Shown here in pieces: positions 1 through 52,359 of a stretch of 52,359 nucleotides of DNA. Every line of letters begins with the position of its first letter. The first letter of the stretch is position 1. The translations under genes were made by a program, and so were the position numbers. Below the pieces are notes generated by a model. It was not told where the DNA came from. It made no database searches and saw nothing but the letters and a program-made list of their open reading frames with translations. Source of the DNA: an uncultured Verrucomicrobia subdivision 3 bacterium (GTDB taxonomy: Bacteria; Verrucomicrobiota; Verrucomicrobiia; Limisphaerales; UBA11358); NCBI GenBank assembly GCA_903875465.1, contig CAIQWB010000152.1:1-52359 (forward strand), read 5' to 3'.

Positions 1-925
1 CCGGGCCGGCGCGACCGCGCCCCATCTGAAAGTCAAAGACGACCCGGCCGCCGGGCTCGCTGTATTCCCAGAAGTAAGCCTGATGATGGCGCCCGGTTTT
101 TTCGCCGGTGTGCACCGGCACGGTGGTTTCATCCACTTGCAGATAATGGCCCCGGAGCAACTCGGCGGCCTGGGCCCCCACCACGGGGCGCAGCAACTCG
201 CCGGCCGCCAGGATGGCGTCAGTCAGCGTTTTGCGGTCCAAATCCAGGCCGTGATTGTCCGTCAGCGCGGCGTTCTGGCGGTAGACCGGGGTGTGCTGCT
301 GGTATTTTTGGATCAGGATTTCAATGATAAATTCGTCGGCCAATTTGCCCTTGGGCACGATGCGGGGCGGGACGGGCGCGGTGACGACGCCCTGTTCGGG
401 CAGGCAATGCGCGCCGCGCTTTTCCCGCTGGATGACGTTGACAAAAAACTTCGCCGGCTCGCACCCCAGTTCCTCGCGCGTTTCATAGCCGATGACGGGC
501 CGCTCGGCGCCGCAGTGGCCGCACCGGCAGTCGGCGGGGTGGCAGGGAATGATGATTTCACGGCGCTCCAGATGGGCGGGCAAGGGGTCCCGGCCGGGAT
601 GGCGGGCGCGGGGCTTTTTGGCCCGGGGCAGCGGCCGGGCTTTTTCCGCCGCCGGCCGCTGGGCCTCCTGCTGGACTTCGGCCGCCGTGACACTGGCCTC
701 CGCGAAGAGCAGCGCCGTTTGCGCCGGGGACAACTTTTCGCCCTTGGGACCCCAGAGCTGGAAATTGAGCAGGCGGATTTTCTCGTCCTGAATTTGAATG
801 ATCTGGTCCTTTTCCTGCAGGGCTTTGTTTTTGAGCTGGACGGTGTTTTCCAAGCACGCGTTGGCGGCCTGCAACGCCTCAACGGCGTGGCGGACTTCGG
901 CGGGCAGGGTGTCGAGCGTGATCAT
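1..925 (-). CDS. tnpC: IS66 transposase TnpC, N-terminal 308 residues (partial)
   Basis: This is the transposase of the IS66 element, which cuts and joins the element ends. The frame opens with ATG at 925 and runs off the window at base 1, so about 308 of the usual roughly 500 residues are visible. In order it shows a helical N-terminal segment (about residues 12-50), the family-typical FQLWGPKGEKLSP stretch, a Cys/His zinc-binding cluster (CHPADCRCGHC, near residue 130), and the beginning of the DDE catalytic domain with LQVDETTVPVHTGEK near residue 270, whose Asp is the expected first catalytic acid. It lies 71 bp after tnpB. No frameshift is seen in the visible part. Other open frames in this stretch are shadows of this one. 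Confidence 0.93.
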   Translation of the reverse strand, partial: MITLDTLPAEVRHAVEALQAANACLENTVQLKNKALQEKDQIIQIQDEKIRLLNFQLWGPKGEKLSPAQTALLFAEASVTAAEVQQEAQRPAAEKARPLPRAKKPRARHPGRDPLPAHLERREIIIPCHPADCRCGHCGAERPVIGYETREELGCEPAKFFVNVIQREKRGAHCLPEQGVVTAPVPPRIVPKGKLADEFIIEILIQKYQQHTPVYRQNAALTDNHGLDLDRKTLTDAILAAGELLRPVVGAQAAELLRGHYLQVDETTVPVHTGEKTGRHHQAYFWEYSEPGGRVVFDFQMGRGRAGP

Positions 926-996
926 TTACAGTATCCCGTTACTATACCTATACCGCCGCCCTGGCAAGCGTTATTTTGCTTTTTTTCCAACTTTTT

Positions 997-1350
997 TCAC
1001 GCGGCCTTGCGCCACCATGGCCGGGCTTGGGTTTTCGCCAAATCCAGGCCGGTCAGCAACAGCGTCAACTCCTCGGCGGCGATCCGCAGAGCGCCCGGCT
1101 CAGTCGTGTCCGGCCACGCAAAGCAGCCCTGCCCCATCAACCGCTTGGCGCACACCCAGACCCCGGTGCCGTCAAAATAGAGCAGCTTGAGCCGGTTTTT
1201 CCGGCGGTTGGTGAAGACGAACAGGTGGCCGCTCAACGGATCCTCCTTGAATTGGTGGGTGACCACGTCGCCCAACCCTTCAAAACTCTTGCGCAGATCC
1301 GTCGCGCCGCTGGCCAGGAAGATCCGCGTCGCCGGGCTCAAGGGGATCAT
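997..1350 (-). CDS. tnpB: IS66 accessory protein TnpB (Orf2)
   Basis: A 117-residue protein, the usual size for IS66 TnpB. It contains the hallmark sequence SGATDLRKSFEGL followed by GHLFVFTNRRKNRLKLLYFD and GVWVCAKRLMGQGCF, all diagnostic of the family. Its exact role is unsettled, but it is needed for IS66 transposition together with TnpA and TnpC. The start at 1,350 is chosen because it overlaps the tnpA stop by 4 bp, which suggests translational coupling, and because homology begins at MIPLSPATRIFL. A longer open frame upstream only reads the tnpA region out of phase. Confidence 0.95.
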   Translation of the reverse strand: MIPLSPATRIFLASGATDLRKSFEGLGDVVTHQFKEDPLSGHLFVFTNRRKNRLKLLYFDGTGVWVCAKRLMGQGCFAWPDTTEPGALRIAAEELTLLLTGLDLAKTQARPWWRKAA

Positions 1351-1676
1351 AACGCGGGGAGGAGCTGCAACAAGGCGGCCAGTTCGCCGGCGGCAAAACC
1401 GGCGTGCAACTCCAGGCTCAGACCGCCCGGCCATTGCAGCCGGTAGGCGGGGGCGGGTGGCCCCGCCGCCAATAAATTGGGCACGGCCACAAACGGGGTG
1501 AGCGGACTGGCGGGCCGGGCCGCCGCCCGGCGCCGCCAGGCATGCAGGGTGGAAACGCCCACGCCTGCCTGCGCGGCAAAGGCCTGGTCGGGCAAGCGAC
1601 TCGCCCGCCATGCGCGCAGGATTTTCTCCCGCTGCGCGGGGGTCCGATGTTCACGTCGAGGCAATGAATTTGGCAT
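1347..1676 (-). CDS. tnpA: IS66 TnpA, helix-turn-helix protein
   Basis: A 109-residue protein at the promoter-proximal end of the IS66 operon. The N-terminal half (residues about 13-55: RTPAQREKILRAWRAS, then QAFAAQAGVGVSTLHAWRRR) is a transposase-8-like helix-turn-helix of the kind found in IS66 TnpA and IS3 OrfA. The C-terminal part is Ala/Leu-rich and variable, as is usual. It probably binds the element ends or its own promoter. It overlaps tnpB by 4 bp. ATG at 1,676 is the only sensible start. Confidence 0.9.
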   Translation of the reverse strand: MPNSLPRREHRTPAQREKILRAWRASRLPDQAFAAQAGVGVSTLHAWRRRAAARPASPLTPFVAVPNLLAAGPPAPAYRLQWPGGLSLELHAGFAAGELAALLQLLPAL

Positions 1677-1730
1677 CGCCCCACTCTGCCATCACTTCCG
1701 CCCACTGCCTAGTCGGGGTTGGCTATACGG

Positions 1731-2023
1731 ATACGGTTAAAAGCCTTTCGCCATGAAATTACGGCGAGGGAAATGGACCAATCCATTGCCGCATTTGACC
1801 ATGATATCGCCACCGGCCGCTGGCGGCATCCGGACTATTTGGTGGCACCGTTGAACAAAAGAGCGATGAACTTTCCACGCTTTATTCTGCAATGCTTGGG
1901 TGCCGCACGCTCGATATCATTCATGTGGCGGCCGCCATTGTCCTTGGGGCAAAAATTTTTATTACCTTTGACGGGCGGCAGGCAGCCCTGGCGAAACAAG
2001 CTGGCTTGGCGGTAATTCAATAG
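1731..2023 (+). pseudogene. PIN-domain (VapC-like) toxin remnant, 5' end removed by IS66 and frameshifted
   Basis: Two overlapping frames together give the C-terminal two thirds of a PIN-domain ribonuclease. The first frame from about 1,731 reads RLKAFRHEITAREMDQ, then IATGRWRHPDY. After about 1,845 the match continues in another frame: SDELSTLYSAMLGCRTLD, then IIHVAAAIVLGAKIFITFDG, ending with RQAALAKQAGLAVIQ and TAG at 2,021-2,023. The conserved LD-I-HVAAA and FITFD-RQ motifs are typical of PIN toxins of type II toxin-antitoxin systems. The N-terminus with the first catalytic Asp is missing, exactly where the IS66 element begins. No antitoxin gene is visible beside it. The insertion alone would have killed the gene; the frameshift is a second lesion. 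Confidence 0.72.
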
Positions 2024-2092
2024 TCCGCCTCCAGTTCTGGCTTGTTGGCAAATACTTGTAACACGGGATTGGTATCGGATTACGACCCATGG

Positions 2093-5000
2093 TTATCTGC
2101 CAAGCTCTGGCATACTCTTTATCCAATCCCCCACGACTTGCACCGCTTGCTCATCCACCTGGTTGCGGCTCAACGGCGGCATCTTCATGGCGGGCGCGTT
2201 GGTATTCATGCGCGCAAATAAAACGGAGCGGCCCAGGTCGCCCGGGGCGATGATTTCCGGATTGGTGAAGCCCAGGGAAACGCCCGCCGGGAAATTGGTC
2301 AGGTGTTGATTCGCGAGTGCGGTGTCGTAACGCACATCAAAGTTGGCGACACCACCCGGTCGGTGACATTGCGCGCAATTGGCGTCCAAGTACGAGCGTG
2401 CCCGGTCCACCAACGAGGCGCCGGGGTCCACGAGCGCGGCGAGCTTCGCATAGCTGGCAAGGGCTGACTCATTGATGGCCGGGCTGAACATGCCCAGCCG
2501 GTTCAAGGTGCGGATTTGGTTGTCGCGAACGCCCGTTGAAGCATACAAATAATCCCGGTTCAACTGGCGGGTGTTGACACCCAACACATAATTCGCCACC
2601 GGGGTGTGGCAGGTCAGGCAATCCGCCGGGCTGGCGTAATACCACGACTGGGTGCGCACGCCGGCGGCGTTGGTCACCTGAATGTCTTCGTACAGCCCGG
2701 TGTTTTGCAAGTCGGCGTCCCGGTTGTCCGGCCGCCATTTGTAGGTCATGCCATACACCGCGCCATTGGCATCGCGCACCAGGATTTGCGTTTCCAACCG
2801 TCGTTTGGAGGCGGCCGGATCACGCTCGTCGGTTGCCATGTCGAGGTTCTTGACGAAGACGGTGCCCGCCGGGAACGTCCAGGCGTTGGTGGGGCGCAAA
2901 CGGATTTGTTCATCCGGCGTGAGGGGGCCGGCCCGCCGGGGCACCGCGAGATAATTTTCACCCGATGCGCCATCGGCCCACATGGGTTGGTTTAAGGTAT
3001 ACGGTATCAGGCCGCTGGCCGGTGTCCGGCCCGCGGTGTCGGCAAACACCCCGGTGCCGGAGAGCAGGGGAGGGAGTGTGCCATTGAAGGTGGCTGGCAG
3101 ATGCAAATAGGGCGGCAAAACGGGCTGACTGGTCACTCCGTAAGGACGACCCCCGCCGGTGACCGTGAGGCTGACCGGCGCCGAAGTGCTGGCCAGCCCA
3201 CTGCCGTCGGTGGCCACAGCGGTGATTGTATAATGTCCCGCGGCCCACCCGGTGGCCGTGAGCGCATACACGGGCGCATAGACACTGTTGCTCAAGGTGC
3301 CGGTCAGCGTGCCGTTCGTATAAAAATCCACCCGGTCGAGGGTGTTCTGGACCGCCTCCACCTGCGCCCCCAAAGTCACGCTGGCAATTCCGGTGTAACT
3401 TGCTCCGTCCGCGGGCCGGACCAGGGTAATCGTCGGAGGCGGATTTCGGACCGGATTCAATTGGCTGGCGGGCACCACGGCCAGTGGGAGGGAGCGACTG
3501 CGCCAGGCTAATCTGCATCCAGCCGGACCGCCGCTTGGGGTTAACTCCAGGCGCACGTTGTAGTATTGCTGTGCCTGGAAGGGCAGGGTGGCTTGATTGG
3601 TCACCGGGGCCAAGTGGGGCGTCGCGTCGTTAATGATCAACCGATCATTGATCCACAACTGCACCCCGCCACTGGTCAAGGTGGCAAAGGTGGTCGGCTC
3701 GGTATAAAGGGCCTGGACCGCGCCCGTCCAGCGCGCGGTGAAATTCTGCGGATCAATGCCCGGCGCGGGCGCGGTGCTTGTCCAGTCAAAATCCAGCGTC
3801 GCATCGGTGCGGGTAATGGCTGCCGGGGTATCCAGGGCCGTGCCGCCCGGCCAGTATTCGGCCGTCAGCCCGGTCCCGTGTCCAACCGAGGCCGTGTTCA
3901 CAAATCGGGCGCTGACCACCCCGCTGCTCACGGCCCCGGGTTTGATCGCCATCGTTCGCAGTTGGACCGTGCGGGTGAGCGTGATGGGGCCGGCGTACAG
4001 GGTCGAGGCGGCGGTCGGGGTGCTGCCATCCAGCGTGTAATAAATGCCCGCGCCGGACGCCTCGTCGGCCAGGCTGACCACCACCGAATTGGCAAAATTA
4101 CCACCCGCCGGGGTAATGACCGGCGGTGGCAAAAATATCCCGTTGCCAAACACGGCCAACCCACCTTGCGTCCCTACATAGACATGGCCATTCACCACTG
4201 TGGGCACGGTCATTTTCACGGCAATGCCGGGATTATCGCGCGTGGACAATTGCCGGCTATTATATAATTCGAAGGCCAGGTTGGTGGCGTTGTAGGCGTG
4301 CAAGATCGCGGGTCCATGCTGGGTGGCCCCATCGGTTTGGATCGCCCACACGATTGCCTCCTTGGTGCCGTTGGCCGAAAGGGAGGGCGTGGTGCCGAAA
4401 CCGCTAAAACTGGTTGTCGAAGCGGATACCGGATCGGGATTGACCCAGCCGTTATTAATTGCAAACGCCCGCATCACTCCGCGGATGCCTTGGTAATAGA
4501 GGGTATGGTTAAAATACACCGGCGTGCTGAAAATATTTCCGACATTCATCGGAAACGACTCTACAATCTGATTGTCACTGGCCGGGTTATAATGACCCAT
4601 GTTATCCCGGTCCACCACATAAAGTTTTCCCTCCTTGCCGGCCCCTACGATAAGATGGGGATGCGCCGCGCTGCCCGCCTCGTCCGGCAGGAGCACTGCC
4701 CCGCCCGAGCCCAGATCCGAATCCGCGGCCTGCATCGCCGCCTGGTTGAAGGGCGTGAAATAATCGGCGGCCGCCAATCCGCCGGTGGTGGTCAGGCGCA
4801 TAAAACTATCGCCATAATCCCCGCCGCCGGTGTCCGCATCAAAACTGCCATTGGCCACTTCAAAGAACAGATTGGAATGGGCATCCACGCACAAGCCATT
4901 GCCCCCCATCCACAACGCGCCCTCGCCCGCATGGGAACCAAAGACGGCCCGCGTGGCATTCGGTGTGGTGTTGAACACCTGGTTTGGCAGGGGGCGCAAC

Positions 5001-5782
5001 GTGCGGGCATCATAACCAATAATCCACCCGTGATACGGATCCGTGTCCGCATAGCTGCTGTAGGCCAGGTACACAATGCCATTGGCCAGGGTCAGGGCGC
5101 AGCGCAGGTTTTGTTCCCGCGGGCTAAAGGTCACCACTCCATGGACACTGGTGGCCCCCTTGCCCGGGTAGGTGGCGGTTACGTTTACCGGACTATTGGG
5201 CTGTTCGGCCCCGGTTGCCAGATTCAGTGCGTGGAGGCGATGGTAGTAATTGGTCGCGGTGGTGGTTGCCTCCCGGTTCACTGCCACCACAAACAGGGTC
5301 CCGGCGGTCGCATCAATCACCGGGGTGGCCGTGATGCCCACCAGCGGCAGCATGTCCTGCAGCACATTATTGTGATACCTCCCGCCAAACTCATGGTTGG
5401 TGACCACATTGATGCCCTCCCCGAGACTGACCTGCCAGAGCTTGCCGCCATCCGGTGCGGCCGCGCTCTTCGCGTCAAACGCATAGACACTGTCGTTCTC
5501 GGTCGCGATGTACACCACGTCGTGCGGACCCTTGCCGGGGATGTTCACTCCGGGCACCACCAGCGGCTGCGTGTACACGTAGCCATCGACGTCATACTTC
5601 ATCAACAAGCCAAAGGTGTTGGGGTTGACATTTGCCAGGGTGAGTTGGGTTTCGTTGGTGTTGGCGCCGGTGCGGCCATTATCGTTGTGGTAGGTAAGCA
5701 CCGATTCGCCTCGGCCCGGCATGGCAATAACCATCAGCAAGGCCAGGTTCAAGAGACGGCTAATCGTTTTGCTTGGGTTCAT
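2093..5782 (-). CDS. secreted PQQ-propeller / CHB_HEX / PA14 / Ig-like / diheme cytochrome c protein
   Basis: A 1,229-residue exported protein. Residues 1-26 form a signal peptide. About 30-560 is a PQQ-dehydrogenase-like beta-propeller, opening with YHNDNGRTGANTNETQLT and carrying repeats such as DVVYIATENDSVYAFD and GKLYVVDRDN. About 570-645 is a chitobiase C-terminal-like domain (IYYTLDGSTPTAAS). About 650-790 is a PA14-like domain (GLTAEYWPGG). About 800-890 is an Ig-like domain. About 910-1,229 resembles the SO2930/HNE_0200 family of diheme c-type cytochromes, with CLTCH near 1,055 and CAQCH near 1,136 as heme sites. It probably oxidises or binds a substrate outside the cytoplasmic membrane and passes electrons to hemes. 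The propeller lacks clear catalytic PQQ ligands by eye, so enzyme activity is uncertain. It is monocistronic. Confidence 0.85.
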   Translation of the reverse strand: MNPSKTISRLLNLALLMVIAMPGRGESVLTYHNDNGRTGANTNETQLTLANVNPNTFGLLMKYDVDGYVYTQPLVVPGVNIPGKGPHDVVYIATENDSVYAFDAKSAAAPDGGKLWQVSLGEGINVVTNHEFGGRYHNNVLQDMLPLVGITATPVIDATAGTLFVVAVNREATTTATNYYHRLHALNLATGAEQPNSPVNVTATYPGKGATSVHGVVTFSPREQNLRCALTLANGIVYLAYSSYADTDPYHGWIIGYDARTLRPLPNQVFNTTPNATRAVFGSHAGEGALWMGGNGLCVDAHSNLFFEVANGSFDADTGGGDYGDSFMRLTTTGGLAAADYFTPFNQAAMQAADSDLGSGGAVLLPDEAGSAAHPHLIVGAGKEGKLYVVDRDNMGHYNPASDNQIVESFPMNVGNIFSTPVYFNHTLYYQGIRGVMRAFAINNGWVNPDPVSASTTSFSGFGTTPSLSANGTKEAIVWAIQTDGATQHGPAILHAYNATNLAFELYNSRQLSTRDNPGIAVKMTVPTVVNGHVYVGTQGGLAVFGNGIFLPPPVITPAGGNFANSVVVSLADEASGAGIYYTLDGSTPTAASTLYAGPITLTRTVQLRTMAIKPGAVSSGVVSARFVNTASVGHGTGLTAEYWPGGTALDTPAAITRTDATLDFDWTSTAPAPGIDPQNFTARWTGAVQALYTEPTTFATLTSGGVQLWINDRLIINDATPHLAPVTNQATLPFQAQQYYNVRLELTPSGGPAGCRLAWRSRSLPLAVVPASQLNPVRNPPPTITLVRPADGASYTGIASVTLGAQVEAVQNTLDRVDFYTNGTLTGTLSNSVYAPVYALTATGWAAGHYTITAVATDGSGLASTSAPVSLTVTGGGRPYGVTSQPVLPPYLHLPATFNGTLPPLLSGTGVFADTAGRTPASGLIPYTLNQPMWADGASGENYLAVPRRAGPLTPDEQIRLRPTNAWTFPAGTVFVKNLDMATDERDPAASKRRLETQILVRDANGAVYGMTYKWRPDNRDADLQNTGLYEDIQVTNAAGVRTQSWYYASPADCLTCHTPVANYVLGVNTRQLNRDYLYASTGVRDNQIRTLNRLGMFSPAINESALASYAKLAALVDPGASLVDRARSYLDANCAQCHRPGGVANFDVRYDTALANQHLTNFPAGVSLGFTNPEIIAPGDLGRSVLFARMNTNAPAMKMPPLSRNQVDEQAVQVVGDWIKSMPELGR

Positions 5783-6089
5783 GCGGCGCGTCTGGTCGTC
5801 AGTTGGTTTTAAGGCTGCCCGGTGTCAGGCGGCTAATTTTATGCACTTTGGGGCCATTGTCCAACGGGGAATATGGCGGGATTTGCGCCCCTGCGGTCAT
5901 GGTCCTAGTTTTGCGGGGGGGAGGACCAAACTCTCTGGTGCCTGGCCCTTAATTTGAATTGGTAAGCCGCAACTTTGGCGGGGAAATTGGCAAGGCGGGG
6001 CTCCCTCCCAGTCTGACTTGGCAGAACCCCCCATATAACCGATACTGATTGCCTGGGTGTGGTGTCCTCAGGCCGCCGCCCCTGGCTTT
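5783..6089. other. intergenic region between divergent cytochrome and ABC exporter genes
   Basis: 307 bp with no gene. It must hold the promoters of the cytochrome gene (minus strand) and the ABC export operon (plus strand), but no convincing -35/-10 pair stands out. A 6-bp inverted repeat, GGTCCT at 5,901-5,906 and AGGACC at 5,922-5,927, encloses a G-rich loop. A TATAAC box lies at about 6,035, upstream of the ABC ATPase gene, without a well-spaced -35. Confidence 0.4.
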
Positions 6090-6845
6090 ATGCTTGAAAC
6101 CAACAGTCCGGCCCATGACACGACGCTGACCGCGGCGGCCCGCACCCCTGTTTACCGGGCCCGTGGGCTGACGAAGGTTTACGGCACCGGCACGGCCGAG
6201 GTTCGGGCGCTGGCCGGGGTGGATTTGGACCTGTATCCCGGCGAGCTCATTGTGCTGCTGGGCCCCTCCGGCAGTGGGAAAACCACGTTGCTCAACCAAC
6301 TCGGCGGGCTCGACTTGCCCACGGACGGGGAACTCAAGTATCGCGACCTGGACCTTACCCAGGCGGATGAAGCCCAGCTTACGCGCTTTCGCCGGGACAG
6401 CGTCGGGTTCATCTTCCAGTTCTACAATCTCATCCCCAGCCTCACCGCCCGGGAAAATGTGGCGCTCATCACCGAGATTGCGCGCGACCCCATGCTGCCC
6501 GAGCAGGCACTGGAAATGGTGAATCTCGGCGCGCGACTGGATCATTTTCCCGCGCAATTGTCCGGCGGTGAACAGCAGCGCGTGGCCATCGCCCGGGCCA
6601 TTGCCAAACGCCCCGAAGTTTTGCTGTGCGATGAGCCCACCGGGGCGCTGGATGTGAAAACGGGCATCGTGGTGCTGGAGGCCATCGAACGGGCTAATCG
6701 CGAGCTCGGCACGCTCACGGTCATCATCACCCACAACGCCGTGATGGCAGACATGGCTGACCGGGTGATTCATTTCTCCGACGGCAGGGTGCATGATTAC
6801 CAGCGCAACGTCCGGCGGGCGGCCGCCTCCAGTCTCAAGTGGTAG
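6090..6845 (+). CDS. ABC transporter ATP-binding protein (MacB/LolD type)
   Basis: A 251-residue ATPase that powers the FtsX-type permease encoded next to it. It has Walker A GPSGSGKT (residues 58-65), the Q-loop FIFQFYN, the signature LSGGEQQR (147-154), Walker B VLLCDEP (167-173) and the H-loop THN (about 204-206). The sequence [11 protein letters not shown] and the spacing are typical of the LolD/MacB/DevA subfamily, which drives mechanotransmission-type export rather than import. ATG at 6,090 (MLETNSP) is preferred over a frame start at 6,057 because the homologous core begins about 20 residues later. It is first in a three-gene operon with the permease 2 bp downstream. The substrate is unknown; lipoprotein, antimicrobial peptide or lipid export are the family options. 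Confidence 0.93.
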
Positions 6846-6847
6846 TC

Positions 6848-9214
6848 ATGCTCGCGCACCTCGATCGAAAATTATTTCGCGACCTGCGCCGCATGCAGGG
6901 CCAGGCCATTGCGGTGTCGCTGGTGATGGCCTGCGGGCTGGCCATGCTGATCATGTCGCGCAGCCTGATTCATTCGCTCGCGACGGCGCGCGCGGAATAT
7001 TACCAGGCCAATCATTTTGCGGATGTCTTTGCCAGCCTCAAACGCGCTCCCCTTTCCCTGGTGGACGAAATTCGCACGTTGCCCGGGGTGGCCGTGGTGG
7101 AGCCGGGCGTGGCCGCGCAGGTCACCCTGGATATTCCCGATTTGGATGAGCCCGCCACCGGCCTCATCCGGTCCCTGCCGGATTTGCGCGAACCACAATT
7201 GAACCGCCTCTTCCTGCGTGTGGGGCAATGGCTTCAGCCCGGCGGTCACGGCGAAGTGCTGGTGAGCGAGGCGTTTGCCCAGGCCAATCACCTGCATCCC
7301 GGCGATCCGGTCACCATGATACTGAATGGGCGGTTGCAAAAGTTCCGCATTGCCGGCCTGGTGCTCTCGCCGGAATACATTTTTGAAGCGCGCCCCGGCT
7401 CCGCCCTGCCGGACAATCACACTTACGGTATTTTCTGGATGCCCTACGAGGAGCTGGCCGATGCCTTTGATCTCAAGCATGCCTTCAATTCCCTGGCCCT
7501 GGCCCTCGCACCGGGGGCCAATGAAAGCCGGGTCATCGCCGCGCTCGACCGGTTGCTGCTTAAATACGGCGGCAGTGGCGCTTATGGCCGGTCTGACCAG
7601 CCCTCGCACGTTCGCGTCTCGGATGAAATCCGCGTGCTGACGATTCTTTCCATCGGCTTTCCGCTGATCTTCCTCAGCGTGGCGGCTTTCATGACCAATG
7701 CCGTGCTTTCCCGATTGCTCACGTTGCAGCGGGAACAGATTGCCGTCCTCAAAGCCTTTGGATTTGAGAACCGGCAGATCGTCGGGCACTACTTGAAATT
7801 CGCCTTCGTGTTTGTGCTCGGCGGCGCGGTCTTGGGCACCCTGGGCGGCATCGTGCTGGGCGGGCAAATGACCCAGATGTACCATATGTTTTTCCGCTTC
7901 CCGGACCTGAGTTTTCATCTGGACCAGGGTGCGGTTGCCATTTCGCTGCTGGTGGCGGCGCTGGCCGCCACGCTTGGGGTGCTGGGCGCGGTGCGGCGCG
8001 CCGCCAAACTCCCGCCGGCCGAGGCCATGCGGCCCGAACCGCCGGCGAGTTACCGTCCGGCGTTCATTGAGCGCACCGGCATCGCGCATTTCTTTGCCAA
8101 CACCTTTCGCATGGCGGTGCGCAACCTTGAGCGCAAACCAGCCCAGGCGGGGTTCACCATCGCCGGGCTGGCCCTGGCCACCGGAATTATGGTCATTCCC
8201 AACTGTTTTCACGACAGTGTGGGGCATATTCTCGATTTCCAATGGGACACCGTTCAACGCCAGGACGTCAGTGTGGGGCTCGAGGAGCCTTCGAGCGAGA
8301 CGGCCAAATTTGCGTTTCGCGAATTGCCCGGCGTCGTGAGTCTGGAACCCTTTCGCTATGCCGCCGCCCGGATTTATTTCGGCCCGCACCACCGGCAGAT
8401 CGCCATTCAAGGGATGGACCCCGCGAGCGAGCACGAACGGATTATTGACAGCCGCGTGCACGTTATGCCGCTGCCGTCCGAGGGCTTGGTGATTTCCACC
8501 AAGCTCGGCGAAATCCTCGGTGCCAAACTCGGTGACCGGTTGACTGTGGAGTTTCTGGAGGGCCGGCGACGCACTGTGGAAGTGTCGCTCGCTGGTTTGA
8601 GCGAGGATTTTTCCGGCCTCGCCGCCCACATGAACCGCCATGCCCTCAACCGGTTGCTGGGGGAAGGCGATATTATCACGGGTGCCAGTTTTTGTGTGGA
8701 TGCCACCATTTGGAAGACCTTCCTCCACCAACTCAAAGCCGTGCCCCGCGTGAGCTGGGTGGTGGTGAAGGAATCCCTGCGCCGGAATTTTCGCGAGACC
8801 ACTGCCGCCAGCATCAACCTGATTCAATCCATCTACCTCACCTTTGCCACGATTGTGGCGTTTGGGGTGGTCTATAACAATGCCCGCATTTCGCTCGCGG
8901 AACGTGGGCGCGAACTCGCCACCCTGCGCGTCATTGGCTTCTCCCAAAGCGAAGTCGGTGCCGTGCTCATCACCGAACTGGTGATTCTGGCCCTGCTGGC
9001 CGTGCCCCTGGGCCTGGCCTTTGGCACCGCGCTGGCCACCGGGATTATCCACGCGGTAAATACCGAGACCGTCCGCCTGCCCACCGTATTTACCCTGCAT
9101 AATTATGCCTTTGCCGTGAGCGTGGTCACCATCGCCTCCACCCTTTCCGCCTTTGTGGTGCTGCGCAATTTAAAGCAACTCGACCTTGTCAAAGCCATGA
9201 AGGCACCCGAATAA
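6848..9214 (+). CDS. FtsX/MacB-family ABC transporter permease
   Basis: A 788-residue inner-membrane permease. A first membrane helix (about residues 17-35) is followed by a large periplasmic domain, a first FtsX domain of three helices (about 265-390), another helix with a second periplasmic domain (about 435-660), and a second FtsX domain (about 670-785) with the typical GRELATLRVIGFSQSEV loop. This duplicated, eight-helix-like layout resembles LolC/E fusions and YbjZ-like putative ABC transport system permeases. ATG at 6,848 lies 2 bp after the ATPase stop; a GTG at 6,839 that overlaps the ATPase gene is possible. It is followed by the HlyD-type gene 20 bp later, so the three act as one exporter. 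Confidence 0.9.
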   Translation: MLAHLDRKLFRDLRRMQGQAIAVSLVMACGLAMLIMSRSLIHSLATARAEYYQANHFADVFASLKRAPLSLVDEIRTLPGVAVVEPGVAAQVTLDIPDLDEPATGLIRSLPDLREPQLNRLFLRVGQWLQPGGHGEVLVSEAFAQANHLHPGDPVTMILNGRLQKFRIAGLVLSPEYIFEARPGSALPDNHTYGIFWMPYEELADAFDLKHAFNSLALALAPGANESRVIAALDRLLLKYGGSGAYGRSDQPSHVRVSDEIRVLTILSIGFPLIFLSVAAFMTNAVLSRLLTLQREQIAVLKAFGFENRQIVGHYLKFAFVFVLGGAVLGTLGGIVLGGQMTQMYHMFFRFPDLSFHLDQGAVAISLLVAALAATLGVLGAVRRAAKLPPAEAMRPEPPASYRPAFIERTGIAHFFANTFRMAVRNLERKPAQAGFTIAGLALATGIMVIPNCFHDSVGHILDFQWDTVQRQDVSVGLEEPSSETAKFAFRELPGVVSLEPFRYAAARIYFGPHHRQIAIQGMDPASEHERIIDSRVHVMPLPSEGLVISTKLGEILGAKLGDRLTVEFLEGRRRTVEVSLAGLSEDFSGLAAHMNRHALNRLLGEGDIITGASFCVDATIWKTFLHQLKAVPRVSWVVVKESLRRNFRETTAASINLIQSIYLTFATIVAFGVVYNNARISLAERGRELATLRVIGFSQSEVGAVLITELVILALLAVPLGLAFGTALATGIIHAVNTETVRLPTVFTLHNYAFAVSVVTIASTLSAFVVLRNLKQLDLVKAMKAPE

Positions 9215-9234
9215 TAAATCCTTATTGATTGAAC

Positions 9235-10434
9235 ATGAGTCAGCCAAATCCAGTTCCCAAGCAATCCAACCGCAACGCGCGCAAACCGCGCCGCTGGGTC
9301 CCCTGGCTCGGCGCCGTCGCGCTGCTGGCCCTGATCATCGCCGGTTTCTGGCCCCGCCCCGTGCCGGTGGAAGCCGCCCCGGTCACCGTCGGGCTTTTGC
9401 GCACCACGGTGAATGAGGAGGGCAAAACCCGCATTCGCCATCGTTATGTCATTTCCTCCCCCGTGACAGGTCAACTCCGCCGCATACCATTCCTCGCGGG
9501 GGCACTGCTTGAGTCCACCCAAACGGTTGTGGCCGTCATTGACCCCGCCGCCGCCGCGCTGCTTGACCAGCGCTCCCGCCAGCTCGCCGAGGCCGCCCGG
9601 GACAACGCCGCCGCCCAACTCGAACACGCCCGGGGCGCGCAGCAATTTGCCGACAGCGAATTGCGCCGGAACCAGGCCCTATTCGCGTCGAAATCACTTT
9701 CCGCCCGCGAACTCGAACAATTTCAATGGCTCGCCAATGCGGCGGCCCATGACCTCGCCGCCGCCGCCGCCGCCCTGCGCCAGGCCGAGGCCCAGTTGCT
9801 CGGCTTTGAACAAACGGAAACGAACGATCCCCCGGCCATCCAACTCCGTTCGCCCGTGGCCGGGAGGGTGCTGACGGTTTATGAGCCCAGCGTCCGCACG
9901 GTGGCCGCCGGCACGCCGCTGCTCGAAATCGGCGACCCCGCCGACCTGGATGTGATCATCGAAGTCCTCTCCCGCGACGGCGCGATCATCCAGCCCGGCA
10001 CCGCCGTGGAACTGGACCAATGGGGCGGACCCGAACCACTCCAGGCCCGGGTGCGGTACGTGGAACCCGCCGCCTTCACCAAAATCTCCGCGCTTGGCGT
10101 CGAAGAACAGCGCGTCTATGTGGTGGCCGACCTGCTCACGCCGCCGGTCAAGCGCGGCAATCTCGGTGACAATTTTCGCGTGGAAGCCAGCATCATCACC
10201 TGGCAAAACGAACATGCCCTGAAAGCCCCCAGCGGCGCGCTCTTCCGCAACGGCGACCAATGGAGCGCCTACGTCCTGGCCGATGGCCAAGCTCAATTGC
10301 GCCCCGTCAAAGTCGGCCGTTCTAGCGGTATCGAAACTGCAATTCTGGACGGTCTTAAAGAGGGCGACCAGGTCATTCTTTACCCCGGCGATCGGGTGAA
10401 AGATGGTCAGCGGGTGACCTTGGTGAAACTGTAA
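9235..10434 (+). CDS. HlyD-family periplasmic adaptor (membrane fusion protein)
   Basis: A 399-residue adaptor for the ABC exporter encoded upstream. It has one N-terminal membrane helix (about residues 20-40, WLGAVALLALIIAGFW), a split lipoyl-like domain (VISSPVTGQLRRIPFLAG and IQLRSPVAGRVLTVYEPS), an intervening Ala/Gln/Glu-rich helical hairpin (about 100-185), a beta-barrel domain and a membrane-proximal domain ending in GLKEGDQVILYPGDRVKDGQRV. This is the architecture of RND/ABC adaptors such as MacA and DevB. It probably links the permease to an outer-membrane channel, whose gene is not in the window. ATG at 9,235 is used; a TTG at 9,229 in the same frame is less likely. Confidence 0.92.
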   Translation: MSQPNPVPKQSNRNARKPRRWVPWLGAVALLALIIAGFWPRPVPVEAAPVTVGLLRTTVNEEGKTRIRHRYVISSPVTGQLRRIPFLAGALLESTQTVVAVIDPAAAALLDQRSRQLAEAARDNAAAQLEHARGAQQFADSELRRNQALFASKSLSARELEQFQWLANAAAHDLAAAAAALRQAEAQLLGFEQTETNDPPAIQLRSPVAGRVLTVYEPSVRTVAAGTPLLEIGDPADLDVIIEVLSRDGAIIQPGTAVELDQWGGPEPLQARVRYVEPAAFTKISALGVEEQRVYVVADLLTPPVKRGNLGDNFRVEASIITWQNEHALKAPSGALFRNGDQWSAYVLADGQAQLRPVKVGRSSGIETAILDGLKEGDQVILYPGDRVKDGQRVTLVKL

Positions 10435-10764
10435 TGGCGCGGGTTATTATTTACCACGGATGAAAGGTTTGGCACGGTGGCCTGGGCTGAGGAATTTCGA
10501 CCTGTTGGGCCTATGCTGCTCCCGGGCCCCCGTCCGCTCGCTTCCCGAGGAGTGTACCGTAGACATTCCATCCAGAAACGAGCCAGGCTTCGTCACCAAC
10601 GGCAACTTTGGACCGGGCAAACGATGTGCGAAAGCAGTTCACTGATCCAGCCAAGGTTGACAATAATACAAGCCTGCAACATTATCGCCGCATGTGGGCA
10701 GGAATAAACGCAAATTGCGGCGGCATTCCGGTTAGGCCAAAACGAATACCCAACTGAAAATAAT
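10435..10764. other. intergenic stretch after the exporter operon
   Basis: 330 bp without a supported gene. Open frames here show no family resemblance and no convincing start. The only structured signal is the promoter-like pair at 10,657-10,686 in front of the next small gene. No strong terminator hairpin was seen after the HlyD-family gene. Confidence 0.4.
10657..10686 (+). promoter_or_regulatory. sigma70-like promoter candidate
   Basis: A consensus -35 box TTGACA (10,657-10,662) is separated by 18 bp from ATTATC (10,681-10,686), a moderate -10 box. It sits about 80 bp upstream of the 59-residue gene at 10,765 and is the best housekeeping-type promoter seen in the window. It is judged by sequence only. 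Confidence 0.45.
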
Positions 10765-10944
10765 ATGGACCCTTCCAACATCATTGAGTGGGCGGTTTGT
10801 CTGGGAATTGCCTGGCTGATCTTTGCCAGCCTCACGGGCGCGGACGATTGGTTGCGGTCCCTGTTTGGCAAAAGTACCACTGAACAATTGGAGGAGCGCG
10901 TTGAGCAGTTGGAGAAGCGTCTTGACGAGCTGGCCAAGAAGTAA
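10765..10944 (+). CDS. small membrane/coiled-coil protein, 59 residues
   Basis: A short gene encoding one hydrophobic helix (about residues 7-22, IEWAVCLGIAWLIFAS) followed by a highly charged heptad-like helix (about 38-59, TEQLEERVEQLEKRLDELAK). This is the look of a small inner-membrane protein with a cytoplasmic coiled coil that oligomerises. The function is unknown. A promoter-like sequence lies upstream, and an unrelated membrane protein gene follows after 88 bp. The ATG is preceded by the A-rich GAAAATAAT with no strong Shine-Dalgarno. The coding call rests on codon-like structure and the coherent helix/coiled-coil pattern. Confidence 0.6.
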   Translation: MDPSNIIEWAVCLGIAWLIFASLTGADDWLRSLFGKSTTEQLEERVEQLEKRLDELAKK

Positions 10945-11032
10945 TGATTTCCTTGGCTGGTCGCCCAAGCCCAGCAAGGTTGGTTCCTGACGTTCCGCTG
11001 GGACGGGCTTTTCACATTAACCACACCCGGCC

Positions 11033-11446
11033 ATGAACACAAAACTCGATAGCTTGCTCGGATGGTGCGCTGTGTTGGGATTCTTGATCCTGCCTTTTTT
11101 CCTGCTTCTGGCCATCTCGATTCCCGGTACAATTGCCAGTGGCAAGCAAGTCACCTTTAATCGTGCGCGTGAGAGTCTTTTGGCTGCGTTGAGCGATACC
11201 AGTCGGGGAGCGGTGCAGGAACCGAAACAATATGGTTATTTTGTGGTATATGCCTGCACCAACCAGGTCACGGTGGCCGGTCGCCCTTATCCCCTGGCAT
11301 TTTGTACCACGGATGGATACCAGTTTACCGGTCAGGGCCGCTTGGCGGTGACGACCAACCAGCAGTTCATCTGGTTGGATATTCGCCAGGGGGCGAAGTT
11401 GATTGCGAATGATTACCACGTTTCCAAATGGCGGACCGGATATTGA
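11033..11446 (+). CDS. hypothetical single-pass membrane protein, 137 residues
   Basis: The product has a hydrophobic N-terminal segment (about residues 8-30, LLGWCAVLGFLILPFFLLLA) that could be an uncleaved anchor, then a soluble domain of about 100 residues rich in beta-like sequence (YGYFVVYACTNQVTVAG, AFCTTDGYQFTGQGRLAV, TNQQFIWLDI). No family is recognised. The gene starts at ATG 11,033 and stands alone, about 115 bp before the next coding sequence. The two Cys residues in the soluble part could form a disulphide if it is periplasmic. Confidence 0.6.
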   Translation: MNTKLDSLLGWCAVLGFLILPFFLLLAISIPGTIASGKQVTFNRARESLLAALSDTSRGAVQEPKQYGYFVVYACTNQVTVAGRPYPLAFCTTDGYQFTGQGRLAVTTNQQFIWLDIRQGAKLIANDYHVSKWRTGY

Positions 11447-11561
11447 TGGTCTGAGCCTTATGCCTGCCCGTCGGCAGAGCCGTTTCGGCCATTGTAAACC
11501 CCCACCCGGTTAAAGATTTTTGCCTTTCTGGTTTGACGCCAGCCCCCGGAAACGCGAAAAC

Positions 11562-12218
11562 ATGTCAGCCATGAATGCCAAACGCTGGATCCTGTGGGTT
11601 TGTCTGGCGCTGCTTTTTGTCAGCCAGGTGCTGCTTTTTCGCGCCAACCAGCGGGCCACGGCCGCCCAAGCCGATGCCCGCGAAGCTCGCGAACAGAGCA
11701 ACCAGCTCCAAATTCAGATCGATGAATTGAAAGCCTCCAGTGTGGCCACCCTGAGCCTGGACAACGCCCGGCTGCGTTCCGAAAACCAGGCCCTCGCGCA
11801 AAAGATGGCCAAGGCCAACAACGATCTTACCTTGTTGATCGCGGCCAAACGTAAAAGCGACACCCAATTGCAAACCGCCCGGCAGGCCTTGCAACTTCAA
11901 CAATCGCATTTGCAACAGCTCACCGTGGAAAATCAACAGGTGCAGGCCGCGGCGGCCACGCCCGCACCCGCTACGGCTGAGCCTTCGGCCGAGGAACAAA
12001 AGTCCCTTTGCCTGCAAAATCTCCGGGCGATTGACGCCGCCAAGCAAATGTGGGCCTTGGAATACAAGAAAGAGGCCAAAGACACGCCCACCGAAAAAGA
12101 GTTGCTCCCTTACTTGAAGGGCGGGGCGCTGCCCCTGTGCCCCGCCGGGGGGGCCTACCTGATTGGTACCATGGATGAACCGCCCATCTGCTCGGTGCCG
12201 GGGCACGTGATGCCCTGA
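11562..12218 (+). CDS. membrane-anchored coiled-coil protein with pseudopilin-like C-terminus
   Basis: A 218-residue protein with an N-terminal membrane helix (about residues 7-24, WILWVCLALLFVSQVLLF). A long Gln/Ala/Glu-rich coiled coil follows (about 27-125, with SNQLQIQIDELKAS and LRSENQALAQKMAKAN). After an Ala/Pro linker comes a C-terminal domain (about 140-218) with CLQNLRAIDAAKQMWALEYK, then LLPYLKGGALPLCPAGG, and a final ICSVPGHVMP. That ending strongly resembles the C-terminal part of type II secretion/type IV pilin-like proteins common in Verrucomicrobiota and Planctomycetota, but the prepilin cleavage motif is absent; the pilin-like domain has been joined to a coiled-coil stalk. 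Start ATG 11,562 is chosen over an upstream in-frame TTG. Confidence 0.65.
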   Translation: MSAMNAKRWILWVCLALLFVSQVLLFRANQRATAAQADAREAREQSNQLQIQIDELKASSVATLSLDNARLRSENQALAQKMAKANNDLTLLIAAKRKSDTQLQTARQALQLQQSHLQQLTVENQQVQAAAATPAPATAEPSAEEQKSLCLQNLRAIDAAKQMWALEYKKEAKDTPTEKELLPYLKGGALPLCPAGGAYLIGTMDEPPICSVPGHVMP

Positions 12219-12286
12219 TGTTTGGTATCCGCCCCGCGGTCGAGTTTTGCTGAATCATTCCCGGGCGGTAATATTAAATGGGAATC

Positions 12287-12526
12287 ATGAAATACACTTC
12301 TGCGCAGATTGGCAAACTGGTTCGCAGCGCTCGCAAAAGCTTGGGGGTAACCCAAAAAACCCTCGCTTTAACCTCCGGCACCGGCCTGCGCTTCATCATC
12401 GACTTGGAAAAAGGCAAGGCTACCTGCCAGCTTGGCAAGGTACTCACGGTGTTGCAAACCATGGGCATTAAAATGGAATTGATCCCGCCGCCCGGGAATG
12501 ACTCCACGATTGGCAAAGGAGCTTAA
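12287..12526 (+). CDS. hipB: HipB-like helix-turn-helix antitoxin
   Basis: A 79-residue XRE-type DNA-binding protein: IGKLVRSARKSLGVTQKTLA, then TSGTGLRFIIDLEKGKATCQ, then LGKVLTVLQTMGIKMELIPP. This is the HipB pattern, including the hydrophobic C-terminal strand that normally forms an intermolecular sheet. It would repress its own operon and neutralise HipA. The toxin gene follows 3 bp downstream but is broken, so HipB may now be an orphan regulator. An alternative start at 12,278 adds three residues. Confidence 0.85.
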   Translation: MKYTSAQIGKLVRSARKSLGVTQKTLALTSGTGLRFIIDLEKGKATCQLGKVLTVLQTMGIKMELIPPPGNDSTIGKGA

Positions 12527-12529
12527 CCT

Positions 12530-12939
12530 ATGCCCCGTAACTTGGATGTTTACCTGCAGCAAAACCTGGTGGGACAGCTCGTCCTGGATCACCATGGGGA
12601 ACTTAATTTCCAGTATGCCGACCAGTGGCTGAACCAGCCGGCGACCATGGCCTTATCCCATTCACTGCCACTCCGTCCGGCACGCTATAATCGGAAAATG
12701 GCCATGAAACTCGGTGTGAATACGACTCTGATAAAATCCCCCCAAAACATTTTGATCAATTGGCGGAGGAGGCTGCCCTGGCCCGGCCGATCGTGAAACG
12801 CCGGGTGGCTGAACTGGCTGAAGCCGTTCTGGCAAATCTACTGTCCCTAAACATTGATCATCCAGCTTCCCTGGCAATTGCCAATCTGGTTACAGGACGT
12901 TGCCGGCGGGATTTGCAAAAGTTTCCAGCAGCCTTCTGA
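12530..12939 (+). pseudogene. hipA toxin kinase, internally deleted and frameshifted
   Basis: The first frame gives the HipA N-terminal couple domain (LDVYLQQNLVGQLVLDHHGE, then LSHSLPLRPARYN). It then jumps directly to RKMAMKLG, a sequence that in intact HipA lies near the C-terminus, so roughly 250 residues including the kinase catalytic core and ATP site are gone. One base is also missing near 12,715: the homologous reading continues in the next frame as EYDSDKIPPKHFDQLAEEAA and IVKRRVAELAEAVLANL, ending with TGA at 12,937-12,939. The product cannot phosphorylate GltX. The gene is a decayed partner of the intact hipB next to it. Confidence 0.82.
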
Positions 12940-13042
12940 TTGGAAAGCCCCTGTCGGCAGTTCACAAATTTGTCACCCAAACGGGGGCATCCTCCCCATT
13001 TCATCCTTGGCTTTCCCCGGGCCGCCTTTAAACTCTAAAATC

Positions 13043-14881
13043 ATGATTGAAACAGACATCGAACTATTGAAGGGCATTGCGAACCAGCTTCGCATCCACT
13101 CCATCACGGCCACCACGGCGGCCGGCAGTGGACATCCGACCTCGTGCTTGTCCGCAGCGGATATTGTGGCCACCCTGTTCTTCGGGCACATGCGTTATGA
13201 CGCCACGAACCCCCACTATTTCAATAACGATCGTTTCATTCTTTCCAAAGGTCACGCGGCTCCGTTGCTCTACGCCGCCTGGGCCGAAAATGGTTTTATC
13301 CCGGTAAGTCACCTGGACACCCTGCGCCAGTTCACCAGTGATCTGGAAGGCCATCCGACCCCCCGGCTCGCCTTCGCCGACATCGCCACGGGTTCCCTCG
13401 GGCAGGGCCTGGGCGTGGGGGTGGGGGTGGCCTTGGCCGCCCGCCTCGACAAGCTGGATTATAATACCTATGTGTTGCTGGGCGACGGCGAAATCGCCGA
13501 AGGTGCCGTCTGGGAAGCCGCTTCTCTCGCTGGCATTAACAAGCTCAACAACCTCGTGGCCATCATCGACGCCAACCGCCTGGGCCAGAGCGAAGCCACC
13601 GCCTTTGGTCACGACGTGTCTGTCTATGCCAAACGCTTTGAAGCCTTTGGCTGGCGCACGGAAGTGATTGATGGTCATGACATTGAAGAAATAGCCGAAG
13701 TCCTCGGCGGCGTCGGTCTGGGGGACCAGCCCCTCGTCATCATCGCCAAAACCTACAAGGGTGGTGGCGTCAGCTTTTTGCAAGATCAGGAAGGCTGGCA
13801 CGGCCGGCCTTTGAACGCCGTTGAGGCTGAGCGCGCCATTGCCGAGCTCCAGCCCTCCGCCAAAACCGGCATTGGCGCCCCCATCCCCGCGCCCAGTTCC
13901 CTGCCGCAACCTGCCAACGCCGCCCCGGCCAGTTACCCGGCCATTAACTATACCCTGGGCGAAAAAATCGCCACCCGCGAAGCCTACGGCACCGCCTTGC
14001 TCCGTCTCGGCACCGCCGACTTGCGCATCGTGGCCCTCGATGGGGACACCAAAAATTCCACGTTTGCCGAAGCCTTCATCAAGGCCTTTCCCGAACGTTC
14101 CACCGAATGCTACATTGCCGAGCAAAACCTCGTGGCCGTGGCCGTCGGTTTTGGAACGCGCGGCAAGTCGCCATTCGCCTCCACGTTTGCCACCTTCTTC
14201 ACCCGCGCCTATGACCAGATTCGCGTGGCCGGCATCTCCAATGCCAACCTCAAACTCGTCGGTTCCCACGTGGGCGTGAGCATTGGCGAGGACGGTCCCT
14301 CCCAGATGGCCTTGGAAGACATTGCCATGATGCGCGCCGTCGTCGGCAGCGTGGTGCTGTATCCCAGCGATGCCGTCAGCACGGAAAAATTGCTCGAACA
14401 AATGGCCAGCCATCGTGGCCTCCAGTTCCTCCGCACCTCCCGGCCCAAGACCCCGGTCATCTACGGCAACGATGAGCAGTTCCCGATCGGCGGGGCCAAG
14501 GTGCTGCGCCAGGCCGCTGGTGACAAAGTCACCGTGGTCGCCGCCGGTGTCACCCTGTTCGAAGCCTTGAAAGCCGCCGACCTCCTGAAAGCCGAAGGCA
14601 TTACCATCACGGTCATTGACGCGTATAGCATCAAACCCCTGGCCAAGGACGTCATTCTCGCTGCGGCCAAAAAGACCGGCCTTACCGTCATCACCGTGGA
14701 AGATCACTATGCCGAGGGCGGTCTGGGTGATGCCGTGGCCGGTGAATTGAGTGTCGAAGGTGTGAAAGTTCACAAGCTCGCCGTCACCAGCCTGCCGCGT
14801 TCTGGCAAAGCTGCGGAACTCCTGGCTTTCTTCGGCATTGATGCCGCCGCCATTGTCAAACAAGTCAAAGCCTTGAAATAA
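13043..14881 (+). CDS. tkt: transketolase
   Basis: A 612-residue thiamine-diphosphate enzyme that transfers two-carbon ketol units in the pentose phosphate pathway. The N-terminal domain has HPTSCLSAADIVATLFFGHM and the ThDP motif beginning LLGDGEIAEGAVWEA and ending AIIDANRLGQ. The middle domain has RIVALDGDTKNSTFAEAF and the conserved acid in CYIAEQNLVAVAVGF. The C-terminal domain ends with VEDHYAEGGLGDAV. The length and the single-chain form match the shorter, animal-like transketolase group rather than the longer TktA type. ATG at 13,043 (MIETDIELL) is chosen; an open frame further upstream overlaps the hipA remnant. The gene for 6-phosphogluconolactonase of the same pathway lies at 18 kb. 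Confidence 0.95.
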   Translation: MIETDIELLKGIANQLRIHSITATTAAGSGHPTSCLSAADIVATLFFGHMRYDATNPHYFNNDRFILSKGHAAPLLYAAWAENGFIPVSHLDTLRQFTSDLEGHPTPRLAFADIATGSLGQGLGVGVGVALAARLDKLDYNTYVLLGDGEIAEGAVWEAASLAGINKLNNLVAIIDANRLGQSEATAFGHDVSVYAKRFEAFGWRTEVIDGHDIEEIAEVLGGVGLGDQPLVIIAKTYKGGGVSFLQDQEGWHGRPLNAVEAERAIAELQPSAKTGIGAPIPAPSSLPQPANAAPASYPAINYTLGEKIATREAYGTALLRLGTADLRIVALDGDTKNSTFAEAFIKAFPERSTECYIAEQNLVAVAVGFGTRGKSPFASTFATFFTRAYDQIRVAGISNANLKLVGSHVGVSIGEDGPSQMALEDIAMMRAVVGSVVLYPSDAVSTEKLLEQMASHRGLQFLRTSRPKTPVIYGNDEQFPIGGAKVLRQAAGDKVTVVAAGVTLFEALKAADLLKAEGITITVIDAYSIKPLAKDVILAAAKKTGLTVITVEDHYAEGGLGDAVAGELSVEGVKVHKLAVTSLPRSGKAAELLAFFGIDAAAIVKQVKALK

Positions 14882-14887
14882 CTCCTC

Positions 14888-14913
14888 CCCACTCAAGCCT
14901 GGTCTTGGGTGGG
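14888..14913 (+). terminator. hairpin after tkt
   Basis: CCCACTCAAG (14,888-14,897) pairs with CTTGGGTGGG (14,904-14,913) through a 6-nt loop, with one T-G wobble. It begins 7 bp after the transketolase stop. There is no T-run, so it is a plausible but not classical terminator. Confidence 0.45.
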
Positions 14914-15021
14914 ATGGCATGATCTTTGGGCGGGTGGCTTCGGTCGGCGAAGCCCCCGCCCAATTTCTTTGGATTTCCCCCATTGCCAGAATGCGGTTTT
15001 TGGGCCAAATTAGCCTTGGAT

Positions 15022-15585
15022 ATGGCGGATAAGCTTAAAAGCCTCCAGGGAATGTTCCTGCTCGATAGCGGGCAGTTGGGTGGTTCATTCTTCCAGCGCA
15101 CCGTCGTCCTCGTCTGCCGGCATGATGCCGAAGGGGCCTTTGGCTTGGTGCTGAACCGGTCCACCGGTAATCACGTCGGCGAAATGATCGTGGCCGATCT
15201 CCCCGACCCGCTGAAAGATTCGCCCCTGTTCCTCGGCGGACCTGTCCAGCCCACCGCCCTCAGCTTTCTGCACACCGACCAATTTCTGCCCCATGCCGAT
15301 GTGCTGCCCAACTTGAGCCTTGGTCATTCCCTGGATGAACTGCTGGAAATTGGCGAGTCCTTTTCCGCCACCAAAAAAGTGAAGCTCTTTGCCGGTTACG
15401 CGGGGTGGAGTCCCGGGCAACTGGAAAGTGAATTGAAAAGCCGCGCCTGGCTGACCTTCCCGGCCTCCATCGAACTGGTTTTTGAAACCCCGAGCGAACA
15501 ATTGTGGACCAAAATCCTGCGCAAAAAAGGCGGCTGGAAAAACCGGCTCCTGGCCCAAATGCCCGAGGATCCGTCGCTGAATTGA
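15022..15585 (+). CDS. YqgE/AlgH family protein
   Basis: A 187-residue protein of the UPF0301 (YqgE/AlgH) family. It shows the family-defining start LQGMFLLDSGQLGGSFFQRT, then AFGLVLNRSTG, PLFLGGPVQPTALSFLH and LFAGYAGWSPGQLESEL. The biochemical function is unresolved; links to alginate regulation in Pseudomonas are indirect. It is transcribed toward manA and the two genes end one base apart in opposite directions, so convergent transcription may matter. ATG at 15,022 is chosen because homology starts there. Confidence 0.9.
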   Translation: MADKLKSLQGMFLLDSGQLGGSFFQRTVVLVCRHDAEGAFGLVLNRSTGNHVGEMIVADLPDPLKDSPLFLGGPVQPTALSFLHTDQFLPHADVLPNLSLGHSLDELLEIGESFSATKKVKLFAGYAGWSPGQLESELKSRAWLTFPASIELVFETPSEQLWTKILRKKGGWKNRLLAQMPEDPSLN

Positions 15586-15586
15586 A

Positions 15587-16561
15587 CTAGTTTGCCTCCA
15601 CCCGCAACAAGCCCGCCGTTCCGGTTGCGGTGATCGTCGTTTCGGTCAAACTCGCCGGGATCAGGCAAAATTGACCCGCAGCCAGTTTCACCACCGTCGT
15701 CCCACTGGTAACGGTCACTGCGCCGCTGGTCGCCGCCACTATTTGCAATTTCTGGGGTGCCAGTGTTCCGGCTGCGCCGGCCGCCAACTGCCACGCCTCC
15801 ACGTTGAAAAGGGGATCCCGCACCAGTGAGCGCTTCGCCACGCCCCCCTCCGTCACAAACTTTGTCGTGACCAGTTCCGGCGCAAAATCATCAAAATCAA
15901 TACTCGCCAGTGATTGCGCCACGTGCAGTTCCCGGGGCTTCCCGTCCAGCCCCACACGGTTCCAGTCAAACACCCGGTAGGTCGTGTCCGAATTTTGCTG
16001 GATTTCAAAAATCACCAGCCGGTCGCCAATCGCATGCACCCGGCCGCTCGGCAGAAACATGGTGTCGCCCGCCTGCACCGGGATGCGGTGAAAGCAATCC
16101 GCCACCGTGCCATCCGCGATCTTACGCTCAAATTCCCCGCGCGTCACCCCCGGCTTCAGGCCCACATATAATTCCGCCCCGGGCCCGGCGTCCGCGATAT
16201 ACCACATCTCCGTTTTGGGCTCGCCCTTCAGGGCCGCGGCTTTGGCGGCCGGCGGATGCACCTGGAGGGAAAGCTTTTCCCGCGCGTCCAGGATCTTGCA
16301 CAAAATGGGGAAATTCCCGCCGGTCGCGGGCTTGGCCGTGCCCAGCAGTTCCGCCCCATGCTGCGCCATCAGCCAGCCCAGCGTCTTGCCGGCCAGCGGT
16401 CCGTTGGTGATCACGCTCGAATCGCCGTCCCGGTCCGTGATTTCCCAAGCCTCGCCAATCACCTTGCCCGCAGGCAGGGATTTGCCGTAGAGTCGTGCCA
16501 ATTCCCGCCCGCCCCAAATGCGGTCCTTAAAGATCGGTTGAAAAGTAAAGGGATACAACAT
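15587..16561 (-). CDS. manA: mannose-6-phosphate isomerase, class I
   Basis: A 324-residue cupin enzyme interconverting mannose 6-phosphate and fructose 6-phosphate with a bound zinc ion. It opens with PFTFQPIFKDRIWGGREL, typical of the short Bacillus-type ManA, and contains the zinc-site region LSLQVHPP, the EMWYIADA stretch, the second metal-site sequence FLPSGRVHAIGD and EIQQNSDTTYRVFDW. It begins 21 bp after accA on the same strand and probably shares its transcript. Its stop is adjacent to that of the convergent yqgE-like gene. Confidence 0.94.
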   Translation of the reverse strand: MLYPFTFQPIFKDRIWGGRELARLYGKSLPAGKVIGEAWEITDRDGDSSVITNGPLAGKTLGWLMAQHGAELLGTAKPATGGNFPILCKILDAREKLSLQVHPPAAKAAALKGEPKTEMWYIADAGPGAELYVGLKPGVTRGEFERKIADGTVADCFHRIPVQAGDTMFLPSGRVHAIGDRLVIFEIQQNSDTTYRVFDWNRVGLDGKPRELHVAQSLASIDFDDFAPELVTTKFVTEGGVAKRSLVRDPLFNVEAWQLAAGAAGTLAPQKLQIVAATSGAVTVTSGTTVVKLAAGQFCLIPASLTETTITATGTAGLLRVEAN

Positions 16562-16582
16562 GCGTGAAAAAATCGCCTGGGT

Positions 16583-17599
16583 TTACGCTGCCGGGGCGGC
16601 ATGGCTGGCCGCCTCCGCTTGCTCTCCGGGAGTGAGTTCCTTTTCGATAAAATGCCCGTGCGCCCGGAATTTTTGATACCGCGATTTCAGGCGCTCTTCC
16701 GTGGTCAGTTTGGCCACCTCATCCAATTGCTTGAGCAAATGCTCTTTCAAGGTGGCGGCCGTGGCTTCCACATCCGTGTGCGCACCGCCGAGGGGTTCGG
16801 GAATAATCTCATCCACCAACCCCAGTTCCAGCAAATCCTTGGCCGTGATCCGCAGGGCCGCCGCCGCCTGGGCCGCCGCCTTGCGATCCTTCCACAAAAT
16901 CGCCGCGCAGCCTTCCGGGCTGATCACCGAATAATACGCGTTTTCCAGAATTAGCACCCGGTCCGCCACCCCAATCCCCAGGGCCCCGCCCGAGCCGCCT
17001 TCGCCAATCACCGCCGCGATAATGGGCACTTCCAGTAACATCATTTCCCGGAGATTCACCGCGATCGCCTCGGCAATGTGCCGTTCTTCCGCCGCCACCC
17101 CGGGATAAGCCCCGGCCGTGTCGATCAATGTGACAATCGGCAGCCCAAATTTGTCCGCCAGTCGCATCAACCGCAGGGCTTTGCGATAACCCTCCGGATG
17201 GGCCGACCCGAAATTCCGCAGAATATTCTCCTTCGTGTCCCGCCCTTTTTGCGTGCCGATCACCACCACCCGGTGCTCGCCCAGGCGGGCCAAACCACCC
17301 ACCATCGCGCGATCTTCCGCAAACAGCCGGTCCCCGTGCAGTTCATGGAAATCAGTGAAGGCGTGGTGAATATAATCCAGCGTGTAGGGGCGCCGCGGAT
17401 GGCGCGCCAGTTGCACCCGCTGCCACGGGGTGAGATTCAAAAAGATATGGCGCCGGGTTTCCTCCAGCTTTCTTTCGATGATCTGGATTTCTTCCTCAAA
17501 ACTGATGCCAAGCGAATGCTTTTCCGGATGTTGACGGAGTTCGTCGAGCTTGGTTTGCAGTTCGATGATCGGCTTCTCGAAATCGAGCTGATGTTTCAT
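16583..17599 (-). CDS. accA: acetyl-CoA carboxylase carboxyltransferase alpha subunit
   Basis: A 338-residue subunit of acetyl-CoA carboxylase; with AccD it transfers CO2 from biotin to acetyl-CoA to make malonyl-CoA for fatty acid synthesis. Diagnostic parts are the N-terminal helical region starting LDFEKPIIELQTKLDELRQ, RPYTLDYIHHAFTDFHELHG, GSAHPEGYRKALRLMRLA, LIDTAGAYPGVAAEERH, VIGEGGSGGALGIGVADRV and YYSVISPEGCAAILWKD. manA follows 21 bp downstream. Immediately upstream (17,642-17,800) is a structured leader that ends in a strong terminator hairpin only 42 bp before the ATG, so expression may depend on read-through. Confidence 0.96.
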   Translation of the reverse strand: MKHQLDFEKPIIELQTKLDELRQHPEKHSLGISFEEEIQIIERKLEETRRHIFLNLTPWQRVQLARHPRRPYTLDYIHHAFTDFHELHGDRLFAEDRAMVGGLARLGEHRVVVIGTQKGRDTKENILRNFGSAHPEGYRKALRLMRLADKFGLPIVTLIDTAGAYPGVAAEERHIAEAIAVNLREMMLLEVPIIAAVIGEGGSGGALGIGVADRVLILENAYYSVISPEGCAAILWKDRKAAAQAAAALRITAKDLLELGLVDEIIPEPLGGAHTDVEATAATLKEHLLKQLDEVAKLTTEERLKSRYQKFRAHGHFIEKELTPGEQAEAASHAAPAA

Positions 17600-17641
17600 G
17601 CGGCCAGCAGCTTAGCGGATTCTGCGGCTGAATCAAATAAC

Positions 17642-17670
17642 AAAAAAAGGGCCGGACTTGCGTCCGGCCC
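17642..17670 (-). terminator. intrinsic terminator 42 bp upstream of accA
   Basis: On the minus strand GGGCCGGAC and GTCCGGCCC form a perfect 9-bp stem with a GCAA (GNRA-type) tetraloop, followed directly by seven T residues (17,648-17,642). This is a textbook Rho-independent terminator pointing toward accA. It ends either a small RNA or the accA leader. Confidence 0.85.
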
Positions 17671-17800
17671 CAATGATGATGAGGTTTATACGCCTTCACC
17701 CAGGCGCTCAGAAGGGTGGCGGGCCAACTTGGGGGTCGCTGTTCAGACCTCGCCACGAGCAAAACCTCTCTGCCAACCCTAAACGAACAGCGAAATCATT
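17642..17800 (-). ncRNA. structured leader or small RNA upstream of accA
   Basis: About 160 nt of minus-strand sequence with several clear stems. TCGCTGTTC (17,793-17,785 read on the minus strand) pairs perfectly with GAACAGCGA (17,744-17,736), a 9-bp stem around a roughly 40-nt internal domain that holds a CTCG/CGAG hairpin. A second hairpin pairs CGCCACCC with GGGT and GGCG across a 3-nt bulge (17,721-17,691). The element ends in the strong terminator at 17,642-17,670. No open frame in it is convincing. It could be a stand-alone RNA of 6S-like size or, given the 42-bp distance, a transcription-attenuating leader of accA-manA. I do not recognise a known riboswitch core. The rest of the 17,600-18,005 gap holds AT-rich sequence, with a TATATATA run near 17,950. 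Confidence 0.5.
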
Positions 17801-17827
17801 ACTCTCATTATGGACGCCGGCCATTTC

Positions 17828-17844
17828 AAAAGGTTAAACCTTTT
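17828..17844. promoter_or_regulatory. 17-nt palindrome near the leader promoter
   Basis: AAAAGGTT and AACCTTTT flank a single central base, giving a perfect 8-bp inverted repeat. It sits about 15 bp upstream of a CATAAT box (minus strand, 17,812-17,807) that would suit a -10 for the leader RNA. It could be a repressor operator; no regulator is assigned. Confidence 0.4.
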
Positions 17845-18005
17845 TTAAAATTATCTTTTCGCTGCCACCCACACCGCTTTTAAAAGAACTGGTTTTAACC
17901 TAGTGGCAAGTGTCTAAAAATGCAAGGTGAAAATGGCCAGTTTAATTGTATATATAGTCCGAAATCTGCCTTTTTTTGTTACAAAAATCGGTTTCTCTCG
18001 CGTAT

Positions 18006-18725
18006 TTAATCGCATTTAAGCTCAGTAAATAGCTGGCAGTCGGGCCGCCCGCCGAGCACCCGGCCCAGGGGCGTAAGCCCTCCCGGAGCCAGGGACCTTT
18101 GCAGGGCCGTTTCCTTCCCTGCGCCGCTGGCCAGCACCCAAATTTGCCGCGCCGCCGCAATGGTCGCATAACTCAGGGAAATGCGCGTGGGGGGCGGTTT
18201 GGGCGAGTCGCGGATGACTAAAAATGGGGTGGCACAGTCCAAAACCTCCCGCCCGGCCCCGGGAAACAGGGAGGCCACATGGCCATCCTCGCCCATCCCC
18301 AATAGTACGAGATCCAGCACCGGCAACCCGGCGGCATTCGCCGGTGCCAAGGCCAGCAATTCGGCTGCCGCGGCCTGCGCTGCCGCCGCCGGGTCCGCCT
18401 CCCCGCGAATGCGATGAATCTGGTCCGCCGCAATGGCCAGTGGACCAAATAACCTCTCATGAGCCTGCCGGAAATTGCTTTCCGCATCCGTCGGCGGCAC
18501 ACAACGCTCATCCGCCCAGAAAAAATGCACGCGTTCCAGCGTCAACCCCCGGACGCGGTTTTGCTGGACGATCTCCGCGAAAAAGGTGTTCGTGATGCGC
18601 CCGCCCGAAAGCGCCACGGTCACCAGTCCCCCCGACCGTCCGGCCACCGCGATTTCATCCAGCCACCGCCCCGCCACTGCTGCTGCCAGGGCCTCCGCAC
18701 TTTGAAACGAGTGAATCATAGTCAT
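18006..18725 (-). CDS. pgl: 6-phosphogluconolactonase
   Basis: A 239-residue enzyme hydrolysing 6-phosphogluconolactone to 6-phosphogluconate in the oxidative pentose phosphate pathway. It shows VALSGGRITNTFFAEIV, FFWADERCVPPTDAESNFR and LDLVLLGMGEDGHVASLFPG, the three conserved blocks of the DevB/Pgl family within the glucosamine-6-phosphate isomerase fold. It starts with ATG at 18,725, 20 bp after the histidine-phosphatase gene on the same strand, so the two may be co-transcribed. The C-terminus, KETALQRSLAP then CQLFTEL, is complete. Confidence 0.94.
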   Translation of the reverse strand: MTMIHSFQSAEALAAAVAGRWLDEIAVAGRSGGLVTVALSGGRITNTFFAEIVQQNRVRGLTLERVHFFWADERCVPPTDAESNFRQAHERLFGPLAIAADQIHRIRGEADPAAAAQAAAAELLALAPANAAGLPVLDLVLLGMGEDGHVASLFPGAGREVLDCATPFLVIRDSPKPPPTRISLSYATIAAARQIWVLASGAGKETALQRSLAPGGLTPLGRVLGGRPDCQLFTELKCD

Positions 18726-18745
18726 TTATCCGGTTGGGCGGTTCC

Positions 18746-19366
18746 TCACGGCAGCTTTGGCACAGCCTGGTCGTCCGGCATCAAATGTTCATTCAAACAC
18801 TTCGCCTCCTGCAACCGGCCCGCGCCATCATAATGCAATTCGATCAGCCAGCCAAAGACCTCATCCGGCCATTCGCCGTGGGGCAGCACCCGTTGCGGAT
18901 CCGCCCCCAGGGCAGTCAGCAGCGTCGGGATCTCCCCGTGATGCCAGCAAATTAACAAATGTTGCCCATGCGGTTGCGCCCGGATTTCCTGGGCCAGCAG
19001 CGGCGCATCTTTATTCTTGTACCGGCTGTCCAAGGGCAGTTGCAAGGCCTCACCCAATGGGGTTACCGTCAGGCGGGGACGATGACTGCCTTTCGAGTCT
19101 GCCGTGCAGAAAATATGCGCCAGCGTCAACGGCTGTCCCTCTATTTGGAACGCCTTGAAATAACCAACATAGGCCTTGGCCCGCAAGACTCCCGTTGGGT
19201 TCAACTCCACGCCCGTGCTCGGCTTCTCCGCATGGCGAATGATGAGGATCGTGGCATTGGTCAATCCCGCACACGGTGGGCTGCCCAACGGCACCTCGCC
19301 ACCGGCGGCCGAGAGGATGAGCCAGCAAGTCAGCACCGCGCTCCACAACAGATGTCGTTTTATCAT
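18746..19366 (-). CDS. exported histidine phosphatase superfamily protein
   Basis: A 206-residue protein beginning with a likely signal peptide (about residues 1-22, LLWSAVLTCWLILSAAGGE). It has the phosphohistidine motif ILIIRHAEKP in place of RHGE, and a second conserved His in LLICWHHGEIPTLLTALG. This branch-2-like pattern (RHAEKP) is common in exported phosphatases of Planctomycetota and Verrucomicrobiota. The substrate is unknown. ATG at 19,366 gives a proper signal peptide; an upstream in-frame start would place charged residues in front of it. It is followed by pgl 20 bp downstream. Confidence 0.8.
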   Translation of the reverse strand: MIKRHLLWSAVLTCWLILSAAGGEVPLGSPPCAGLTNATILIIRHAEKPSTGVELNPTGVLRAKAYVGYFKAFQIEGQPLTLAHIFCTADSKGSHRPRLTVTPLGEALQLPLDSRYKNKDAPLLAQEIRAQPHGQHLLICWHHGEIPTLLTALGADPQRVLPHGEWPDEVFGWLIELHYDGAGRLQEAKCLNEHLMPDDQAVPKLP

Positions 19367-19441
19367 GAAATTCGGCCAGAATCTAAATGGCCACTCGCCG
19401 AAACACACGTCGAAACTGCACCGGAATTTGGTCCCGGCGCC

Positions 19442-20359
19442 TCAATGCAAAAACAACAGGTGATCCGTAAAACTGGTTGATCCCTTCTGGCTCGTCCGCA
19501 GCCACGTGGCCACCCCGTTGCTGTTCCACAACCCGCTCAGCCCATTGGAAATCACCATCTGGCACGTGGCATTTGTCGGCAACACGAAACCATTGGTCGC
19601 GGTGAAGGTTCCGCCCTCCGTCGCCCCGGTTTGATGCAGGGCAAACACGTTCGGATAAATCCCCTGGTCGATCGAGAAGGGCAGGCTGCCCGCCACATAA
19701 TCATAAAACTGAAAATTGTGCGGTGGATTTTCATTCGCCGTCAGGATCCATTTATAATTTGACCCATTGGGCACCAGGGCGAAGGAGGCATTCCCATTGA
19801 GCGAACCATCCTCGTTCGTAATGGTGATGGCCGGGGTGATAAAACCCGTGGCGGTGTTCGTGGAAAACCCAAAATAAGTCCCCATGCCCGTCCCCGTCGG
19901 TGCGGTGTTCGTTACGATAAATCCCGTCCCATTCGTCGCCGTCAACTGGGGCACTCCCAACGTCACCGCCAGCGTGCCATTGCTATTGGTACGCGTCGTT
20001 ACCAGCACATTGTTGCCTCCGTTGACCGTCACGATGAAATTGGTGTTCCCATTGTTCAGGTTGGTAAGCTGGCTCAGAAACCAGGCATTACTCACCGCCT
20101 GGGCATTCAAGACGGCCACGATGGTATTGTTGTTATTATTCACCTTGCTCCAGGCGAGGGAGTTCGAATCCACCCCGATGTTAACATTGGTAATCGTCCA
20201 TGCCCGCGCCGAATTCATGAGCAAAAAACCTCCCGCTAGCAACCCCATCCCGGTGGCCCGCCAGCGGAACGGAGAGCCAAACTGACTCGCGCTTTCGAAT
20301 CTCCTGAAGTTAAGTTCCTGCTTCCGCTTCCTGTCGTCCATTTTCTGGTTCATTTTCAT
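19442..20359 (-). CDS. exported Asn/Thr-rich protein at the end of the phage block
   Basis: A 305-residue protein with a long basic N-terminus, a hydrophobic stretch (about residues 34-51, ATGMGLLAGGFLLMNSA) and a possible signal-peptidase site ARA before WTITNVNIG. The rest is rich in Asn, Thr and Gly (VNNNNNTIVAVLNAQ, TNLNNGNTNFIVTVNGG) and looks like beta-structured surface protein. No family is recognised. ATG at 20,359 overlaps the stop of the upstream Cys-rich gene by 4 bp, linking it to the phage operon by translational coupling. That link is the main reason to count it with the block, because the sequence itself looks like a host surface protein or a fibre-like decoration. Confidence 0.6.
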   Translation of the reverse strand: MKMNQKMDDRKRKQELNFRRFESASQFGSPFRWRATGMGLLAGGFLLMNSARAWTITNVNIGVDSNSLAWSKVNNNNNTIVAVLNAQAVSNAWFLSQLTNLNNGNTNFIVTVNGGNNVLVTTRTNSNGTLAVTLGVPQLTATNGTGFIVTNTAPTGTGMGTYFGFSTNTATGFITPAITITNEDGSLNGNASFALVPNGSNYKWILTANENPPHNFQFYDYVAGSLPFSIDQGIYPNVFALHQTGATEGGTFTATNGFVLPTNATCQMVISNGLSGLWNSNGVATWLRTSQKGSTSFTDHLLFLH

Positions 20360-20628
20360 AGTTCTAATCGCTTGGGGACCCACCTTGGCCAGTGCCCGGC
20401 CGGGCACTGCTGGAAGGCCAGTTTTACGGTTTGGGTTAAATCTTTTTGGCAGCAGCCAAATAAGCGGCAATGTCCGCCTGCGTTGCTTTCACAAGCCGCA
20501 CAAATCGCCAGCCGCTGATCGGCAACTTCCGCCGGGGCGGCCATTGGTTTCACGGCCGGGGGCTGCGACGTGGCCACCTTCGCATGGTTCAATGCTTTAA
20601 CTCTTAACGATGGCAGGGCGTGGCTCAT
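20356..20628 (-). CDS. small Cys-rich protein, phage tail region
   Basis: A 90-residue protein whose second half carries six Cys and two His, mostly in CxxC-like or paired positions (RLAICAACESNAGGHCRLFG, then CCQKDLTQ and QQCPAGHWPR), probably a zinc-ribbon fold. Similar small Cys-rich proteins ending in CP-GHW are often found near tail genes of phages. The role is unknown. Its ATG overlaps the stop of the 1,118-residue gene (ATGA at 20,628-20,625) and its stop overlaps the next start in the same way, so three genes form a coupled chain. Confidence 0.7.
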   Translation of the reverse strand: MSHALPSLRVKALNHAKVATSQPPAVKPMAAPAEVADQRLAICAACESNAGGHCRLFGCCQKDLTQTVKLAFQQCPAGHWPRWVPKRLEL

Positions 20629-23600
20629 GTCAGGCCATCTCCGGTATTGCCCGTATTCGTGTTCAGGTTCGGCACCCCCGCCGTCACCGCCGGTGCGTAA
20701 CTCCTCACGCACGGCAGATTTTCCGCCTCCATGTAATTGAACCGGCAGCTACCACACGTGGCTTCGATGGCCTCGCGATAGCCCCACAAGGTCCAGGCCG
20801 GCGTGGGCAGGCCACTGTTTGGGTCAAACCCGATCTGCCCCGGTGCCCCCAAACCGTCGGCATCGGTAACCGGCGAGCGATATCCAATCCCCGTGGGCGG
20901 GGTTGGTGCCGTCAGACTCTCACTGTTCCCGCCATAATTGGGCACACGGCTGCGCGCCTCCACCAGGGGCGGATGGGCAAATTCCAGCGTGCACGTCCCG
21001 TCATCCGGCCGCCAGGTGCCGTCGCTACCACAAGGGATATGCGGTGATTGCCACAAGAGATCGACCATCGCCTCTTCCAACTCCGCCTGCCACCGTGCCC
21101 CGTAGCGGCCGTCAAAATTGAAGACCGAGGGGAAGGGGACAGTCGTACCATTCGTGAACGTTTCTCCGTTGGGCGAAATGCAGAGCGCCATGGCGCAGCA
21201 GGGCTTGAACGCCAAACCCGTGGTGTGCTCATACTGGGTTTGGGTGAACCCCGCGTACCCGTAATTCATCGCGGGCACCCCGGCCGCCGGTGGCGTGTTA
21301 CCCGCGCAGTCCGTCACGGTGGCGAGGCGCGCAGCCTCGCCGTTCGTGCGATAATCAAATGTCCAGTCCAGGCAAACCCAGTCGCCTTTGCGCCCATTGT
21401 CATCCCACGACCAGTCCGGCGCGCCCTGGCTCATGATGTATTGCGTGCCGCCAATTGTGCCATACGCGGCCGTCACTTTTACGTGCGTGCTGTCCACCAC
21501 CGTCGCCGTGAGATTCGCGGCCAGACTGGTCATCGCCTCACTCACCCGGTTCCCGTTGCCATCGTAAGTGATGTTGCTGCTCAACAGGTCAATCTTGTCC
21601 CCCGTAAGCAACCAGTTTTCCGCCGCCGCGAGGGTCAGTGTTACCGTCCCGTCGTGATTATCCGTCACCGCACTCACCGCATCACGCCCCAGAATGGCCG
21701 GCGCCGTCGGATTCCGCAGCCGGCCAAACACCGTGGCCGTGTCACCACTGGCGCTGGCCCAGGTGGCGGGCAGGGCGAGGACCAGCGCGCCCAGTGTCAC
21801 TGTGCTGCCGCTCACCGTAATGTGGTAAAACCCGCCGACACTAAAACCGCCCCACACACTGCCGCTTGGCGGGCTCAACGTGATCGGCGTTCCCGTATAA
21901 TCGGTGATGGTAAAGGTGCCACCCGTCGTCGGTGAGGTGAGCCCGGAAACACAACCCACGTTCCCGGCCGTTTCATCGTAAGCAAAACGGTCCGCCCCCG
22001 CCGGCCGAAAGAAATTATAGCTGGGCCACAATTCCGGAAAGATCACGCATTTCTGGGCCCAAACCGCATCGTTGTGATGCGCCAGCGTGGCGGGCGGACC
22101 CGCATAGACTTGCGCATCACCTTGAATCAAATAGGCAAACGCCGGCTTGCTGAAAGCATCGAAATAATTCGTCCACTGGGTGGCGTTGAGGGGCAATTGC
22201 GCCCCGGTTTCATCAATCACATCCTGCAACCACTGGCCGTACCCCTGGAGATACCAGTCCAGGTAAGTCCCCCCGCCGGCGCTGTACTGGCACGAACGCC
22301 AGACCTCCGCTCGAAAATCAAAATAATTCTGATAACCCGCCGGATTGGGCGCGCCCAGCACCGCGCCCGTCAAACCAAACTGCACCAGGGCCATGGCCGC
22401 GCTGTTGCTCTGGTCATAACCATCCGGGAAGGTAAATCCCCAGGCATTGGGATCAAACCACGATATTTGACTGTAGGTCGGCACCCACGCCGCCGGGCCT
22501 CCATAGCCCGGACTGCCATCGGCATTGCCGCTGGCATCATTGTTGTTCGGACGGTACGTCCATCCCGGTGGCGGCGGATTCTCCGGCGTGGTAAACGGCG
22601 CGTTGCCCCGCCCATCATTGACCGGCGAGCGATAGTCATCCACCAAGGGGGGCGGGAATGTCACTGGCGAAATATTCCCGTGCGCCTCATCCCGTGACAT
22701 CCGGGGCGCGATTTGCCACACGCCATCTGTGCGCGGCGGATATTGCGCGTCATTCGTCAAATCCCAGGCCGCCAGCAATCCCTGCACATCCGTGTAAACC
22801 GCCCCGGCGGTGTTCGGGCCTGCCAAGGTCACGGTGAGCGTCCAGGTGGCGGATCCGCCATAGGCAATGGTGTTGGTATAATTTACCAGGGGCGTGCCAT
22901 GCACGGGATAACCACCTGTCCCCGTGGTCACGATCGTGGCCGGCGGCGACAGCGTCAGCACAATCTCCAGCACCGTGGCCGAAAGGGTGTAGGTCGTCAG
23001 GCTCAGGATAAAAACGCCACCCCCCGGACTGCTGGCATTGTAAGCCGCAATTGCCGCCGCCAGCGTGGTGGCATTCCCGCTCCAGCCCGTGCCCGGTCCC
23101 ACCCCCGGAATCGGCGCGCCACCAAAACTCACCCCGCCGCAATTCGCCGTCCAATTTCGCACACAATAATCCGGATTCAGTCCGGGAAAACTCATGATCC
23201 CGCCATCCGCCACCGTGGTTGGTCCGGCATCCCCATAGATGGGATCCGCCAATTGATAAGCATAGGCCAGGCTGTCCGCCGCTGAGTGGCTGATCAATTC
23301 CAACAATCCGGAATTTGGATCCACCGCCATGGCCTGCGCCGCCGTTTTGGTCCCGGTCCAGGCTTCCGTCGTCACGGCGGTGTTGTAATGCCGTCCGTCG
23401 AGGTAACTGGCCTCCAGGGTGGTCGTGCGCTTGATGGCCTGGCTCAACGTGCAGGTGGCCGACACCGCCGTGTATTTCGTCTGGTCGGGTGCCGCTTGAT
23501 AACTCTCGTAATTCCGATAGGTGGTCACTCCGTCCACCGTGGTGGTGCACAGGGTGTCCGGACCACCGCTCGGATCGTGGGAATTAAACCCATAAGCCCC

Positions 23601-23981
23601 GTGCCATTGCCGGACCGCCTGCACCCATTTGCCCCCGCGTTTGCGGCAGCCCGCCCCAAAATCCACCGTGCCCTGCGCCACGAAAGTATTCGCCGGCGGC
23701 GTGGCAAATTGCTCGCTCCCCGGTCCGATCCACGGCAGTGGCGGCAACCCGTTGTCGGGATGCACTTCACAAACAGATCCCCCTGCCCGGGCCGTATAAC
23801 GCGTCAGTGGCGAACCCACCTCCCCTGGTTGCAACGTCACCTGCGTGGTGTTGCGAAAAGCCACCAGATCGTTGAGCGTGTCGTTCCGGTGCTGGTACAA
23901 CCCGCCCAGATAAGCCTTCGGCGGCACCGCCCAGCCATCCGCCGGCCGCCGCCAGGGTTTGCCATAACCTCCGCGTCTCAT
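20625..23981 (-). CDS. large Gly/Thr/Pro-rich protein of the phage tail region (1,118 residues)
   Basis: The largest gene of the block. The sequence is aromatic-, Gly- and Thr-rich with beta-type repeats, scattered Cys pairs (FKPCCAMALC, TCGSCRFNYME) and several RSPV(T/N)D motifs (DDYRSPVNDGRGNAP, IGYRSPVTDADG). No coiled coil, peptidase or lysozyme motif was seen, so it does not look like a tape measure. Placed after the hub-like gene, it could be a tail-tip or receptor-binding protein, but that is inference from position. ATG at 23,981 (MRRGGYGKP) is preferred; an in-frame ATG at 24,020 would make the first residues come from a word-like repeat at 23,985-24,079. Confidence 0.7.
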   Translation of the reverse strand: MRRGGYGKPWRRPADGWAVPPKAYLGGLYQHRNDTLNDLVAFRNTTQVTLQPGEVGSPLTRYTARAGGSVCEVHPDNGLPPLPWIGPGSEQFATPPANTFVAQGTVDFGAGCRKRGGKWVQAVRQWHGAYGFNSHDPSGGPDTLCTTTVDGVTTYRNYESYQAAPDQTKYTAVSATCTLSQAIKRTTTLEASYLDGRHYNTAVTTEAWTGTKTAAQAMAVDPNSGLLELISHSAADSLAYAYQLADPIYGDAGPTTVADGGIMSFPGLNPDYCVRNWTANCGGVSFGGAPIPGVGPGTGWSGNATTLAAAIAAYNASSPGGGVFILSLTTYTLSATVLEIVLTLSPPATIVTTGTGGYPVHGTPLVNYTNTIAYGGSATWTLTVTLAGPNTAGAVYTDVQGLLAAWDLTNDAQYPPRTDGVWQIAPRMSRDEAHGNISPVTFPPPLVDDYRSPVNDGRGNAPFTTPENPPPPGWTYRPNNNDASGNADGSPGYGGPAAWVPTYSQISWFDPNAWGFTFPDGYDQSNSAAMALVQFGLTGAVLGAPNPAGYQNYFDFRAEVWRSCQYSAGGGTYLDWYLQGYGQWLQDVIDETGAQLPLNATQWTNYFDAFSKPAFAYLIQGDAQVYAGPPATLAHHNDAVWAQKCVIFPELWPSYNFFRPAGADRFAYDETAGNVGCVSGLTSPTTGGTFTITDYTGTPITLSPPSGSVWGGFSVGGFYHITVSGSTVTLGALVLALPATWASASGDTATVFGRLRNPTAPAILGRDAVSAVTDNHDGTVTLTLAAAENWLLTGDKIDLLSSNITYDGNGNRVSEAMTSLAANLTATVVDSTHVKVTAAYGTIGGTQYIMSQGAPDWSWDDNGRKGDWVCLDWTFDYRTNGEAARLATVTDCAGNTPPAAGVPAMNYGYAGFTQTQYEHTTGLAFKPCCAMALCISPNGETFTNGTTVPFPSVFNFDGRYGARWQAELEEAMVDLLWQSPHIPCGSDGTWRPDDGTCTLEFAHPPLVEARSRVPNYGGNSESLTAPTPPTGIGYRSPVTDADGLGAPGQIGFDPNSGLPTPAWTLWGYREAIEATCGSCRFNYMEAENLPCVRSYAPAVTAGVPNLNTNTGNTGDGLT

Positions 23982-23984
23982 AAT

Positions 23985-24079
23985 AAGTGATGAGTGATGA
24001 GTGCCGAGAAACTGAGCCAATGACGTTCGCCCGGGTTTTCCCGCCCGTCACTCGCCACTGGTCACCTGTCACTCGTGAT
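23985..24079. repeat. GTGA-word repeat between two tail genes
   Basis: The plus strand reads AAGTGATGAGTGATGAGTGC near 23,985 and CACTCGCCACTGGTCACCTG then TCACTCGTG near 24,048. The 6-9 base words (AGTGATG, CACTCG, GGTCACC) are repeated in both orientations around a short non-repeated centre, so the whole can fold back. It overlaps the possible start of the 1,118-residue gene. Other word families occur elsewhere in the phage block. Confidence 0.6.
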
Positions 24080-24080
24080 T

Positions 24081-26162
24081 TTATTCTGGGTTCGTCGACA
24101 AAATCGCCGCCTGCCGAATCGTCCCATCGTTCAAACACACCCTATACAACTGAAACTTCGCCGCCTGATTCGTTGTGCCGGCCGCAATAATGTCTCCCTT
24201 CGCCAGGGTGATTTGCGGTGCCGCCGGGTTTACCGCCCCCGTGCTATTCAGCACCTGCGCCAGCACCAGTTTTCCATTCACCGGATCGAATTGGATGGTA
24301 TTGGTTTTGGTGGCGTCACTGGCATCCGTGCCCGAGCAGATCTGCAATCCGTCATCCGGACTGGCGTGTGTGGAGTTTTCCTTGGCGGTGTCATCCGGCA
24401 TCGCCGCATTCACCCCGCCATTCGGCAGGCCGCTGCTGCGCTCATTGGGATTAATGCGCGCCAGGTCGCGATTTTGAAACAGGTTAAACAACTGCACCAG
24501 CTGGCCCGCCTCCAAATGTTCCACCGGACCACACCGCACCTGGGTTTTCGCACTCACCAGCCCGGTGTCCGGCGAATTCAGGCACTCAATCGTCACCTGC
24601 TGCACCATGGCATTCATGCTCCCCCAGGCACTGGCCCCGCCACTCACATTCAGTGCGTGCTTCCCCGGCTTGACGATCGTCGTCCAGGGTTGCTCCAAAA
24701 TCGTGTGGTTAAATTGGTACTGTAGCCGGCATAAACTGGTGTAAATCCCCTGCGCCAGCCCCGTTGGATATGCCTCCCCGCTGCTTAACACTGTGTTCAA
24801 GGTGTAGACCGCGCTCGGTGAATTGGTCAGTTTGAGCCGGAGCGGATGCGGATGGTTATTGTGCGTCCGAATCGACACCCACACCGGACTGGCGGCCGTG
24901 CCGATATTCTTCCGCCGTTGATAGGTAAAATGCCCCGTCACAATGGCTTTCGTCACCAGCACCGGCCCGCCGCCACTCAACTGCATCCAGCCATGCGCCG
25001 TCCCGTGGTCTTCCAGCACATAGGCATAAGTGCTTAAGTTGATGGCCGCCCCCGTTTCATCCACCACCGAGATGCAGTCTTTGCTCCCGTCGTTGAAGGC
25101 CGTGTTTAATAGCGCCAGCGACCCCGGCACCGTCTCTGGCTGGCCCAGGGCGGGCACCTTCAACTTCCACCAGCTCAAGTCTGTGGGATCAAAGGCCGTG
25201 CTCGTGATCCGGGCACTCACCTGCGTGGATTTCGGCCCCGTGATATCCAGGCTCACGTCCAGCGCCCGCAAACCACCCGCTACGGCCGGGTAAATATCCG
25301 TGCCCACACTCACCACCGTCTGCCCGGAAACCACGGAAGTTTCCTTGATAAAAATCCCCACCCGTGCCGGCACCAAATCCGGTCGCGGCCGGATCTGGCT
25401 CGTCAAATGAGTTTTGGTCACCCCACCGCTGGTGCTGCTCCCGGCATAGGGCAGCGTCACCGCCGTCAAGTTGCTGGTCTGCCGCACATGAAACGTCGGT
25501 GGGTTGGTGGTGTAATCAATTTCCGTCGTGCAATCCGGATGCGCTCGCAAACAATGTTTGATCGCTTCCGCGCACCGCACCGACCTTACCGGATAAAACG
25601 GCACATACAACGCCGGATCTATTTCCCCCACCTGTAAATTCACCCCCGCACTGATCGCGTAACTCAAGATTTCCACCAGCGCTTGCCCGGTGGTGATATG
25701 GGCATTCACCGCCGCCGGCGAATAGCTCACCCCCGGCGTCGCCTGAAACAATATGCAATCCGGCCAGCTCGCCGTCCCATAGGTGGGTGCGGCGATGGTA
25801 CCGCCGGTGATCGTCTGCCAGACCGCTTGCAGCGTCAGCCAGCGCAAATCGTACCAGGCATCCTCAATCGTCAATTCCGTGCTCGCCGTGGCCGCGCCCG
25901 CCTCCCCCAGATTGTCCGTTCTTCTCCCTTGGAACACGATCGTGCCACCCGTGTACGGCCCGTTTCCCGTCCTGCCCGTGTAGAGCGTGCAGGGTGCTTC
26001 AAACGGGATCGCCACCGCCAGTTCCGGGCCTTGTCCCCTCAGCGACAGGCTGACCGTCGATGGCCCGTGGGTGCCATAAGTAATGCGCCAGTCGCCCACC
26101 CCGAGCGCCGTGAGACTAATCTCCGTGGTTGTGCCTCCCACCGTGTAAGCCATGGTTTCCAT
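24081..26162 (-). CDS. tail hub/baseplate-like protein
   Basis: A 693-residue protein. The N-terminus resembles phage hub proteins of the gpD/gp44 kind: WRITYGTHGPSTVSLSLRGQ, APCTLYTGRTGN, then TIVFQGRRTDN and LTIEDAWYDLRWLTLQ. Later parts include repeated Thr/Ser-rich beta sequence, GQALVEILSYAISAGVNLQVG and a conserved-looking ending, LNDGTIRQAAILSTN. The family assignment is by pattern only. The ATG at 26,162 follows an in-frame TTG; MAYTVGG nine bases later is another candidate. It lies between the 234-residue coiled-coil protein gene and the 1,118-residue gene, where a hub would be expected. Confidence 0.6.
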   Translation of the reverse strand: METMAYTVGGTTTEISLTALGVGDWRITYGTHGPSTVSLSLRGQGPELAVAIPFEAPCTLYTGRTGNGPYTGGTIVFQGRRTDNLGEAGAATASTELTIEDAWYDLRWLTLQAVWQTITGGTIAAPTYGTASWPDCILFQATPGVSYSPAAVNAHITTGQALVEILSYAISAGVNLQVGEIDPALYVPFYPVRSVRCAEAIKHCLRAHPDCTTEIDYTTNPPTFHVRQTSNLTAVTLPYAGSSTSGGVTKTHLTSQIRPRPDLVPARVGIFIKETSVVSGQTVVSVGTDIYPAVAGGLRALDVSLDITGPKSTQVSARITSTAFDPTDLSWWKLKVPALGQPETVPGSLALLNTAFNDGSKDCISVVDETGAAINLSTYAYVLEDHGTAHGWMQLSGGGPVLVTKAIVTGHFTYQRRKNIGTAASPVWVSIRTHNNHPHPLRLKLTNSPSAVYTLNTVLSSGEAYPTGLAQGIYTSLCRLQYQFNHTILEQPWTTIVKPGKHALNVSGGASAWGSMNAMVQQVTIECLNSPDTGLVSAKTQVRCGPVEHLEAGQLVQLFNLFQNRDLARINPNERSSGLPNGGVNAAMPDDTAKENSTHASPDDGLQICSGTDASDATKTNTIQFDPVNGKLVLAQVLNSTGAVNPAAPQITLAKGDIIAAGTTNQAAKFQLYRVCLNDGTIRQAAILSTNPE

Positions 26163-26233
26163 ATCGAATGAAATCAACTCGTTCGCCCTCTAATAGCCCT
26201 TGGGATGATTCCCGTTCCGCCCCTCGCCCTTGC

Positions 26234-26938
26234 TCATTGCCGGTTAAAGGCCACGTTCCCAGCTTGCGCCCGCAACCTCCGCAGTTGCTCCGCCAGCTCC
26301 TCCAACTTGGCCTGCTGGGTGCGCTGGATGTTTGCCGCGGTCTGCAATGCCTCCGTCAAGGTGTCGAACATCTGTTCGCTGCGTGCGGCCTGGTGCCTCC
26401 AGGAGTCGTGCCAGGCCTGGAGGCGATGCCAGGCTTCCAGCGTGCCCGGCCCTTCCGCCGGTTCCCCTTGCCAGGTTTGTCTCCTCGGCATCGGCTTGAC
26501 CTCGCCGTCGTGTGTCTCTGTTGGCTGCCGGTTCGCGTCAAATCCAGTTGCGTCCCCATTGTTCCGTTCCTCCGGTAATGGCGTCCGCTTCGACCCCGCA
26601 GCCGCTCCCGCCGGCACCTCGGCCAATGGAATAATCTTGGGCTTCTCGTCTGCCGGCCGATTCAGCAACTCTCCAACCGGTGCTTCCCCTCTGGCCGGCG
26701 CCTCCGCCCCCGCCATTTCCGTTCGCTCGACCCCTTGGGTGTGCCTGCTTCCTTCCCCACCGGGTAAACCCCCAAAGTCCAGCGCCGCCTGCGGCTGTCC
26801 CCCGGTTGCCATCGTTGCTTCGGCTGATCTCGGTGGCGTTGCCTCCGGAGTGCTTTCCTCGACTCGCCGTTCTCCCCGTTCTGCCCTTGCCGGGATAACG
26901 TCACTTTCCTCCGGCGCCGGTTGATTTTCGTCATTCAT
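26234..26938 (-). CDS. disordered protein with C-terminal coiled coil, phage tail region
   Basis: A 234-residue protein. Residues 1-160 are Pro/Glu/Gly/Ala-rich and probably disordered. The last 70 residues are helical with heptad character (MFDTLTEALQTAANIQRTQQ, KLEELAEQLRRLRAQ). It occupies the slot between tail-tube and hub genes where a tape measure is normally encoded, but it is far shorter than any tape measure. It could be a minimal tape measure, a tail chaperone or an accessory protein. ATG at 26,938 (MNDENQ) or 26,950. Confidence 0.55.
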   Translation of the reverse strand: MNDENQPAPEESDVIPARAERGERRVEESTPEATPPRSAEATMATGGQPQAALDFGGLPGGEGSRHTQGVERTEMAGAEAPARGEAPVGELLNRPADEKPKIIPLAEVPAGAAAGSKRTPLPEERNNGDATGFDANRQPTETHDGEVKPMPRRQTWQGEPAEGPGTLEAWHRLQAWHDSWRHQAARSEQMFDTLTEALQTAANIQRTQQAKLEELAEQLRRLRAQAGNVAFNRQ

Positions 26939-26968
26939 GGTCGGCAGCATGGTTGTTTCGCGGCTGTC

Positions 26969-27418
26969 TTAAAACGGCGCAGTGGCCGTGATGGCCCCGC
27001 CGTTAAACGTATATTTGAACAAGGGTGCCGTGCCCAGCCAGTCCGGCATGTCCAGCACCTCCAGGTGGCAATTCAACAACCAGCGCGTTGCCGTGGTCGT
27101 CACTCCGGCCAGGCTCAGCTTTAATGTCCCGGTGCCCGGCAGGTAATTGGGATGATCCAGGGCAAACACCAGCGCCCCCTCCGGATCCGGAAATTTTGCC
27201 GGGGTGTAATCCGCGTCGCGACGCACGTCAAAACTCATCCGGTTGCGTTTGTTACCGCGATCAATCGCCAGGTCAAACGCCGCCCCATAACCCGGCACAT
27301 GCTCCGTCAGCCGGCGGTGATTCAGCGTCACATTCATTTCCGTAAGACTCCGCGACGTGTTGCATAGCACGACCGGCGCACTCCGGTTGGCATCAGGATA
27401 AAACGTGGCCGTAAACAT
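26969..27418 (-). CDS. hypothetical phage tail-region protein, 149 residues
   Basis: A compact, mixed alpha/beta-looking protein with no recognised motif: TFYPDANRSAPVVLC, VTLNHRRLTEHVPGYGAAF, KNRMSFDVRRDADY-like charged strands, then ALVFALDHPNYLPGTG. It begins 30 bp after the tail-tube-like gene and precedes the disordered coiled-coil protein. Position suggests a tail completion or chaperone role; no homology is claimed. Confidence 0.6.
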   Translation of the reverse strand: MFTATFYPDANRSAPVVLCNTSRSLTEMNVTLNHRRLTEHVPGYGAAFDLAIDRGNKRNRMSFDVRRDADYTPAKFPDPEGALVFALDHPNYLPGTGTLKLSLAGVTTTATRWLLNCHLEVLDMPDWLGTAPLFKYTFNGGAITATAPF

Positions 27419-27448
27419 AACTTGGATTCTGAAATTTCCCCTCCCCCA

Positions 27449-28405
27449 TTAAGCCGCTCCCACCGCAAAATACGCCCCCCTCACCCCCGCCGTCAGCGTC
27501 GGCGTCGCCATCCATGCCACTTCCCCTTGCCGCAACGCCGTGATGCCCCAGGCCTGCCGTTGCTCCACCAATGCCGCGCCATACAGCGTCAGCGGCGTGC
27601 TCCCATCCGCCCCCGTGACCGTCAAAGTCGCCCCATTCACCGCCCGGCTCCCGCCCCGCGCCGCCCCTGAGCCCTGCGCGTACAACGCCGCCATAATATT
27701 CTGCCGCGTTGCCCCCAGGGGAATCCCCCGCACCAGCGCCCCCACCCACTTAATCCGCTTGTTGTACAACCCATACCGCGCCGGGGTGTCGTCCGCAAAC
27801 GTCACCACCGGTTCAAACGTCAGCCCGTCGTAAAAATCCGTGGCGCTCGCAAACCCCGCCACGCTCCCCCACGTGAGCGTGTAATTCTGCGTGATGATCC
27901 CCGCATTGGTGAACGTGCTGTCCGTGAACGTGCCTCCCGTATTTGCCTGCGTGACCAGGCTGGTCGCCCCCGACCAGTCCGCCCCACTGCCACGAATCGC
28001 CAGAAACGTCGCCTTGCCCAAGAGGGTTTTCTCCGGATGAAAATGCAGCTCCGGCATCTTCTCCAGGGCCACGCTCGTAAAAATATCCAGGCTCGCATCG
28101 TTCCCATGAACACTCGCCGTCACGTCCGTGTCCGTGAAAATTCCCGCACCCACCGTCGGATTCCCATACGGAAACAGCAGCCCGGCTATCCCGCTCGTCA
28201 ACCGGCCCTCGGGCGTGATGTGAAGGCGATAATACATTTCCTTGTCCCGTCGGTCCGTCAGCCCCAGTCCGGCCACGCCCACCTCCGTGCCCTCATAGAC
28301 CAGTTCTTGTTCGATCTGCGTGCCTGCCTTGGCGTACAAACTCACCGGCGTGCCCGAGTTATAAACCAGGCGGGCCGGAATGCGTTGAATTGAACTGCGT
28401 AACAT
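27449..28405 (-). CDS. tail-tube-like protein, 318 residues
   Basis: The start, SSIQRIPARLVYNSGTPVSL then YAKAGTQIEQELVYEGTEVG, resembles phage proteins that bind a reference surface and then build beta-barrel tubes. Later segments (YNKRIKWVGALVRGIPLGAT, AWMATPTLTAGVRG) are also beta-rich. The position, after connector and completion genes and before small tail genes, fits a tail tube. This is a position-plus-pattern call; a decoration or fibre protein is the alternative. No conserved catalytic motif is seen. Confidence 0.55.
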   Translation of the reverse strand: MLRSSIQRIPARLVYNSGTPVSLYAKAGTQIEQELVYEGTEVGVAGLGLTDRRDKEMYYRLHITPEGRLTSGIAGLLFPYGNPTVGAGIFTDTDVTASVHGNDASLDIFTSVALEKMPELHFHPEKTLLGKATFLAIRGSGADWSGATSLVTQANTGGTFTDSTFTNAGIITQNYTLTWGSVAGFASATDFYDGLTFEPVVTFADDTPARYGLYNKRIKWVGALVRGIPLGATRQNIMAALYAQGSGAARGGSRAVNGATLTVTGADGSTPLTLYGAALVEQRQAWGITALRQGEVAWMATPTLTAGVRGAYFAVGAA

Positions 28406-28476
28406 ATGCTCTTATTGGTTGTTGATGATTGCTGTTAAAACTTCTTTGCCGGTTGGATTTTGAAATCGGAATGTGC

Positions 28477-29232
28477 TCAGGCGAATGCGACGGCCGCCGT
28501 GTCACTGCCGATAAACTGCGCCCCCGCCGCAAACCCTCGCGCCCGCACCATCCCCGCCGTGGTCATACTAAATGGCGCACTATAAAGCACCGCTGTTGGG
28601 TTGCCCGCCCAGGGATGCGAATAATCCAGGGTGTAATAAATTGCCGTCGCGCCCGGACACATAATGGTCACCGTTTGCGGATGCCCCCCGCCATTACCCT
28701 GGCCATCATTGGGCGTGATCACCGGCCGTGGCAGTTTGTTCAAAGGCGTCCCATCCGCTTCCGTCGCGCGAAAACTCACCCGGCCCATCCGCAAGTTCGC
28801 ATCCTGGTCGCTTGTGAAATGGGCGATCACCGGATTCGCCGGCACCAGCGCCTGCGTGAAGCCCACCGGCGTGTACAACTTCAGCACCTTCTCCGCCCGG
28901 GCCGCATACACCCGCAGCGGCACCCCCGTCCCGCGGGGCCCATTGTTCACCAGCACATTTTCCACAAACTGCACGGTCACCGGCAGTTTCAACGGCCCCT
29001 GTGGCAGGTTGGCATTGTCATCCTCCGCCGTTTCCATGGGCAGCACCAGGTAGCCCGCCCCCAGTTTCCCATCCGCGCCTGCCCCCAGCGCCGCCGTCGT
29101 TTTCGCCTCCAGCACCGCGCCCGTGCTCCCCGGTTCCACGAGCACCCCCGGCCGCGCCGCCAGAAACGCATCCGCCTGCAAGCACCCAAGAATGTCCCGC
29201 TGTATCAAAGGCCAAAGATCGGTATATTGCAT
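28477..29232 (-). CDS. tail-completion/gp37-like protein with chitobiase-like C-terminal domain
   Basis: A 251-residue protein. Residues 1-165 (DLWPLIQRDILGCLQADAFL, VTVQFVENVLVNNGPRGTG) look like a tail terminator or gp37-type completion protein, judged by its position next to the gp36-like gene. Residues about 170-251 form a chitobiase C-terminal-like beta domain (TAIYYTLDYSHPWAGNP, AVLYSAPFSMTTAGMVRARG), the same type found in the secreted cytochrome at 2-5.8 kb. A domain of this kind may decorate the particle surface. Confidence 0.6.
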   Translation of the reverse strand: MQYTDLWPLIQRDILGCLQADAFLAARPGVLVEPGSTGAVLEAKTTAALGAGADGKLGAGYLVLPMETAEDDNANLPQGPLKLPVTVQFVENVLVNNGPRGTGVPLRVYAARAEKVLKLYTPVGFTQALVPANPVIAHFTSDQDANLRMGRVSFRATEADGTPLNKLPRPVITPNDGQGNGGGHPQTVTIMCPGATAIYYTLDYSHPWAGNPTAVLYSAPFSMTTAGMVRARGFAAGAQFIGSDTAAVAFA

Positions 29233-29300
29233 AAAACGTTAAAACCCTTTCGGAATTGCTGTTGGAAGATTGAATGTTCCATGAAGTTTGAATTTTCCCC

Positions 29301-29729
29301 CTACGTTTGCCCCAACCCATCAAAGCTCCTGGTATGAATACACCGTCCCGTTCTCGCCATTTCCACCGCCCCTGGCCGGCTGAGCTGGCGGCGGGCCATC
29401 TTCAGAAAATACGCCTCAGCCGCGTCATGCGCCTGCTGCCGTTCCGCCGTCTGCAAGGCCCGTCCCGCTGGCAGTGCCAGTAGATATTTCCAGCGCACGA
29501 GCGCCACTGCCCGGTTCTTTTCGCCCGGCGGCAACGTCCCGGGATCCACCCGGTCCACCAGCCGCCCGCCGTCCTCGTAGGCCTGGTAAATTTGATTTAC
29601 CACCAAGGCAATGATCGTCGGCAGCGACGTGCTGGCCGGGTCGCCCTTGGCCGCATCATAAGCCGCCGCCTCGCTGTCATTAAATTGTGCCAGCACATCT
29701 GCCGTGGTAAGGTTGATCCAGGGAATCAT
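29301..29729 (-). CDS. gp36-like head-tail connector (DUF1320 type)
   Basis: A 142-residue, mostly helical protein: NLTTADVLAQFNDSEAAAYD, IIALVVNQIYQAYEDGGRLV, then KNRAVALVRWKYLLALPAG and a C-terminal helix AYFLKMARRQL. Length, helix pattern and position just after the capsid genes match the Mu gp36/DUF1320 connector family, which sits at the head-tail interface. The alternative is another small neck protein. It starts 29 bp after the GC-rich hairpin at 29,758-29,789. Confidence 0.65.
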   Translation of the reverse strand: MIPWINLTTADVLAQFNDSEAAAYDAAKGDPASTSLPTIIALVVNQIYQAYEDGGRLVDRVDPGTLPPGEKNRAVALVRWKYLLALPAGRALQTAERQQAHDAAEAYFLKMARRQLSRPGAVEMARTGRCIHTRSFDGLGQT

Positions 29730-29757
29730 AAAATTGGGAATGTCATGGTTTTGTATC

Positions 29758-29802
29758 GGGCGCGGGGCCAGTCCACCAGCCCCGCGCCCCGCGCCCCGTG
29801 CC
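29758..29802. repeat. GC-rich hairpin and CCCCGCG repeat between phage genes
   Basis: GGGCGCGGGGC (29,758-29,768) pairs perfectly with GCCCCGCGCCC (29,779-29,789), an 11-bp stem with a 10-nt loop. The right arm continues as further CCCCGCG/CCCCGTG units up to 29,802. It lies between the exported-protein gene and the gp36-like gene and could slow or process the operon mRNA. Similar units occur at 30,363-30,382 and 43,096-43,126. Confidence 0.7.
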
Positions 29803-29807
29803 TTTCG

Positions 29808-30320
29808 TTAAGGTGTCACCACCGCGTCAATTTCGATTTGGAAGCTTTGCGCGTTGGAATAGGTCGTGCTCAACTTGCTGCCTTTGAAGAGCGCCACCGA
29901 ATCCGCGTACGGCCATTCCAGGTTCGTAAACATCACCTGGGCATTCGTTCCCGTCAGCGGAAACGTCCACGCGAATGGTGCGCCGGTGGTATAGATCAGG
30001 TTGGTGCCCAGCAGGCTGTTCGTGTAACCCGCCCCGGAACCCGGACTGAAGTCCACACTCAGCGTCACGCTGCCGTTGAGCCCGTTCGTATAGGGTGTGG
30101 TGACCGTCGCCCACAGCCCCGGCCGGTGAAACCCCGCATAGTTCAGGAAGTTCGTCCCCACGAACACATTCGACAGCGACTGGTTGTTCGTCAGCGTGCC
30201 CACAAACAGCGGCACCGGTCGCGGCACCACATAAGTGCCAATTTGCGCCCCCGCATGAGTTGCCATGAGGACCGCGCCCACCGCCCCGAGCAGGACGGAC
30301 TTTAATTTTGAAGTTTGCAT
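29808..30320 (-). CDS. exported protein encoded between capsid and connector genes
   Basis: A 170-residue protein with a clear Sec signal peptide: basic start MQTSKLK, hydrophobic core SVLLGAVGAVLMA and an Ala-x-Ala site (HAGA before QIGTYVV). The mature part is rich in Thr, Asn and aromatic residues (VPLFVGTLTNNQSLSNVFVG, GFHRPGLWATVTTPYT), typical of a small beta-sandwich. A secreted protein between the major capsid protein and connector genes is unusual: structural proteins are normally cytoplasmic. A repeat-rich 82-bp gap separates it from the capsid gene. ATG at 30,320 is chosen because it gives the signal peptide; the in-frame extension to 30,416 is repeat sequence. Confidence 0.7.
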   Translation of the reverse strand: MQTSKLKSVLLGAVGAVLMATHAGAQIGTYVVPRPVPLFVGTLTNNQSLSNVFVGTNFLNYAGFHRPGLWATVTTPYTNGLNGSVTLSVDFSPGSGAGYTNSLLGTNLIYTTGAPFAWTFPLTGTNAQVMFTNLEWPYADSVALFKGSKLSTTYSNAQSFQIEIDAVVTP

Positions 30321-30382
30321 ATTTGTTGAATTATGGATTTTGAAGTTCGCAGTATTATGCCTCCCGCCCCGCGCCCCGCGCC
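30305..30382. repeat. word-like repeat block after the capsid gene
   Basis: On the plus strand, TTGAAGTTTGCATATTTGTT, then GAATTATGGATTTTGAAG, is built from TTGAA/TTGGA-type words. A GC-rich tract CCCGCCCCGCGCCCCGCGCC follows at 30,363-30,382. Both word families recur in other gaps of the phage block. Confidence 0.6.
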
Positions 30383-30402
30383 TCGGGCCTTCAGCCTTTT
30401 TG

Positions 30403-31470
30403 TTAATTAATCGCAATCAATTGCACGCCCGTCGTGTGTTGCGCGTGGATCAACTCATAGTTTTCCACCGTCAGCGCGACTTTCTTCACGCCCAGGTCCG
30501 TGACATAAACCGCATATTCCCCGCCGCCGTGGTTGCCGTTGAAAACGTGGCGCACCACGTTCGAAGGATCCATCGGTCCGGCGTCCTTGATCGCCGTGAA
30601 GAGCAGGACATTCTGGCCGATGATCTCCTGTTTCGCCGTGGCCGTGCTCTGGTAGCGCTCCGCGTTCACCAGCACGTTCGGCACGCCCAGAGCCGTGGCG
30701 ATCTGCTCCTCGGTGTAGGCCGCCGCCCGGGCCAGCGACCCCGCGTTGAGCTGGCTTTCAAAGGCATTGGCCCGCTTCAAGTGCGCCTTGTCCCCATACG
30801 CCACGTTTTGCGGATAAAACCCCGTCGTGTCCGCCAGGTTCAAGAGGCGTTGTTTCAGGTCCAGATCCGGATTGCTCGAGCTGTCCCACACCGTGCTGGT
30901 TACCACCGCCGCGTTTTGATATACCGCCATGGTTTCCAGAATCGTGGCGCGATTCAAAATATCGATCAGCCACTTCGTGTGCAGTTGCTGCCACTCCGGC
31001 TTGGACTTGATCTCGTCCCGGTCCAATATCACCGAGAGGCCCCGGTTAAAACCTTGCAGATCGCTCTTGAAAGCCGTGCGCTGGCGCACTTCCGGGAAAT
31101 CCGCGAGCATCCCGCGTTTCACTTTCGTATAATCCACCGTTTCCCACGGTTCATTCTCCACGTAGGTGGTCAGCCGGAAGATCCGGCTGTCGGTCGGGCG
31201 CGGCGGCGCGAGGAAATCGCGCAACTTCACCAACCCGTTGCCCACCATCGCGTCGTAACCCGCCGCGAAGAGCGTCAGGTCCGTGATGGGCTCGGCGGTG
31301 CGCAGGATGGAATCGTTCGCCAGGCAGACCATGCCCGGTTGGAGGTTGTTGTAGTCATTCGTCAGGGCCACGCCTTGGGAATGGAGCGAGCGGTGCAGCG
31401 CCTCGTTGTTCAGGGCGATGGCTTTCGGTGTCGGAGTCAGTTGATTCATAGATTTGGTTGTCAGGTTCAT
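30403..31470 (-). CDS. major capsid protein (Mu-like phage)
   Basis: A 355-residue protein in the capsid slot after protease/scaffold and decoration-like genes. It has a short N-arm, then LTNDYNNLQPGMVCLANDSI, FRLTTYVENEPWETVDYT, a long central helix region (TAFKSDLQGFNRGLSVILDR, WQQLHTKWLIDILNRATI), and a C-terminal domain including TEEQIATALGVPNVLVNAER and GGGEYAVYVTDLGVKKVALT. The motif of a putative nucleotide-like A-domain followed by TAKQEIIGQNVLLFTA is typical of HK97-fold coat proteins in which a Mu-type protease removes no long N-domain. ATG at 31,470 or, in frame, 31,449 (MNQLTPTP). Confidence 0.75.
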   Translation of the reverse strand: MNLTTKSMNQLTPTPKAIALNNEALHRSLHSQGVALTNDYNNLQPGMVCLANDSILRTAEPITDLTLFAAGYDAMVGNGLVKLRDFLAPPRPTDSRIFRLTTYVENEPWETVDYTKVKRGMLADFPEVRQRTAFKSDLQGFNRGLSVILDRDEIKSKPEWQQLHTKWLIDILNRATILETMAVYQNAAVVTSTVWDSSSNPDLDLKQRLLNLADTTGFYPQNVAYGDKAHLKRANAFESQLNAGSLARAAAYTEEQIATALGVPNVLVNAERYQSTATAKQEIIGQNVLLFTAIKDAGPMDPSNVVRHVFNGNHGGGEYAVYVTDLGVKKVALTVENYELIHAQHTTGVQLIAIN

Positions 31471-31508
31471 GGGTTAAAGCTGGTTAATACCTTGGGTTGC
31501 GGTTTGGC

Positions 31509-32087
31509 CTAGGTGCCGGCGATGAAGGTGTAGGTCCCGCCGCCGCCGCTGACGGTGACCTGGTAGGGCACATCCGGCACGTAGGCGATTTCCCCGGTGG
31601 AATTGCCGGCCGCCACCGTCCCGGCCGCGCGACCCACCACCCAGTAGGTGCCGTTACCCGCCAGGGTCAGGTCCGCCACCTTGCCGCCCGTCGTGGCATA
31701 GACGAGGTGGTCCACCGTGATGGCCCCGCTGGCAATGCCCAGTTCCAGTCCCGGGCGCGCCCCGAGGCGGCGGATGTTGAAGGGGTCACTTGGTGCGGCC
31801 GGGGAATCGCTGGAAGGACCCAGCGGCAGGGCCGTGCCTTGCGCCAGGTCTCCATACTGGTAGCCGCCCGCTCCGCGTTGCACCAATAGGTAACGGCCCG
31901 GCCAGAGGTTCGTGGCGTTGTAAACCGACGCGTTGTCGAGCAGCAGGGTTTCAATGCCGGTTTCGTTAAACAAGCCAAGCGCATTGGGCAGGGCCACGGA
32001 CTGCGGTTTGGCGCGTTGGAAAGGGCGGGCCAGGGTGGCCAGCAGGGATTTAAATAAGGACTGTTTCATGGGTTTGGTTGGTTGCAT
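31509..32087 (-). CDS. head decoration-like protein
   Basis: A 192-residue protein just before the capsid gene. After a basic N-terminal stretch it has short beta segments (IETLLLDNASVYNATNLWPG, RYLLVQRGAGGYQYGDLA, ITVDHLVYATTGGKVADL, GNGTYWVVGRAAGTVAAG) resembling DUF2190-type or gpD-like decoration proteins that stabilise capsids. Assignment rests on position and pattern. ATG at 32,087 is preferred to an upstream start at 32,132. Confidence 0.55.
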   Translation of the reverse strand: MQPTKPMKQSLFKSLLATLARPFQRAKPQSVALPNALGLFNETGIETLLLDNASVYNATNLWPGRYLLVQRGAGGYQYGDLAQGTALPLGPSSDSPAAPSDPFNIRRLGARPGLELGIASGAITVDHLVYATTGGKVADLTLAGNGTYWVVGRAAGTVAAGNSTGEIAYVPDVPYQVTVSGGGGTYTFIAGT

Positions 32088-32144
32088 GTTAGTTTTATGG
32101 TTTGGTTGTAATGTTTGGAAAAAATGGTTCAAGTCGTCTGAAAA

Positions 32145-32450
32145 TCAGGCCGGTTTCGCGTTGCCGGTTTTGCCCCTTCCGGTTGCCGCTTGAGCCTTGT
32201 CGAATTGTTTCTGGCGTTCGATCACTGCCAAGGCTTGTTCCCGGGACAGGCCAAGCACCATTTTGGCGGCCACGATTTTTTCGGTTTCCGCCCGTTCCTG
32301 GTCGGCGGCTTCGTACGCCGCCAGCCGCCGGTTCGCCGCGGCCAGTTCCCCCGTCAGCCGCCGGATTTTGGCCGCCTCCGTTTCGGGTTTGGTAGTTCCC
32401 GTCCCGGTCGCTGTTTGCGCCTCTGGATTAAGTAATAGTTGATATTTCAT
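32145..32450 (-). CDS. small coiled-coil protein between scaffold and decoration genes
   Basis: A 101-residue protein with a central helix (TEAAKIRRLTGELAAANRRL, AAYEAADQERAETEKIVAA) and a segment GLSREQALAVIERQKQFDKA reminiscent of short scaffold or assembly proteins. The start at 32,450 avoids a repeat-derived extension to 32,546. A word-like repeat fills the 55-bp gap before it. Confidence 0.55.
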   Translation of the reverse strand: MKYQLLLNPEAQTATGTGTTKPETEAAKIRRLTGELAAANRRLAAYEAADQERAETEKIVAAKMVLGLSREQALAVIERQKQFDKAQAATGRGKTGNAKPA

Positions 32451-32460
32451 AGGGCAGTTT

Positions 32461-32505
32461 AAGCTTTGAATATTTTCGGGATTTTGGAGTTTGAATGTTG
32501 CCGTT
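32461..32505. repeat. TTGAA/TTGGA word repeat between scaffold and small coiled-coil genes
   Basis: On the plus strand: GCTTTGAATATTTTCGGGAT, then TTTGGAGTTTGAATGTTGCC. The words TTTGAAT, TTTTGGA and TTTGAATG recur, as in other gaps of the block (30,305; 38,706; 29,264; 40,217). Confidence 0.6.
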
Positions 32506-33117
32506 TCAAAATTGCTTCGGCAGTAATTTGGCGGCCAGCCCCGCATATTTGGGCAGGGTCATAATATTGTTGTGCGCCCGCGCCGGATTCTGACCCGTGG
32601 CCATGAGTTCGGTTTGAAAGGCCAGGTTGTATTCGCTTTGGAGCAGTTGTTGTTCATTGGCCAGGCCGGCGTTTTGTTTGCCACTTTGCACTTCCTGGCC
32701 GGCGATCTTGACCACCGTGGCGCCATTCAACAGGGTTTGGGCCGCGAGCTCAAAATCCGGACTGTTCGCCAGGCTGGTGATCTGGGCATCCCGCAGGGCC
32801 ACGGTGGTTTTGCCCCGCTGAATGGCGAGGTCCGTGATGGCCTCCGCCCGGCCTTGCCGCTCGGATTGCCGCCCCAGCGTTTCCTTGGCCAGCGCCGTCG
32901 CGGCGGCCTCCGCTTGTTGTCGGAAACCGTCCCGCTCGGTTTCCAAGGTCGTGAGCCGGCCACTGAGGGATTGGCGTTCGTTGCCCAGCGCGGTGAGTTG
33001 GGTGGTCGATGTCGTGTGCCAGGCTTGCAACGCCGCGAGCACCTCCGTTTCGTTGGGGTTTTCGGTATTGGCCAGGGCGCCGCCCTGGGCCAGCAGCCAG
33101 CCAGTAATCAGTTTCAT
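32506..33117 (-). CDS. possible internal scaffold gene (nested start in the protease gene)
   Basis: An in-frame ATG at 33,117 begins MKLITGWLLAQGGALANTEN, a gene-like start, at the point where the disordered linker of the longer protein ends. It would give 203 residues with a long coiled coil (QSLSGRLTTLETERDGFRQQ) and the scaffold-like ending AKLLPKQF. In phage Mu the protease gene I contains an internal start for scaffold Z; this fits the same arrangement. The DNA before the ATG (AACCATCCGCAAACCGAC) looks like the intergenic leaders of other genes here. It is inference without expression evidence. Confidence 0.4.
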   Translation of the reverse strand: MKLITGWLLAQGGALANTENPNETEVLAALQAWHTTSTTQLTALGNERQSLSGRLTTLETERDGFRQQAEAAATALAKETLGRQSERQGRAEAITDLAIQRGKTTVALRDAQITSLANSPDFELAAQTLLNGATVVKIAGQEVQSGKQNAGLANEQQLLQSEYNLAFQTELMATGQNPARAHNNIMTLPKYAGLAAKLLPKQF

Positions 33118-33999
33118 GTCGGTTTGCGGATGGTTATGGATTAGTTCGGTTTTATCGTTGGCTAAATCGGGCCGGGCAGGGACCGGGTCCACCTGGCCTC
33201 CGTTCCCAGCCGGCGGCATGGCTTCCGCCGCCGGTTCTTGCGGAGCGCGGACTTCAGTCCGCCTCAACGTCGCCGCGCTCTCCACCGTTGCGGTGTTGTG
33301 ATCCCCGTTGGCCTCTTCATGGGCGCTTGCGGCTTGGCGCTTCTCTGGAGCTTGGCGGTTGGAATTGGGTGTTTCCTCCTCCCCGCCGGCTGTGCCAGTT
33401 TCCGCATTCGCCAGCGATTCCACTCCCGCAATATTGGGAAACGGCGTCAGTGCCACTGAAATCAATTTGAAAGGCCGGCAGCGTATCGCCCCCGTGGCTT
33501 CTTGCTGCCTGCTGCCTGCTGCACTCCCCATCGGCCGGACGTACCAAAAGCTGCTCGGAAATTTCCAGCCCGCCCCGACCGCCGCCGCCCCCTCCGCATC
33601 CAGCGCAAAGTGCGCCTCCAGTCCGCGCGCCCCTTTGCGGATTTGATCCACCACACCCAGCTTGATTTTGTCGCCCCCGCCCGCGATCGCCTGTGGATCC
33701 ACCTCCGCCAGATCCCCGTGCCCCTTGAACACCGGCACCCCAATGAACGCCCGCTTCAGCCGGCCGAACAGCGAATGTTCTTTCGCCAGTAACGCCTCGG
33801 CCGCCACGTCATCCAGCACTTGCACGAATTTCTGCTCCCGCACCCGCCCGCCCTCGCGATACACCCGCGTCTTGGGCCATTCGCCAAAGGGCGCAATCAA
33901 GCACCAGCCGTCCTCCGCCAGCCCAGGGGAATTGTCCAAAGCCCAATGCCCAAGGTCTGCTGTTTGAAGGGTGGTGGTTATGTCTGAATTCTTGTTCAT
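32506..33999 (-). CDS. Mu I-like prohead protease/scaffold protein
   Basis: A 497-residue protein. The N-terminal 190 residues match Mu-like prophage I (PF10123 type) proteases: DGWCLIAPFGEWPKTRVYRE, AFIGVPVFKGHGDLAEVD, then WKFPSSFWYVRPMGS and CRPFKLISVALTPFPNIAGV. The middle (about 195-295) is a Pro/Ala/Glu-rich linker encoded by repeat-derived DNA. The C-terminal 200 residues form a scaffold-like coiled coil with an internal start candidate at 33,117. Start ATG 33,999 has AGGA 7 bp upstream and is preferred over 34,005. The protease should process the scaffold and mature the head. Confidence 0.78.
   Translation of the reverse strand: MNKNSDITTTLQTADLGHWALDNSPGLAEDGWCLIAPFGEWPKTRVYREGGRVREQKFVQVLDDVAAEALLAKEHSLFGRLKRAFIGVPVFKGHGDLAEVDPQAIAGGGDKIKLGVVDQIRKGARGLEAHFALDAEGAAAVGAGWKFPSSFWYVRPMGSAAGSRQQEATGAIRCRPFKLISVALTPFPNIAGVESLANAETGTAGGEEETPNSNRQAPEKRQAASAHEEANGDHNTATVESAATLRRTEVRAPQEPAAEAMPPAGNGGQVDPVPARPDLANDKTELIHNHPQTDMKLITGWLLAQGGALANTENPNETEVLAALQAWHTTSTTQLTALGNERQSLSGRLTTLETERDGFRQQAEAAATALAKETLGRQSERQGRAEAITDLAIQRGKTTVALRDAQITSLANSPDFELAAQTLLNGATVVKIAGQEVQSGKQNAGLANEQQLLQSEYNLAFQTELMATGQNPARAHNNIMTLPKYAGLAAKLLPKQF
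33247..33262. repeat. REP-like palindrome inside the protease gene
   Basis: GCGGACT and AGTCCGC flank two bases, forming a 7-bp hairpin within the context CGGAGCGCGGACTTCAGTCC. It is read in frame as RRTEVRAP in the protease linker. A related sequence is read in the same frame in the portal gene (34,415-34,443). Confidence 0.7.
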
Positions 34000-34036
34000 A
34001 ATCATATCCTGGGTTAAAAGCTAAAAGTGCTGGAGC

Positions 34037-35740
34037 CTAAGCCGGCGGAGCGTCCTGCCCCTGCGCCACTTGCGACTTTGGACCTTGGACTTGGGACTGG
34101 TACTTCTTCCGCCCCTGCGCCGCGCGACTATTGCTCAGTCCGGCCAGGCGCAGGTGTTGCAATTCGCCATCCTCCCGGCTGCCGGCATCCTTCGCCGTCG
34201 CATAACCCCGGCTCGGCTTGGGCAGCGTCTGGCCATCCTCCTTCCGCCGGTTTGGAACTTGCGACGTTGGGCCTTGGACTGTCCCCATCCCCGCCCGGCT
34301 CCAAAAGGCGGCGGCGGCTTGCGGATCCGGCATCTGGGACGAGGCCGTTTGGATGGCCCCCGGCTCCGCACCCCGGGCAATGGCCTGGTCGGGGTACTGG
34401 ATGCCCGCCCCCATCGGAGCGCGGGTTTCCGTTCGATCCGCCTCCTGCGGGGCTGCAGTTGGGGTTTTGGCATTGGAAGTTTCCGGCGTTGCCGGCTCTG
34501 CCCCCGCGACTGGCGGTGCCAGACACGGATCCTCCTCCGCCGGCACCCGCCACCGAAACCGCTGGTACACATCCTTCAACGCCACGCGCAACCCCAGCGG
34601 CACCAGCGTTTGCAGTGCCGTCAGATCCTCGGCTCGATAATCCCCGGGCGGGGGCATCAGCACGAACCACGCGCGCGGTTCCGCCCCAAAGAGGTAACGG
34701 AGAATGGGGCGGTCGATCCGTTCGTTAAAAACCCCGGTAACCCACTTCGCGTCCCGCCCCAGGAAGATCCCCGACTCTTCTTTTTGAATGCTTGCCCCCA
34801 CCGGCGGATGGCCCGGTCCGTTGTTCAGACCGTTCTGGTGATGACGCACGCCCGTGGCCAGGTCGATCCCCCGGTAACACTTCGCGTAGAGCGAGTTGCA
34901 CCATTGGACCATGGGCTCGAAGGGCAGGGCATTGCGGGCCGATTGTTCCAGAAACTTGAACATCACACTCTCGTTGTGGAGCACGGCGCCGTCGTTCGCC
35001 AGGGTATGCATCGCGGTCAGGGCCTGGTTCCACTCGTCGGTGCCGGTCTGCGCCGTCGTTTGGGCATCCAGAAATCCGCTGCCGTAGCGTGCATTGAAGA
35101 GGTTCCAGTCGCGCAGGGCGAACGCTTTCAGAGTAAAGATGAGGCAGAGCGGGCGCATCCAGCCGCAGTTCACCGCCGTGAGCCACTCGCCGCGCAGACA
35201 AGGCTGGCCGTACACATCGAAGATGTGCTGGAGATACCCCAGGTAACCGCGCCGCGCCTCGAAGAACCAGACCGGCGTATGCCGGAATTCGCACGTGACC
35301 TCCCGGGCCGCCGGGTTGTCGATCCGGAGCAACATCTCATGTGCCGAGTAATAGTGATCCAGCGCCGACAACGTCTGATAGATCAGCTCATCCGTGCCGC
35401 CGGTGGCGTCCTGGTCGAGCGCCCGGGTGGCCGTGAGGTGATCGTAAAAATATTGCAGCGCCAGCGCGTGACGATCGCCCGCCAGCGAACCATCGCTGAC
35501 CACCTGCCAGTCCAGCCCGGCGGCGTCCGCCTTCCGCTTGTCGGAATTCACCGCCAGCTCCGCGTCCCGCTCCAGCATGGTTTCCCAGGTCTTCCCAATC
35601 ACCCGCAATTCGCCAATGCGAAACGCATTGAGCTGGCTGGTGATGAGCTTCATGTCCAGCTCCGGCAACGGCGAGTAGCGGAGTCGGATCGCCCATTCGA
35701 TGCGGGCCTGGTTGAAATGGCTTTGACCGGTTGAATTCAT
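34037..35740 (-). CDS. Mu gp29-like portal protein (DUF935 type)
   Basis: A 567-residue protein. Residues about 1-400 form the portal core: WAIRLRYSPLPELDMKLITS, ELRVIGKTWETMLERDAELA, then WLTAVNCGWMRPLCLIFTLK, AFALRDWNLFNARYGSG and GRDAKWVTGVFNERIDRPIL. The last 160 residues are Pro/Ala/Gln-rich, probably disordered, and encoded by word-like repeats (SQVQGPKSQVAQGQ, TVQGPTSQVPNRRKEDG). The portal forms the DNA entry ring at one capsid vertex. The ATG at 35,740 has a strong GGAGGT ribosome site 9 bp upstream. Homologues usually end soon after the core, so the tail looks like an added extension. Confidence 0.8.
   Translation of the reverse strand: MNSTGQSHFNQARIEWAIRLRYSPLPELDMKLITSQLNAFRIGELRVIGKTWETMLERDAELAVNSDKRKADAAGLDWQVVSDGSLAGDRHALALQYFYDHLTATRALDQDATGGTDELIYQTLSALDHYYSAHEMLLRIDNPAAREVTCEFRHTPVWFFEARRGYLGYLQHIFDVYGQPCLRGEWLTAVNCGWMRPLCLIFTLKAFALRDWNLFNARYGSGFLDAQTTAQTGTDEWNQALTAMHTLANDGAVLHNESVMFKFLEQSARNALPFEPMVQWCNSLYAKCYRGIDLATGVRHHQNGLNNGPGHPPVGASIQKEESGIFLGRDAKWVTGVFNERIDRPILRYLFGAEPRAWFVLMPPPGDYRAEDLTALQTLVPLGLRVALKDVYQRFRWRVPAEEDPCLAPPVAGAEPATPETSNAKTPTAAPQEADRTETRAPMGAGIQYPDQAIARGAEPGAIQTASSQMPDPQAAAAFWSRAGMGTVQGPTSQVPNRRKEDGQTLPKPSRGYATAKDAGSREDGELQHLRLAGLSNSRAAQGRKKYQSQVQGPKSQVAQGQDAPPA
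34415..34443. repeat. REP-like sequence inside the portal gene
   Basis: The plus strand reads CGGAGCGCGGGTTTCCGTTC, then GATCCGCC, a diverged relative of the palindrome at 33,247. It is read in frame as DRTETRAP, matching RRTEVRAP in the protease linker. Confidence 0.5.
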
Positions 35741-35798
35741 AAAGTTGTTACCTCCGTTGATGTTCCCGTTGCTGCCTTCTTCATGCTTCGTTCTTCCT

Positions 35799-37196
35799 TC
35801 ATAAAACCACCTCCGCTGTCGCCCGCCCCATCCCCATATTCCCCGCCGTGGTCCGCGGACTCAACGGCCGCGCGAACGCCACCGGTCCGCCCCCCGTCGT
35901 GCCCGCTCGCAGCGCCAGCGCCAGCGCCGTCGCGCGATCCGCATGTCCCCCATCCGAGTGCGGCGCCCGGTACGTCACCCCGCCCGCCGCCAGGGCCACC
36001 CGGCACAGTGAATGCAAATCCTCCCGCACCTTCCGGTCGCTGGGAATTCCCACCAGCCGTTTCTCAAACGCCACCCGCAACGCTGGAAACAATTCCAGCT
36101 TCAGGCTGTTCGTGAAGGCGCACAGTTCAATCTTCCCAAACTGGTGCTGCTGCGGATGGTATTCCCCCCAGCCCTCCTTGCGCGCGACCAGCAAATCTCC
36201 CAGCCCAATCCCCGGCCCCGTGTAATCCACGCACACCCGCCGCGCCCGTTGGATGCGCGGCCGCAAAATCTCCAGCTGCTCCGGCGTCGGCACATTCTGA
36301 ATTTCCAGCACCTCGCGCGTCAGGGCATAGCCCCCGCCCGTCAATTCCAGCGTCCAGCACACCGTCAAATCCCGCTTCCGGCCAAAATCTATCCCGCACA
36401 CCAGCGGCGCCCCGCCGCGACCCGCCCAAAATTCCGGCTCCACCTTCATCGTCGCCCGGTCATTTTCCCCAGTGGCAATCAGTTCATAGGGCAGCAACAC
36501 CGTCGCGCCATCCATGAACTGGCATTCATACTCCTGGGCCCAGCCCTCCGGATCATCCAGCCCCGCCTTCACTTCCTCAATGTTCAGCGGCAGCCCCTGG
36601 GCCACCGCGTCGTGAATATCCACCCGGTGCTTGCTCCAGTTATTGTCCTTCGTCCACAGATCGTGAAATTTGTTCGACCGCCCATTCGGCGTGCTGACGA
36701 TGCGGATTTTGAAGTCCCCCTTCAACGGGTTGGTGATGCTGGGATAAATCGCCCGCCAGATCGCCTCCGGGTCTTCATGGAACGCAAATTCATCCAGTAA
36801 CAAATTGGCGGAATAACCCCGCACCGTCGCCGGATTCGCCGGAATCGCAATGAGCCGGCTCCCGTTGGGCCAGATCATTTCCGCCTCTTTCAGTAATGTC
36901 TGCGGGCCGCCCGAGCGACGGGATTTGTGTCCCTCGATTGCCACCCCAAACGCGGCGTCGTGATCCTGTGCCTTGCGCAAGGTTTCCAGTGCTTGCCGTT
37001 CCCCGGCGCTCAGAATCACCCAGGTCGTCTTGCGCCTCCGGCAATCCAGCACCGCCTCCAGCGAGGTGGTAAAACTCTTGCCCGTCTGCCGCGCCCATAG
37101 CCCGATCTTAAACCGCGCCTCGTCCCGCACCCAGTCGCGCCCGTAAGGCTGCAAGCGGAGGATCGGACTCGTAAATGTTTTCAGCGCGGGTTCCAT
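35799..37196 (-). CDS. terminase large subunit (Mu gp28-like)
   Basis: A 465-residue packaging motor. The ATPase domain has Walker A WARQTGKS (34-41), Walker B NLLLDEFAF with DE at 135-136, and coupling motif STPNGRSN (168-175). The C-terminal RNase H-like nuclease has GIDFGRKRDLT (Asp270), VCVDYTGPGIGLGDLL and, near the end, GHADRATALALALRAG with the third acidic position. All motifs needed for DNA translocation and cleavage are present. It starts 2 bp after the small-subunit stop. The nuclease architecture fits headful packaging of Mu-like phages, so the particle, if made, could package host DNA. Confidence 0.9.
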   Translation of the reverse strand: MEPALKTFTSPILRLQPYGRDWVRDEARFKIGLWARQTGKSFTTSLEAVLDCRRRKTTWVILSAGERQALETLRKAQDHDAAFGVAIEGHKSRRSGGPQTLLKEAEMIWPNGSRLIAIPANPATVRGYSANLLLDEFAFHEDPEAIWRAIYPSITNPLKGDFKIRIVSTPNGRSNKFHDLWTKDNNWSKHRVDIHDAVAQGLPLNIEEVKAGLDDPEGWAQEYECQFMDGATVLLPYELIATGENDRATMKVEPEFWAGRGGAPLVCGIDFGRKRDLTVCWTLELTGGGYALTREVLEIQNVPTPEQLEILRPRIQRARRVCVDYTGPGIGLGDLLVARKEGWGEYHPQQHQFGKIELCAFTNSLKLELFPALRVAFEKRLVGIPSDRKVREDLHSLCRVALAAGGVTYRAPHSDGGHADRATALALALRAGTTGGGPVAFARPLSPRTTAGNMGMGRATAEVVL

Positions 37197-37198
37197 GT

Positions 37199-37750
37199 TT
37201 AAGCGCAGCCGTAAATTTCCTTGATCGCCTGCTCGCGTTCTTCAATGGTCATCGTTCGCTCCCCCAGCACTCGCTCTGTGCTGTCCGCCTGGGCCGCCTT
37301 CCGCTTGAGCAATTCCACCTTCTCCCGGTCCAGTAGCAGGGCTTGAAACCCCAGCTCCTGCTTCACCACCGCCAGTCCCAGTTTGAAGTCCCCCCGGACC
37401 GCCGCCCTCATATAAGCCTTTTTCAGCACCGCCGCCCGCGCTTCATCCAGCGACCACTCCGGATGTTCCAGCAGAAACCGCCGTTCATCCTCCTGTTGCC
37501 GTTCCGCCTCCAAATCTCGCTCCCGCTGGTCCAGCTCCCAGTCGCGAAACACATTCAATTGACCGTCACTTTCCAGGTTCACTGCAAACGTCGCCCGGAG
37601 TTGGTCCCGGATGTTTCTCTGGGTTTCCTGGGATAAAAATAATTCCTGCCAGTAAGCCCGCTGCTCCGGCGCTAACTTCAGCCACAACGCCTTGAGCTTG
37701 GTCATTGGCGCGTTCGCCCCCCCGCGAAATTTTTTCGGTTGATCGTTCAT
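37199..37750 (-). CDS. terminase small subunit-like protein
   Basis: A 183-residue, highly charged helical protein directly before the large subunit (2-bp gap): MTKLKALWLKLAPEQRAYW, ETQRNIRDQLRATFAVNLES, then the Arg/Glu-rich ERDLEAERQQEDERRFLLEH and EREQAIKEIYGC. Helix pattern and position fit the DNA-recognition small subunit. ATG at 37,750 has a GAGGGGGAG ribosome site. The DNA it recognises is not known. Confidence 0.7.
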   Translation of the reverse strand: MNDQPKKFRGGANAPMTKLKALWLKLAPEQRAYWQELFLSQETQRNIRDQLRATFAVNLESDGQLNVFRDWELDQRERDLEAERQQEDERRFLLEHPEWSLDEARAAVLKKAYMRAAVRGDFKLGLAVVKQELGFQALLLDREKVELLKRKAAQADSTERVLGERTMTIEEREQAIKEIYGCA

Positions 37751-37766
37751 GCGTTCGCTCCCCCTC

Positions 37767-38015
37767 TTAAAGTTCCGCGAGCACCGCCTCGCCCATGTCC
37801 CTCATGCTCCACAACCGGCCCTTGAACCGGCTCTGCCAGCCCATGATCCAGCCCGCCGCGTCGCATTTGGCCAGCGCCGCCTCGAATTCCGTGCGCGTGC
37901 AATCGTGCATCAGGTTTACCTCCGCATGCAGCGCGGAGTCGTTGATCTGGCCTCCCTCCAGTTCGTGGAGCACCAGCAGGATCGCTTTCCCAATTTTGAG
38001 TTCCTTTTTTGTCAT
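37767..38015 (-). CDS. small winged-helix-like phage protein, 82 residues
   Basis: MTKKELKIGKAILLVLHELE, then GGQINDSALHAEVNLMHDC, FEAALAKCDAAGWIMGWQSR, ending RLWSMRDMGEAVLAEL. The helix-helix-helix-strand look resembles small winged-helix proteins found near terminases of Mu-like phages. The ATG at 38,015 overlaps the stop of an upstream open frame by 4 bp. It may bind DNA; no function is assigned. Confidence 0.65.
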   Translation of the reverse strand: MTKKELKIGKAILLVLHELEGGQINDSALHAEVNLMHDCTRTEFEAALAKCDAAGWIMGWQSRFKGRLWSMRDMGEAVLAEL

Positions 38016-38209
38016 ATAAATGGTGCGGATTTCGGAGCCGGGCGGTTGCGCCGCTTCGGCATTGAGGCCATGGATTGGGTTAAGCCCGCTCCCGCCCGCG
38101 CTCCGAAAAAGGTTTGTGGTGTTGTGTGGTGCGGCCGTTGGCCTGGCGGCGGCCCTCCCCGGGCGGCCCCCGCCCACGGCGCCCAACGGTTCGCCTCACG
38201 GTTCATCAA
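38012..38209 (-). CDS. possible 65-residue basic protein (uncertain)
   Basis: An open frame of 65 residues, Arg/Pro/Ala-rich, ending SMPKRRNRPAPKSAPFI. It overlaps the next start by the coupled ATGA at 38,015-38,012. The composition is low-complexity and no family is seen; it may equally be non-coding. It is included because the overlap is exact and it fills an otherwise empty 215-bp gap. Confidence 0.25.
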   Translation of the reverse strand: MMNREANRWAPWAGAARGGPPPGQRPHHTTPQTFFGARAGAGLTQSMASMPKRRNRPAPKSAPFI

Positions 38210-38230
38210 TGGTGCCTCCGTGACTGAAAT

Positions 38231-38623
38231 TCAGCGTTCCATCTCCTCGGCCGCCGGCACCCGGGCGCCCACTTTGCCGGCGATGGAAGCCAGCCCCACC
38301 AGCACCCGCTCAAACCGCGCATTGATATGCCGCAGGGTGCGGGCCCGGTCCTCCTGGATGGACCGCAGTTCCAGATCATGCGCCTCCAGCCGGCGTTCCA
38401 ATTCCGCCAGGCGGGCCTCCGTCGCCTCGTGGTTGTACCGGCGGGGCGCCTTGCGCACTTCTATCGGCGGCGCATCCGCCAGCTTTAGCGGCGCCGGACG
38501 GCGGAAGGCCACGATCAGGAAGCTCACCGCCCCCGCCACCCCCAGCAGCACGCAGAGGATCGCCAGCACCCACTTCAGCGTCGCCGCCGGAATGGCATCA
38601 AGAGTTTGTTGCGCCAGTAACAT
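38231..38623 (-). CDS. membrane-anchored coiled-coil protein (holin/spanin-like)
   Basis: A 130-residue protein with one N-terminal membrane helix (about residues 16-41, LKWVLAILCVLLGVAGAVSF), a basic linker and a coiled coil (about 62-108, HEATEARLAELERRLEAHDL). In the lysis region of phages such proteins act as holins or spanin parts; here it lies between the lipase and terminase genes. The function is inferred from topology and position only. Confidence 0.6.
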   Translation of the reverse strand: MLLAQQTLDAIPAATLKWVLAILCVLLGVAGAVSFLIVAFRRPAPLKLADAPPIEVRKAPRRYNHEATEARLAELERRLEAHDLELRSIQEDRARTLRHINARFERVLVGLASIAGKVGARVPAAEEMER

Positions 38624-38705
38624 AAAGGGTTTAAAGCAGCTCCAAATTCCCCGCGCCAGCCGCCCGGCCAGCGCCTCCCCTTAATCCGTCCCGTGCCTTA
38701 CCCAG

Positions 38706-38766
38706 CGTGATTGTATTTTGGATATTCATTGGATGTTGGAGCTTGGAGCTTGGTTGTTGGAACTTT
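38706..38766. repeat. TTGGA-word repeat between lipase and membrane protein genes
   Basis: Plus strand: TGTATTTTGGATATTCATTG, then GATGTTGGAGCTTGGAGCTT and GGTTGTTGGAAC. Word units TTGGA(T/G) with TAT/TGT/GCT spacers are repeated at least six times. It is the clearest member of the word-like repeat family in the window. Confidence 0.75.
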
Positions 38767-38767
38767 C

Positions 38768-39622
38768 CTAGCGTTCTTTTCCATCGGTGCGCTGCGCTTC
38801 CCGCAACGCCGCCACATACCGGTCCACGAAATGATCCGTGATCAGCACATCCTCCAGTCGGCGGTAAGCGCGGTACAGCCCCAGCGCGTCCGACACCAAG
38901 TGCCCCGCCAGGGAGGGATTCAGCACCAGCCTGCCCGTCACGTTGATAAACGCCTCCACCCCCGCGTGGTGATAACCCAGTAATACCCCCGGCACCCGGG
39001 GAACCACATCGTTTTGGTTCACCGCCCGGAAAGTCCTGGCGCCGAGCCGCGCCGCGTAAGCCTCGGCAAATGCCCGGTCCCCCACCCGCGGCTGGCCGAA
39101 GGTATAAACCGCCCGCACCGGGTAACCCAGGTTCGCCAGTCGGAAAGCCGCCAGCACTGCCAGTGCCCCGCCCAGGCTGTGGCCGGTGAGGACCATCGGT
39201 TTGCCGTCGCACACCACCGTCCCGCCGGTGGTCGCGCCCCCGCCCACCCGGGCCTGGATGGCTCCCAGCACCGACTCCACCGCCTGCCAAAAACCGGCAT
39301 GTACCCGGCCTTTCGTCCCCGGCAGCGAACGCAGGGGAAACTCCGCATCCGTAATCCAGTCCCGCAGACTGGCCGTCCCCCGAAACGCAATCACCGTGCA
39401 ATCCTCGTAGGCAGTTATCCGCGCATGCGTCCCCGTCGCCTGATTAAAGCAGCCGACCTGCGCAGCCTCCGCAACGTCCGCGGTGCCATCTATTACCGCC
39501 GAACCCTGCCCAGGCCCTGCCACCCCATTCCCCGCGCCATAAGCCGCCTGACTCTCCGCCACCAGCACCCTCGCATTCCCGAGCACAAACCCGGATTCAT
39601 TCAGTTGCAGATTGGATTTCAT
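38768..39622 (-). CDS. class 3 lipase in the phage lysis position
   Basis: A 284-residue alpha/beta hydrolase of the class 3 (fungal-type) lipase family. The nucleophile elbow is TGHSLGGAL (Ser149), the acid is in NQNDVVPRVP (Asp205) and the His is in ITDHFVDRY (His264), so the catalytic triad looks complete. The typical VYTFGQPRVGDRAF follows the elbow. There is no signal peptide. Phages sometimes encode lipases for host lysis, but here the neighbours are terminase-proximal genes and an exported protein, so a role in release or in lipid attack on recipients is possible. It is a sound enzyme by motif. Confidence 0.85.
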   Translation of the reverse strand: MKSNLQLNESGFVLGNARVLVAESQAAYGAGNGVAGPGQGSAVIDGTADVAEAAQVGCFNQATGTHARITAYEDCTVIAFRGTASLRDWITDAEFPLRSLPGTKGRVHAGFWQAVESVLGAIQARVGGGATTGGTVVCDGKPMVLTGHSLGGALAVLAAFRLANLGYPVRAVYTFGQPRVGDRAFAEAYAARLGARTFRAVNQNDVVPRVPGVLLGYHHAGVEAFINVTGRLVLNPSLAGHLVSDALGLYRAYRRLEDVLITDHFVDRYVAALREAQRTDGKER

Positions 39623-39708
39623 GTTAAATAACCCCCCTTGGTACGGATGTTCACTAATTGAGTACTGTCTTTAAATTCGCGGTAATTAACGTAATTCGCG
39701 GATACCCC

Positions 39709-40206
39709 TCACGGCTTCCCCGTCACCACCTTGATGGCATTCCCCAGCGCCGTGCCCCCCGCGCCAATGGCTCCCACCGTGTTCGTCGTAATGGTGCTGC
39801 TCACCTGGCCCACGCTAAAACTGTGCGCCCCGCCCAGCGCCGCCTGATTCGTCACCCCGCTCTGCACCTGGCTTGCCGCCGGATCCGTGAAAAGAAACGT
39901 GCCGCCGCCCCGGCTGCGATCCGTCCACGTTTCCCGGTACGCCACAAAAATGCGCGGCCCCGGCGTCAGCCAGCCTCCGGCCCGATTGGGTTCCCCGGGG
40001 AAGTGAAACCCCGCATAACCATTGGTCGTCATGCCCGGCAGCTCCAGACTGCCCACCGGCTCCACCACCCGCCAGCCCGACGGCACCGCCGCGCCATACT
40101 TCACCAGCTCATGAGTCGTCGTGGAGGTTTTCGCGAAATGCGCACAGCCCGGACCGGCCTGCGCCACAGATACAATGAAGAGGATGCCGAACTTGGATGT
40201 TTTCAT
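39709..40206 (-). CDS. exported hypothetical protein at the operon start
   Basis: A 165-residue protein with an N-terminal signal-like segment (MKTSKFGILFIVSVAQAGPG, with Cys following) that could be cleaved or lipid-modified, although the lipobox is poor. The mature part includes AVPSGWRVVEPVG, MTTNGYAGFHFPGE and RIFVAYRETW. It is the first gene of the block, right after the operator-like palindromes. No family is recognised. Confidence 0.55.
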   Translation of the reverse strand: MKTSKFGILFIVSVAQAGPGCAHFAKTSTTTHELVKYGAAVPSGWRVVEPVGSLELPGMTTNGYAGFHFPGEPNRAGGWLTPGPRIFVAYRETWTDRSRGGGTFLFTDPAASQVQSGVTNQAALGGAHSFSVGQVSSTITTNTVGAIGAGGTALGNAIKVVTGKP

Positions 40207-40423
40207 AGTGTTTGGTTTTTTGACTTTAAACTTTGGACTTTGGATTTATAAAAATGTCTGGCAGCCGCCTTGAACGAAGCTTGCGGCGGCCACCAGTCGG
40301 GTGCGGGAGGGGGGCACCGGGTGGGTTGTTGGGCAAGGTCTTCCTGCCCCGTCCTTCACCTGCTTTCCCGTTACGATGTAAAACATCATGTGAGTAGTAT
40401 GCACCCGATCTGAAAAAAAGCTC

Positions 40424-40436
40424 GTTTCTCAGAAAC
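40424..40436. promoter_or_regulatory. GTTTCTCAGAAAC palindrome, copy 1
   Basis: A perfect palindrome (6-bp arms, one central base) 217 bp upstream of the first phage-block gene. It is followed by CAAAAAC and GCCAAAAA (40,444-40,451), as in copy 2. It is a candidate binding site for a dimeric regulator. Confidence 0.5.
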
Positions 40437-40567
40437 CAAAAACGCCAAAAAGTGAAAATAATTTTTTTGCTGTGGGCAAAAGGCCCGCCATCGCCCCGTC
40501 CCGCAAGGGTTTGGTGCATTACGAAAATTTGCCAAATAAATGAGTTATACGAGAAAAACCGGCCAGC

Positions 40568-40586
40568 CCCGTTTCTCAGAAACGGG
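40568..40586. promoter_or_regulatory. GTTTCTCAGAAAC palindrome, copy 2 (19-nt perfect palindrome)
   Basis: CCCGTTTCTCAGAAACGGG has 9-bp arms around one central base. GCCAAAAA follows 8 bp after the shared core (40,592-40,599), as after copy 1. The two centres (40,430 and 40,577) are 147 bp apart, about 14 turns of B-DNA, so they lie on the same helix face. Confidence 0.55.
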
Positions 40587-41257
40587 ATTTTGCCAAAAAC
40601 TGCCCTGTTCCCGCCCCCCGAAACCGGGCGTATCACCCCTAAAAGCCTCAATGTTTACCGGCCAATCCTGATGTTGCGAAAAAGTTGCGGGTGTTAAAAA
40701 AGTTAGTTTTGCCCCGGGACAATCATTTAGGGGGTGCCGCCGCCCGCCGGGCGGGGCGAAAATGTGTAACCCATTGCCCACCAACAGGAAGGGCTTGCTT
40801 TCGCTGGCCGGGCAAGGGACCTCCAAAACCGTCGAATTCGCCCTGCGCCCGGCGGAAAACCATGCTTTTAATAAGGCTCAGCAATGGAGATGAGTGGTTA
40901 ACCTTAGGGCGCAATGTCTTCGACCCTTCCTTGAGCCCCCAGCCGGACGCCCTTTCTTCGCCGGTTACGTTCGTGCCGGTGCCCAATGGAGCTTCTGCTT
41001 GTGGAGTTTGGCCAGGGCTTTGGGATTTATTCTGGGTGGCGGTTCGAAAATTTCCGCCGGACCAAACCTGAACCCCGCCATCCCCTCCGCCCCCAAACAA
41101 CCTGCCACACTGATGCTTTGCTCAAAATTCTTTTAAATTGGCGCCAATTCGCGCCATGAGCGGATTAAACAAAAAGCCCCCCGTGAACCCCTGCTTCCCC
41201 GTTGACAATTCCCCCGTTCGGGGGATGATGGGGTCGTCCTTCAAAACCATTAATTCC

Positions 41258-41566
41258 ATGAAAAAACAACTCACGCATGTCGCTCCCCTGAAAGCCGGCC
41301 TGGTCCTCGGCATCCTGCAAGGCCTCCTCTCGCTCATCTTTGTGCCTTTTTTTCTCCTGTTTGCCGTGCTCGGTGGCGCGGCCGCCGCCAAATCCGGCTC
41401 CCCCTTTCCCGCCATTTTCGGCGCGGGTTTTGCGGTCATCCTGCCCCTCTTTTATGCCATCATCGGCTTCATCGTCGGCGCCCTCGGTGCCCTGATTTAT
41501 AATCTGATCGCCAAATGGACTGGCGGCCTCGAATTCGAAGTCAAGGACCTGCCGCCCGCAGTCTGA
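41258..41566 (+). CDS. small integral membrane protein (DUF3566-like)
   Basis: A 102-residue protein with two long membrane segments (about residues 12-38, AGLVLGILQGLLSLIFVPFF, and 52-85, AIFGAGFAVILPLFYAIIGF). The opening KQLTHVAPLKAGLVLG and the ending FEVKDLPP are typical of DUF3566-related two-helix proteins of unknown function. ATG at 41,258 is chosen because the preceding frame has no homology. A bidirectional terminator follows after 27 bp. Confidence 0.7.
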   Translation: MKKQLTHVAPLKAGLVLGILQGLLSLIFVPFFLLFAVLGGAAAAKSGSPFPAIFGAGFAVILPLFYAIIGFIVGALGALIYNLIAKWTGGLEFEVKDLPPAV

Positions 41567-41592
41567 GCCTTTAAGTTTCCTTCCCCGCCAGT

Positions 41593-41628
41593 AAAAAGGG
41601 CCTGACCACTCTGGTCAGACCCTTCTTT
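41593..41628. terminator. bidirectional intrinsic terminator
   Basis: GGG-C-CTGACCA and TGGTCAG-A-CCC (41,598-41,622) form a 10-bp stem with a C/A mismatch and a CTC loop. It is flanked by AAAAA on the left (T-run on the minus strand) and TTCTTT on the right, so it can stop both the membrane-protein gene and the convergent PEP-CTERM gene. Confidence 0.8.
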
Positions 41629-41642
41629 GGTTGGGTTATGCC

Positions 41643-42245
41643 TTAGTTCCGGCTGCGACTGCTCCGCATCAGGAGGCTCGTCGCCCACATCCCGGTCACC
41701 GCCAAACCGGCAAACAGTTGCGAGGGTTCCGGCACCGGCGATAAATCCACCCTCAAATTGTCCATGGTAATCTGCCGGTTAGGGGACAGGCTAAATTGGG
41801 CATCCGTGATGTCGCTGTAATTAAAAGTGATAAACGTTGAGCCATACTGCGACAGGTTGTACGTGTTGTCGAACACCAGGGTGGTCCCTCGGTAACCCTT
41901 TACCGTCATTGCCTCCGTTTCATAGGAAGCCGCGAAATAGCCGGAATCCAGGTTAAACGTTCCCGTCGGGGCGGTAATATCTGACGTACGACCGCCATAA
42001 TTAAATCCCACATTCGGGCCGGACTGTTCCACCACCGGATAGCCCGCCGGACCATAATAATTGTAAGCCGCCGGGAAGGCCGCCACATTCACAACCCACA
42101 TTTGATTCCAGTTCAAGCCCGCATAACCATTGGGAATGACCGTGCCATGCCCATTATCGGTAATCTCGTCAAACGTGATCACATTCGCATGTGTCGACAT
42201 CGCCAATGCCGCCGTAATTGCCACGAGCATTAATTTACTGTTCAT
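41643..42245 (-). CDS. PEP-CTERM sorting domain exported protein
   Basis: A 200-residue secreted protein. A signal peptide (about residues 1-20, LMLVAITAALAMSTHA) leads into a beta-sandwich-like body (VITFDEITDNGHGTVIPNGY, GYFAASYETEAMTVKGYRGT). The C-terminus is a PEP-CTERM signal: VPEPSQLFAGL, a hydrophobic helix, and the basic end RSSRSRN. Exosortase would anchor or release it at the surface, often with exopolysaccharide. No exosortase gene lies in the window. The body resembles PEP-CTERM proteins of Verrucomicrobiota with lipocalin-like or jelly-roll folds. Confidence 0.85.
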   Translation of the reverse strand: MNSKLMLVAITAALAMSTHANVITFDEITDNGHGTVIPNGYAGLNWNQMWVVNVAAFPAAYNYYGPAGYPVVEQSGPNVGFNYGGRTSDITAPTGTFNLDSGYFAASYETEAMTVKGYRGTTLVFDNTYNLSQYGSTFITFNYSDITDAQFSLSPNRQITMDNLRVDLSPVPEPSQLFAGLAVTGMWATSLLMRSSRSRN

Positions 42246-42550
42246 GATGGTTTTGTGGTTTGCCCTCTGCCAAACCGGAGTTTTATGGTTGTTGAGTGAT
42301 ATGGACCGCTGTTTAAATTCCGCCCGCTAAGCTTGGGCCAACAGACTGTCTCTGTTTAATCCAAATTCGGTTGGGTTTCAAGGATTTTTACAAAATAGAG
42401 TAAGTTGGTTTTACTATTGCATATTGAAGTTCGGATTTTACCATTCCCCCTCGTCCGCCCGCCCGCTAGCATTAAGGCCATTAAATGAATGGTAACAATT
42501 CGCGTCCCGGCTCCGTCCATAATGGGGTGCTCCCACTGCCTTGACTGAAC
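42246..42550. other. divergent intergenic region before the PEP-CTERM and synthetase genes
   Basis: 305 bp without a gene. It should hold both divergent promoters, but no strong sigma70 pair is evident. AT-rich sequence lies at 42,380-42,440, including a GCATATTGAAGTTCGG word stretch resembling the repeats of the phage block. Confidence 0.4.
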
Positions 42551-45500
42551 ATGCCTGCCGCCTCCCCGCAACCGCCCGCCGGTCCCCCCGCGCAAATGGA
42601 ATTGTTTTCCGCGGCCGAACCGCCGCTGTCGCCGCTGCCGCCCGAGTCATCCGCTCCGCCGGCGCCGCTCGTGTTGCGCGGTCCCGCTCGCCCCGATCTC
42701 CTGCGCGAGGAATGCCTCGGTGACCTTCTCACCGCCACCGCCCGCCGCCGCCCCCGGCATCCCGCCCTGATCTGGGGACAGCGCACCGTCACTTATGCCG
42801 AACTGGAGGCCGAAAGCCAGTCCCTCGCCCAGGACCTCGCGGGGCAGGGGAGTGCGCCCGGCCGGATCATCGGCTTGTTCCTGCCCCGGGGCGCGGATTT
42901 GCTCATCGCCCAGGCCGCCATCACCCACAGCGGTGCTGCCTGGCTCCCCTTCGATGCCGAGACGCCCCTCGACCGTGTCAAAACCTGCCTGGATTCCGCC
43001 GGCGCCCTCGGCCTGCTCACCACCCGCGCCTGGCTCCCGCGCCTGGCCGGCTTCCCCGTGCCTGTGTGGGCCATCGAGGACCTCCGCGAAGCGTCGCCCC
43101 ATGCCCCGTGCCCCGCGCCCCGCGCCTCCCCCAACGACCCCGCCTACGTCATTTACACCTCCGGTTCCACCGGCACCCCCAAGGGCATCGCCGTCAGCCA
43201 CCGCAGCATCTGCCACTTTCTCCGCAGCGAAAACGAGCTCCTCGGCGTGCGCGAAACCGACCGCGTCTACCAGGGCTTTTCCGTGGCCTTCGACATGTCC
43301 TTCGAGGAAATCTGGATTTCCTACCTCGTCGGCGCCACCCTCTGGATTGCCCCCGCCGCCCTCGCCGGGGATTCTGAAGCCCTCGCCGCCGTGCTGAATC
43401 GCGAATACGTCACCGTCCTCCACGCCGTGCCCACCCTGATGGGCCTCATCGCTGATCCGCTCCCCAAAGTCCGGCTCCTCAACCTCGGCGGCGAAGCCTG
43501 TCCCGATGTCCTGGCCCAGCGCTTCGTCCATCCCACGCGCACGGTCTACAACACCTACGGCCCCACCGAAACCGCCGTCTCCGCCACCATCGCCGAATTG
43601 CGCCCCGGCGAACCCGTCACCATCGGCCGGCCCCTGCCCAATTACGGACTCCTCGTGGTTGATTCCGCCGGCCGCCCGCTTCCCGCCGGCGAAACCGGCG
43701 AGCTCTGCATCTTTGGCCCCGGCCTGGCCATCGGCTATCTCAACCGCCCCGAACTCACCGCCGCCCGTTTCGTGCCCAACCCCGTCGCCGCCGGCCCCCA
43801 CGAGGCGCGCATGTACCGCACCGGCGACCTCGCCCGCATCGCTCCCGGCGGCCCCGTCCACTGCCTCGGGCGGGTGGATAATCAGGTAAAACTCCGCGGC
43901 TTCCGCGTGGAACTTGATGAAATCACCGCCGTCCTGAGCGCCCAGCCCCGCGTGGCCGCCGCCGCCGTCGTCGTCCGGCGGTTGGGCGATGCCGATGAAG
44001 TCGTGGCCTTCGTCCTGCCCACGGACCAGACCCCCGATCCCGCGCAACTTCGCGCCGCCCTCGCCGCCCGGCTGCCCGCCTACATGGTCCCCGCGCACTT
44101 TGAACTGGTCACCACGCTCCCCCGCCTGGCCTCCGGCAAAATCAATGTCCCCCTCCTGCGCGAAGTCCTCCTGCAAACCGCCGCGCCGGTCTCCGCCGCG
44201 CCACCCCACACCCCCGAGGCAGCCGTCCTCTATGCCGCGCTCAAAAAACTCTTTCCCGCCGCCGCCCTCCGGCCCGAGGCCGATTTCTTCTTCGATCTCG
44301 GCGGCCACTCGCTCCTCGCCGCCCGGCTCGTTTCCGCCCTGCGCACCGATGAACGCTACGGCGGGCTCAGCGTGCAGGACGTCTACCGCGAACGCACCCT
44401 CGCCGGTCTCGCCCGCGCCCTGGAACGCGTGCGCCTCGCCAAAACCACCCGGGCCGCCCTGTCCGCCCGCGCGCCCGTCCCCGCCGCCCGGCATTTCTGG
44501 TGCGGCCTCGCCCAGGCGGTGGTCATCCCGGGCTTCGTCCTCCTGCACATGGCCGACTGGCTGGCCCCGTTCTTTGTCTACCACTATTTCACCGGCGATG
44601 AAGGCGACAGCCTCCCCCGCGCCGTGCTCTTTTCGCTCGGCACCTTTGTCCTGGCCCAACTCGCCAACTTCGCCATCGCCATCGCCGGCAAACGCCTGCT
44701 CACCGGAAAATTGACGCCCGGCGTCTACCCCCTCTGGGGCTTCACCTATTTCCGCTGGTGGCTCGCCGGCAAATTCAGCGAACTGCCCGATGTCTACCTC
44801 CTCGCCGCCTCGCCCTGGATGCCCCTGTACCTCCGCGCCCTCGGGGCCCGTGTCGGCCGCGATGCCATGATCGACACCATCTCCGTCGCCGCCCCCGAAC
44901 TCCTCACCGTGGGCGATGGCGCCAGTCTCGGCGCCTTTGTGAATCTGGAAAATGCCCGCGTCGAGGGCGGCCAGCTCCACCTCGGCCCCGTGGTCGTCGG
45001 CCGGGAGGCCGTCGTGGATTCCTATGCTGTGCTGGAGAACGCCACCGCCCTGGGCGACGGCGCGCGGCTCAAGGGCCAGTCCGCCCTGGGGGCCGGCCAG
45101 ACCATTCCCGCCGGCCAGGTCTGGGAAGGCGCCCCCGCGCGCGACACCGGCGAATCCCCCCGTCCGCTCCCCCCGCGCCCCGTGGCCGGCCCGCTCCGCC
45201 GCGCCACCCAGGCCATCGTGTTTGCGCTCACCGCCTTCGCGGTCGCCATCCTCTTTTTTCTCCCCACCTTTCCCGCCTTCATGCTCATTGACTGGCTGGA
45301 TGCGCACACCGTGGATGTGTTCGATTCCGAGCCCAACCCCCTCACCGCCTTCGGCCTCTTTTTCCTGCTGGCCATTCCCGCCAGCGCCCTGCTCGTGAGC
45401 CTCACCATGCTCGTCACCGCCGGCTTGCGCCGCCTCCTCCCCCGCCAGCGCGCCGGGCGGTTCTCCGTCTACAGCTTTGCCTTCTGGCACAAAAAGCTCA

Positions 45501-46624
45501 TGACCTTCATCCTGGATATGAGCCTGCGCACCCTGCACGGCCTCTATGCCTCCGTCTACGCCCCGCTCTGGCTCCGCCTCCTCGGCGCCCAGGTCGGCCG
45601 CCACGCCGAAATCTCCACCGCCGAAGGCATGGTGCCCGAGCTCCTCACCCTCGGGGACGACAGCTTTATCGCCGATGGCGCCATGCTCGGGGATGAAGAA
45701 CTCAGTGGTGGCTGGATGGGCCTGCAACCCACCGCCATTGGCAGCCGCTCCTTCATTGGCAATGGCGCCTACGTCCCCGATGGCACCACCGTCCCGGACG
45801 ACGTCCTCATCGGCGTGCAAACCAAGGTGCCCGCCAACGACCAGATGCAGTCCGGCCAGACCTGGATCGGCTCCCCCGCCATGCTCCTCCCCGCCCGCGA
45901 GGCGCTCACCGGCTTCCCTGCGGCCCTGACCTTCCGACCCTCCCGCTGGCGGCGCCTCGGTCGCGGCCTCTTCGAGGGCCTGCGCATCGTGTTGCCACTG
46001 GCGCTGATTATTGCCTCCGGCTATTTGATCGTGGTGCTCGTCATGCCCCTCGCCGAGGATAATGGCTGGGGCTGGCGGGTCGCGCTCGCCCTGGCCGGCG
46101 CGGGCTGCCTTTACGGGCTGGCCTCCTTCCTCCTCGTCGTCGCGCTCAAATGGCTTTGCCTGGGCCGCTACCAACCCCGCGCCGCCCCCATGTGGACCCC
46201 CTTCGTCTGGACTAGCGAGGCCATCACCAACCTCTACGAATCCCTCGCCATCCCCAACTTCCTCGACCTCCTGCGTGGCACCCCCATGCTGCCCTGGGCC
46301 CTCCGCCTGCTGGGCGCGCGCATCGGGAAAAAAGTGTGGTTGAACACCACCGACCTCACGGAATTCGACTGCGTCAGCATCGGCGATGGCGCGGAACTCA
46401 ACGCCTGGTCCGGCCCCCAAACCCATCTCTTCGAGGACCGCGTCATGAAAATCGGCCGCGTCGACATCGGGGCGCGCGTCACCGTCGGTGCCCGCAGCAC
46501 CATCTTATACGATACCCACGTCGCCGACGACGCCCGCCTCGGCCCCCTCACCCTCGTGGCCAAGGGCGAGCGCCTGCCCCCCGCCACCGCCTGGTCCGGT
46601 TCCCCCGCCCAGCCCGTGGCCTGA
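42551..46624 (+). CDS. Pls-type single-module peptide synthetase with membrane-embedded hexapeptide domains
   Basis: A 1,357-residue protein. The adenylation domain (about 50-545) has YVIYTSGSTGTPKGIA (A3), NTYGPTETAVSA (A5), MYRTGDLARI (A7), GRVDNQVKLRGFRVELDEI (A8) and LASGKINVPLL (A10). A carrier domain has DLGGHSLLAARLV (Ser near 585). The remaining 700 residues hold six or so membrane helices and three hexapeptide-repeat acyltransferase-like domains (GARVGRDAMIDT, GAQVGRHAEISTAEGMVPEL, GARIGKKVWLNTTDLTEFDC). This is the architecture of epsilon-poly-lysine synthetase and relatives (TIGR02353 terminal domain), which polymerise one amino acid without condensation modules. The amino acid used here cannot be read by eye. 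A GC-rich repeat is embedded near residue 185. Confidence 0.88.
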   Translation: MPAASPQPPAGPPAQMELFSAAEPPLSPLPPESSAPPAPLVLRGPARPDLLREECLGDLLTATARRRPRHPALIWGQRTVTYAELEAESQSLAQDLAGQGSAPGRIIGLFLPRGADLLIAQAAITHSGAAWLPFDAETPLDRVKTCLDSAGALGLLTTRAWLPRLAGFPVPVWAIEDLREASPHAPCPAPRASPNDPAYVIYTSGSTGTPKGIAVSHRSICHFLRSENELLGVRETDRVYQGFSVAFDMSFEEIWISYLVGATLWIAPAALAGDSEALAAVLNREYVTVLHAVPTLMGLIADPLPKVRLLNLGGEACPDVLAQRFVHPTRTVYNTYGPTETAVSATIAELRPGEPVTIGRPLPNYGLLVVDSAGRPLPAGETGELCIFGPGLAIGYLNRPELTAARFVPNPVAAGPHEARMYRTGDLARIAPGGPVHCLGRVDNQVKLRGFRVELDEITAVLSAQPRVAAAAVVVRRLGDADEVVAFVLPTDQTPDPAQLRAALAARLPAYMVPAHFELVTTLPRLASGKINVPLLREVLLQTAAPVSAAPPHTPEAAVLYAALKKLFPAAALRPEADFFFDLGGHSLLAARLVSALRTDERYGGLSVQDVYRERTLAGLARALERVRLAKTTRAALSARAPVPAARHFWCGLAQAVVIPGFVLLHMADWLAPFFVYHYFTGDEGDSLPRAVLFSLGTFVLAQLANFAIAIAGKRLLTGKLTPGVYPLWGFTYFRWWLAGKFSELPDVYLLAASPWMPLYLRALGARVGRDAMIDTISVAAPELLTVGDGASLGAFVNLENARVEGGQLHLGPVVVGREAVVDSYAVLENATALGDGARLKGQSALGAGQTIPAGQVWEGAPARDTGESPRPLPPRPVAGPLRRATQAIVFALTAFAVAILFFLPTFPAFMLIDWLDAHTVDVFDSEPNPLTAFGLFFLLAIPASALLVSLTMLVTAGLRRLLPRQRAGRFSVYSFAFWHKKLMTFILDMSLRTLHGLYASVYAPLWLRLLGAQVGRHAEISTAEGMVPELLTLGDDSFIADGAMLGDEELSGGWMGLQPTAIGSRSFIGNGAYVPDGTTVPDDVLIGVQTKVPANDQMQSGQTWIGSPAMLLPAREALTGFPAALTFRPSRWRRLGRGLFEGLRIVLPLALIIASGYLIVVLVMPLAEDNGWGWRVALALAGAGCLYGLASFLLVVALKWLCLGRYQPRAAPMWTPFVWTSEAITNLYESLAIPNFLDLLRGTPMLPWALRLLGARIGKKVWLNTTDLTEFDCVSIGDGAELNAWSGPQTHLFEDRVMKIGRVDIGARVTVGARSTILYDTHVADDARLGPLTLVAKGERLPPATAWSGSPAQPVA
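43096..43126. repeat. CCCCGCG repeat inside the synthetase gene
   Basis: GCCCCATGCCCCGTGCCCCG, then CGCCCCGCGCC, is read in frame as SPHAPCPAPRASP between adenylation motifs A2 and A3. The same units occur between phage genes at 29,780-29,802 and 30,363-30,382. Confidence 0.65.
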
Positions 46625-46639
46625 GCCGCCCGCTGAACG

Positions 46640-47899
46640 TTATTCTTCCACGCGGCGAATGCGCGCGCCCAGGGCCCGGAGCTTCGCATCCATTTGTTCG
46701 TAACCCCGGTCCAGATGGTAAATGCGGTTCACCTGCGTTTCGCCCGAGGCCGCCAGCCCCGCAATCACCAGCGCCGCCGAGGCCCGCAAATCACTGGCCA
46801 TCACCGGCGCGCCGTTCAAGGGTTTGCCCCCTTTGACAATCGCGCTCGGCCCTTCAATTTCAATGTCCGCCCCCAGCCGCGCGAGTTCGCTCACGTGCAT
46901 GAAACGCGATTCAAAAATACGCTCGGTAATAATGCTGATCCCCGGGGCCAGCGCCATGAGCGACATCATCTGGGCCTGCACATCCGTGGGAAAACCGGAG
47001 TAGGGCAGGGTGGTGATGTCCACCGGTTTTAATTTGCCTTTGCGGCGCGCAATCATGTTCGCGCCCGAGCGTTCCACACTCACCCCGGCCTCCGCGAGCT
47101 TGTCGATCACCGCCCGCAAATGTTCCGCCCGGGCGCCCTTCACCGTCACTTCGCCCTTGGTGGCCCCGGCGGCAATCAGAAACGTGGCCGCTTCAATCCG
47201 GTCGGGAATGACCTCGTGCTCCGCCCCGTGCAGTTTGGCCACCCCCGTGATCGTGATGGTCGGGCTGCCCGCCCCCGCGATGTTGGCCCCCATGGCGTTC
47301 AGAAATTGCGCCAGGTCCACCACCTCGGGTTCGCAGGCCGCGCTTTCGATCACCGTGATGCCCTGCGCCAGGGTGGCCGCCATCATGATGTTCGCCGTGC
47401 CCAGCACCGTGGGGCCGGCCCGGCCACCGAGAAAGATCGAAGCACCCGTGAGCTGTTTGGCACTGGCCGAGACATAACCGGCATCAATTTTAATCGTCGC
47501 GCCCAGCGCTTTAAACCCCTTCAGGTGCAGATTGATCGGCCGGGCGCCAATGATGCAGCCGCCGGGCAGCGAAACCTGCGCCCGTTTCAAGCGGCCCAGC
47601 AACGGCCCCATGATGCACACCGAGCCGCGCATTTTCCGCACCAGATCGTAATCCGCGTAATCGTTGATCTTTTTGGCATGCACCGTCAGCGTGCCGTTTT
47701 CCAGGGTGGCCGTGGCCCCGAGGGACCCGAGGATCTGCGTCATGAACCGCGTGTCGCTGAGTTCCGGCACCCGGCGGATCACGCACGGTTCATCCGTGAG
47801 CAGGGTGGCGGCCATGATCGGGAGGGCGGCATTTTTACTGCCGCTGATGGTGACTTCCCCGTGCAGGGGCACGCCGCCTTTAATCAAAAAACTTTCCAT
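46640..47899 (-). CDS. murA: UDP-N-acetylglucosamine 1-carboxyvinyltransferase
   Basis: A 419-residue enzyme making the first committed peptidoglycan precursor by adding enolpyruvate to UDP-GlcNAc. It has the N-terminal GSKNAALPIMAATLL with the substrate Lys-Asn, the catalytic loop LPGGCIIGARPINLHLKG with Cys115 at the same position as the fosfomycin-target Cys of E. coli, and the ending DRGYEQMDAKLRALGARI. Cys, not Asp, at that position predicts fosfomycin sensitivity. It is convergent with the synthetase gene (stops 15 bp apart). Confidence 0.97.
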   Translation of the reverse strand: MESFLIKGGVPLHGEVTISGSKNAALPIMAATLLTDEPCVIRRVPELSDTRFMTQILGSLGATATLENGTLTVHAKKINDYADYDLVRKMRGSVCIMGPLLGRLKRAQVSLPGGCIIGARPINLHLKGFKALGATIKIDAGYVSASAKQLTGASIFLGGRAGPTVLGTANIMMAATLAQGITVIESAACEPEVVDLAQFLNAMGANIAGAGSPTITITGVAKLHGAEHEVIPDRIEAATFLIAAGATKGEVTVKGARAEHLRAVIDKLAEAGVSVERSGANMIARRKGKLKPVDITTLPYSGFPTDVQAQMMSLMALAPGISIITERIFESRFMHVSELARLGADIEIEGPSAIVKGGKPLNGAPVMASDLRASAALVIAGLAASGETQVNRIYHLDRGYEQMDAKLRALGARIRRVEE

Positions 47900-47998
47900 A
47901 TAAAATTACCAGTGTGCAATGCCAGTTGGCTTTGGGTGAATAAAATTCGCGCGGGGGCAGGGTAAATGGCCCGCCCGTGTTCGACAATCCAGTTTTAA

Positions 47999-48036
47999 CC
48001 CGAACTCCGAAAATAAACCCGAACTCCGAAAGTAAA
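47999..48036. repeat. tandem 19-bp repeat upstream of murA
   Basis: Two head-to-tail copies: CCCGAACTCCGAAAATAAA (47,999-48,017) and CCCGAACTCCGAAAGTAAA (48,018-48,036), one base different. They lie between prmC and murA, 100 bp before the murA start. They could be duplicated operator sites or a slippage product. Confidence 0.75.
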
Positions 48037-48112
48037 ATGGCTGGGATGCGGCAAGATGTTGGAGCAGAAACCCTTTGGAAAAATCGCCAAAAGCCGCGCC
48101 GAAGCATCCCTT

Positions 48113-48979
48113 TCAATCTGCCGACCGGCCTTGCCGGCTCGCAATTAAAAACCGCGCCCGCTGGGTATAATCTTCCCGCACCCCTTCCACCACCCATTGG
48201 GCTTGTTCCAATAGCTCGCGGATCGCCGGGGCCTGTCCCTCCCCGAATTCCACCATGAGTTTGCCCCCGGCCCGCAGCCGGGCACCCGCTTGCCCGGCGA
48301 GGAGTTCGTAGAATTTCAGCCCGTCCGGCCCCCCATCCAGCGCGCCGTGCGGGTCAAAATCCCGGACCTCCGGCTCCAGCGTGGGAATTTCCGCCGAGGC
48401 AATGTACGGCGGGTTGCTGATCACCAAGTCAAACGTGGCCTCCGCCGGCAGCGCCCCGAACCCATCGCCGAGCCGAAATTCGATGCGTTCCGCCACCTGA
48501 TGCCGGACCGCATTGGCCCGGGCCACCTCCAGGGCCGGGGCGGAAATGTCCACCGCCGTCAGTTCGGCCGTCGGGCACTGCGCCGCCAGCGCGATCGCCA
48601 GGCAGCCGCTCCCCGTGCCGAAATCCAGGGCGGCCGCCGGCGCGGGCCGCGTGGCCAGAAAGGTCCAGCCCGCCTCCGCCAGCAATTCCGTTTCCGGGCG
48701 CGGAATCAGCACGTGGGGGTTCACCGTCATTTCATAACCGCAAAAACTCGTCGAGCCCACGATGTGCTGGAGCGGTTCGCGCTGGCTCCGGCGTTTGATC
48801 GCCTCGCGCAGCGCGTCCACCTCCGCCGGCTGGAGCGCCCGCTCAAAATTAAGGTAGAGCTGCATGCGCGGCAGCTTCAGCAGATGCGCCAGCAGCAGTT
48901 CCGTTTGCAGGCGCGGCGCTTCCACGTTTTTCTTCGTCAGAAAATCGGTGCTTTTCTGAATGGCTTCGAGCACGGTCAC
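48113..48979 (-). CDS. prmC: peptide chain release factor N5-glutamine methyltransferase
   Basis: A 288-residue SAM-dependent enzyme methylating the Gln of the GGQ motif in release factors. The N-terminal helical domain includes KNVEAPRLQTELLLAHLL and RREPLQHIVG-type sequence. The catalytic domain has VLIPRPETELLAEAG, LDFGTGSGCLAIALAAQ (motif I) and the diagnostic DLVISNPPYIASAEI with NPPY. GTG at 48,979 is chosen because upstream residues to 49,048 overlap the neighbouring membrane-protein gene and do not match the family. murA lies downstream on the same strand. Confidence 0.93.
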   Translation of the reverse strand: MTVLEAIQKSTDFLTKKNVEAPRLQTELLLAHLLKLPRMQLYLNFERALQPAEVDALREAIKRRSQREPLQHIVGSTSFCGYEMTVNPHVLIPRPETELLAEAGWTFLATRPAPAAALDFGTGSGCLAIALAAQCPTAELTAVDISAPALEVARANAVRHQVAERIEFRLGDGFGALPAEATFDLVISNPPYIASAEIPTLEPEVRDFDPHGALDGGPDGLKFYELLAGQAGARLRAGGKLMVEFGEGQAPAIRELLEQAQWVVEGVREDYTQRARFLIASRQGRSAD

Positions 48980-49013
48980 AAGGATGGGGCCAAAGGCAGT
49001 GGCGGGGCGCCGC

Positions 49014-49505
49014 TCAACGGCGGTCACGGGTGTGGATAAACAGGCCAATGTAATAGGCCAGGTAATAGCCCACCGTCAGGCCCACGAGGCCGAAGGTCAG
49101 CGGGCTTTGCCCCGGTCCATGATGCGCGGCCGCGTACTCCTCATCCTGCAGGCGAAAGAGCCGCCAGCCCATGCGCCCCAGCAGGAGCGCCGTGAGGGCG
49201 ATCCCGATATACGTATTCGGCGTGTAAAAATGCCCCTGCTCCGTCGTTTCAAACCGCGTGTGCCGCAGCCCCACGAAAGCGCCCGCCACCCCGAGCCCCG
49301 CCCCGGCGGCAAAGCTCAGGGCAATCACCGGCTGCGCCAGGCCCGTGGCCAAAATCGCCAGGCTGACCAGGCTCAAAATCACCATCGACACAATAATGCG
49401 CCCCGGCCGCAAGGGCTGGCGGCCAATGTTCCGGCGAATGCGGCGATAAATGCCCCAGGCAAACAAACCACCCAGCAACACCATCCCATACGGAGGGTTC
49501 GACAT
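49014..49505 (-). CDS. multi-pass membrane protein (CcdC-like, uncertain)
   Basis: A 163-residue protein with five likely membrane segments: MVLLGGLFAWGIYRRI, IIVSMVILSLVSLAILATGL, VIALSFAAGAGLGVAGAFVG, YIGIALTALLLGRMGW and GLVGLTVGYYLAYYIGLFI. The layout loosely resembles CcdC/DUF1453-type membrane proteins, but no diagnostic motif is certain. It ends 34 bp before prmC and shares its direction, so the two may be one transcript. Confidence 0.65.
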   Translation of the reverse strand: MSNPPYGMVLLGGLFAWGIYRRIRRNIGRQPLRPGRIIVSMVILSLVSLAILATGLAQPVIALSFAAGAGLGVAGAFVGLRHTRFETTEQGHFYTPNTYIGIALTALLLGRMGWRLFRLQDEEYAAAHHGPGQSPLTFGLVGLTVGYYLAYYIGLFIHTRDRR

Positions 49506-49726
49506 GCCCGCCAGCCTAGATTTTCGCCCGGCATTGTCGAGCGCAAAGCAGCATTACGGGACTCTCCGGAGTGCGCTGAAAATGGCGGGTGTCTCGCCGG
49601 ACGAATTCTCCGACGCCTTATAATTGCCCGCTCGCATGAGTACGAAAACCACCAGCATCCTCATCAGTGCTGCCCGACCTTGAACCTCCCCTGCACGTGG
49701 AATTTTGTTTCTTCATTCCTCAATCC

Positions 49727-50092
49727 TCATTTTCGGCCCCCTTTGGCCCCCCAAAAAATCCCCGCCCACCCCGCCAGCAAACCCGCCCCGCCAATCGGTG
49801 TAATCGCCCCCAGCCACAAAACATTCGTCACCGCCAGCACATACAAAGACCCCGAAAAAATGCTGATTCCCACCAGGAAACATAAATACGGCCCCTTCGC
49901 CAGCGGCTCCTTTCCGGCCAGCACATAGAGCATCACCGTGTGGATAAAATGGTAAAACACCGCCTTCTCCCAAATCGCCACCGTGCCCTGCTGCTCCAGC
50001 AAGGGCTTGAGCCCGTGCGCCCCAAATGCCCCCAGCGCCACCGCCAGGAAGCCCAGTGCCGCCGCCGTCCGCGTGGCTGTGGTCGGCGTCAT
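49727..50092 (-). CDS. DUF423 family inner-membrane protein (YgdD-like)
   Basis: A 121-residue protein with four membrane helices and the family signature GFLAVALGAFGAHGLKPLL, AVFYHFIHTVMLYVLAG, FLVGISIFSGSLYVLAV and LGAITPIGGAGLLAGWA. The function of DUF423 proteins is unknown. The ATG at 50,092 overlaps the stop of the S1/P1-nuclease-like gene by 4 bp, so translation is probably coupled. Confidence 0.9.
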   Translation of the reverse strand: MTPTTATRTAAALGFLAVALGAFGAHGLKPLLEQQGTVAIWEKAVFYHFIHTVMLYVLAGKEPLAKGPYLCFLVGISIFSGSLYVLAVTNVLWLGAITPIGGAGLLAGWAGIFWGAKGGRK

Positions 50093-51114
50093 TTCTTCCC
50101 CGCCTCATCCGCGGCCCGCCGTTGCAAATCGCGCGCCAGATAGGAATCCTCCGGCGCCTCCTTCCAGGCCGTAAACCAGATATTCCCCAGCATCTGGCCG
50201 CCCTTCACCACCTGTCCCTCCAGGAACGGCCGGCCGTCCATGCCCTTGCCCGCTTCCCCGGAGAACTGCCCGTTCTTCTCCATTTCGTACAAGGGTTCCA
50301 CATACTTGTTGCCGTCCGCCAGATACGCCACCACCTGCTTGAACATCCCCCCCGCCTCCGTCGCGCCCGCGATGCTCTCCGCCGGATGAATCTTCCCCAG
50401 CAACGGCTCCGCCGCAATGCCCCCCGTCTTGCGAAAATACCCGCCGTCCATCAGACCGTGAATCCCCCCGCGCGTCGTGTAACCCTTCGGATTCGGCCCC
50501 ACCCACCCGTTGTAATGCTTCGTCGTGTGCAGCGGTTGCGCCCCGTCCCCCACATAATGCCCCATCACCCCCATCACATACACAATGTCCGCCGTCGCAT
50601 TCGCAATCTCATCCGGCCGCCCCCCATTTTCCTTCAGCGTTTTCAACACGCTGAAATCCGATTTCAATTTCTCAAAATACTCCGTGATCGCCCACGGCAG
50701 AAAGCCGTCCAGCTCCCGCGTGTGATCCGCATCCTTCGCCGCGTCAATCGCCGGGAACGCCTCCGGATGCGCCGCCCGCGCCCGCGCCAGCACCGCCACA
50801 AAATCATAGCGCAACGGCGGCAGCGCCGCCGGCGTCAGCCCGCACAGCGCCAGGTCCTCCATGTCAAAATAATGATCCGGCCCATTGTAATGCACCAGTT
50901 CCAGATCCTGCACATTCCGCCAGCGGTCCGGCTCCCCCGCCAGAAACGCAATCCGGTTTTTCAGCGCCGGGGTCAGGTCCATGCCCCCAAAATCCGGCGG
51001 CAGCGTCGCCAGCGCCAGCTCATTCACCACCTGGTGACCCTCATAATTCCAGGCCCCCGCGGAAAAAATCAGCGTGCCCAGCGCCAGCATCGTGGTAAAA
51101 AATCTGCGTTTCAT
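50089..51114 (-). CDS. exported S1/P1-nuclease-like zinc hydrolase
   Basis: A 341-residue protein with a signal peptide (about residues 1-21, FTTMLALGTLIFSAGA). The mature N-terminus WNYEGHQVVNELAL places Trp first and a conserved His close behind, as in S1/P1 nucleases and zinc-dependent phospholipase C. Further metal-ligand-like motifs are LVHYNGPDHYFDME and VMGHYVGDGAQPLHTTKHYNGW. The family cleaves single-stranded nucleic acids or phospholipids in the periplasm. The substrate is not predictable here. Confidence 0.8.
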   Translation of the reverse strand: MKRRFFTTMLALGTLIFSAGAWNYEGHQVVNELALATLPPDFGGMDLTPALKNRIAFLAGEPDRWRNVQDLELVHYNGPDHYFDMEDLALCGLTPAALPPLRYDFVAVLARARAAHPEAFPAIDAAKDADHTRELDGFLPWAITEYFEKLKSDFSVLKTLKENGGRPDEIANATADIVYVMGVMGHYVGDGAQPLHTTKHYNGWVGPNPKGYTTRGGIHGLMDGGYFRKTGGIAAEPLLGKIHPAESIAGATEAGGMFKQVVAYLADGNKYVEPLYEMEKNGQFSGEAGKGMDGRPFLEGQVVKGGQMLGNIWFTAWKEAPEDSYLARDLQRRAADEAGKK

Positions 51115-51158
51115 ATTTTATCCTTGCCCAATCTTTTGCTAATCATCTCCTCATCGCA

Positions 51159-52025
51159 ATGAAAATCATTACCGATGCAGCCTGCACCAGCTACGAGCAA
51201 CCCGGCCACCCCGAACGCCCGGCCCGCATCCTCACCACCGTCGCCCGGCTCCAGGACCAAACCGAACTCCCCCTCACCTGGGTCAAACCCGGCCACGCCG
51301 ACCTCACTGCCGCCCTCCTCCGCGCCCACTCCCCCGCCGTCCTCACCCGCCTCCTCGAACCCCGCGATTTCGATAACGACACCCCCTGGTTGCCCGACAT
51401 CCACCTCCGGGCCCGCGCCTCCGTCGCCGCCGCCCTGGATGCCCTCGCCGCCGCCCGCGCCGGGGAAACCGTCTTCAGCCTCATGCGCCCCCCCGGCCAC
51501 CATGCCACCCGCGACCAGTCCATGGGCTTTTGCTACTTAAACAACATCGCCATCGCCGCCCTCGCCGCCACCGCCACCGGCAGCCCGCGCGTGGCCGTCT
51601 TTGATTTTGATGTCCACCACGGCAACGGCACCGAGCACATCCTCCTCAACCAGCCCGGCATCGAATTCTTTTCCATCCACCAACACCCCGCCTACCCCGG
51701 CACCGGTGCCCAAAACGTCGGCCGCAACTGCTTCAATTACCCCGTCCCCCCCGGATCCCTCCGCGCCACCTACCTCGCCACCCTCCGCCAGGCCCTCGAC
51801 GACCTCCGCATATTCAAGCCCCACCTCATTGCCGTCTCCGCCGGCTTCGACGCTTACGAACGCGACCCCGTCGGTGGCGGCCCGCTCAAAACCGAGGATT
51901 TCTACTGGCTCAGCCAGGCCTTCCGCGCCCTGAACATCCCCTGCTTCAGCCTCCTGGAAGGCGGCTACAGCCGCGACCTCCCCGAACTCATCCTCGCCTA
52001 CTTGAAAGGAGTTGCCGGCCAGTAA
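51159..52025 (+). CDS. histone deacetylase-family amidohydrolase
   Basis: A 288-residue zinc amidohydrolase of the acetoin utilisation/deacetylase (HDAC) superfamily. It has HPERPARI, the catalytic RPPGHHAT, metal-site DFDVHHGNGTEHI, VSAGFDAYERDPVGGG (Asp ligand) and EGGYSRD. All catalytic and zinc positions are present. Bacterial members act on acetylpolyamines or acetylated proteins; which applies here is unknown. ATG 51,159 is used. It is divergent from the S1/P1-like gene, with 44 bp between the starts, so the promoters must overlap. Confidence 0.93.
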   Translation: MKIITDAACTSYEQPGHPERPARILTTVARLQDQTELPLTWVKPGHADLTAALLRAHSPAVLTRLLEPRDFDNDTPWLPDIHLRARASVAAALDALAAARAGETVFSLMRPPGHHATRDQSMGFCYLNNIAIAALAATATGSPRVAVFDFDVHHGNGTEHILLNQPGIEFFSIHQHPAYPGTGAQNVGRNCFNYPVPPGSLRATYLATLRQALDDLRIFKPHLIAVSAGFDAYERDPVGGGPLKTEDFYWLSQAFRALNIPCFSLLEGGYSRDLPELILAYLKGVAGQ

Positions 52026-52359
52026 GGCCACCTTCCTCGCCCCCCCTGCCCGGGCGGAACCCACGCCGCACCGCCAGCGCCAACGGCGCGCCCCATGCCA
52101 GCCTGGATCAGAGTGCGCCACGCGAGCGCAGGCCCAGGTGCACCCTCACCAAAACCCTGAGCTGGTAGGAAACGACGTAAGGAGTTTCTAATCAAATCCC
52201 CGCCCCGGCCCAGCACGATCGGCTCGGCCGCAAGCTCCGCGACGCCCACGTGCGCACCCGCGTCAACCTCATCAACCCCGTCCGGTTCACCCTCAAGCGC
52301 CTGGGCCATCGGCTGAGGGCTGCCAGCCCGCCATGTGAAAGCCCGGGGTGAAGCCCCGG
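52026..52359. other. repeat-rich intergenic end of the window
   Basis: No gene is supported in the last 334 bp. Structures seen: an inverted repeat GAAAC/GTTTC around 52,168-52,187 (GGAAACGACGTAAGGAGTTT) and a perfect palindrome CCGGGG...CCCCGG at 52,341-52,357 (CCCGGGGTGAAGCCCCGG). A short open stretch reading KLRDAHVRTRVNLINPVRFT at 52,230 looks like a fragment of some protein-coding or repeat element, but it has no start or family. Confidence 0.45.

Follow-up and report, generated by a model that had tools for sequence, protein, structure and literature searches.

Gene transfer agents (GTAs) are defined in PMC9662315, which evaluates three independently exapted groups with known genetics, two in Alphaproteobacteria and one in spirochaetes. 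The described systems (RcGTA, BaGTA and BhGTA; viriforms) are chromosomal phage head-tail operons without phage regulation or replication genes, and in this the locus described here resembles them; vertical inheritance, too, is proposed. The window, i.e. the whole stretch of DNA analysed (52,359 nucleotides), is the entire contig G000:C152 of the source genome (G000), so that the assembly ends at its edges. Within it, phage head, packaging and tail genes span 19442-40206 (20.8 kb) as an uninterrupted array of about 20 minus-strand genes in the ORF list, with host genes at either side (Table 1). Of the elements of the definition in PMC9662315, particle proteins derived from caudoviricetes are represented, at the level of genes, by the TerL, portal and I-like matches, and full endogenization by host genes at either side, arranged as in a related genome (G043), together with the lack of any early-gene match. 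The definition further names encapsidation of mostly random host DNA, an own genome that cannot be packaged in full, largely vertical inheritance with diversification alongside the hosts, and delivery of the packaged DNA to other cells, which a GTA encoded here would be predicted to show. Because the block recurs beside the same host gene in a second, divergent lineage and its frames are under selection, it may serve the bacterium in producing phage-like particles.

Table 1. Features of the block and its flanks, in order from the upstream host gene; identities are to the second copy (G320) unless stated otherwise.
Feature	Position	Strand	Evidence
Host gene, AMP-binding and hexapeptide; flanks block in window and G320	42551..46624	+	Pfam, G320 comparison
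Putative upstream control region	40424..40583	-	Palindrome pair GTTTCTCAGAAAC at 40424-40436 and 40571-40583, 147 bp apart; G320 counterpart spaced identically
First gene, lipoprotein-like	39709..40206	-	73%; relatives in own C31 phage, G027, G038, G157
Class 3 lipase, phage-borne	38768..39622	-	PF01764 E=3.4e-32, phrog_21992; omega 0.275
Small membrane protein, holin-like as a guess (sequence and position)	38231..38623	-	omega 0.35
Small pre-terminase protein	37767..38186	-	57%
Terminase small subunit TerS (by position)	37199..37750	-	40%
Terminase large subunit TerL	35799..37196	-	PF03237 E=1.1e-19, phrog_2 E=6.6e-38; 30% to G320 TerL
DUF935/Mu-type portal	34037..35740	-	PF06074 E=2.1e-35; omega 0.141
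Mu I-like protease/scaffold	32506..34005	-	PF10123 E=0.0018, below its cut-off; omega 0.158
Small head-region protein	32145..32546	-	66%
Putative capsid partner, decoration-like	31509..32132	-	Adjoins capsid in 8 loci; matched in 5/6 capsid cassettes
Major capsid protein	30403..31470	-	Weak phrog_1005 E=0.0067, position; 89%; omega 0.088
Head-module protein, signal-peptide-like start	29808..30416	-	Sequence; 72%
Head-completion-like, gp36-type (by position)	29301..29729	-	omega 0.173
Tail-completion-like (by position), C-terminal CHB_HEX_C_1 domain	28477..29232	-	PF13290; omega 0.249
Tail-tube-like (by position)	27449..28405	-	86%; 55% to G326; omega 0.157
Small tail-region protein	26969..27418	-	89%; omega 0.099
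238-aa protein in tape-measure slot	26234..26950	-	Low-complexity start; C-terminal part kept in G320 (327 aa), weakly in G159 (209 aa)
Hub/baseplate-like (by position)	24081..26177	-	76%; 42% to G326; omega 0.202
Large distal tail/fibre-like (by position)	20625..24020	-	66%; pieces 25-32% to G159
Cys-rich small protein	20356..20712	-	phrog_13558 E=7e-6; PF19668 (DUF6171) E=0.014
Last gene, secreted-looking	19442..20470	-	49% over 129 aa
Host pgl and histidine-phosphatase-like genes, tail end of block	18006..19408	-	G043: same order

A first-pass annotation had described an uninterrupted assembly array with a DUF935-type portal and no mobility or control gene, and ORF calls, family searches and the early-gene search bear this out. 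Its terminase subunits with motifs stand in the case of TerL, which has family matches and contains the TerL motif stretches RQTGKS, LLLDEF and GIDFGRKRD, whilst the small subunit is assigned by position; its Mu I-like protease and capsid are weakly matched. The tube-like and hub-like labels hold by position and relatives, neither protein having a meaningful Pfam or PHROG match. A PHROG scan of 11 capsid and eight tube sequences returned a single weak match overall and none for the tubes, the capsid and tube profiles had no sequence match in the PDB, and the AlphaFold models were of low confidence (mean pLDDT 37 for the capsid, 29 for the tube), so that no use was made of them. As to the proposed host flanks, the Pfam scan confirms the DUF3566 gene (PF12089), as it does the AMP-binding/hexapeptide gene, and the histidine-phosphatase and pgl ORFs have counterparts in G043 with their order kept (57% and 71%, respectively), although the former has no Pfam match at E<=0.01; the PEP-CTERM assignment comes from inspecting the sequence.

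The block holds no gene recognisable as one for mobility, a repressor, replication or a tape measure; no integrase match came from the 21 block proteins scanned (Pfam; 20 also against PHROGs) and no tRNA from the window, nor did the early genes of seven contigs match the window by tblastn. Attachment repeats just outside the window had been named as a sign of an ordinary prophage; inside it, the longest direct repeat between 19150-19500 and 40200-41300 is 9 nt, i.e. the chance expectation (null median 9, maximum 12). A search for MuA with PF09299 drew a blank in 17 genomes and in the controls alike, and therefore tells us nothing. With early-gene matches absent, the window lacks the linkage of MuA and MuB to structural genes that marks a Mu-like prophage; the integrase and attachment repeats of an integrase-type prophage were likewise not found in the block proteins and flanking stretches searched, and a tailocin, comprising tail genes without capsid and terminase, does not fit a block with terminase, portal and a weakly supported capsid. 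An ordinary prophage had been expected, but the comparisons point elsewhere; one with its early region off the contig was rejected, because beyond either end of the block the contig carries host genes arranged as in G043.

The second copy lies on the 26,044-bp IMG/VR contig IMGVR_UViG_3300029922_002676 (G320) and has the same gene order, with 16 of 20 gene pairs at 57-89% identity and TerL at 30%. At its end stands the window's flanking host gene, in the same orientation and with no early-type gene between; this contig is assembled on one side of the block only, and an early gene is absent there. In a host-gene tree (214 columns, 14 sequences) G000, G043 and G320 form one clade with support of 1.00. 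The two copies also have absences in common. Genes of 311 and 222 aa lie between gp36 and the 28477 homologue in three relatives (G322, G326 and G327; those of G326 have no Pfam match), and a 460-aa gene precedes the hub in G326 and G327; none of the three has a match in the window or G320, where the gene order leaves no room for them, and neither copy has a canonical tape measure. The palindrome pair upstream of the block (two sites in 52 kb, 0.03 expected) is kept in G320 at a spacing of exactly 147 bp. Genome-wide the palindrome occurs at ten sites in 5.3 Mb, against seven for a reversed control pattern, and since the eight sites outside the window all fall inside predicted ORFs, no regulon or regulator was identified.

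Over 16 genes, dN/dS between the window and G320 is 0.215 (0.194-0.235) at a dS of 0.89, with an upper bound below 0.54 for each gene; this estimate leaves out TerS, TerL and the 26234 gene, because they are exchanged or alignable only in part, and the 19442 gene (omega 0.65), of which G320 has only a part. A functionless, decaying prophage remnant, as the first-pass annotation had allowed, would account for the loss of the early region, tape measure and other genes and for the patchy presence, but neutral simulation yields about 3-31 stops per gene, whereas all 16 ORFs are open in both lineages. Provided that the two copies descend from one insertion, slow decay sits badly with frames that have stayed open across a genus-level divergence, and the remnant, which we consider very unlikely, is disfavoured.

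A second alternative is that related Mu-type phages inserted twice, independently, at a hot spot and were each truncated later, the low omega recording selection as free phages. The interval is indeed variable, holding a type I restriction-modification island and an FGE-sulfatase gene in G043; TerS and TerL differ in type between the copies; G320 has other genes between block and flank gene, with no DUF3566 gene found among them; and this capsid family is represented among phages of the order. However, the copies agree in orientation, host neighbour and absence of early genes, and in the missing 311-aa, 222-aa and tape-measure-position genes and the palindrome pair. Moreover, block dS (0.58-1.24 across 16 gene pairs) resembles host dS, which is 0.59 between the flank genes of window and G320 and 0.30-1.16 over 11 window-G043 ORF pairs (two of uncertain strand). 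Two insertions are judged unlikely.

The distribution is narrow. A portal match was found in 4 of 49 genus genomes, the source genome included, and a capsid match in 16 of 320 order genomes (E <1e-180 in G000, G010 and G157, 4.5e-101 in G188 and 1e-33 to 1e-49 in the other 12). G043, the nearest genome by flank gene, lacks the block, and in ten more genomes of the genus the stretch read upstream of the flank gene (2.4-18 kb) encodes no block protein. No relative emerged from a TerL scan of genome contigs or a pgl scan of viral contigs, and a viral-contig scan with TerL gave one match at 25%. The IMG/VR contig L145, found through the flank gene, has another phage next to a 55% homologue and was set aside. 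The patchy presence that, together with random insertion sites, had been proposed as the mark of an ordinary prophage is thus observed, albeit with the same host neighbour in G320, and the position, frames and low dN/dS predicted for a domesticated block hold for one lineage pair. For vertical inheritance, the agreement of window and G320 in neighbour and dS comes from two carriers only, and is set against the absence from G043 and ten others and the exchanged terminase.

Window TerL is closer to other sequences than to that of G320, matching TerL of G069, G141, G092 and G190 at 59-63% (tblastn), and the terminase has been exchanged between the window and G320 lineages. In the tape-measure place, the G038 gene matches tape-measure families by PHROG, and those of G326, G323 and G010 have no PHROG match. 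Particles that do not transfer DNA, i.e. tail-less or stub-tailed heads serving storage, killing or decoy, would suit the lack of a tape measure and the retention of reduced relatives (head genes in G184/G185, a capsid cassette in G248-G253), but selection acts on the portal, tube-like, hub-like and fibre-like genes, which are all intact, and the reading frame of the terminase is uninterrupted; we hold this alternative to be improbable. Carbon content is below every phage relative measured for four of ten proteins (lipase, hub, tube and 28477) and higher for the capsid and 26969, a mixed outcome for the GTA-like bias that RcGTA proteins show. We count the narrow distribution, exchanged terminase, missing tape measure, mixed carbon content and lack of the DUF3566 gene in G320 against the explanation that follows.

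Gene content, lack of early-gene matches, common host neighbour, common absences, common palindromes and selection are the observations on which we lean towards a Mu-type phage head-packaging-tail operon that integrated in the clade ancestor, then shed its early region (transposase, MuB, repressor, replication) together with several genes of the structural region, and has since been mostly vertically inherited under purifying selection, presumably regulated in trans and making GTA-like particles. A regulator encoded elsewhere would act on the palindrome pair upstream of 40206 and induce the block, as one operon, in a subset of cells; proheads would form from capsid, portal and the Mu I-like protein, and the TerS/TerL motor would fill them headful-fashion with any DNA available, because, on this proposal, no genome of its own replicates or excises. 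A short tail would then be added, the 238-aa protein perhaps taking the place of the tape measure, and the lipase and small membrane protein would free the particles for delivery of the packaged DNA.

The source genome also carries, on contig C31, a Mu-like phage with MuB (PF09077) and a divergent early operon, raising the alternative that the block is helper-dependent, mobilised or induced in trans by such a resident phage. C31 and the block have lipoprotein and lipase genes in common, one with an 86-bp stretch at 83% nucleotide identity; yet identity between the two pairs of proteins is just 38-46%, C31 itself encodes a portal and further structural ORFs, and no repeats flank the block, and we give this little credence. 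Relatives with early genes are Mu-like (MuB on C31, transposase phrog_310 in G323 and G324); transposase candidates of C31 and G321 had no PHROG transposase match. Seven of nine contigs with a capsid match were compared. Elsewhere, head-tail blocks without early genes occur in G027/G038 and G159/G160; in G184/G185 the block, again without early genes, is reduced to its head genes, and six genomes belonging to a single genus (G248-G253) carry a decoration/capsid cassette. These loci hint at repeated domestication. It is conceivable, though we put it forward tentatively, that Mu-type capsid operons were domesticated repeatedly and to different degrees in this order of Verrucomicrobiota, the window block being an independent GTA-type exaptation of a transposable phage whose motor was swapped after domestication.

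If so, the block would provide an independent test of how phages evolve into tools of their hosts and a candidate means by which these largely uncultured bacteria exchange genes, and the series from operon to capsid cassette would reveal which parts selection retains. Of 29 papers that name gene transfer agents as well as Verrucomicrobia, the 15 listed have neither term in their titles, and neither titles nor the openings of abstracts report an element of this kind. The block differs from the described GTAs in its phylum, its exchanged terminase and its mixed carbon content, and probably in its DUF935 portal and Mu I-like protein, packaging and delivery being predictions for it; the tape measure of RcGTA is also short (113+83+20 residues, PMC7296036). 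Alteromonadaceae phage B23 (KY939598) has the same order of TerS, TerL (41.5% identical), portal-place protein, I protein and head protein, but the window has no match to the early genes of relatives and, judged from its gene order, lacks both a tape measure and the F protein that would separate portal from I. The IMG/VR contigs G321-G324, G326 and G327 and G010:C101 have portals at 52-60%, capsids at 66-78% and decoration-like and I-like genes; unlike the block, G321-G324 carry MuA- or MuB-like genes, G010 retains part of an early region, and the tape-measure place is occupied by a gene in G326, G327 and G010. Encapsulins are HK97-fold capsids used by their hosts, and the G248-G253 cassette resembles them as a host-kept relative of a phage capsid, to which the window block adds a packaging motor and tail-region genes.

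The uninterrupted minus-strand phage array proposed in the first-pass annotation was borne out, as some 20 open reading frames (ORFs) at 19442-40206 of the window, which is the complete contig C152 of a 5.3 Mb genome in 153 contigs. GC content of the block is host-like (0.613 vs 0.602 and 0.644 in the host), and host genes adjoin it on both sides. TerL, the DUF935/Mu portal and a class 3 lipase have profile matches, while the Mu I-like protein fell below cut-off and the capsid matched weakly; the tail genes carry putative roles, assigned from gene order and relatives only. Signal-peptide-like starts, identified by eye, occur at 29808-30416 and 19442-20470, inside the head/tail modules, and in related phages at L010:10671-14457 and L008:5709-7258; a secretion-type signal peptide on virion proteins made in the cytoplasm is odd.

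Early-region ORFs of seven contigs (C31 from the same genome, G026, G092, G141, G163, G010 and G132) had no tblastn match in the window, which also contains no tRNAs, and the block flanks hold no repeats exceeding chance. C31 (L010-L012; 42.9 kb) is a Mu-like phage with a divergent early operon encoding a ParB-like protein, a transposase candidate and MuB (PF09077); it also carries relatives of the block's lipase and lipoprotein genes. Transposases (phrog_310) were found in the phage relatives G323 and G324; the candidates of C31 and G321 gave no transposase match. Early-type genes are present in C31, G026, G069, G092, G141, G163 and G293, and some in G188 and G157; G263 gave no early-gene match, and G007, G160 and G190 have contigs too short for such judgement.

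The patchy presence that, together with random insertion sites, had been named as refuting domestication is partly seen, a portal match occurring in 4 of 49 genus genomes, the source genome included. The best of these (G010, 66%) shares mainly portal-to-capsid genes with the window, has a different terminase, and carries a gene in the tape-measure place. In G043, of the same genus, host genes lie on both sides in the same order (57-92% amino acid identity), and the 13-kb interval between them, occupied by a restriction-modification system and a sulfatase gene, yields no hit with either block or early proteins (a 43-aa stretch at E=0.01 falls outside it). Ten other genus genomes carry the AMP-binding flank gene (window 42551-46624, plus strand), and in the 2.4-18 kb around its upstream side none has a block protein or the DUF3566 gene. 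On these genomes alone, the block resembled a prophage inserted where the chromosome varies.

Searching IMG/VR with the capsid gave nine contigs, of which seven were compared. The closest, G320 (IMGVR_UViG_3300029922_002676; 26,044 bp), has the window block in identical gene order, with identities of 89% (capsid), 86% (tube-like), 76% (portal and hub-like), 74% (small membrane protein), 73% (lipoprotein), 69% (I-like), 66% (fibre-like) and 57% (lipase), and lower values for the genes starting at 19442 (49%) and 26234 (40%), TerS (40%) and TerL (30%). Its right end is the N-terminus of the AMP-binding flank gene, oriented as in the window; the stretch separating it from the block holds nothing but PEP-CTERM-type genes and non-coding DNA. 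The conserved position looked for as support is found in G320, on its one assembled flank, and not in G043, whose interval lacks the block. In a flank-gene tree (14 sequences, 214 columns) the source genome, G043 and G320 form a clade (support 1.00), with weak support for the branching inside it (0.749). IMG/VR scans with tube and hub yielded no further contig above 55% identity.

Low dN/dS, likewise named as support, was confirmed: over 16 window-G320 gene pairs (Nei-Gojobori; 5212 codons; bootstrap interval) dN was 0.191, dS 0.892 and omega 0.215 (0.194-0.235), with single-gene omega of 0.088 (capsid), 0.099 (the 26969 gene) and 0.141 (portal). Neutral simulation at half that dS gave means of 2.9-31 stops per gene, with P(no stop) at most 0.05 for any gene. 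Host dS is similar: the flank genes of window and G320 differ by 0.59, and 11 ORFs paired with G043 span 0.30-1.16, the strand being uncertain for two of them. The two blocks also share absences. In G322, G326 and G327 (the latter two 39-41 kb phage contigs), 311-aa and 222-aa genes without Pfam match, at a guess F- and G-like, sit between the gp36 and 28477 homologues, and G326 and G327 have a 460-aa gene without PHROG match in the tape-measure place; because this gene matched only G327 among tested contigs, similarity alone is no proof of its absence elsewhere. None of the three has a match in the window or G320, where gene order leaves no room for them; further G326 genes are unmatched too, though these vary more among phages. 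Upstream of the first gene lie two palindromes (-377/-230 in the window, -410/-263 in G320), spaced exactly 147 bp in both, differing in three central bases and with longer arms CGTTTC/GAAACG in three of the four copies; the window has 2 such sites vs 0.03 expected. For dS, neighbour and shared absences together, the simplest account would be one insertion in an ancestor followed by mostly vertical inheritance, the main rival being two insertions of separately evolving phages.

Inheritance of the block has not been purely vertical. The G320 TerL is 61-64% identical to those of G322, G324, G326 and G327 but only 30% to that of the window; the window TerL instead shares 59-63% with its counterparts in G069, G141, G092 and G190. 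TerS/TerL have thus been exchanged, most simply in the window lineage, with surrounding genes retained. A motor replaced yet kept in open frame suggests that packaging matters.

Features adjoining the block, its counterpart interval, and comparable loci
Feature	Location	Remark
pgl/histidine-phosphatase pair	18006-19408	adjoins block on one side
DUF3566/PEP-CTERM/AMP-binding cluster	41138-46624	adjoins block on other side
Type I restriction-modification island and FGE-sulfatase gene	L070/L071, G043:C84:20190-33471	interval holding phage block in window
Early-less head-tail block	L092:5099-20950 (G027:C36); L090/L091 (G038:C40:51138-71899)	two species
Head-gene blocks adjoining host genes, without a recognised tail gene	L083/L084 (G184:C73:47551-53852); L204:15029-17385 (G185:C7)	
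g95 cassette	L196:10455-12475 (G248); L198:2763-4327 (G249); L201:161-1724 (G251)	also G250
g95 cassette	L202:2434-4423 (G252); L203:2289-4370 (G253)	

G027 and G038 have a separate block in common (TerL 52% to the window; 82-90% nucleotide identity to each other). In both genomes it adjoins the same TPR gene and the gene next to that, and it is under purifying selection (14 clear gene pairs, omega 0.03-0.28, dS 0.13-0.99; 11 host ORF pairs, dS 0.15-0.53). Against a common site, the flank alignment stops past the TPR gene; a protein from the G038 tail-side flank has no match in G027, whose assembly lacks its own tail-side flank. The G038 copy carries a 388-aa tape measure (PHROG match). In G159 a collinear block is bordered at either end by host-type genes; a 5.5-kb G160 contig covers the terminase-portal section and resembles G159 upstream of it, beyond which the two do not align. 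G184 runs from terminase through capsid into unknown ORFs; in G185, genes for I-like, decoration-like and capsid proteins extend to where the contig stops, and past the capsid lie genes of pilin and other host types (G184/G185 capsid omega 0.124).

In genus g95, at least six genomes (G248-G253) have decoration-like and capsid genes between plain host genes, joined in three of the six by a small membrane protein, with flanks syntenic inside subclades (G248/G252; G249/G250/G251). The capsid homologue is 27-31% identical to that of the window, and the contigs, three of which span just 4-7 kb, gave no match to any further protein of the window block. Omega was 0.04-0.15 for capsid and 0.15-0.35 for decoration (10 pairs each, five genomes; G250, 98% identical to G249, left out). 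The cassette looks like an encapsulin-style domesticated capsid.

The window block itself is likely immobilised and under selection. GTA-like action is plausible. Two of the six defining GTA features (PMC9662315) apply, particle genes of Caudoviricete origin and a fully endogenised genome; for a third, mostly vertical inheritance, the signs diverge, since the two carrier lineages agree in neighbour and dS but the terminase was exchanged and the block is missing from the interval in G043 and from the stretch next to the flank gene in ten other genomes. Counting against GTA-like action are patchy presence, mixed carbon content, the missing tape measure, the exchanged terminase and the single flank visible in G320. 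Among papers on Verrucomicrobia with GTA (15 of 29) or Mu-like prophage (7 of 7), titles and abstract openings mention no such element. The protein in the tape-measure slot, 238 aa in the window and 327 aa in G320, begins with low-complexity sequence and is conserved in its C-terminal part, perhaps with a 209-aa counterpart in G159; that the 238-aa protein does the tape-measure job is a guess. Since the parts given for the RcGTA tape measure sum to about 216 residues (PMC7296036), a short tail would be possible for any particle built by the window block.
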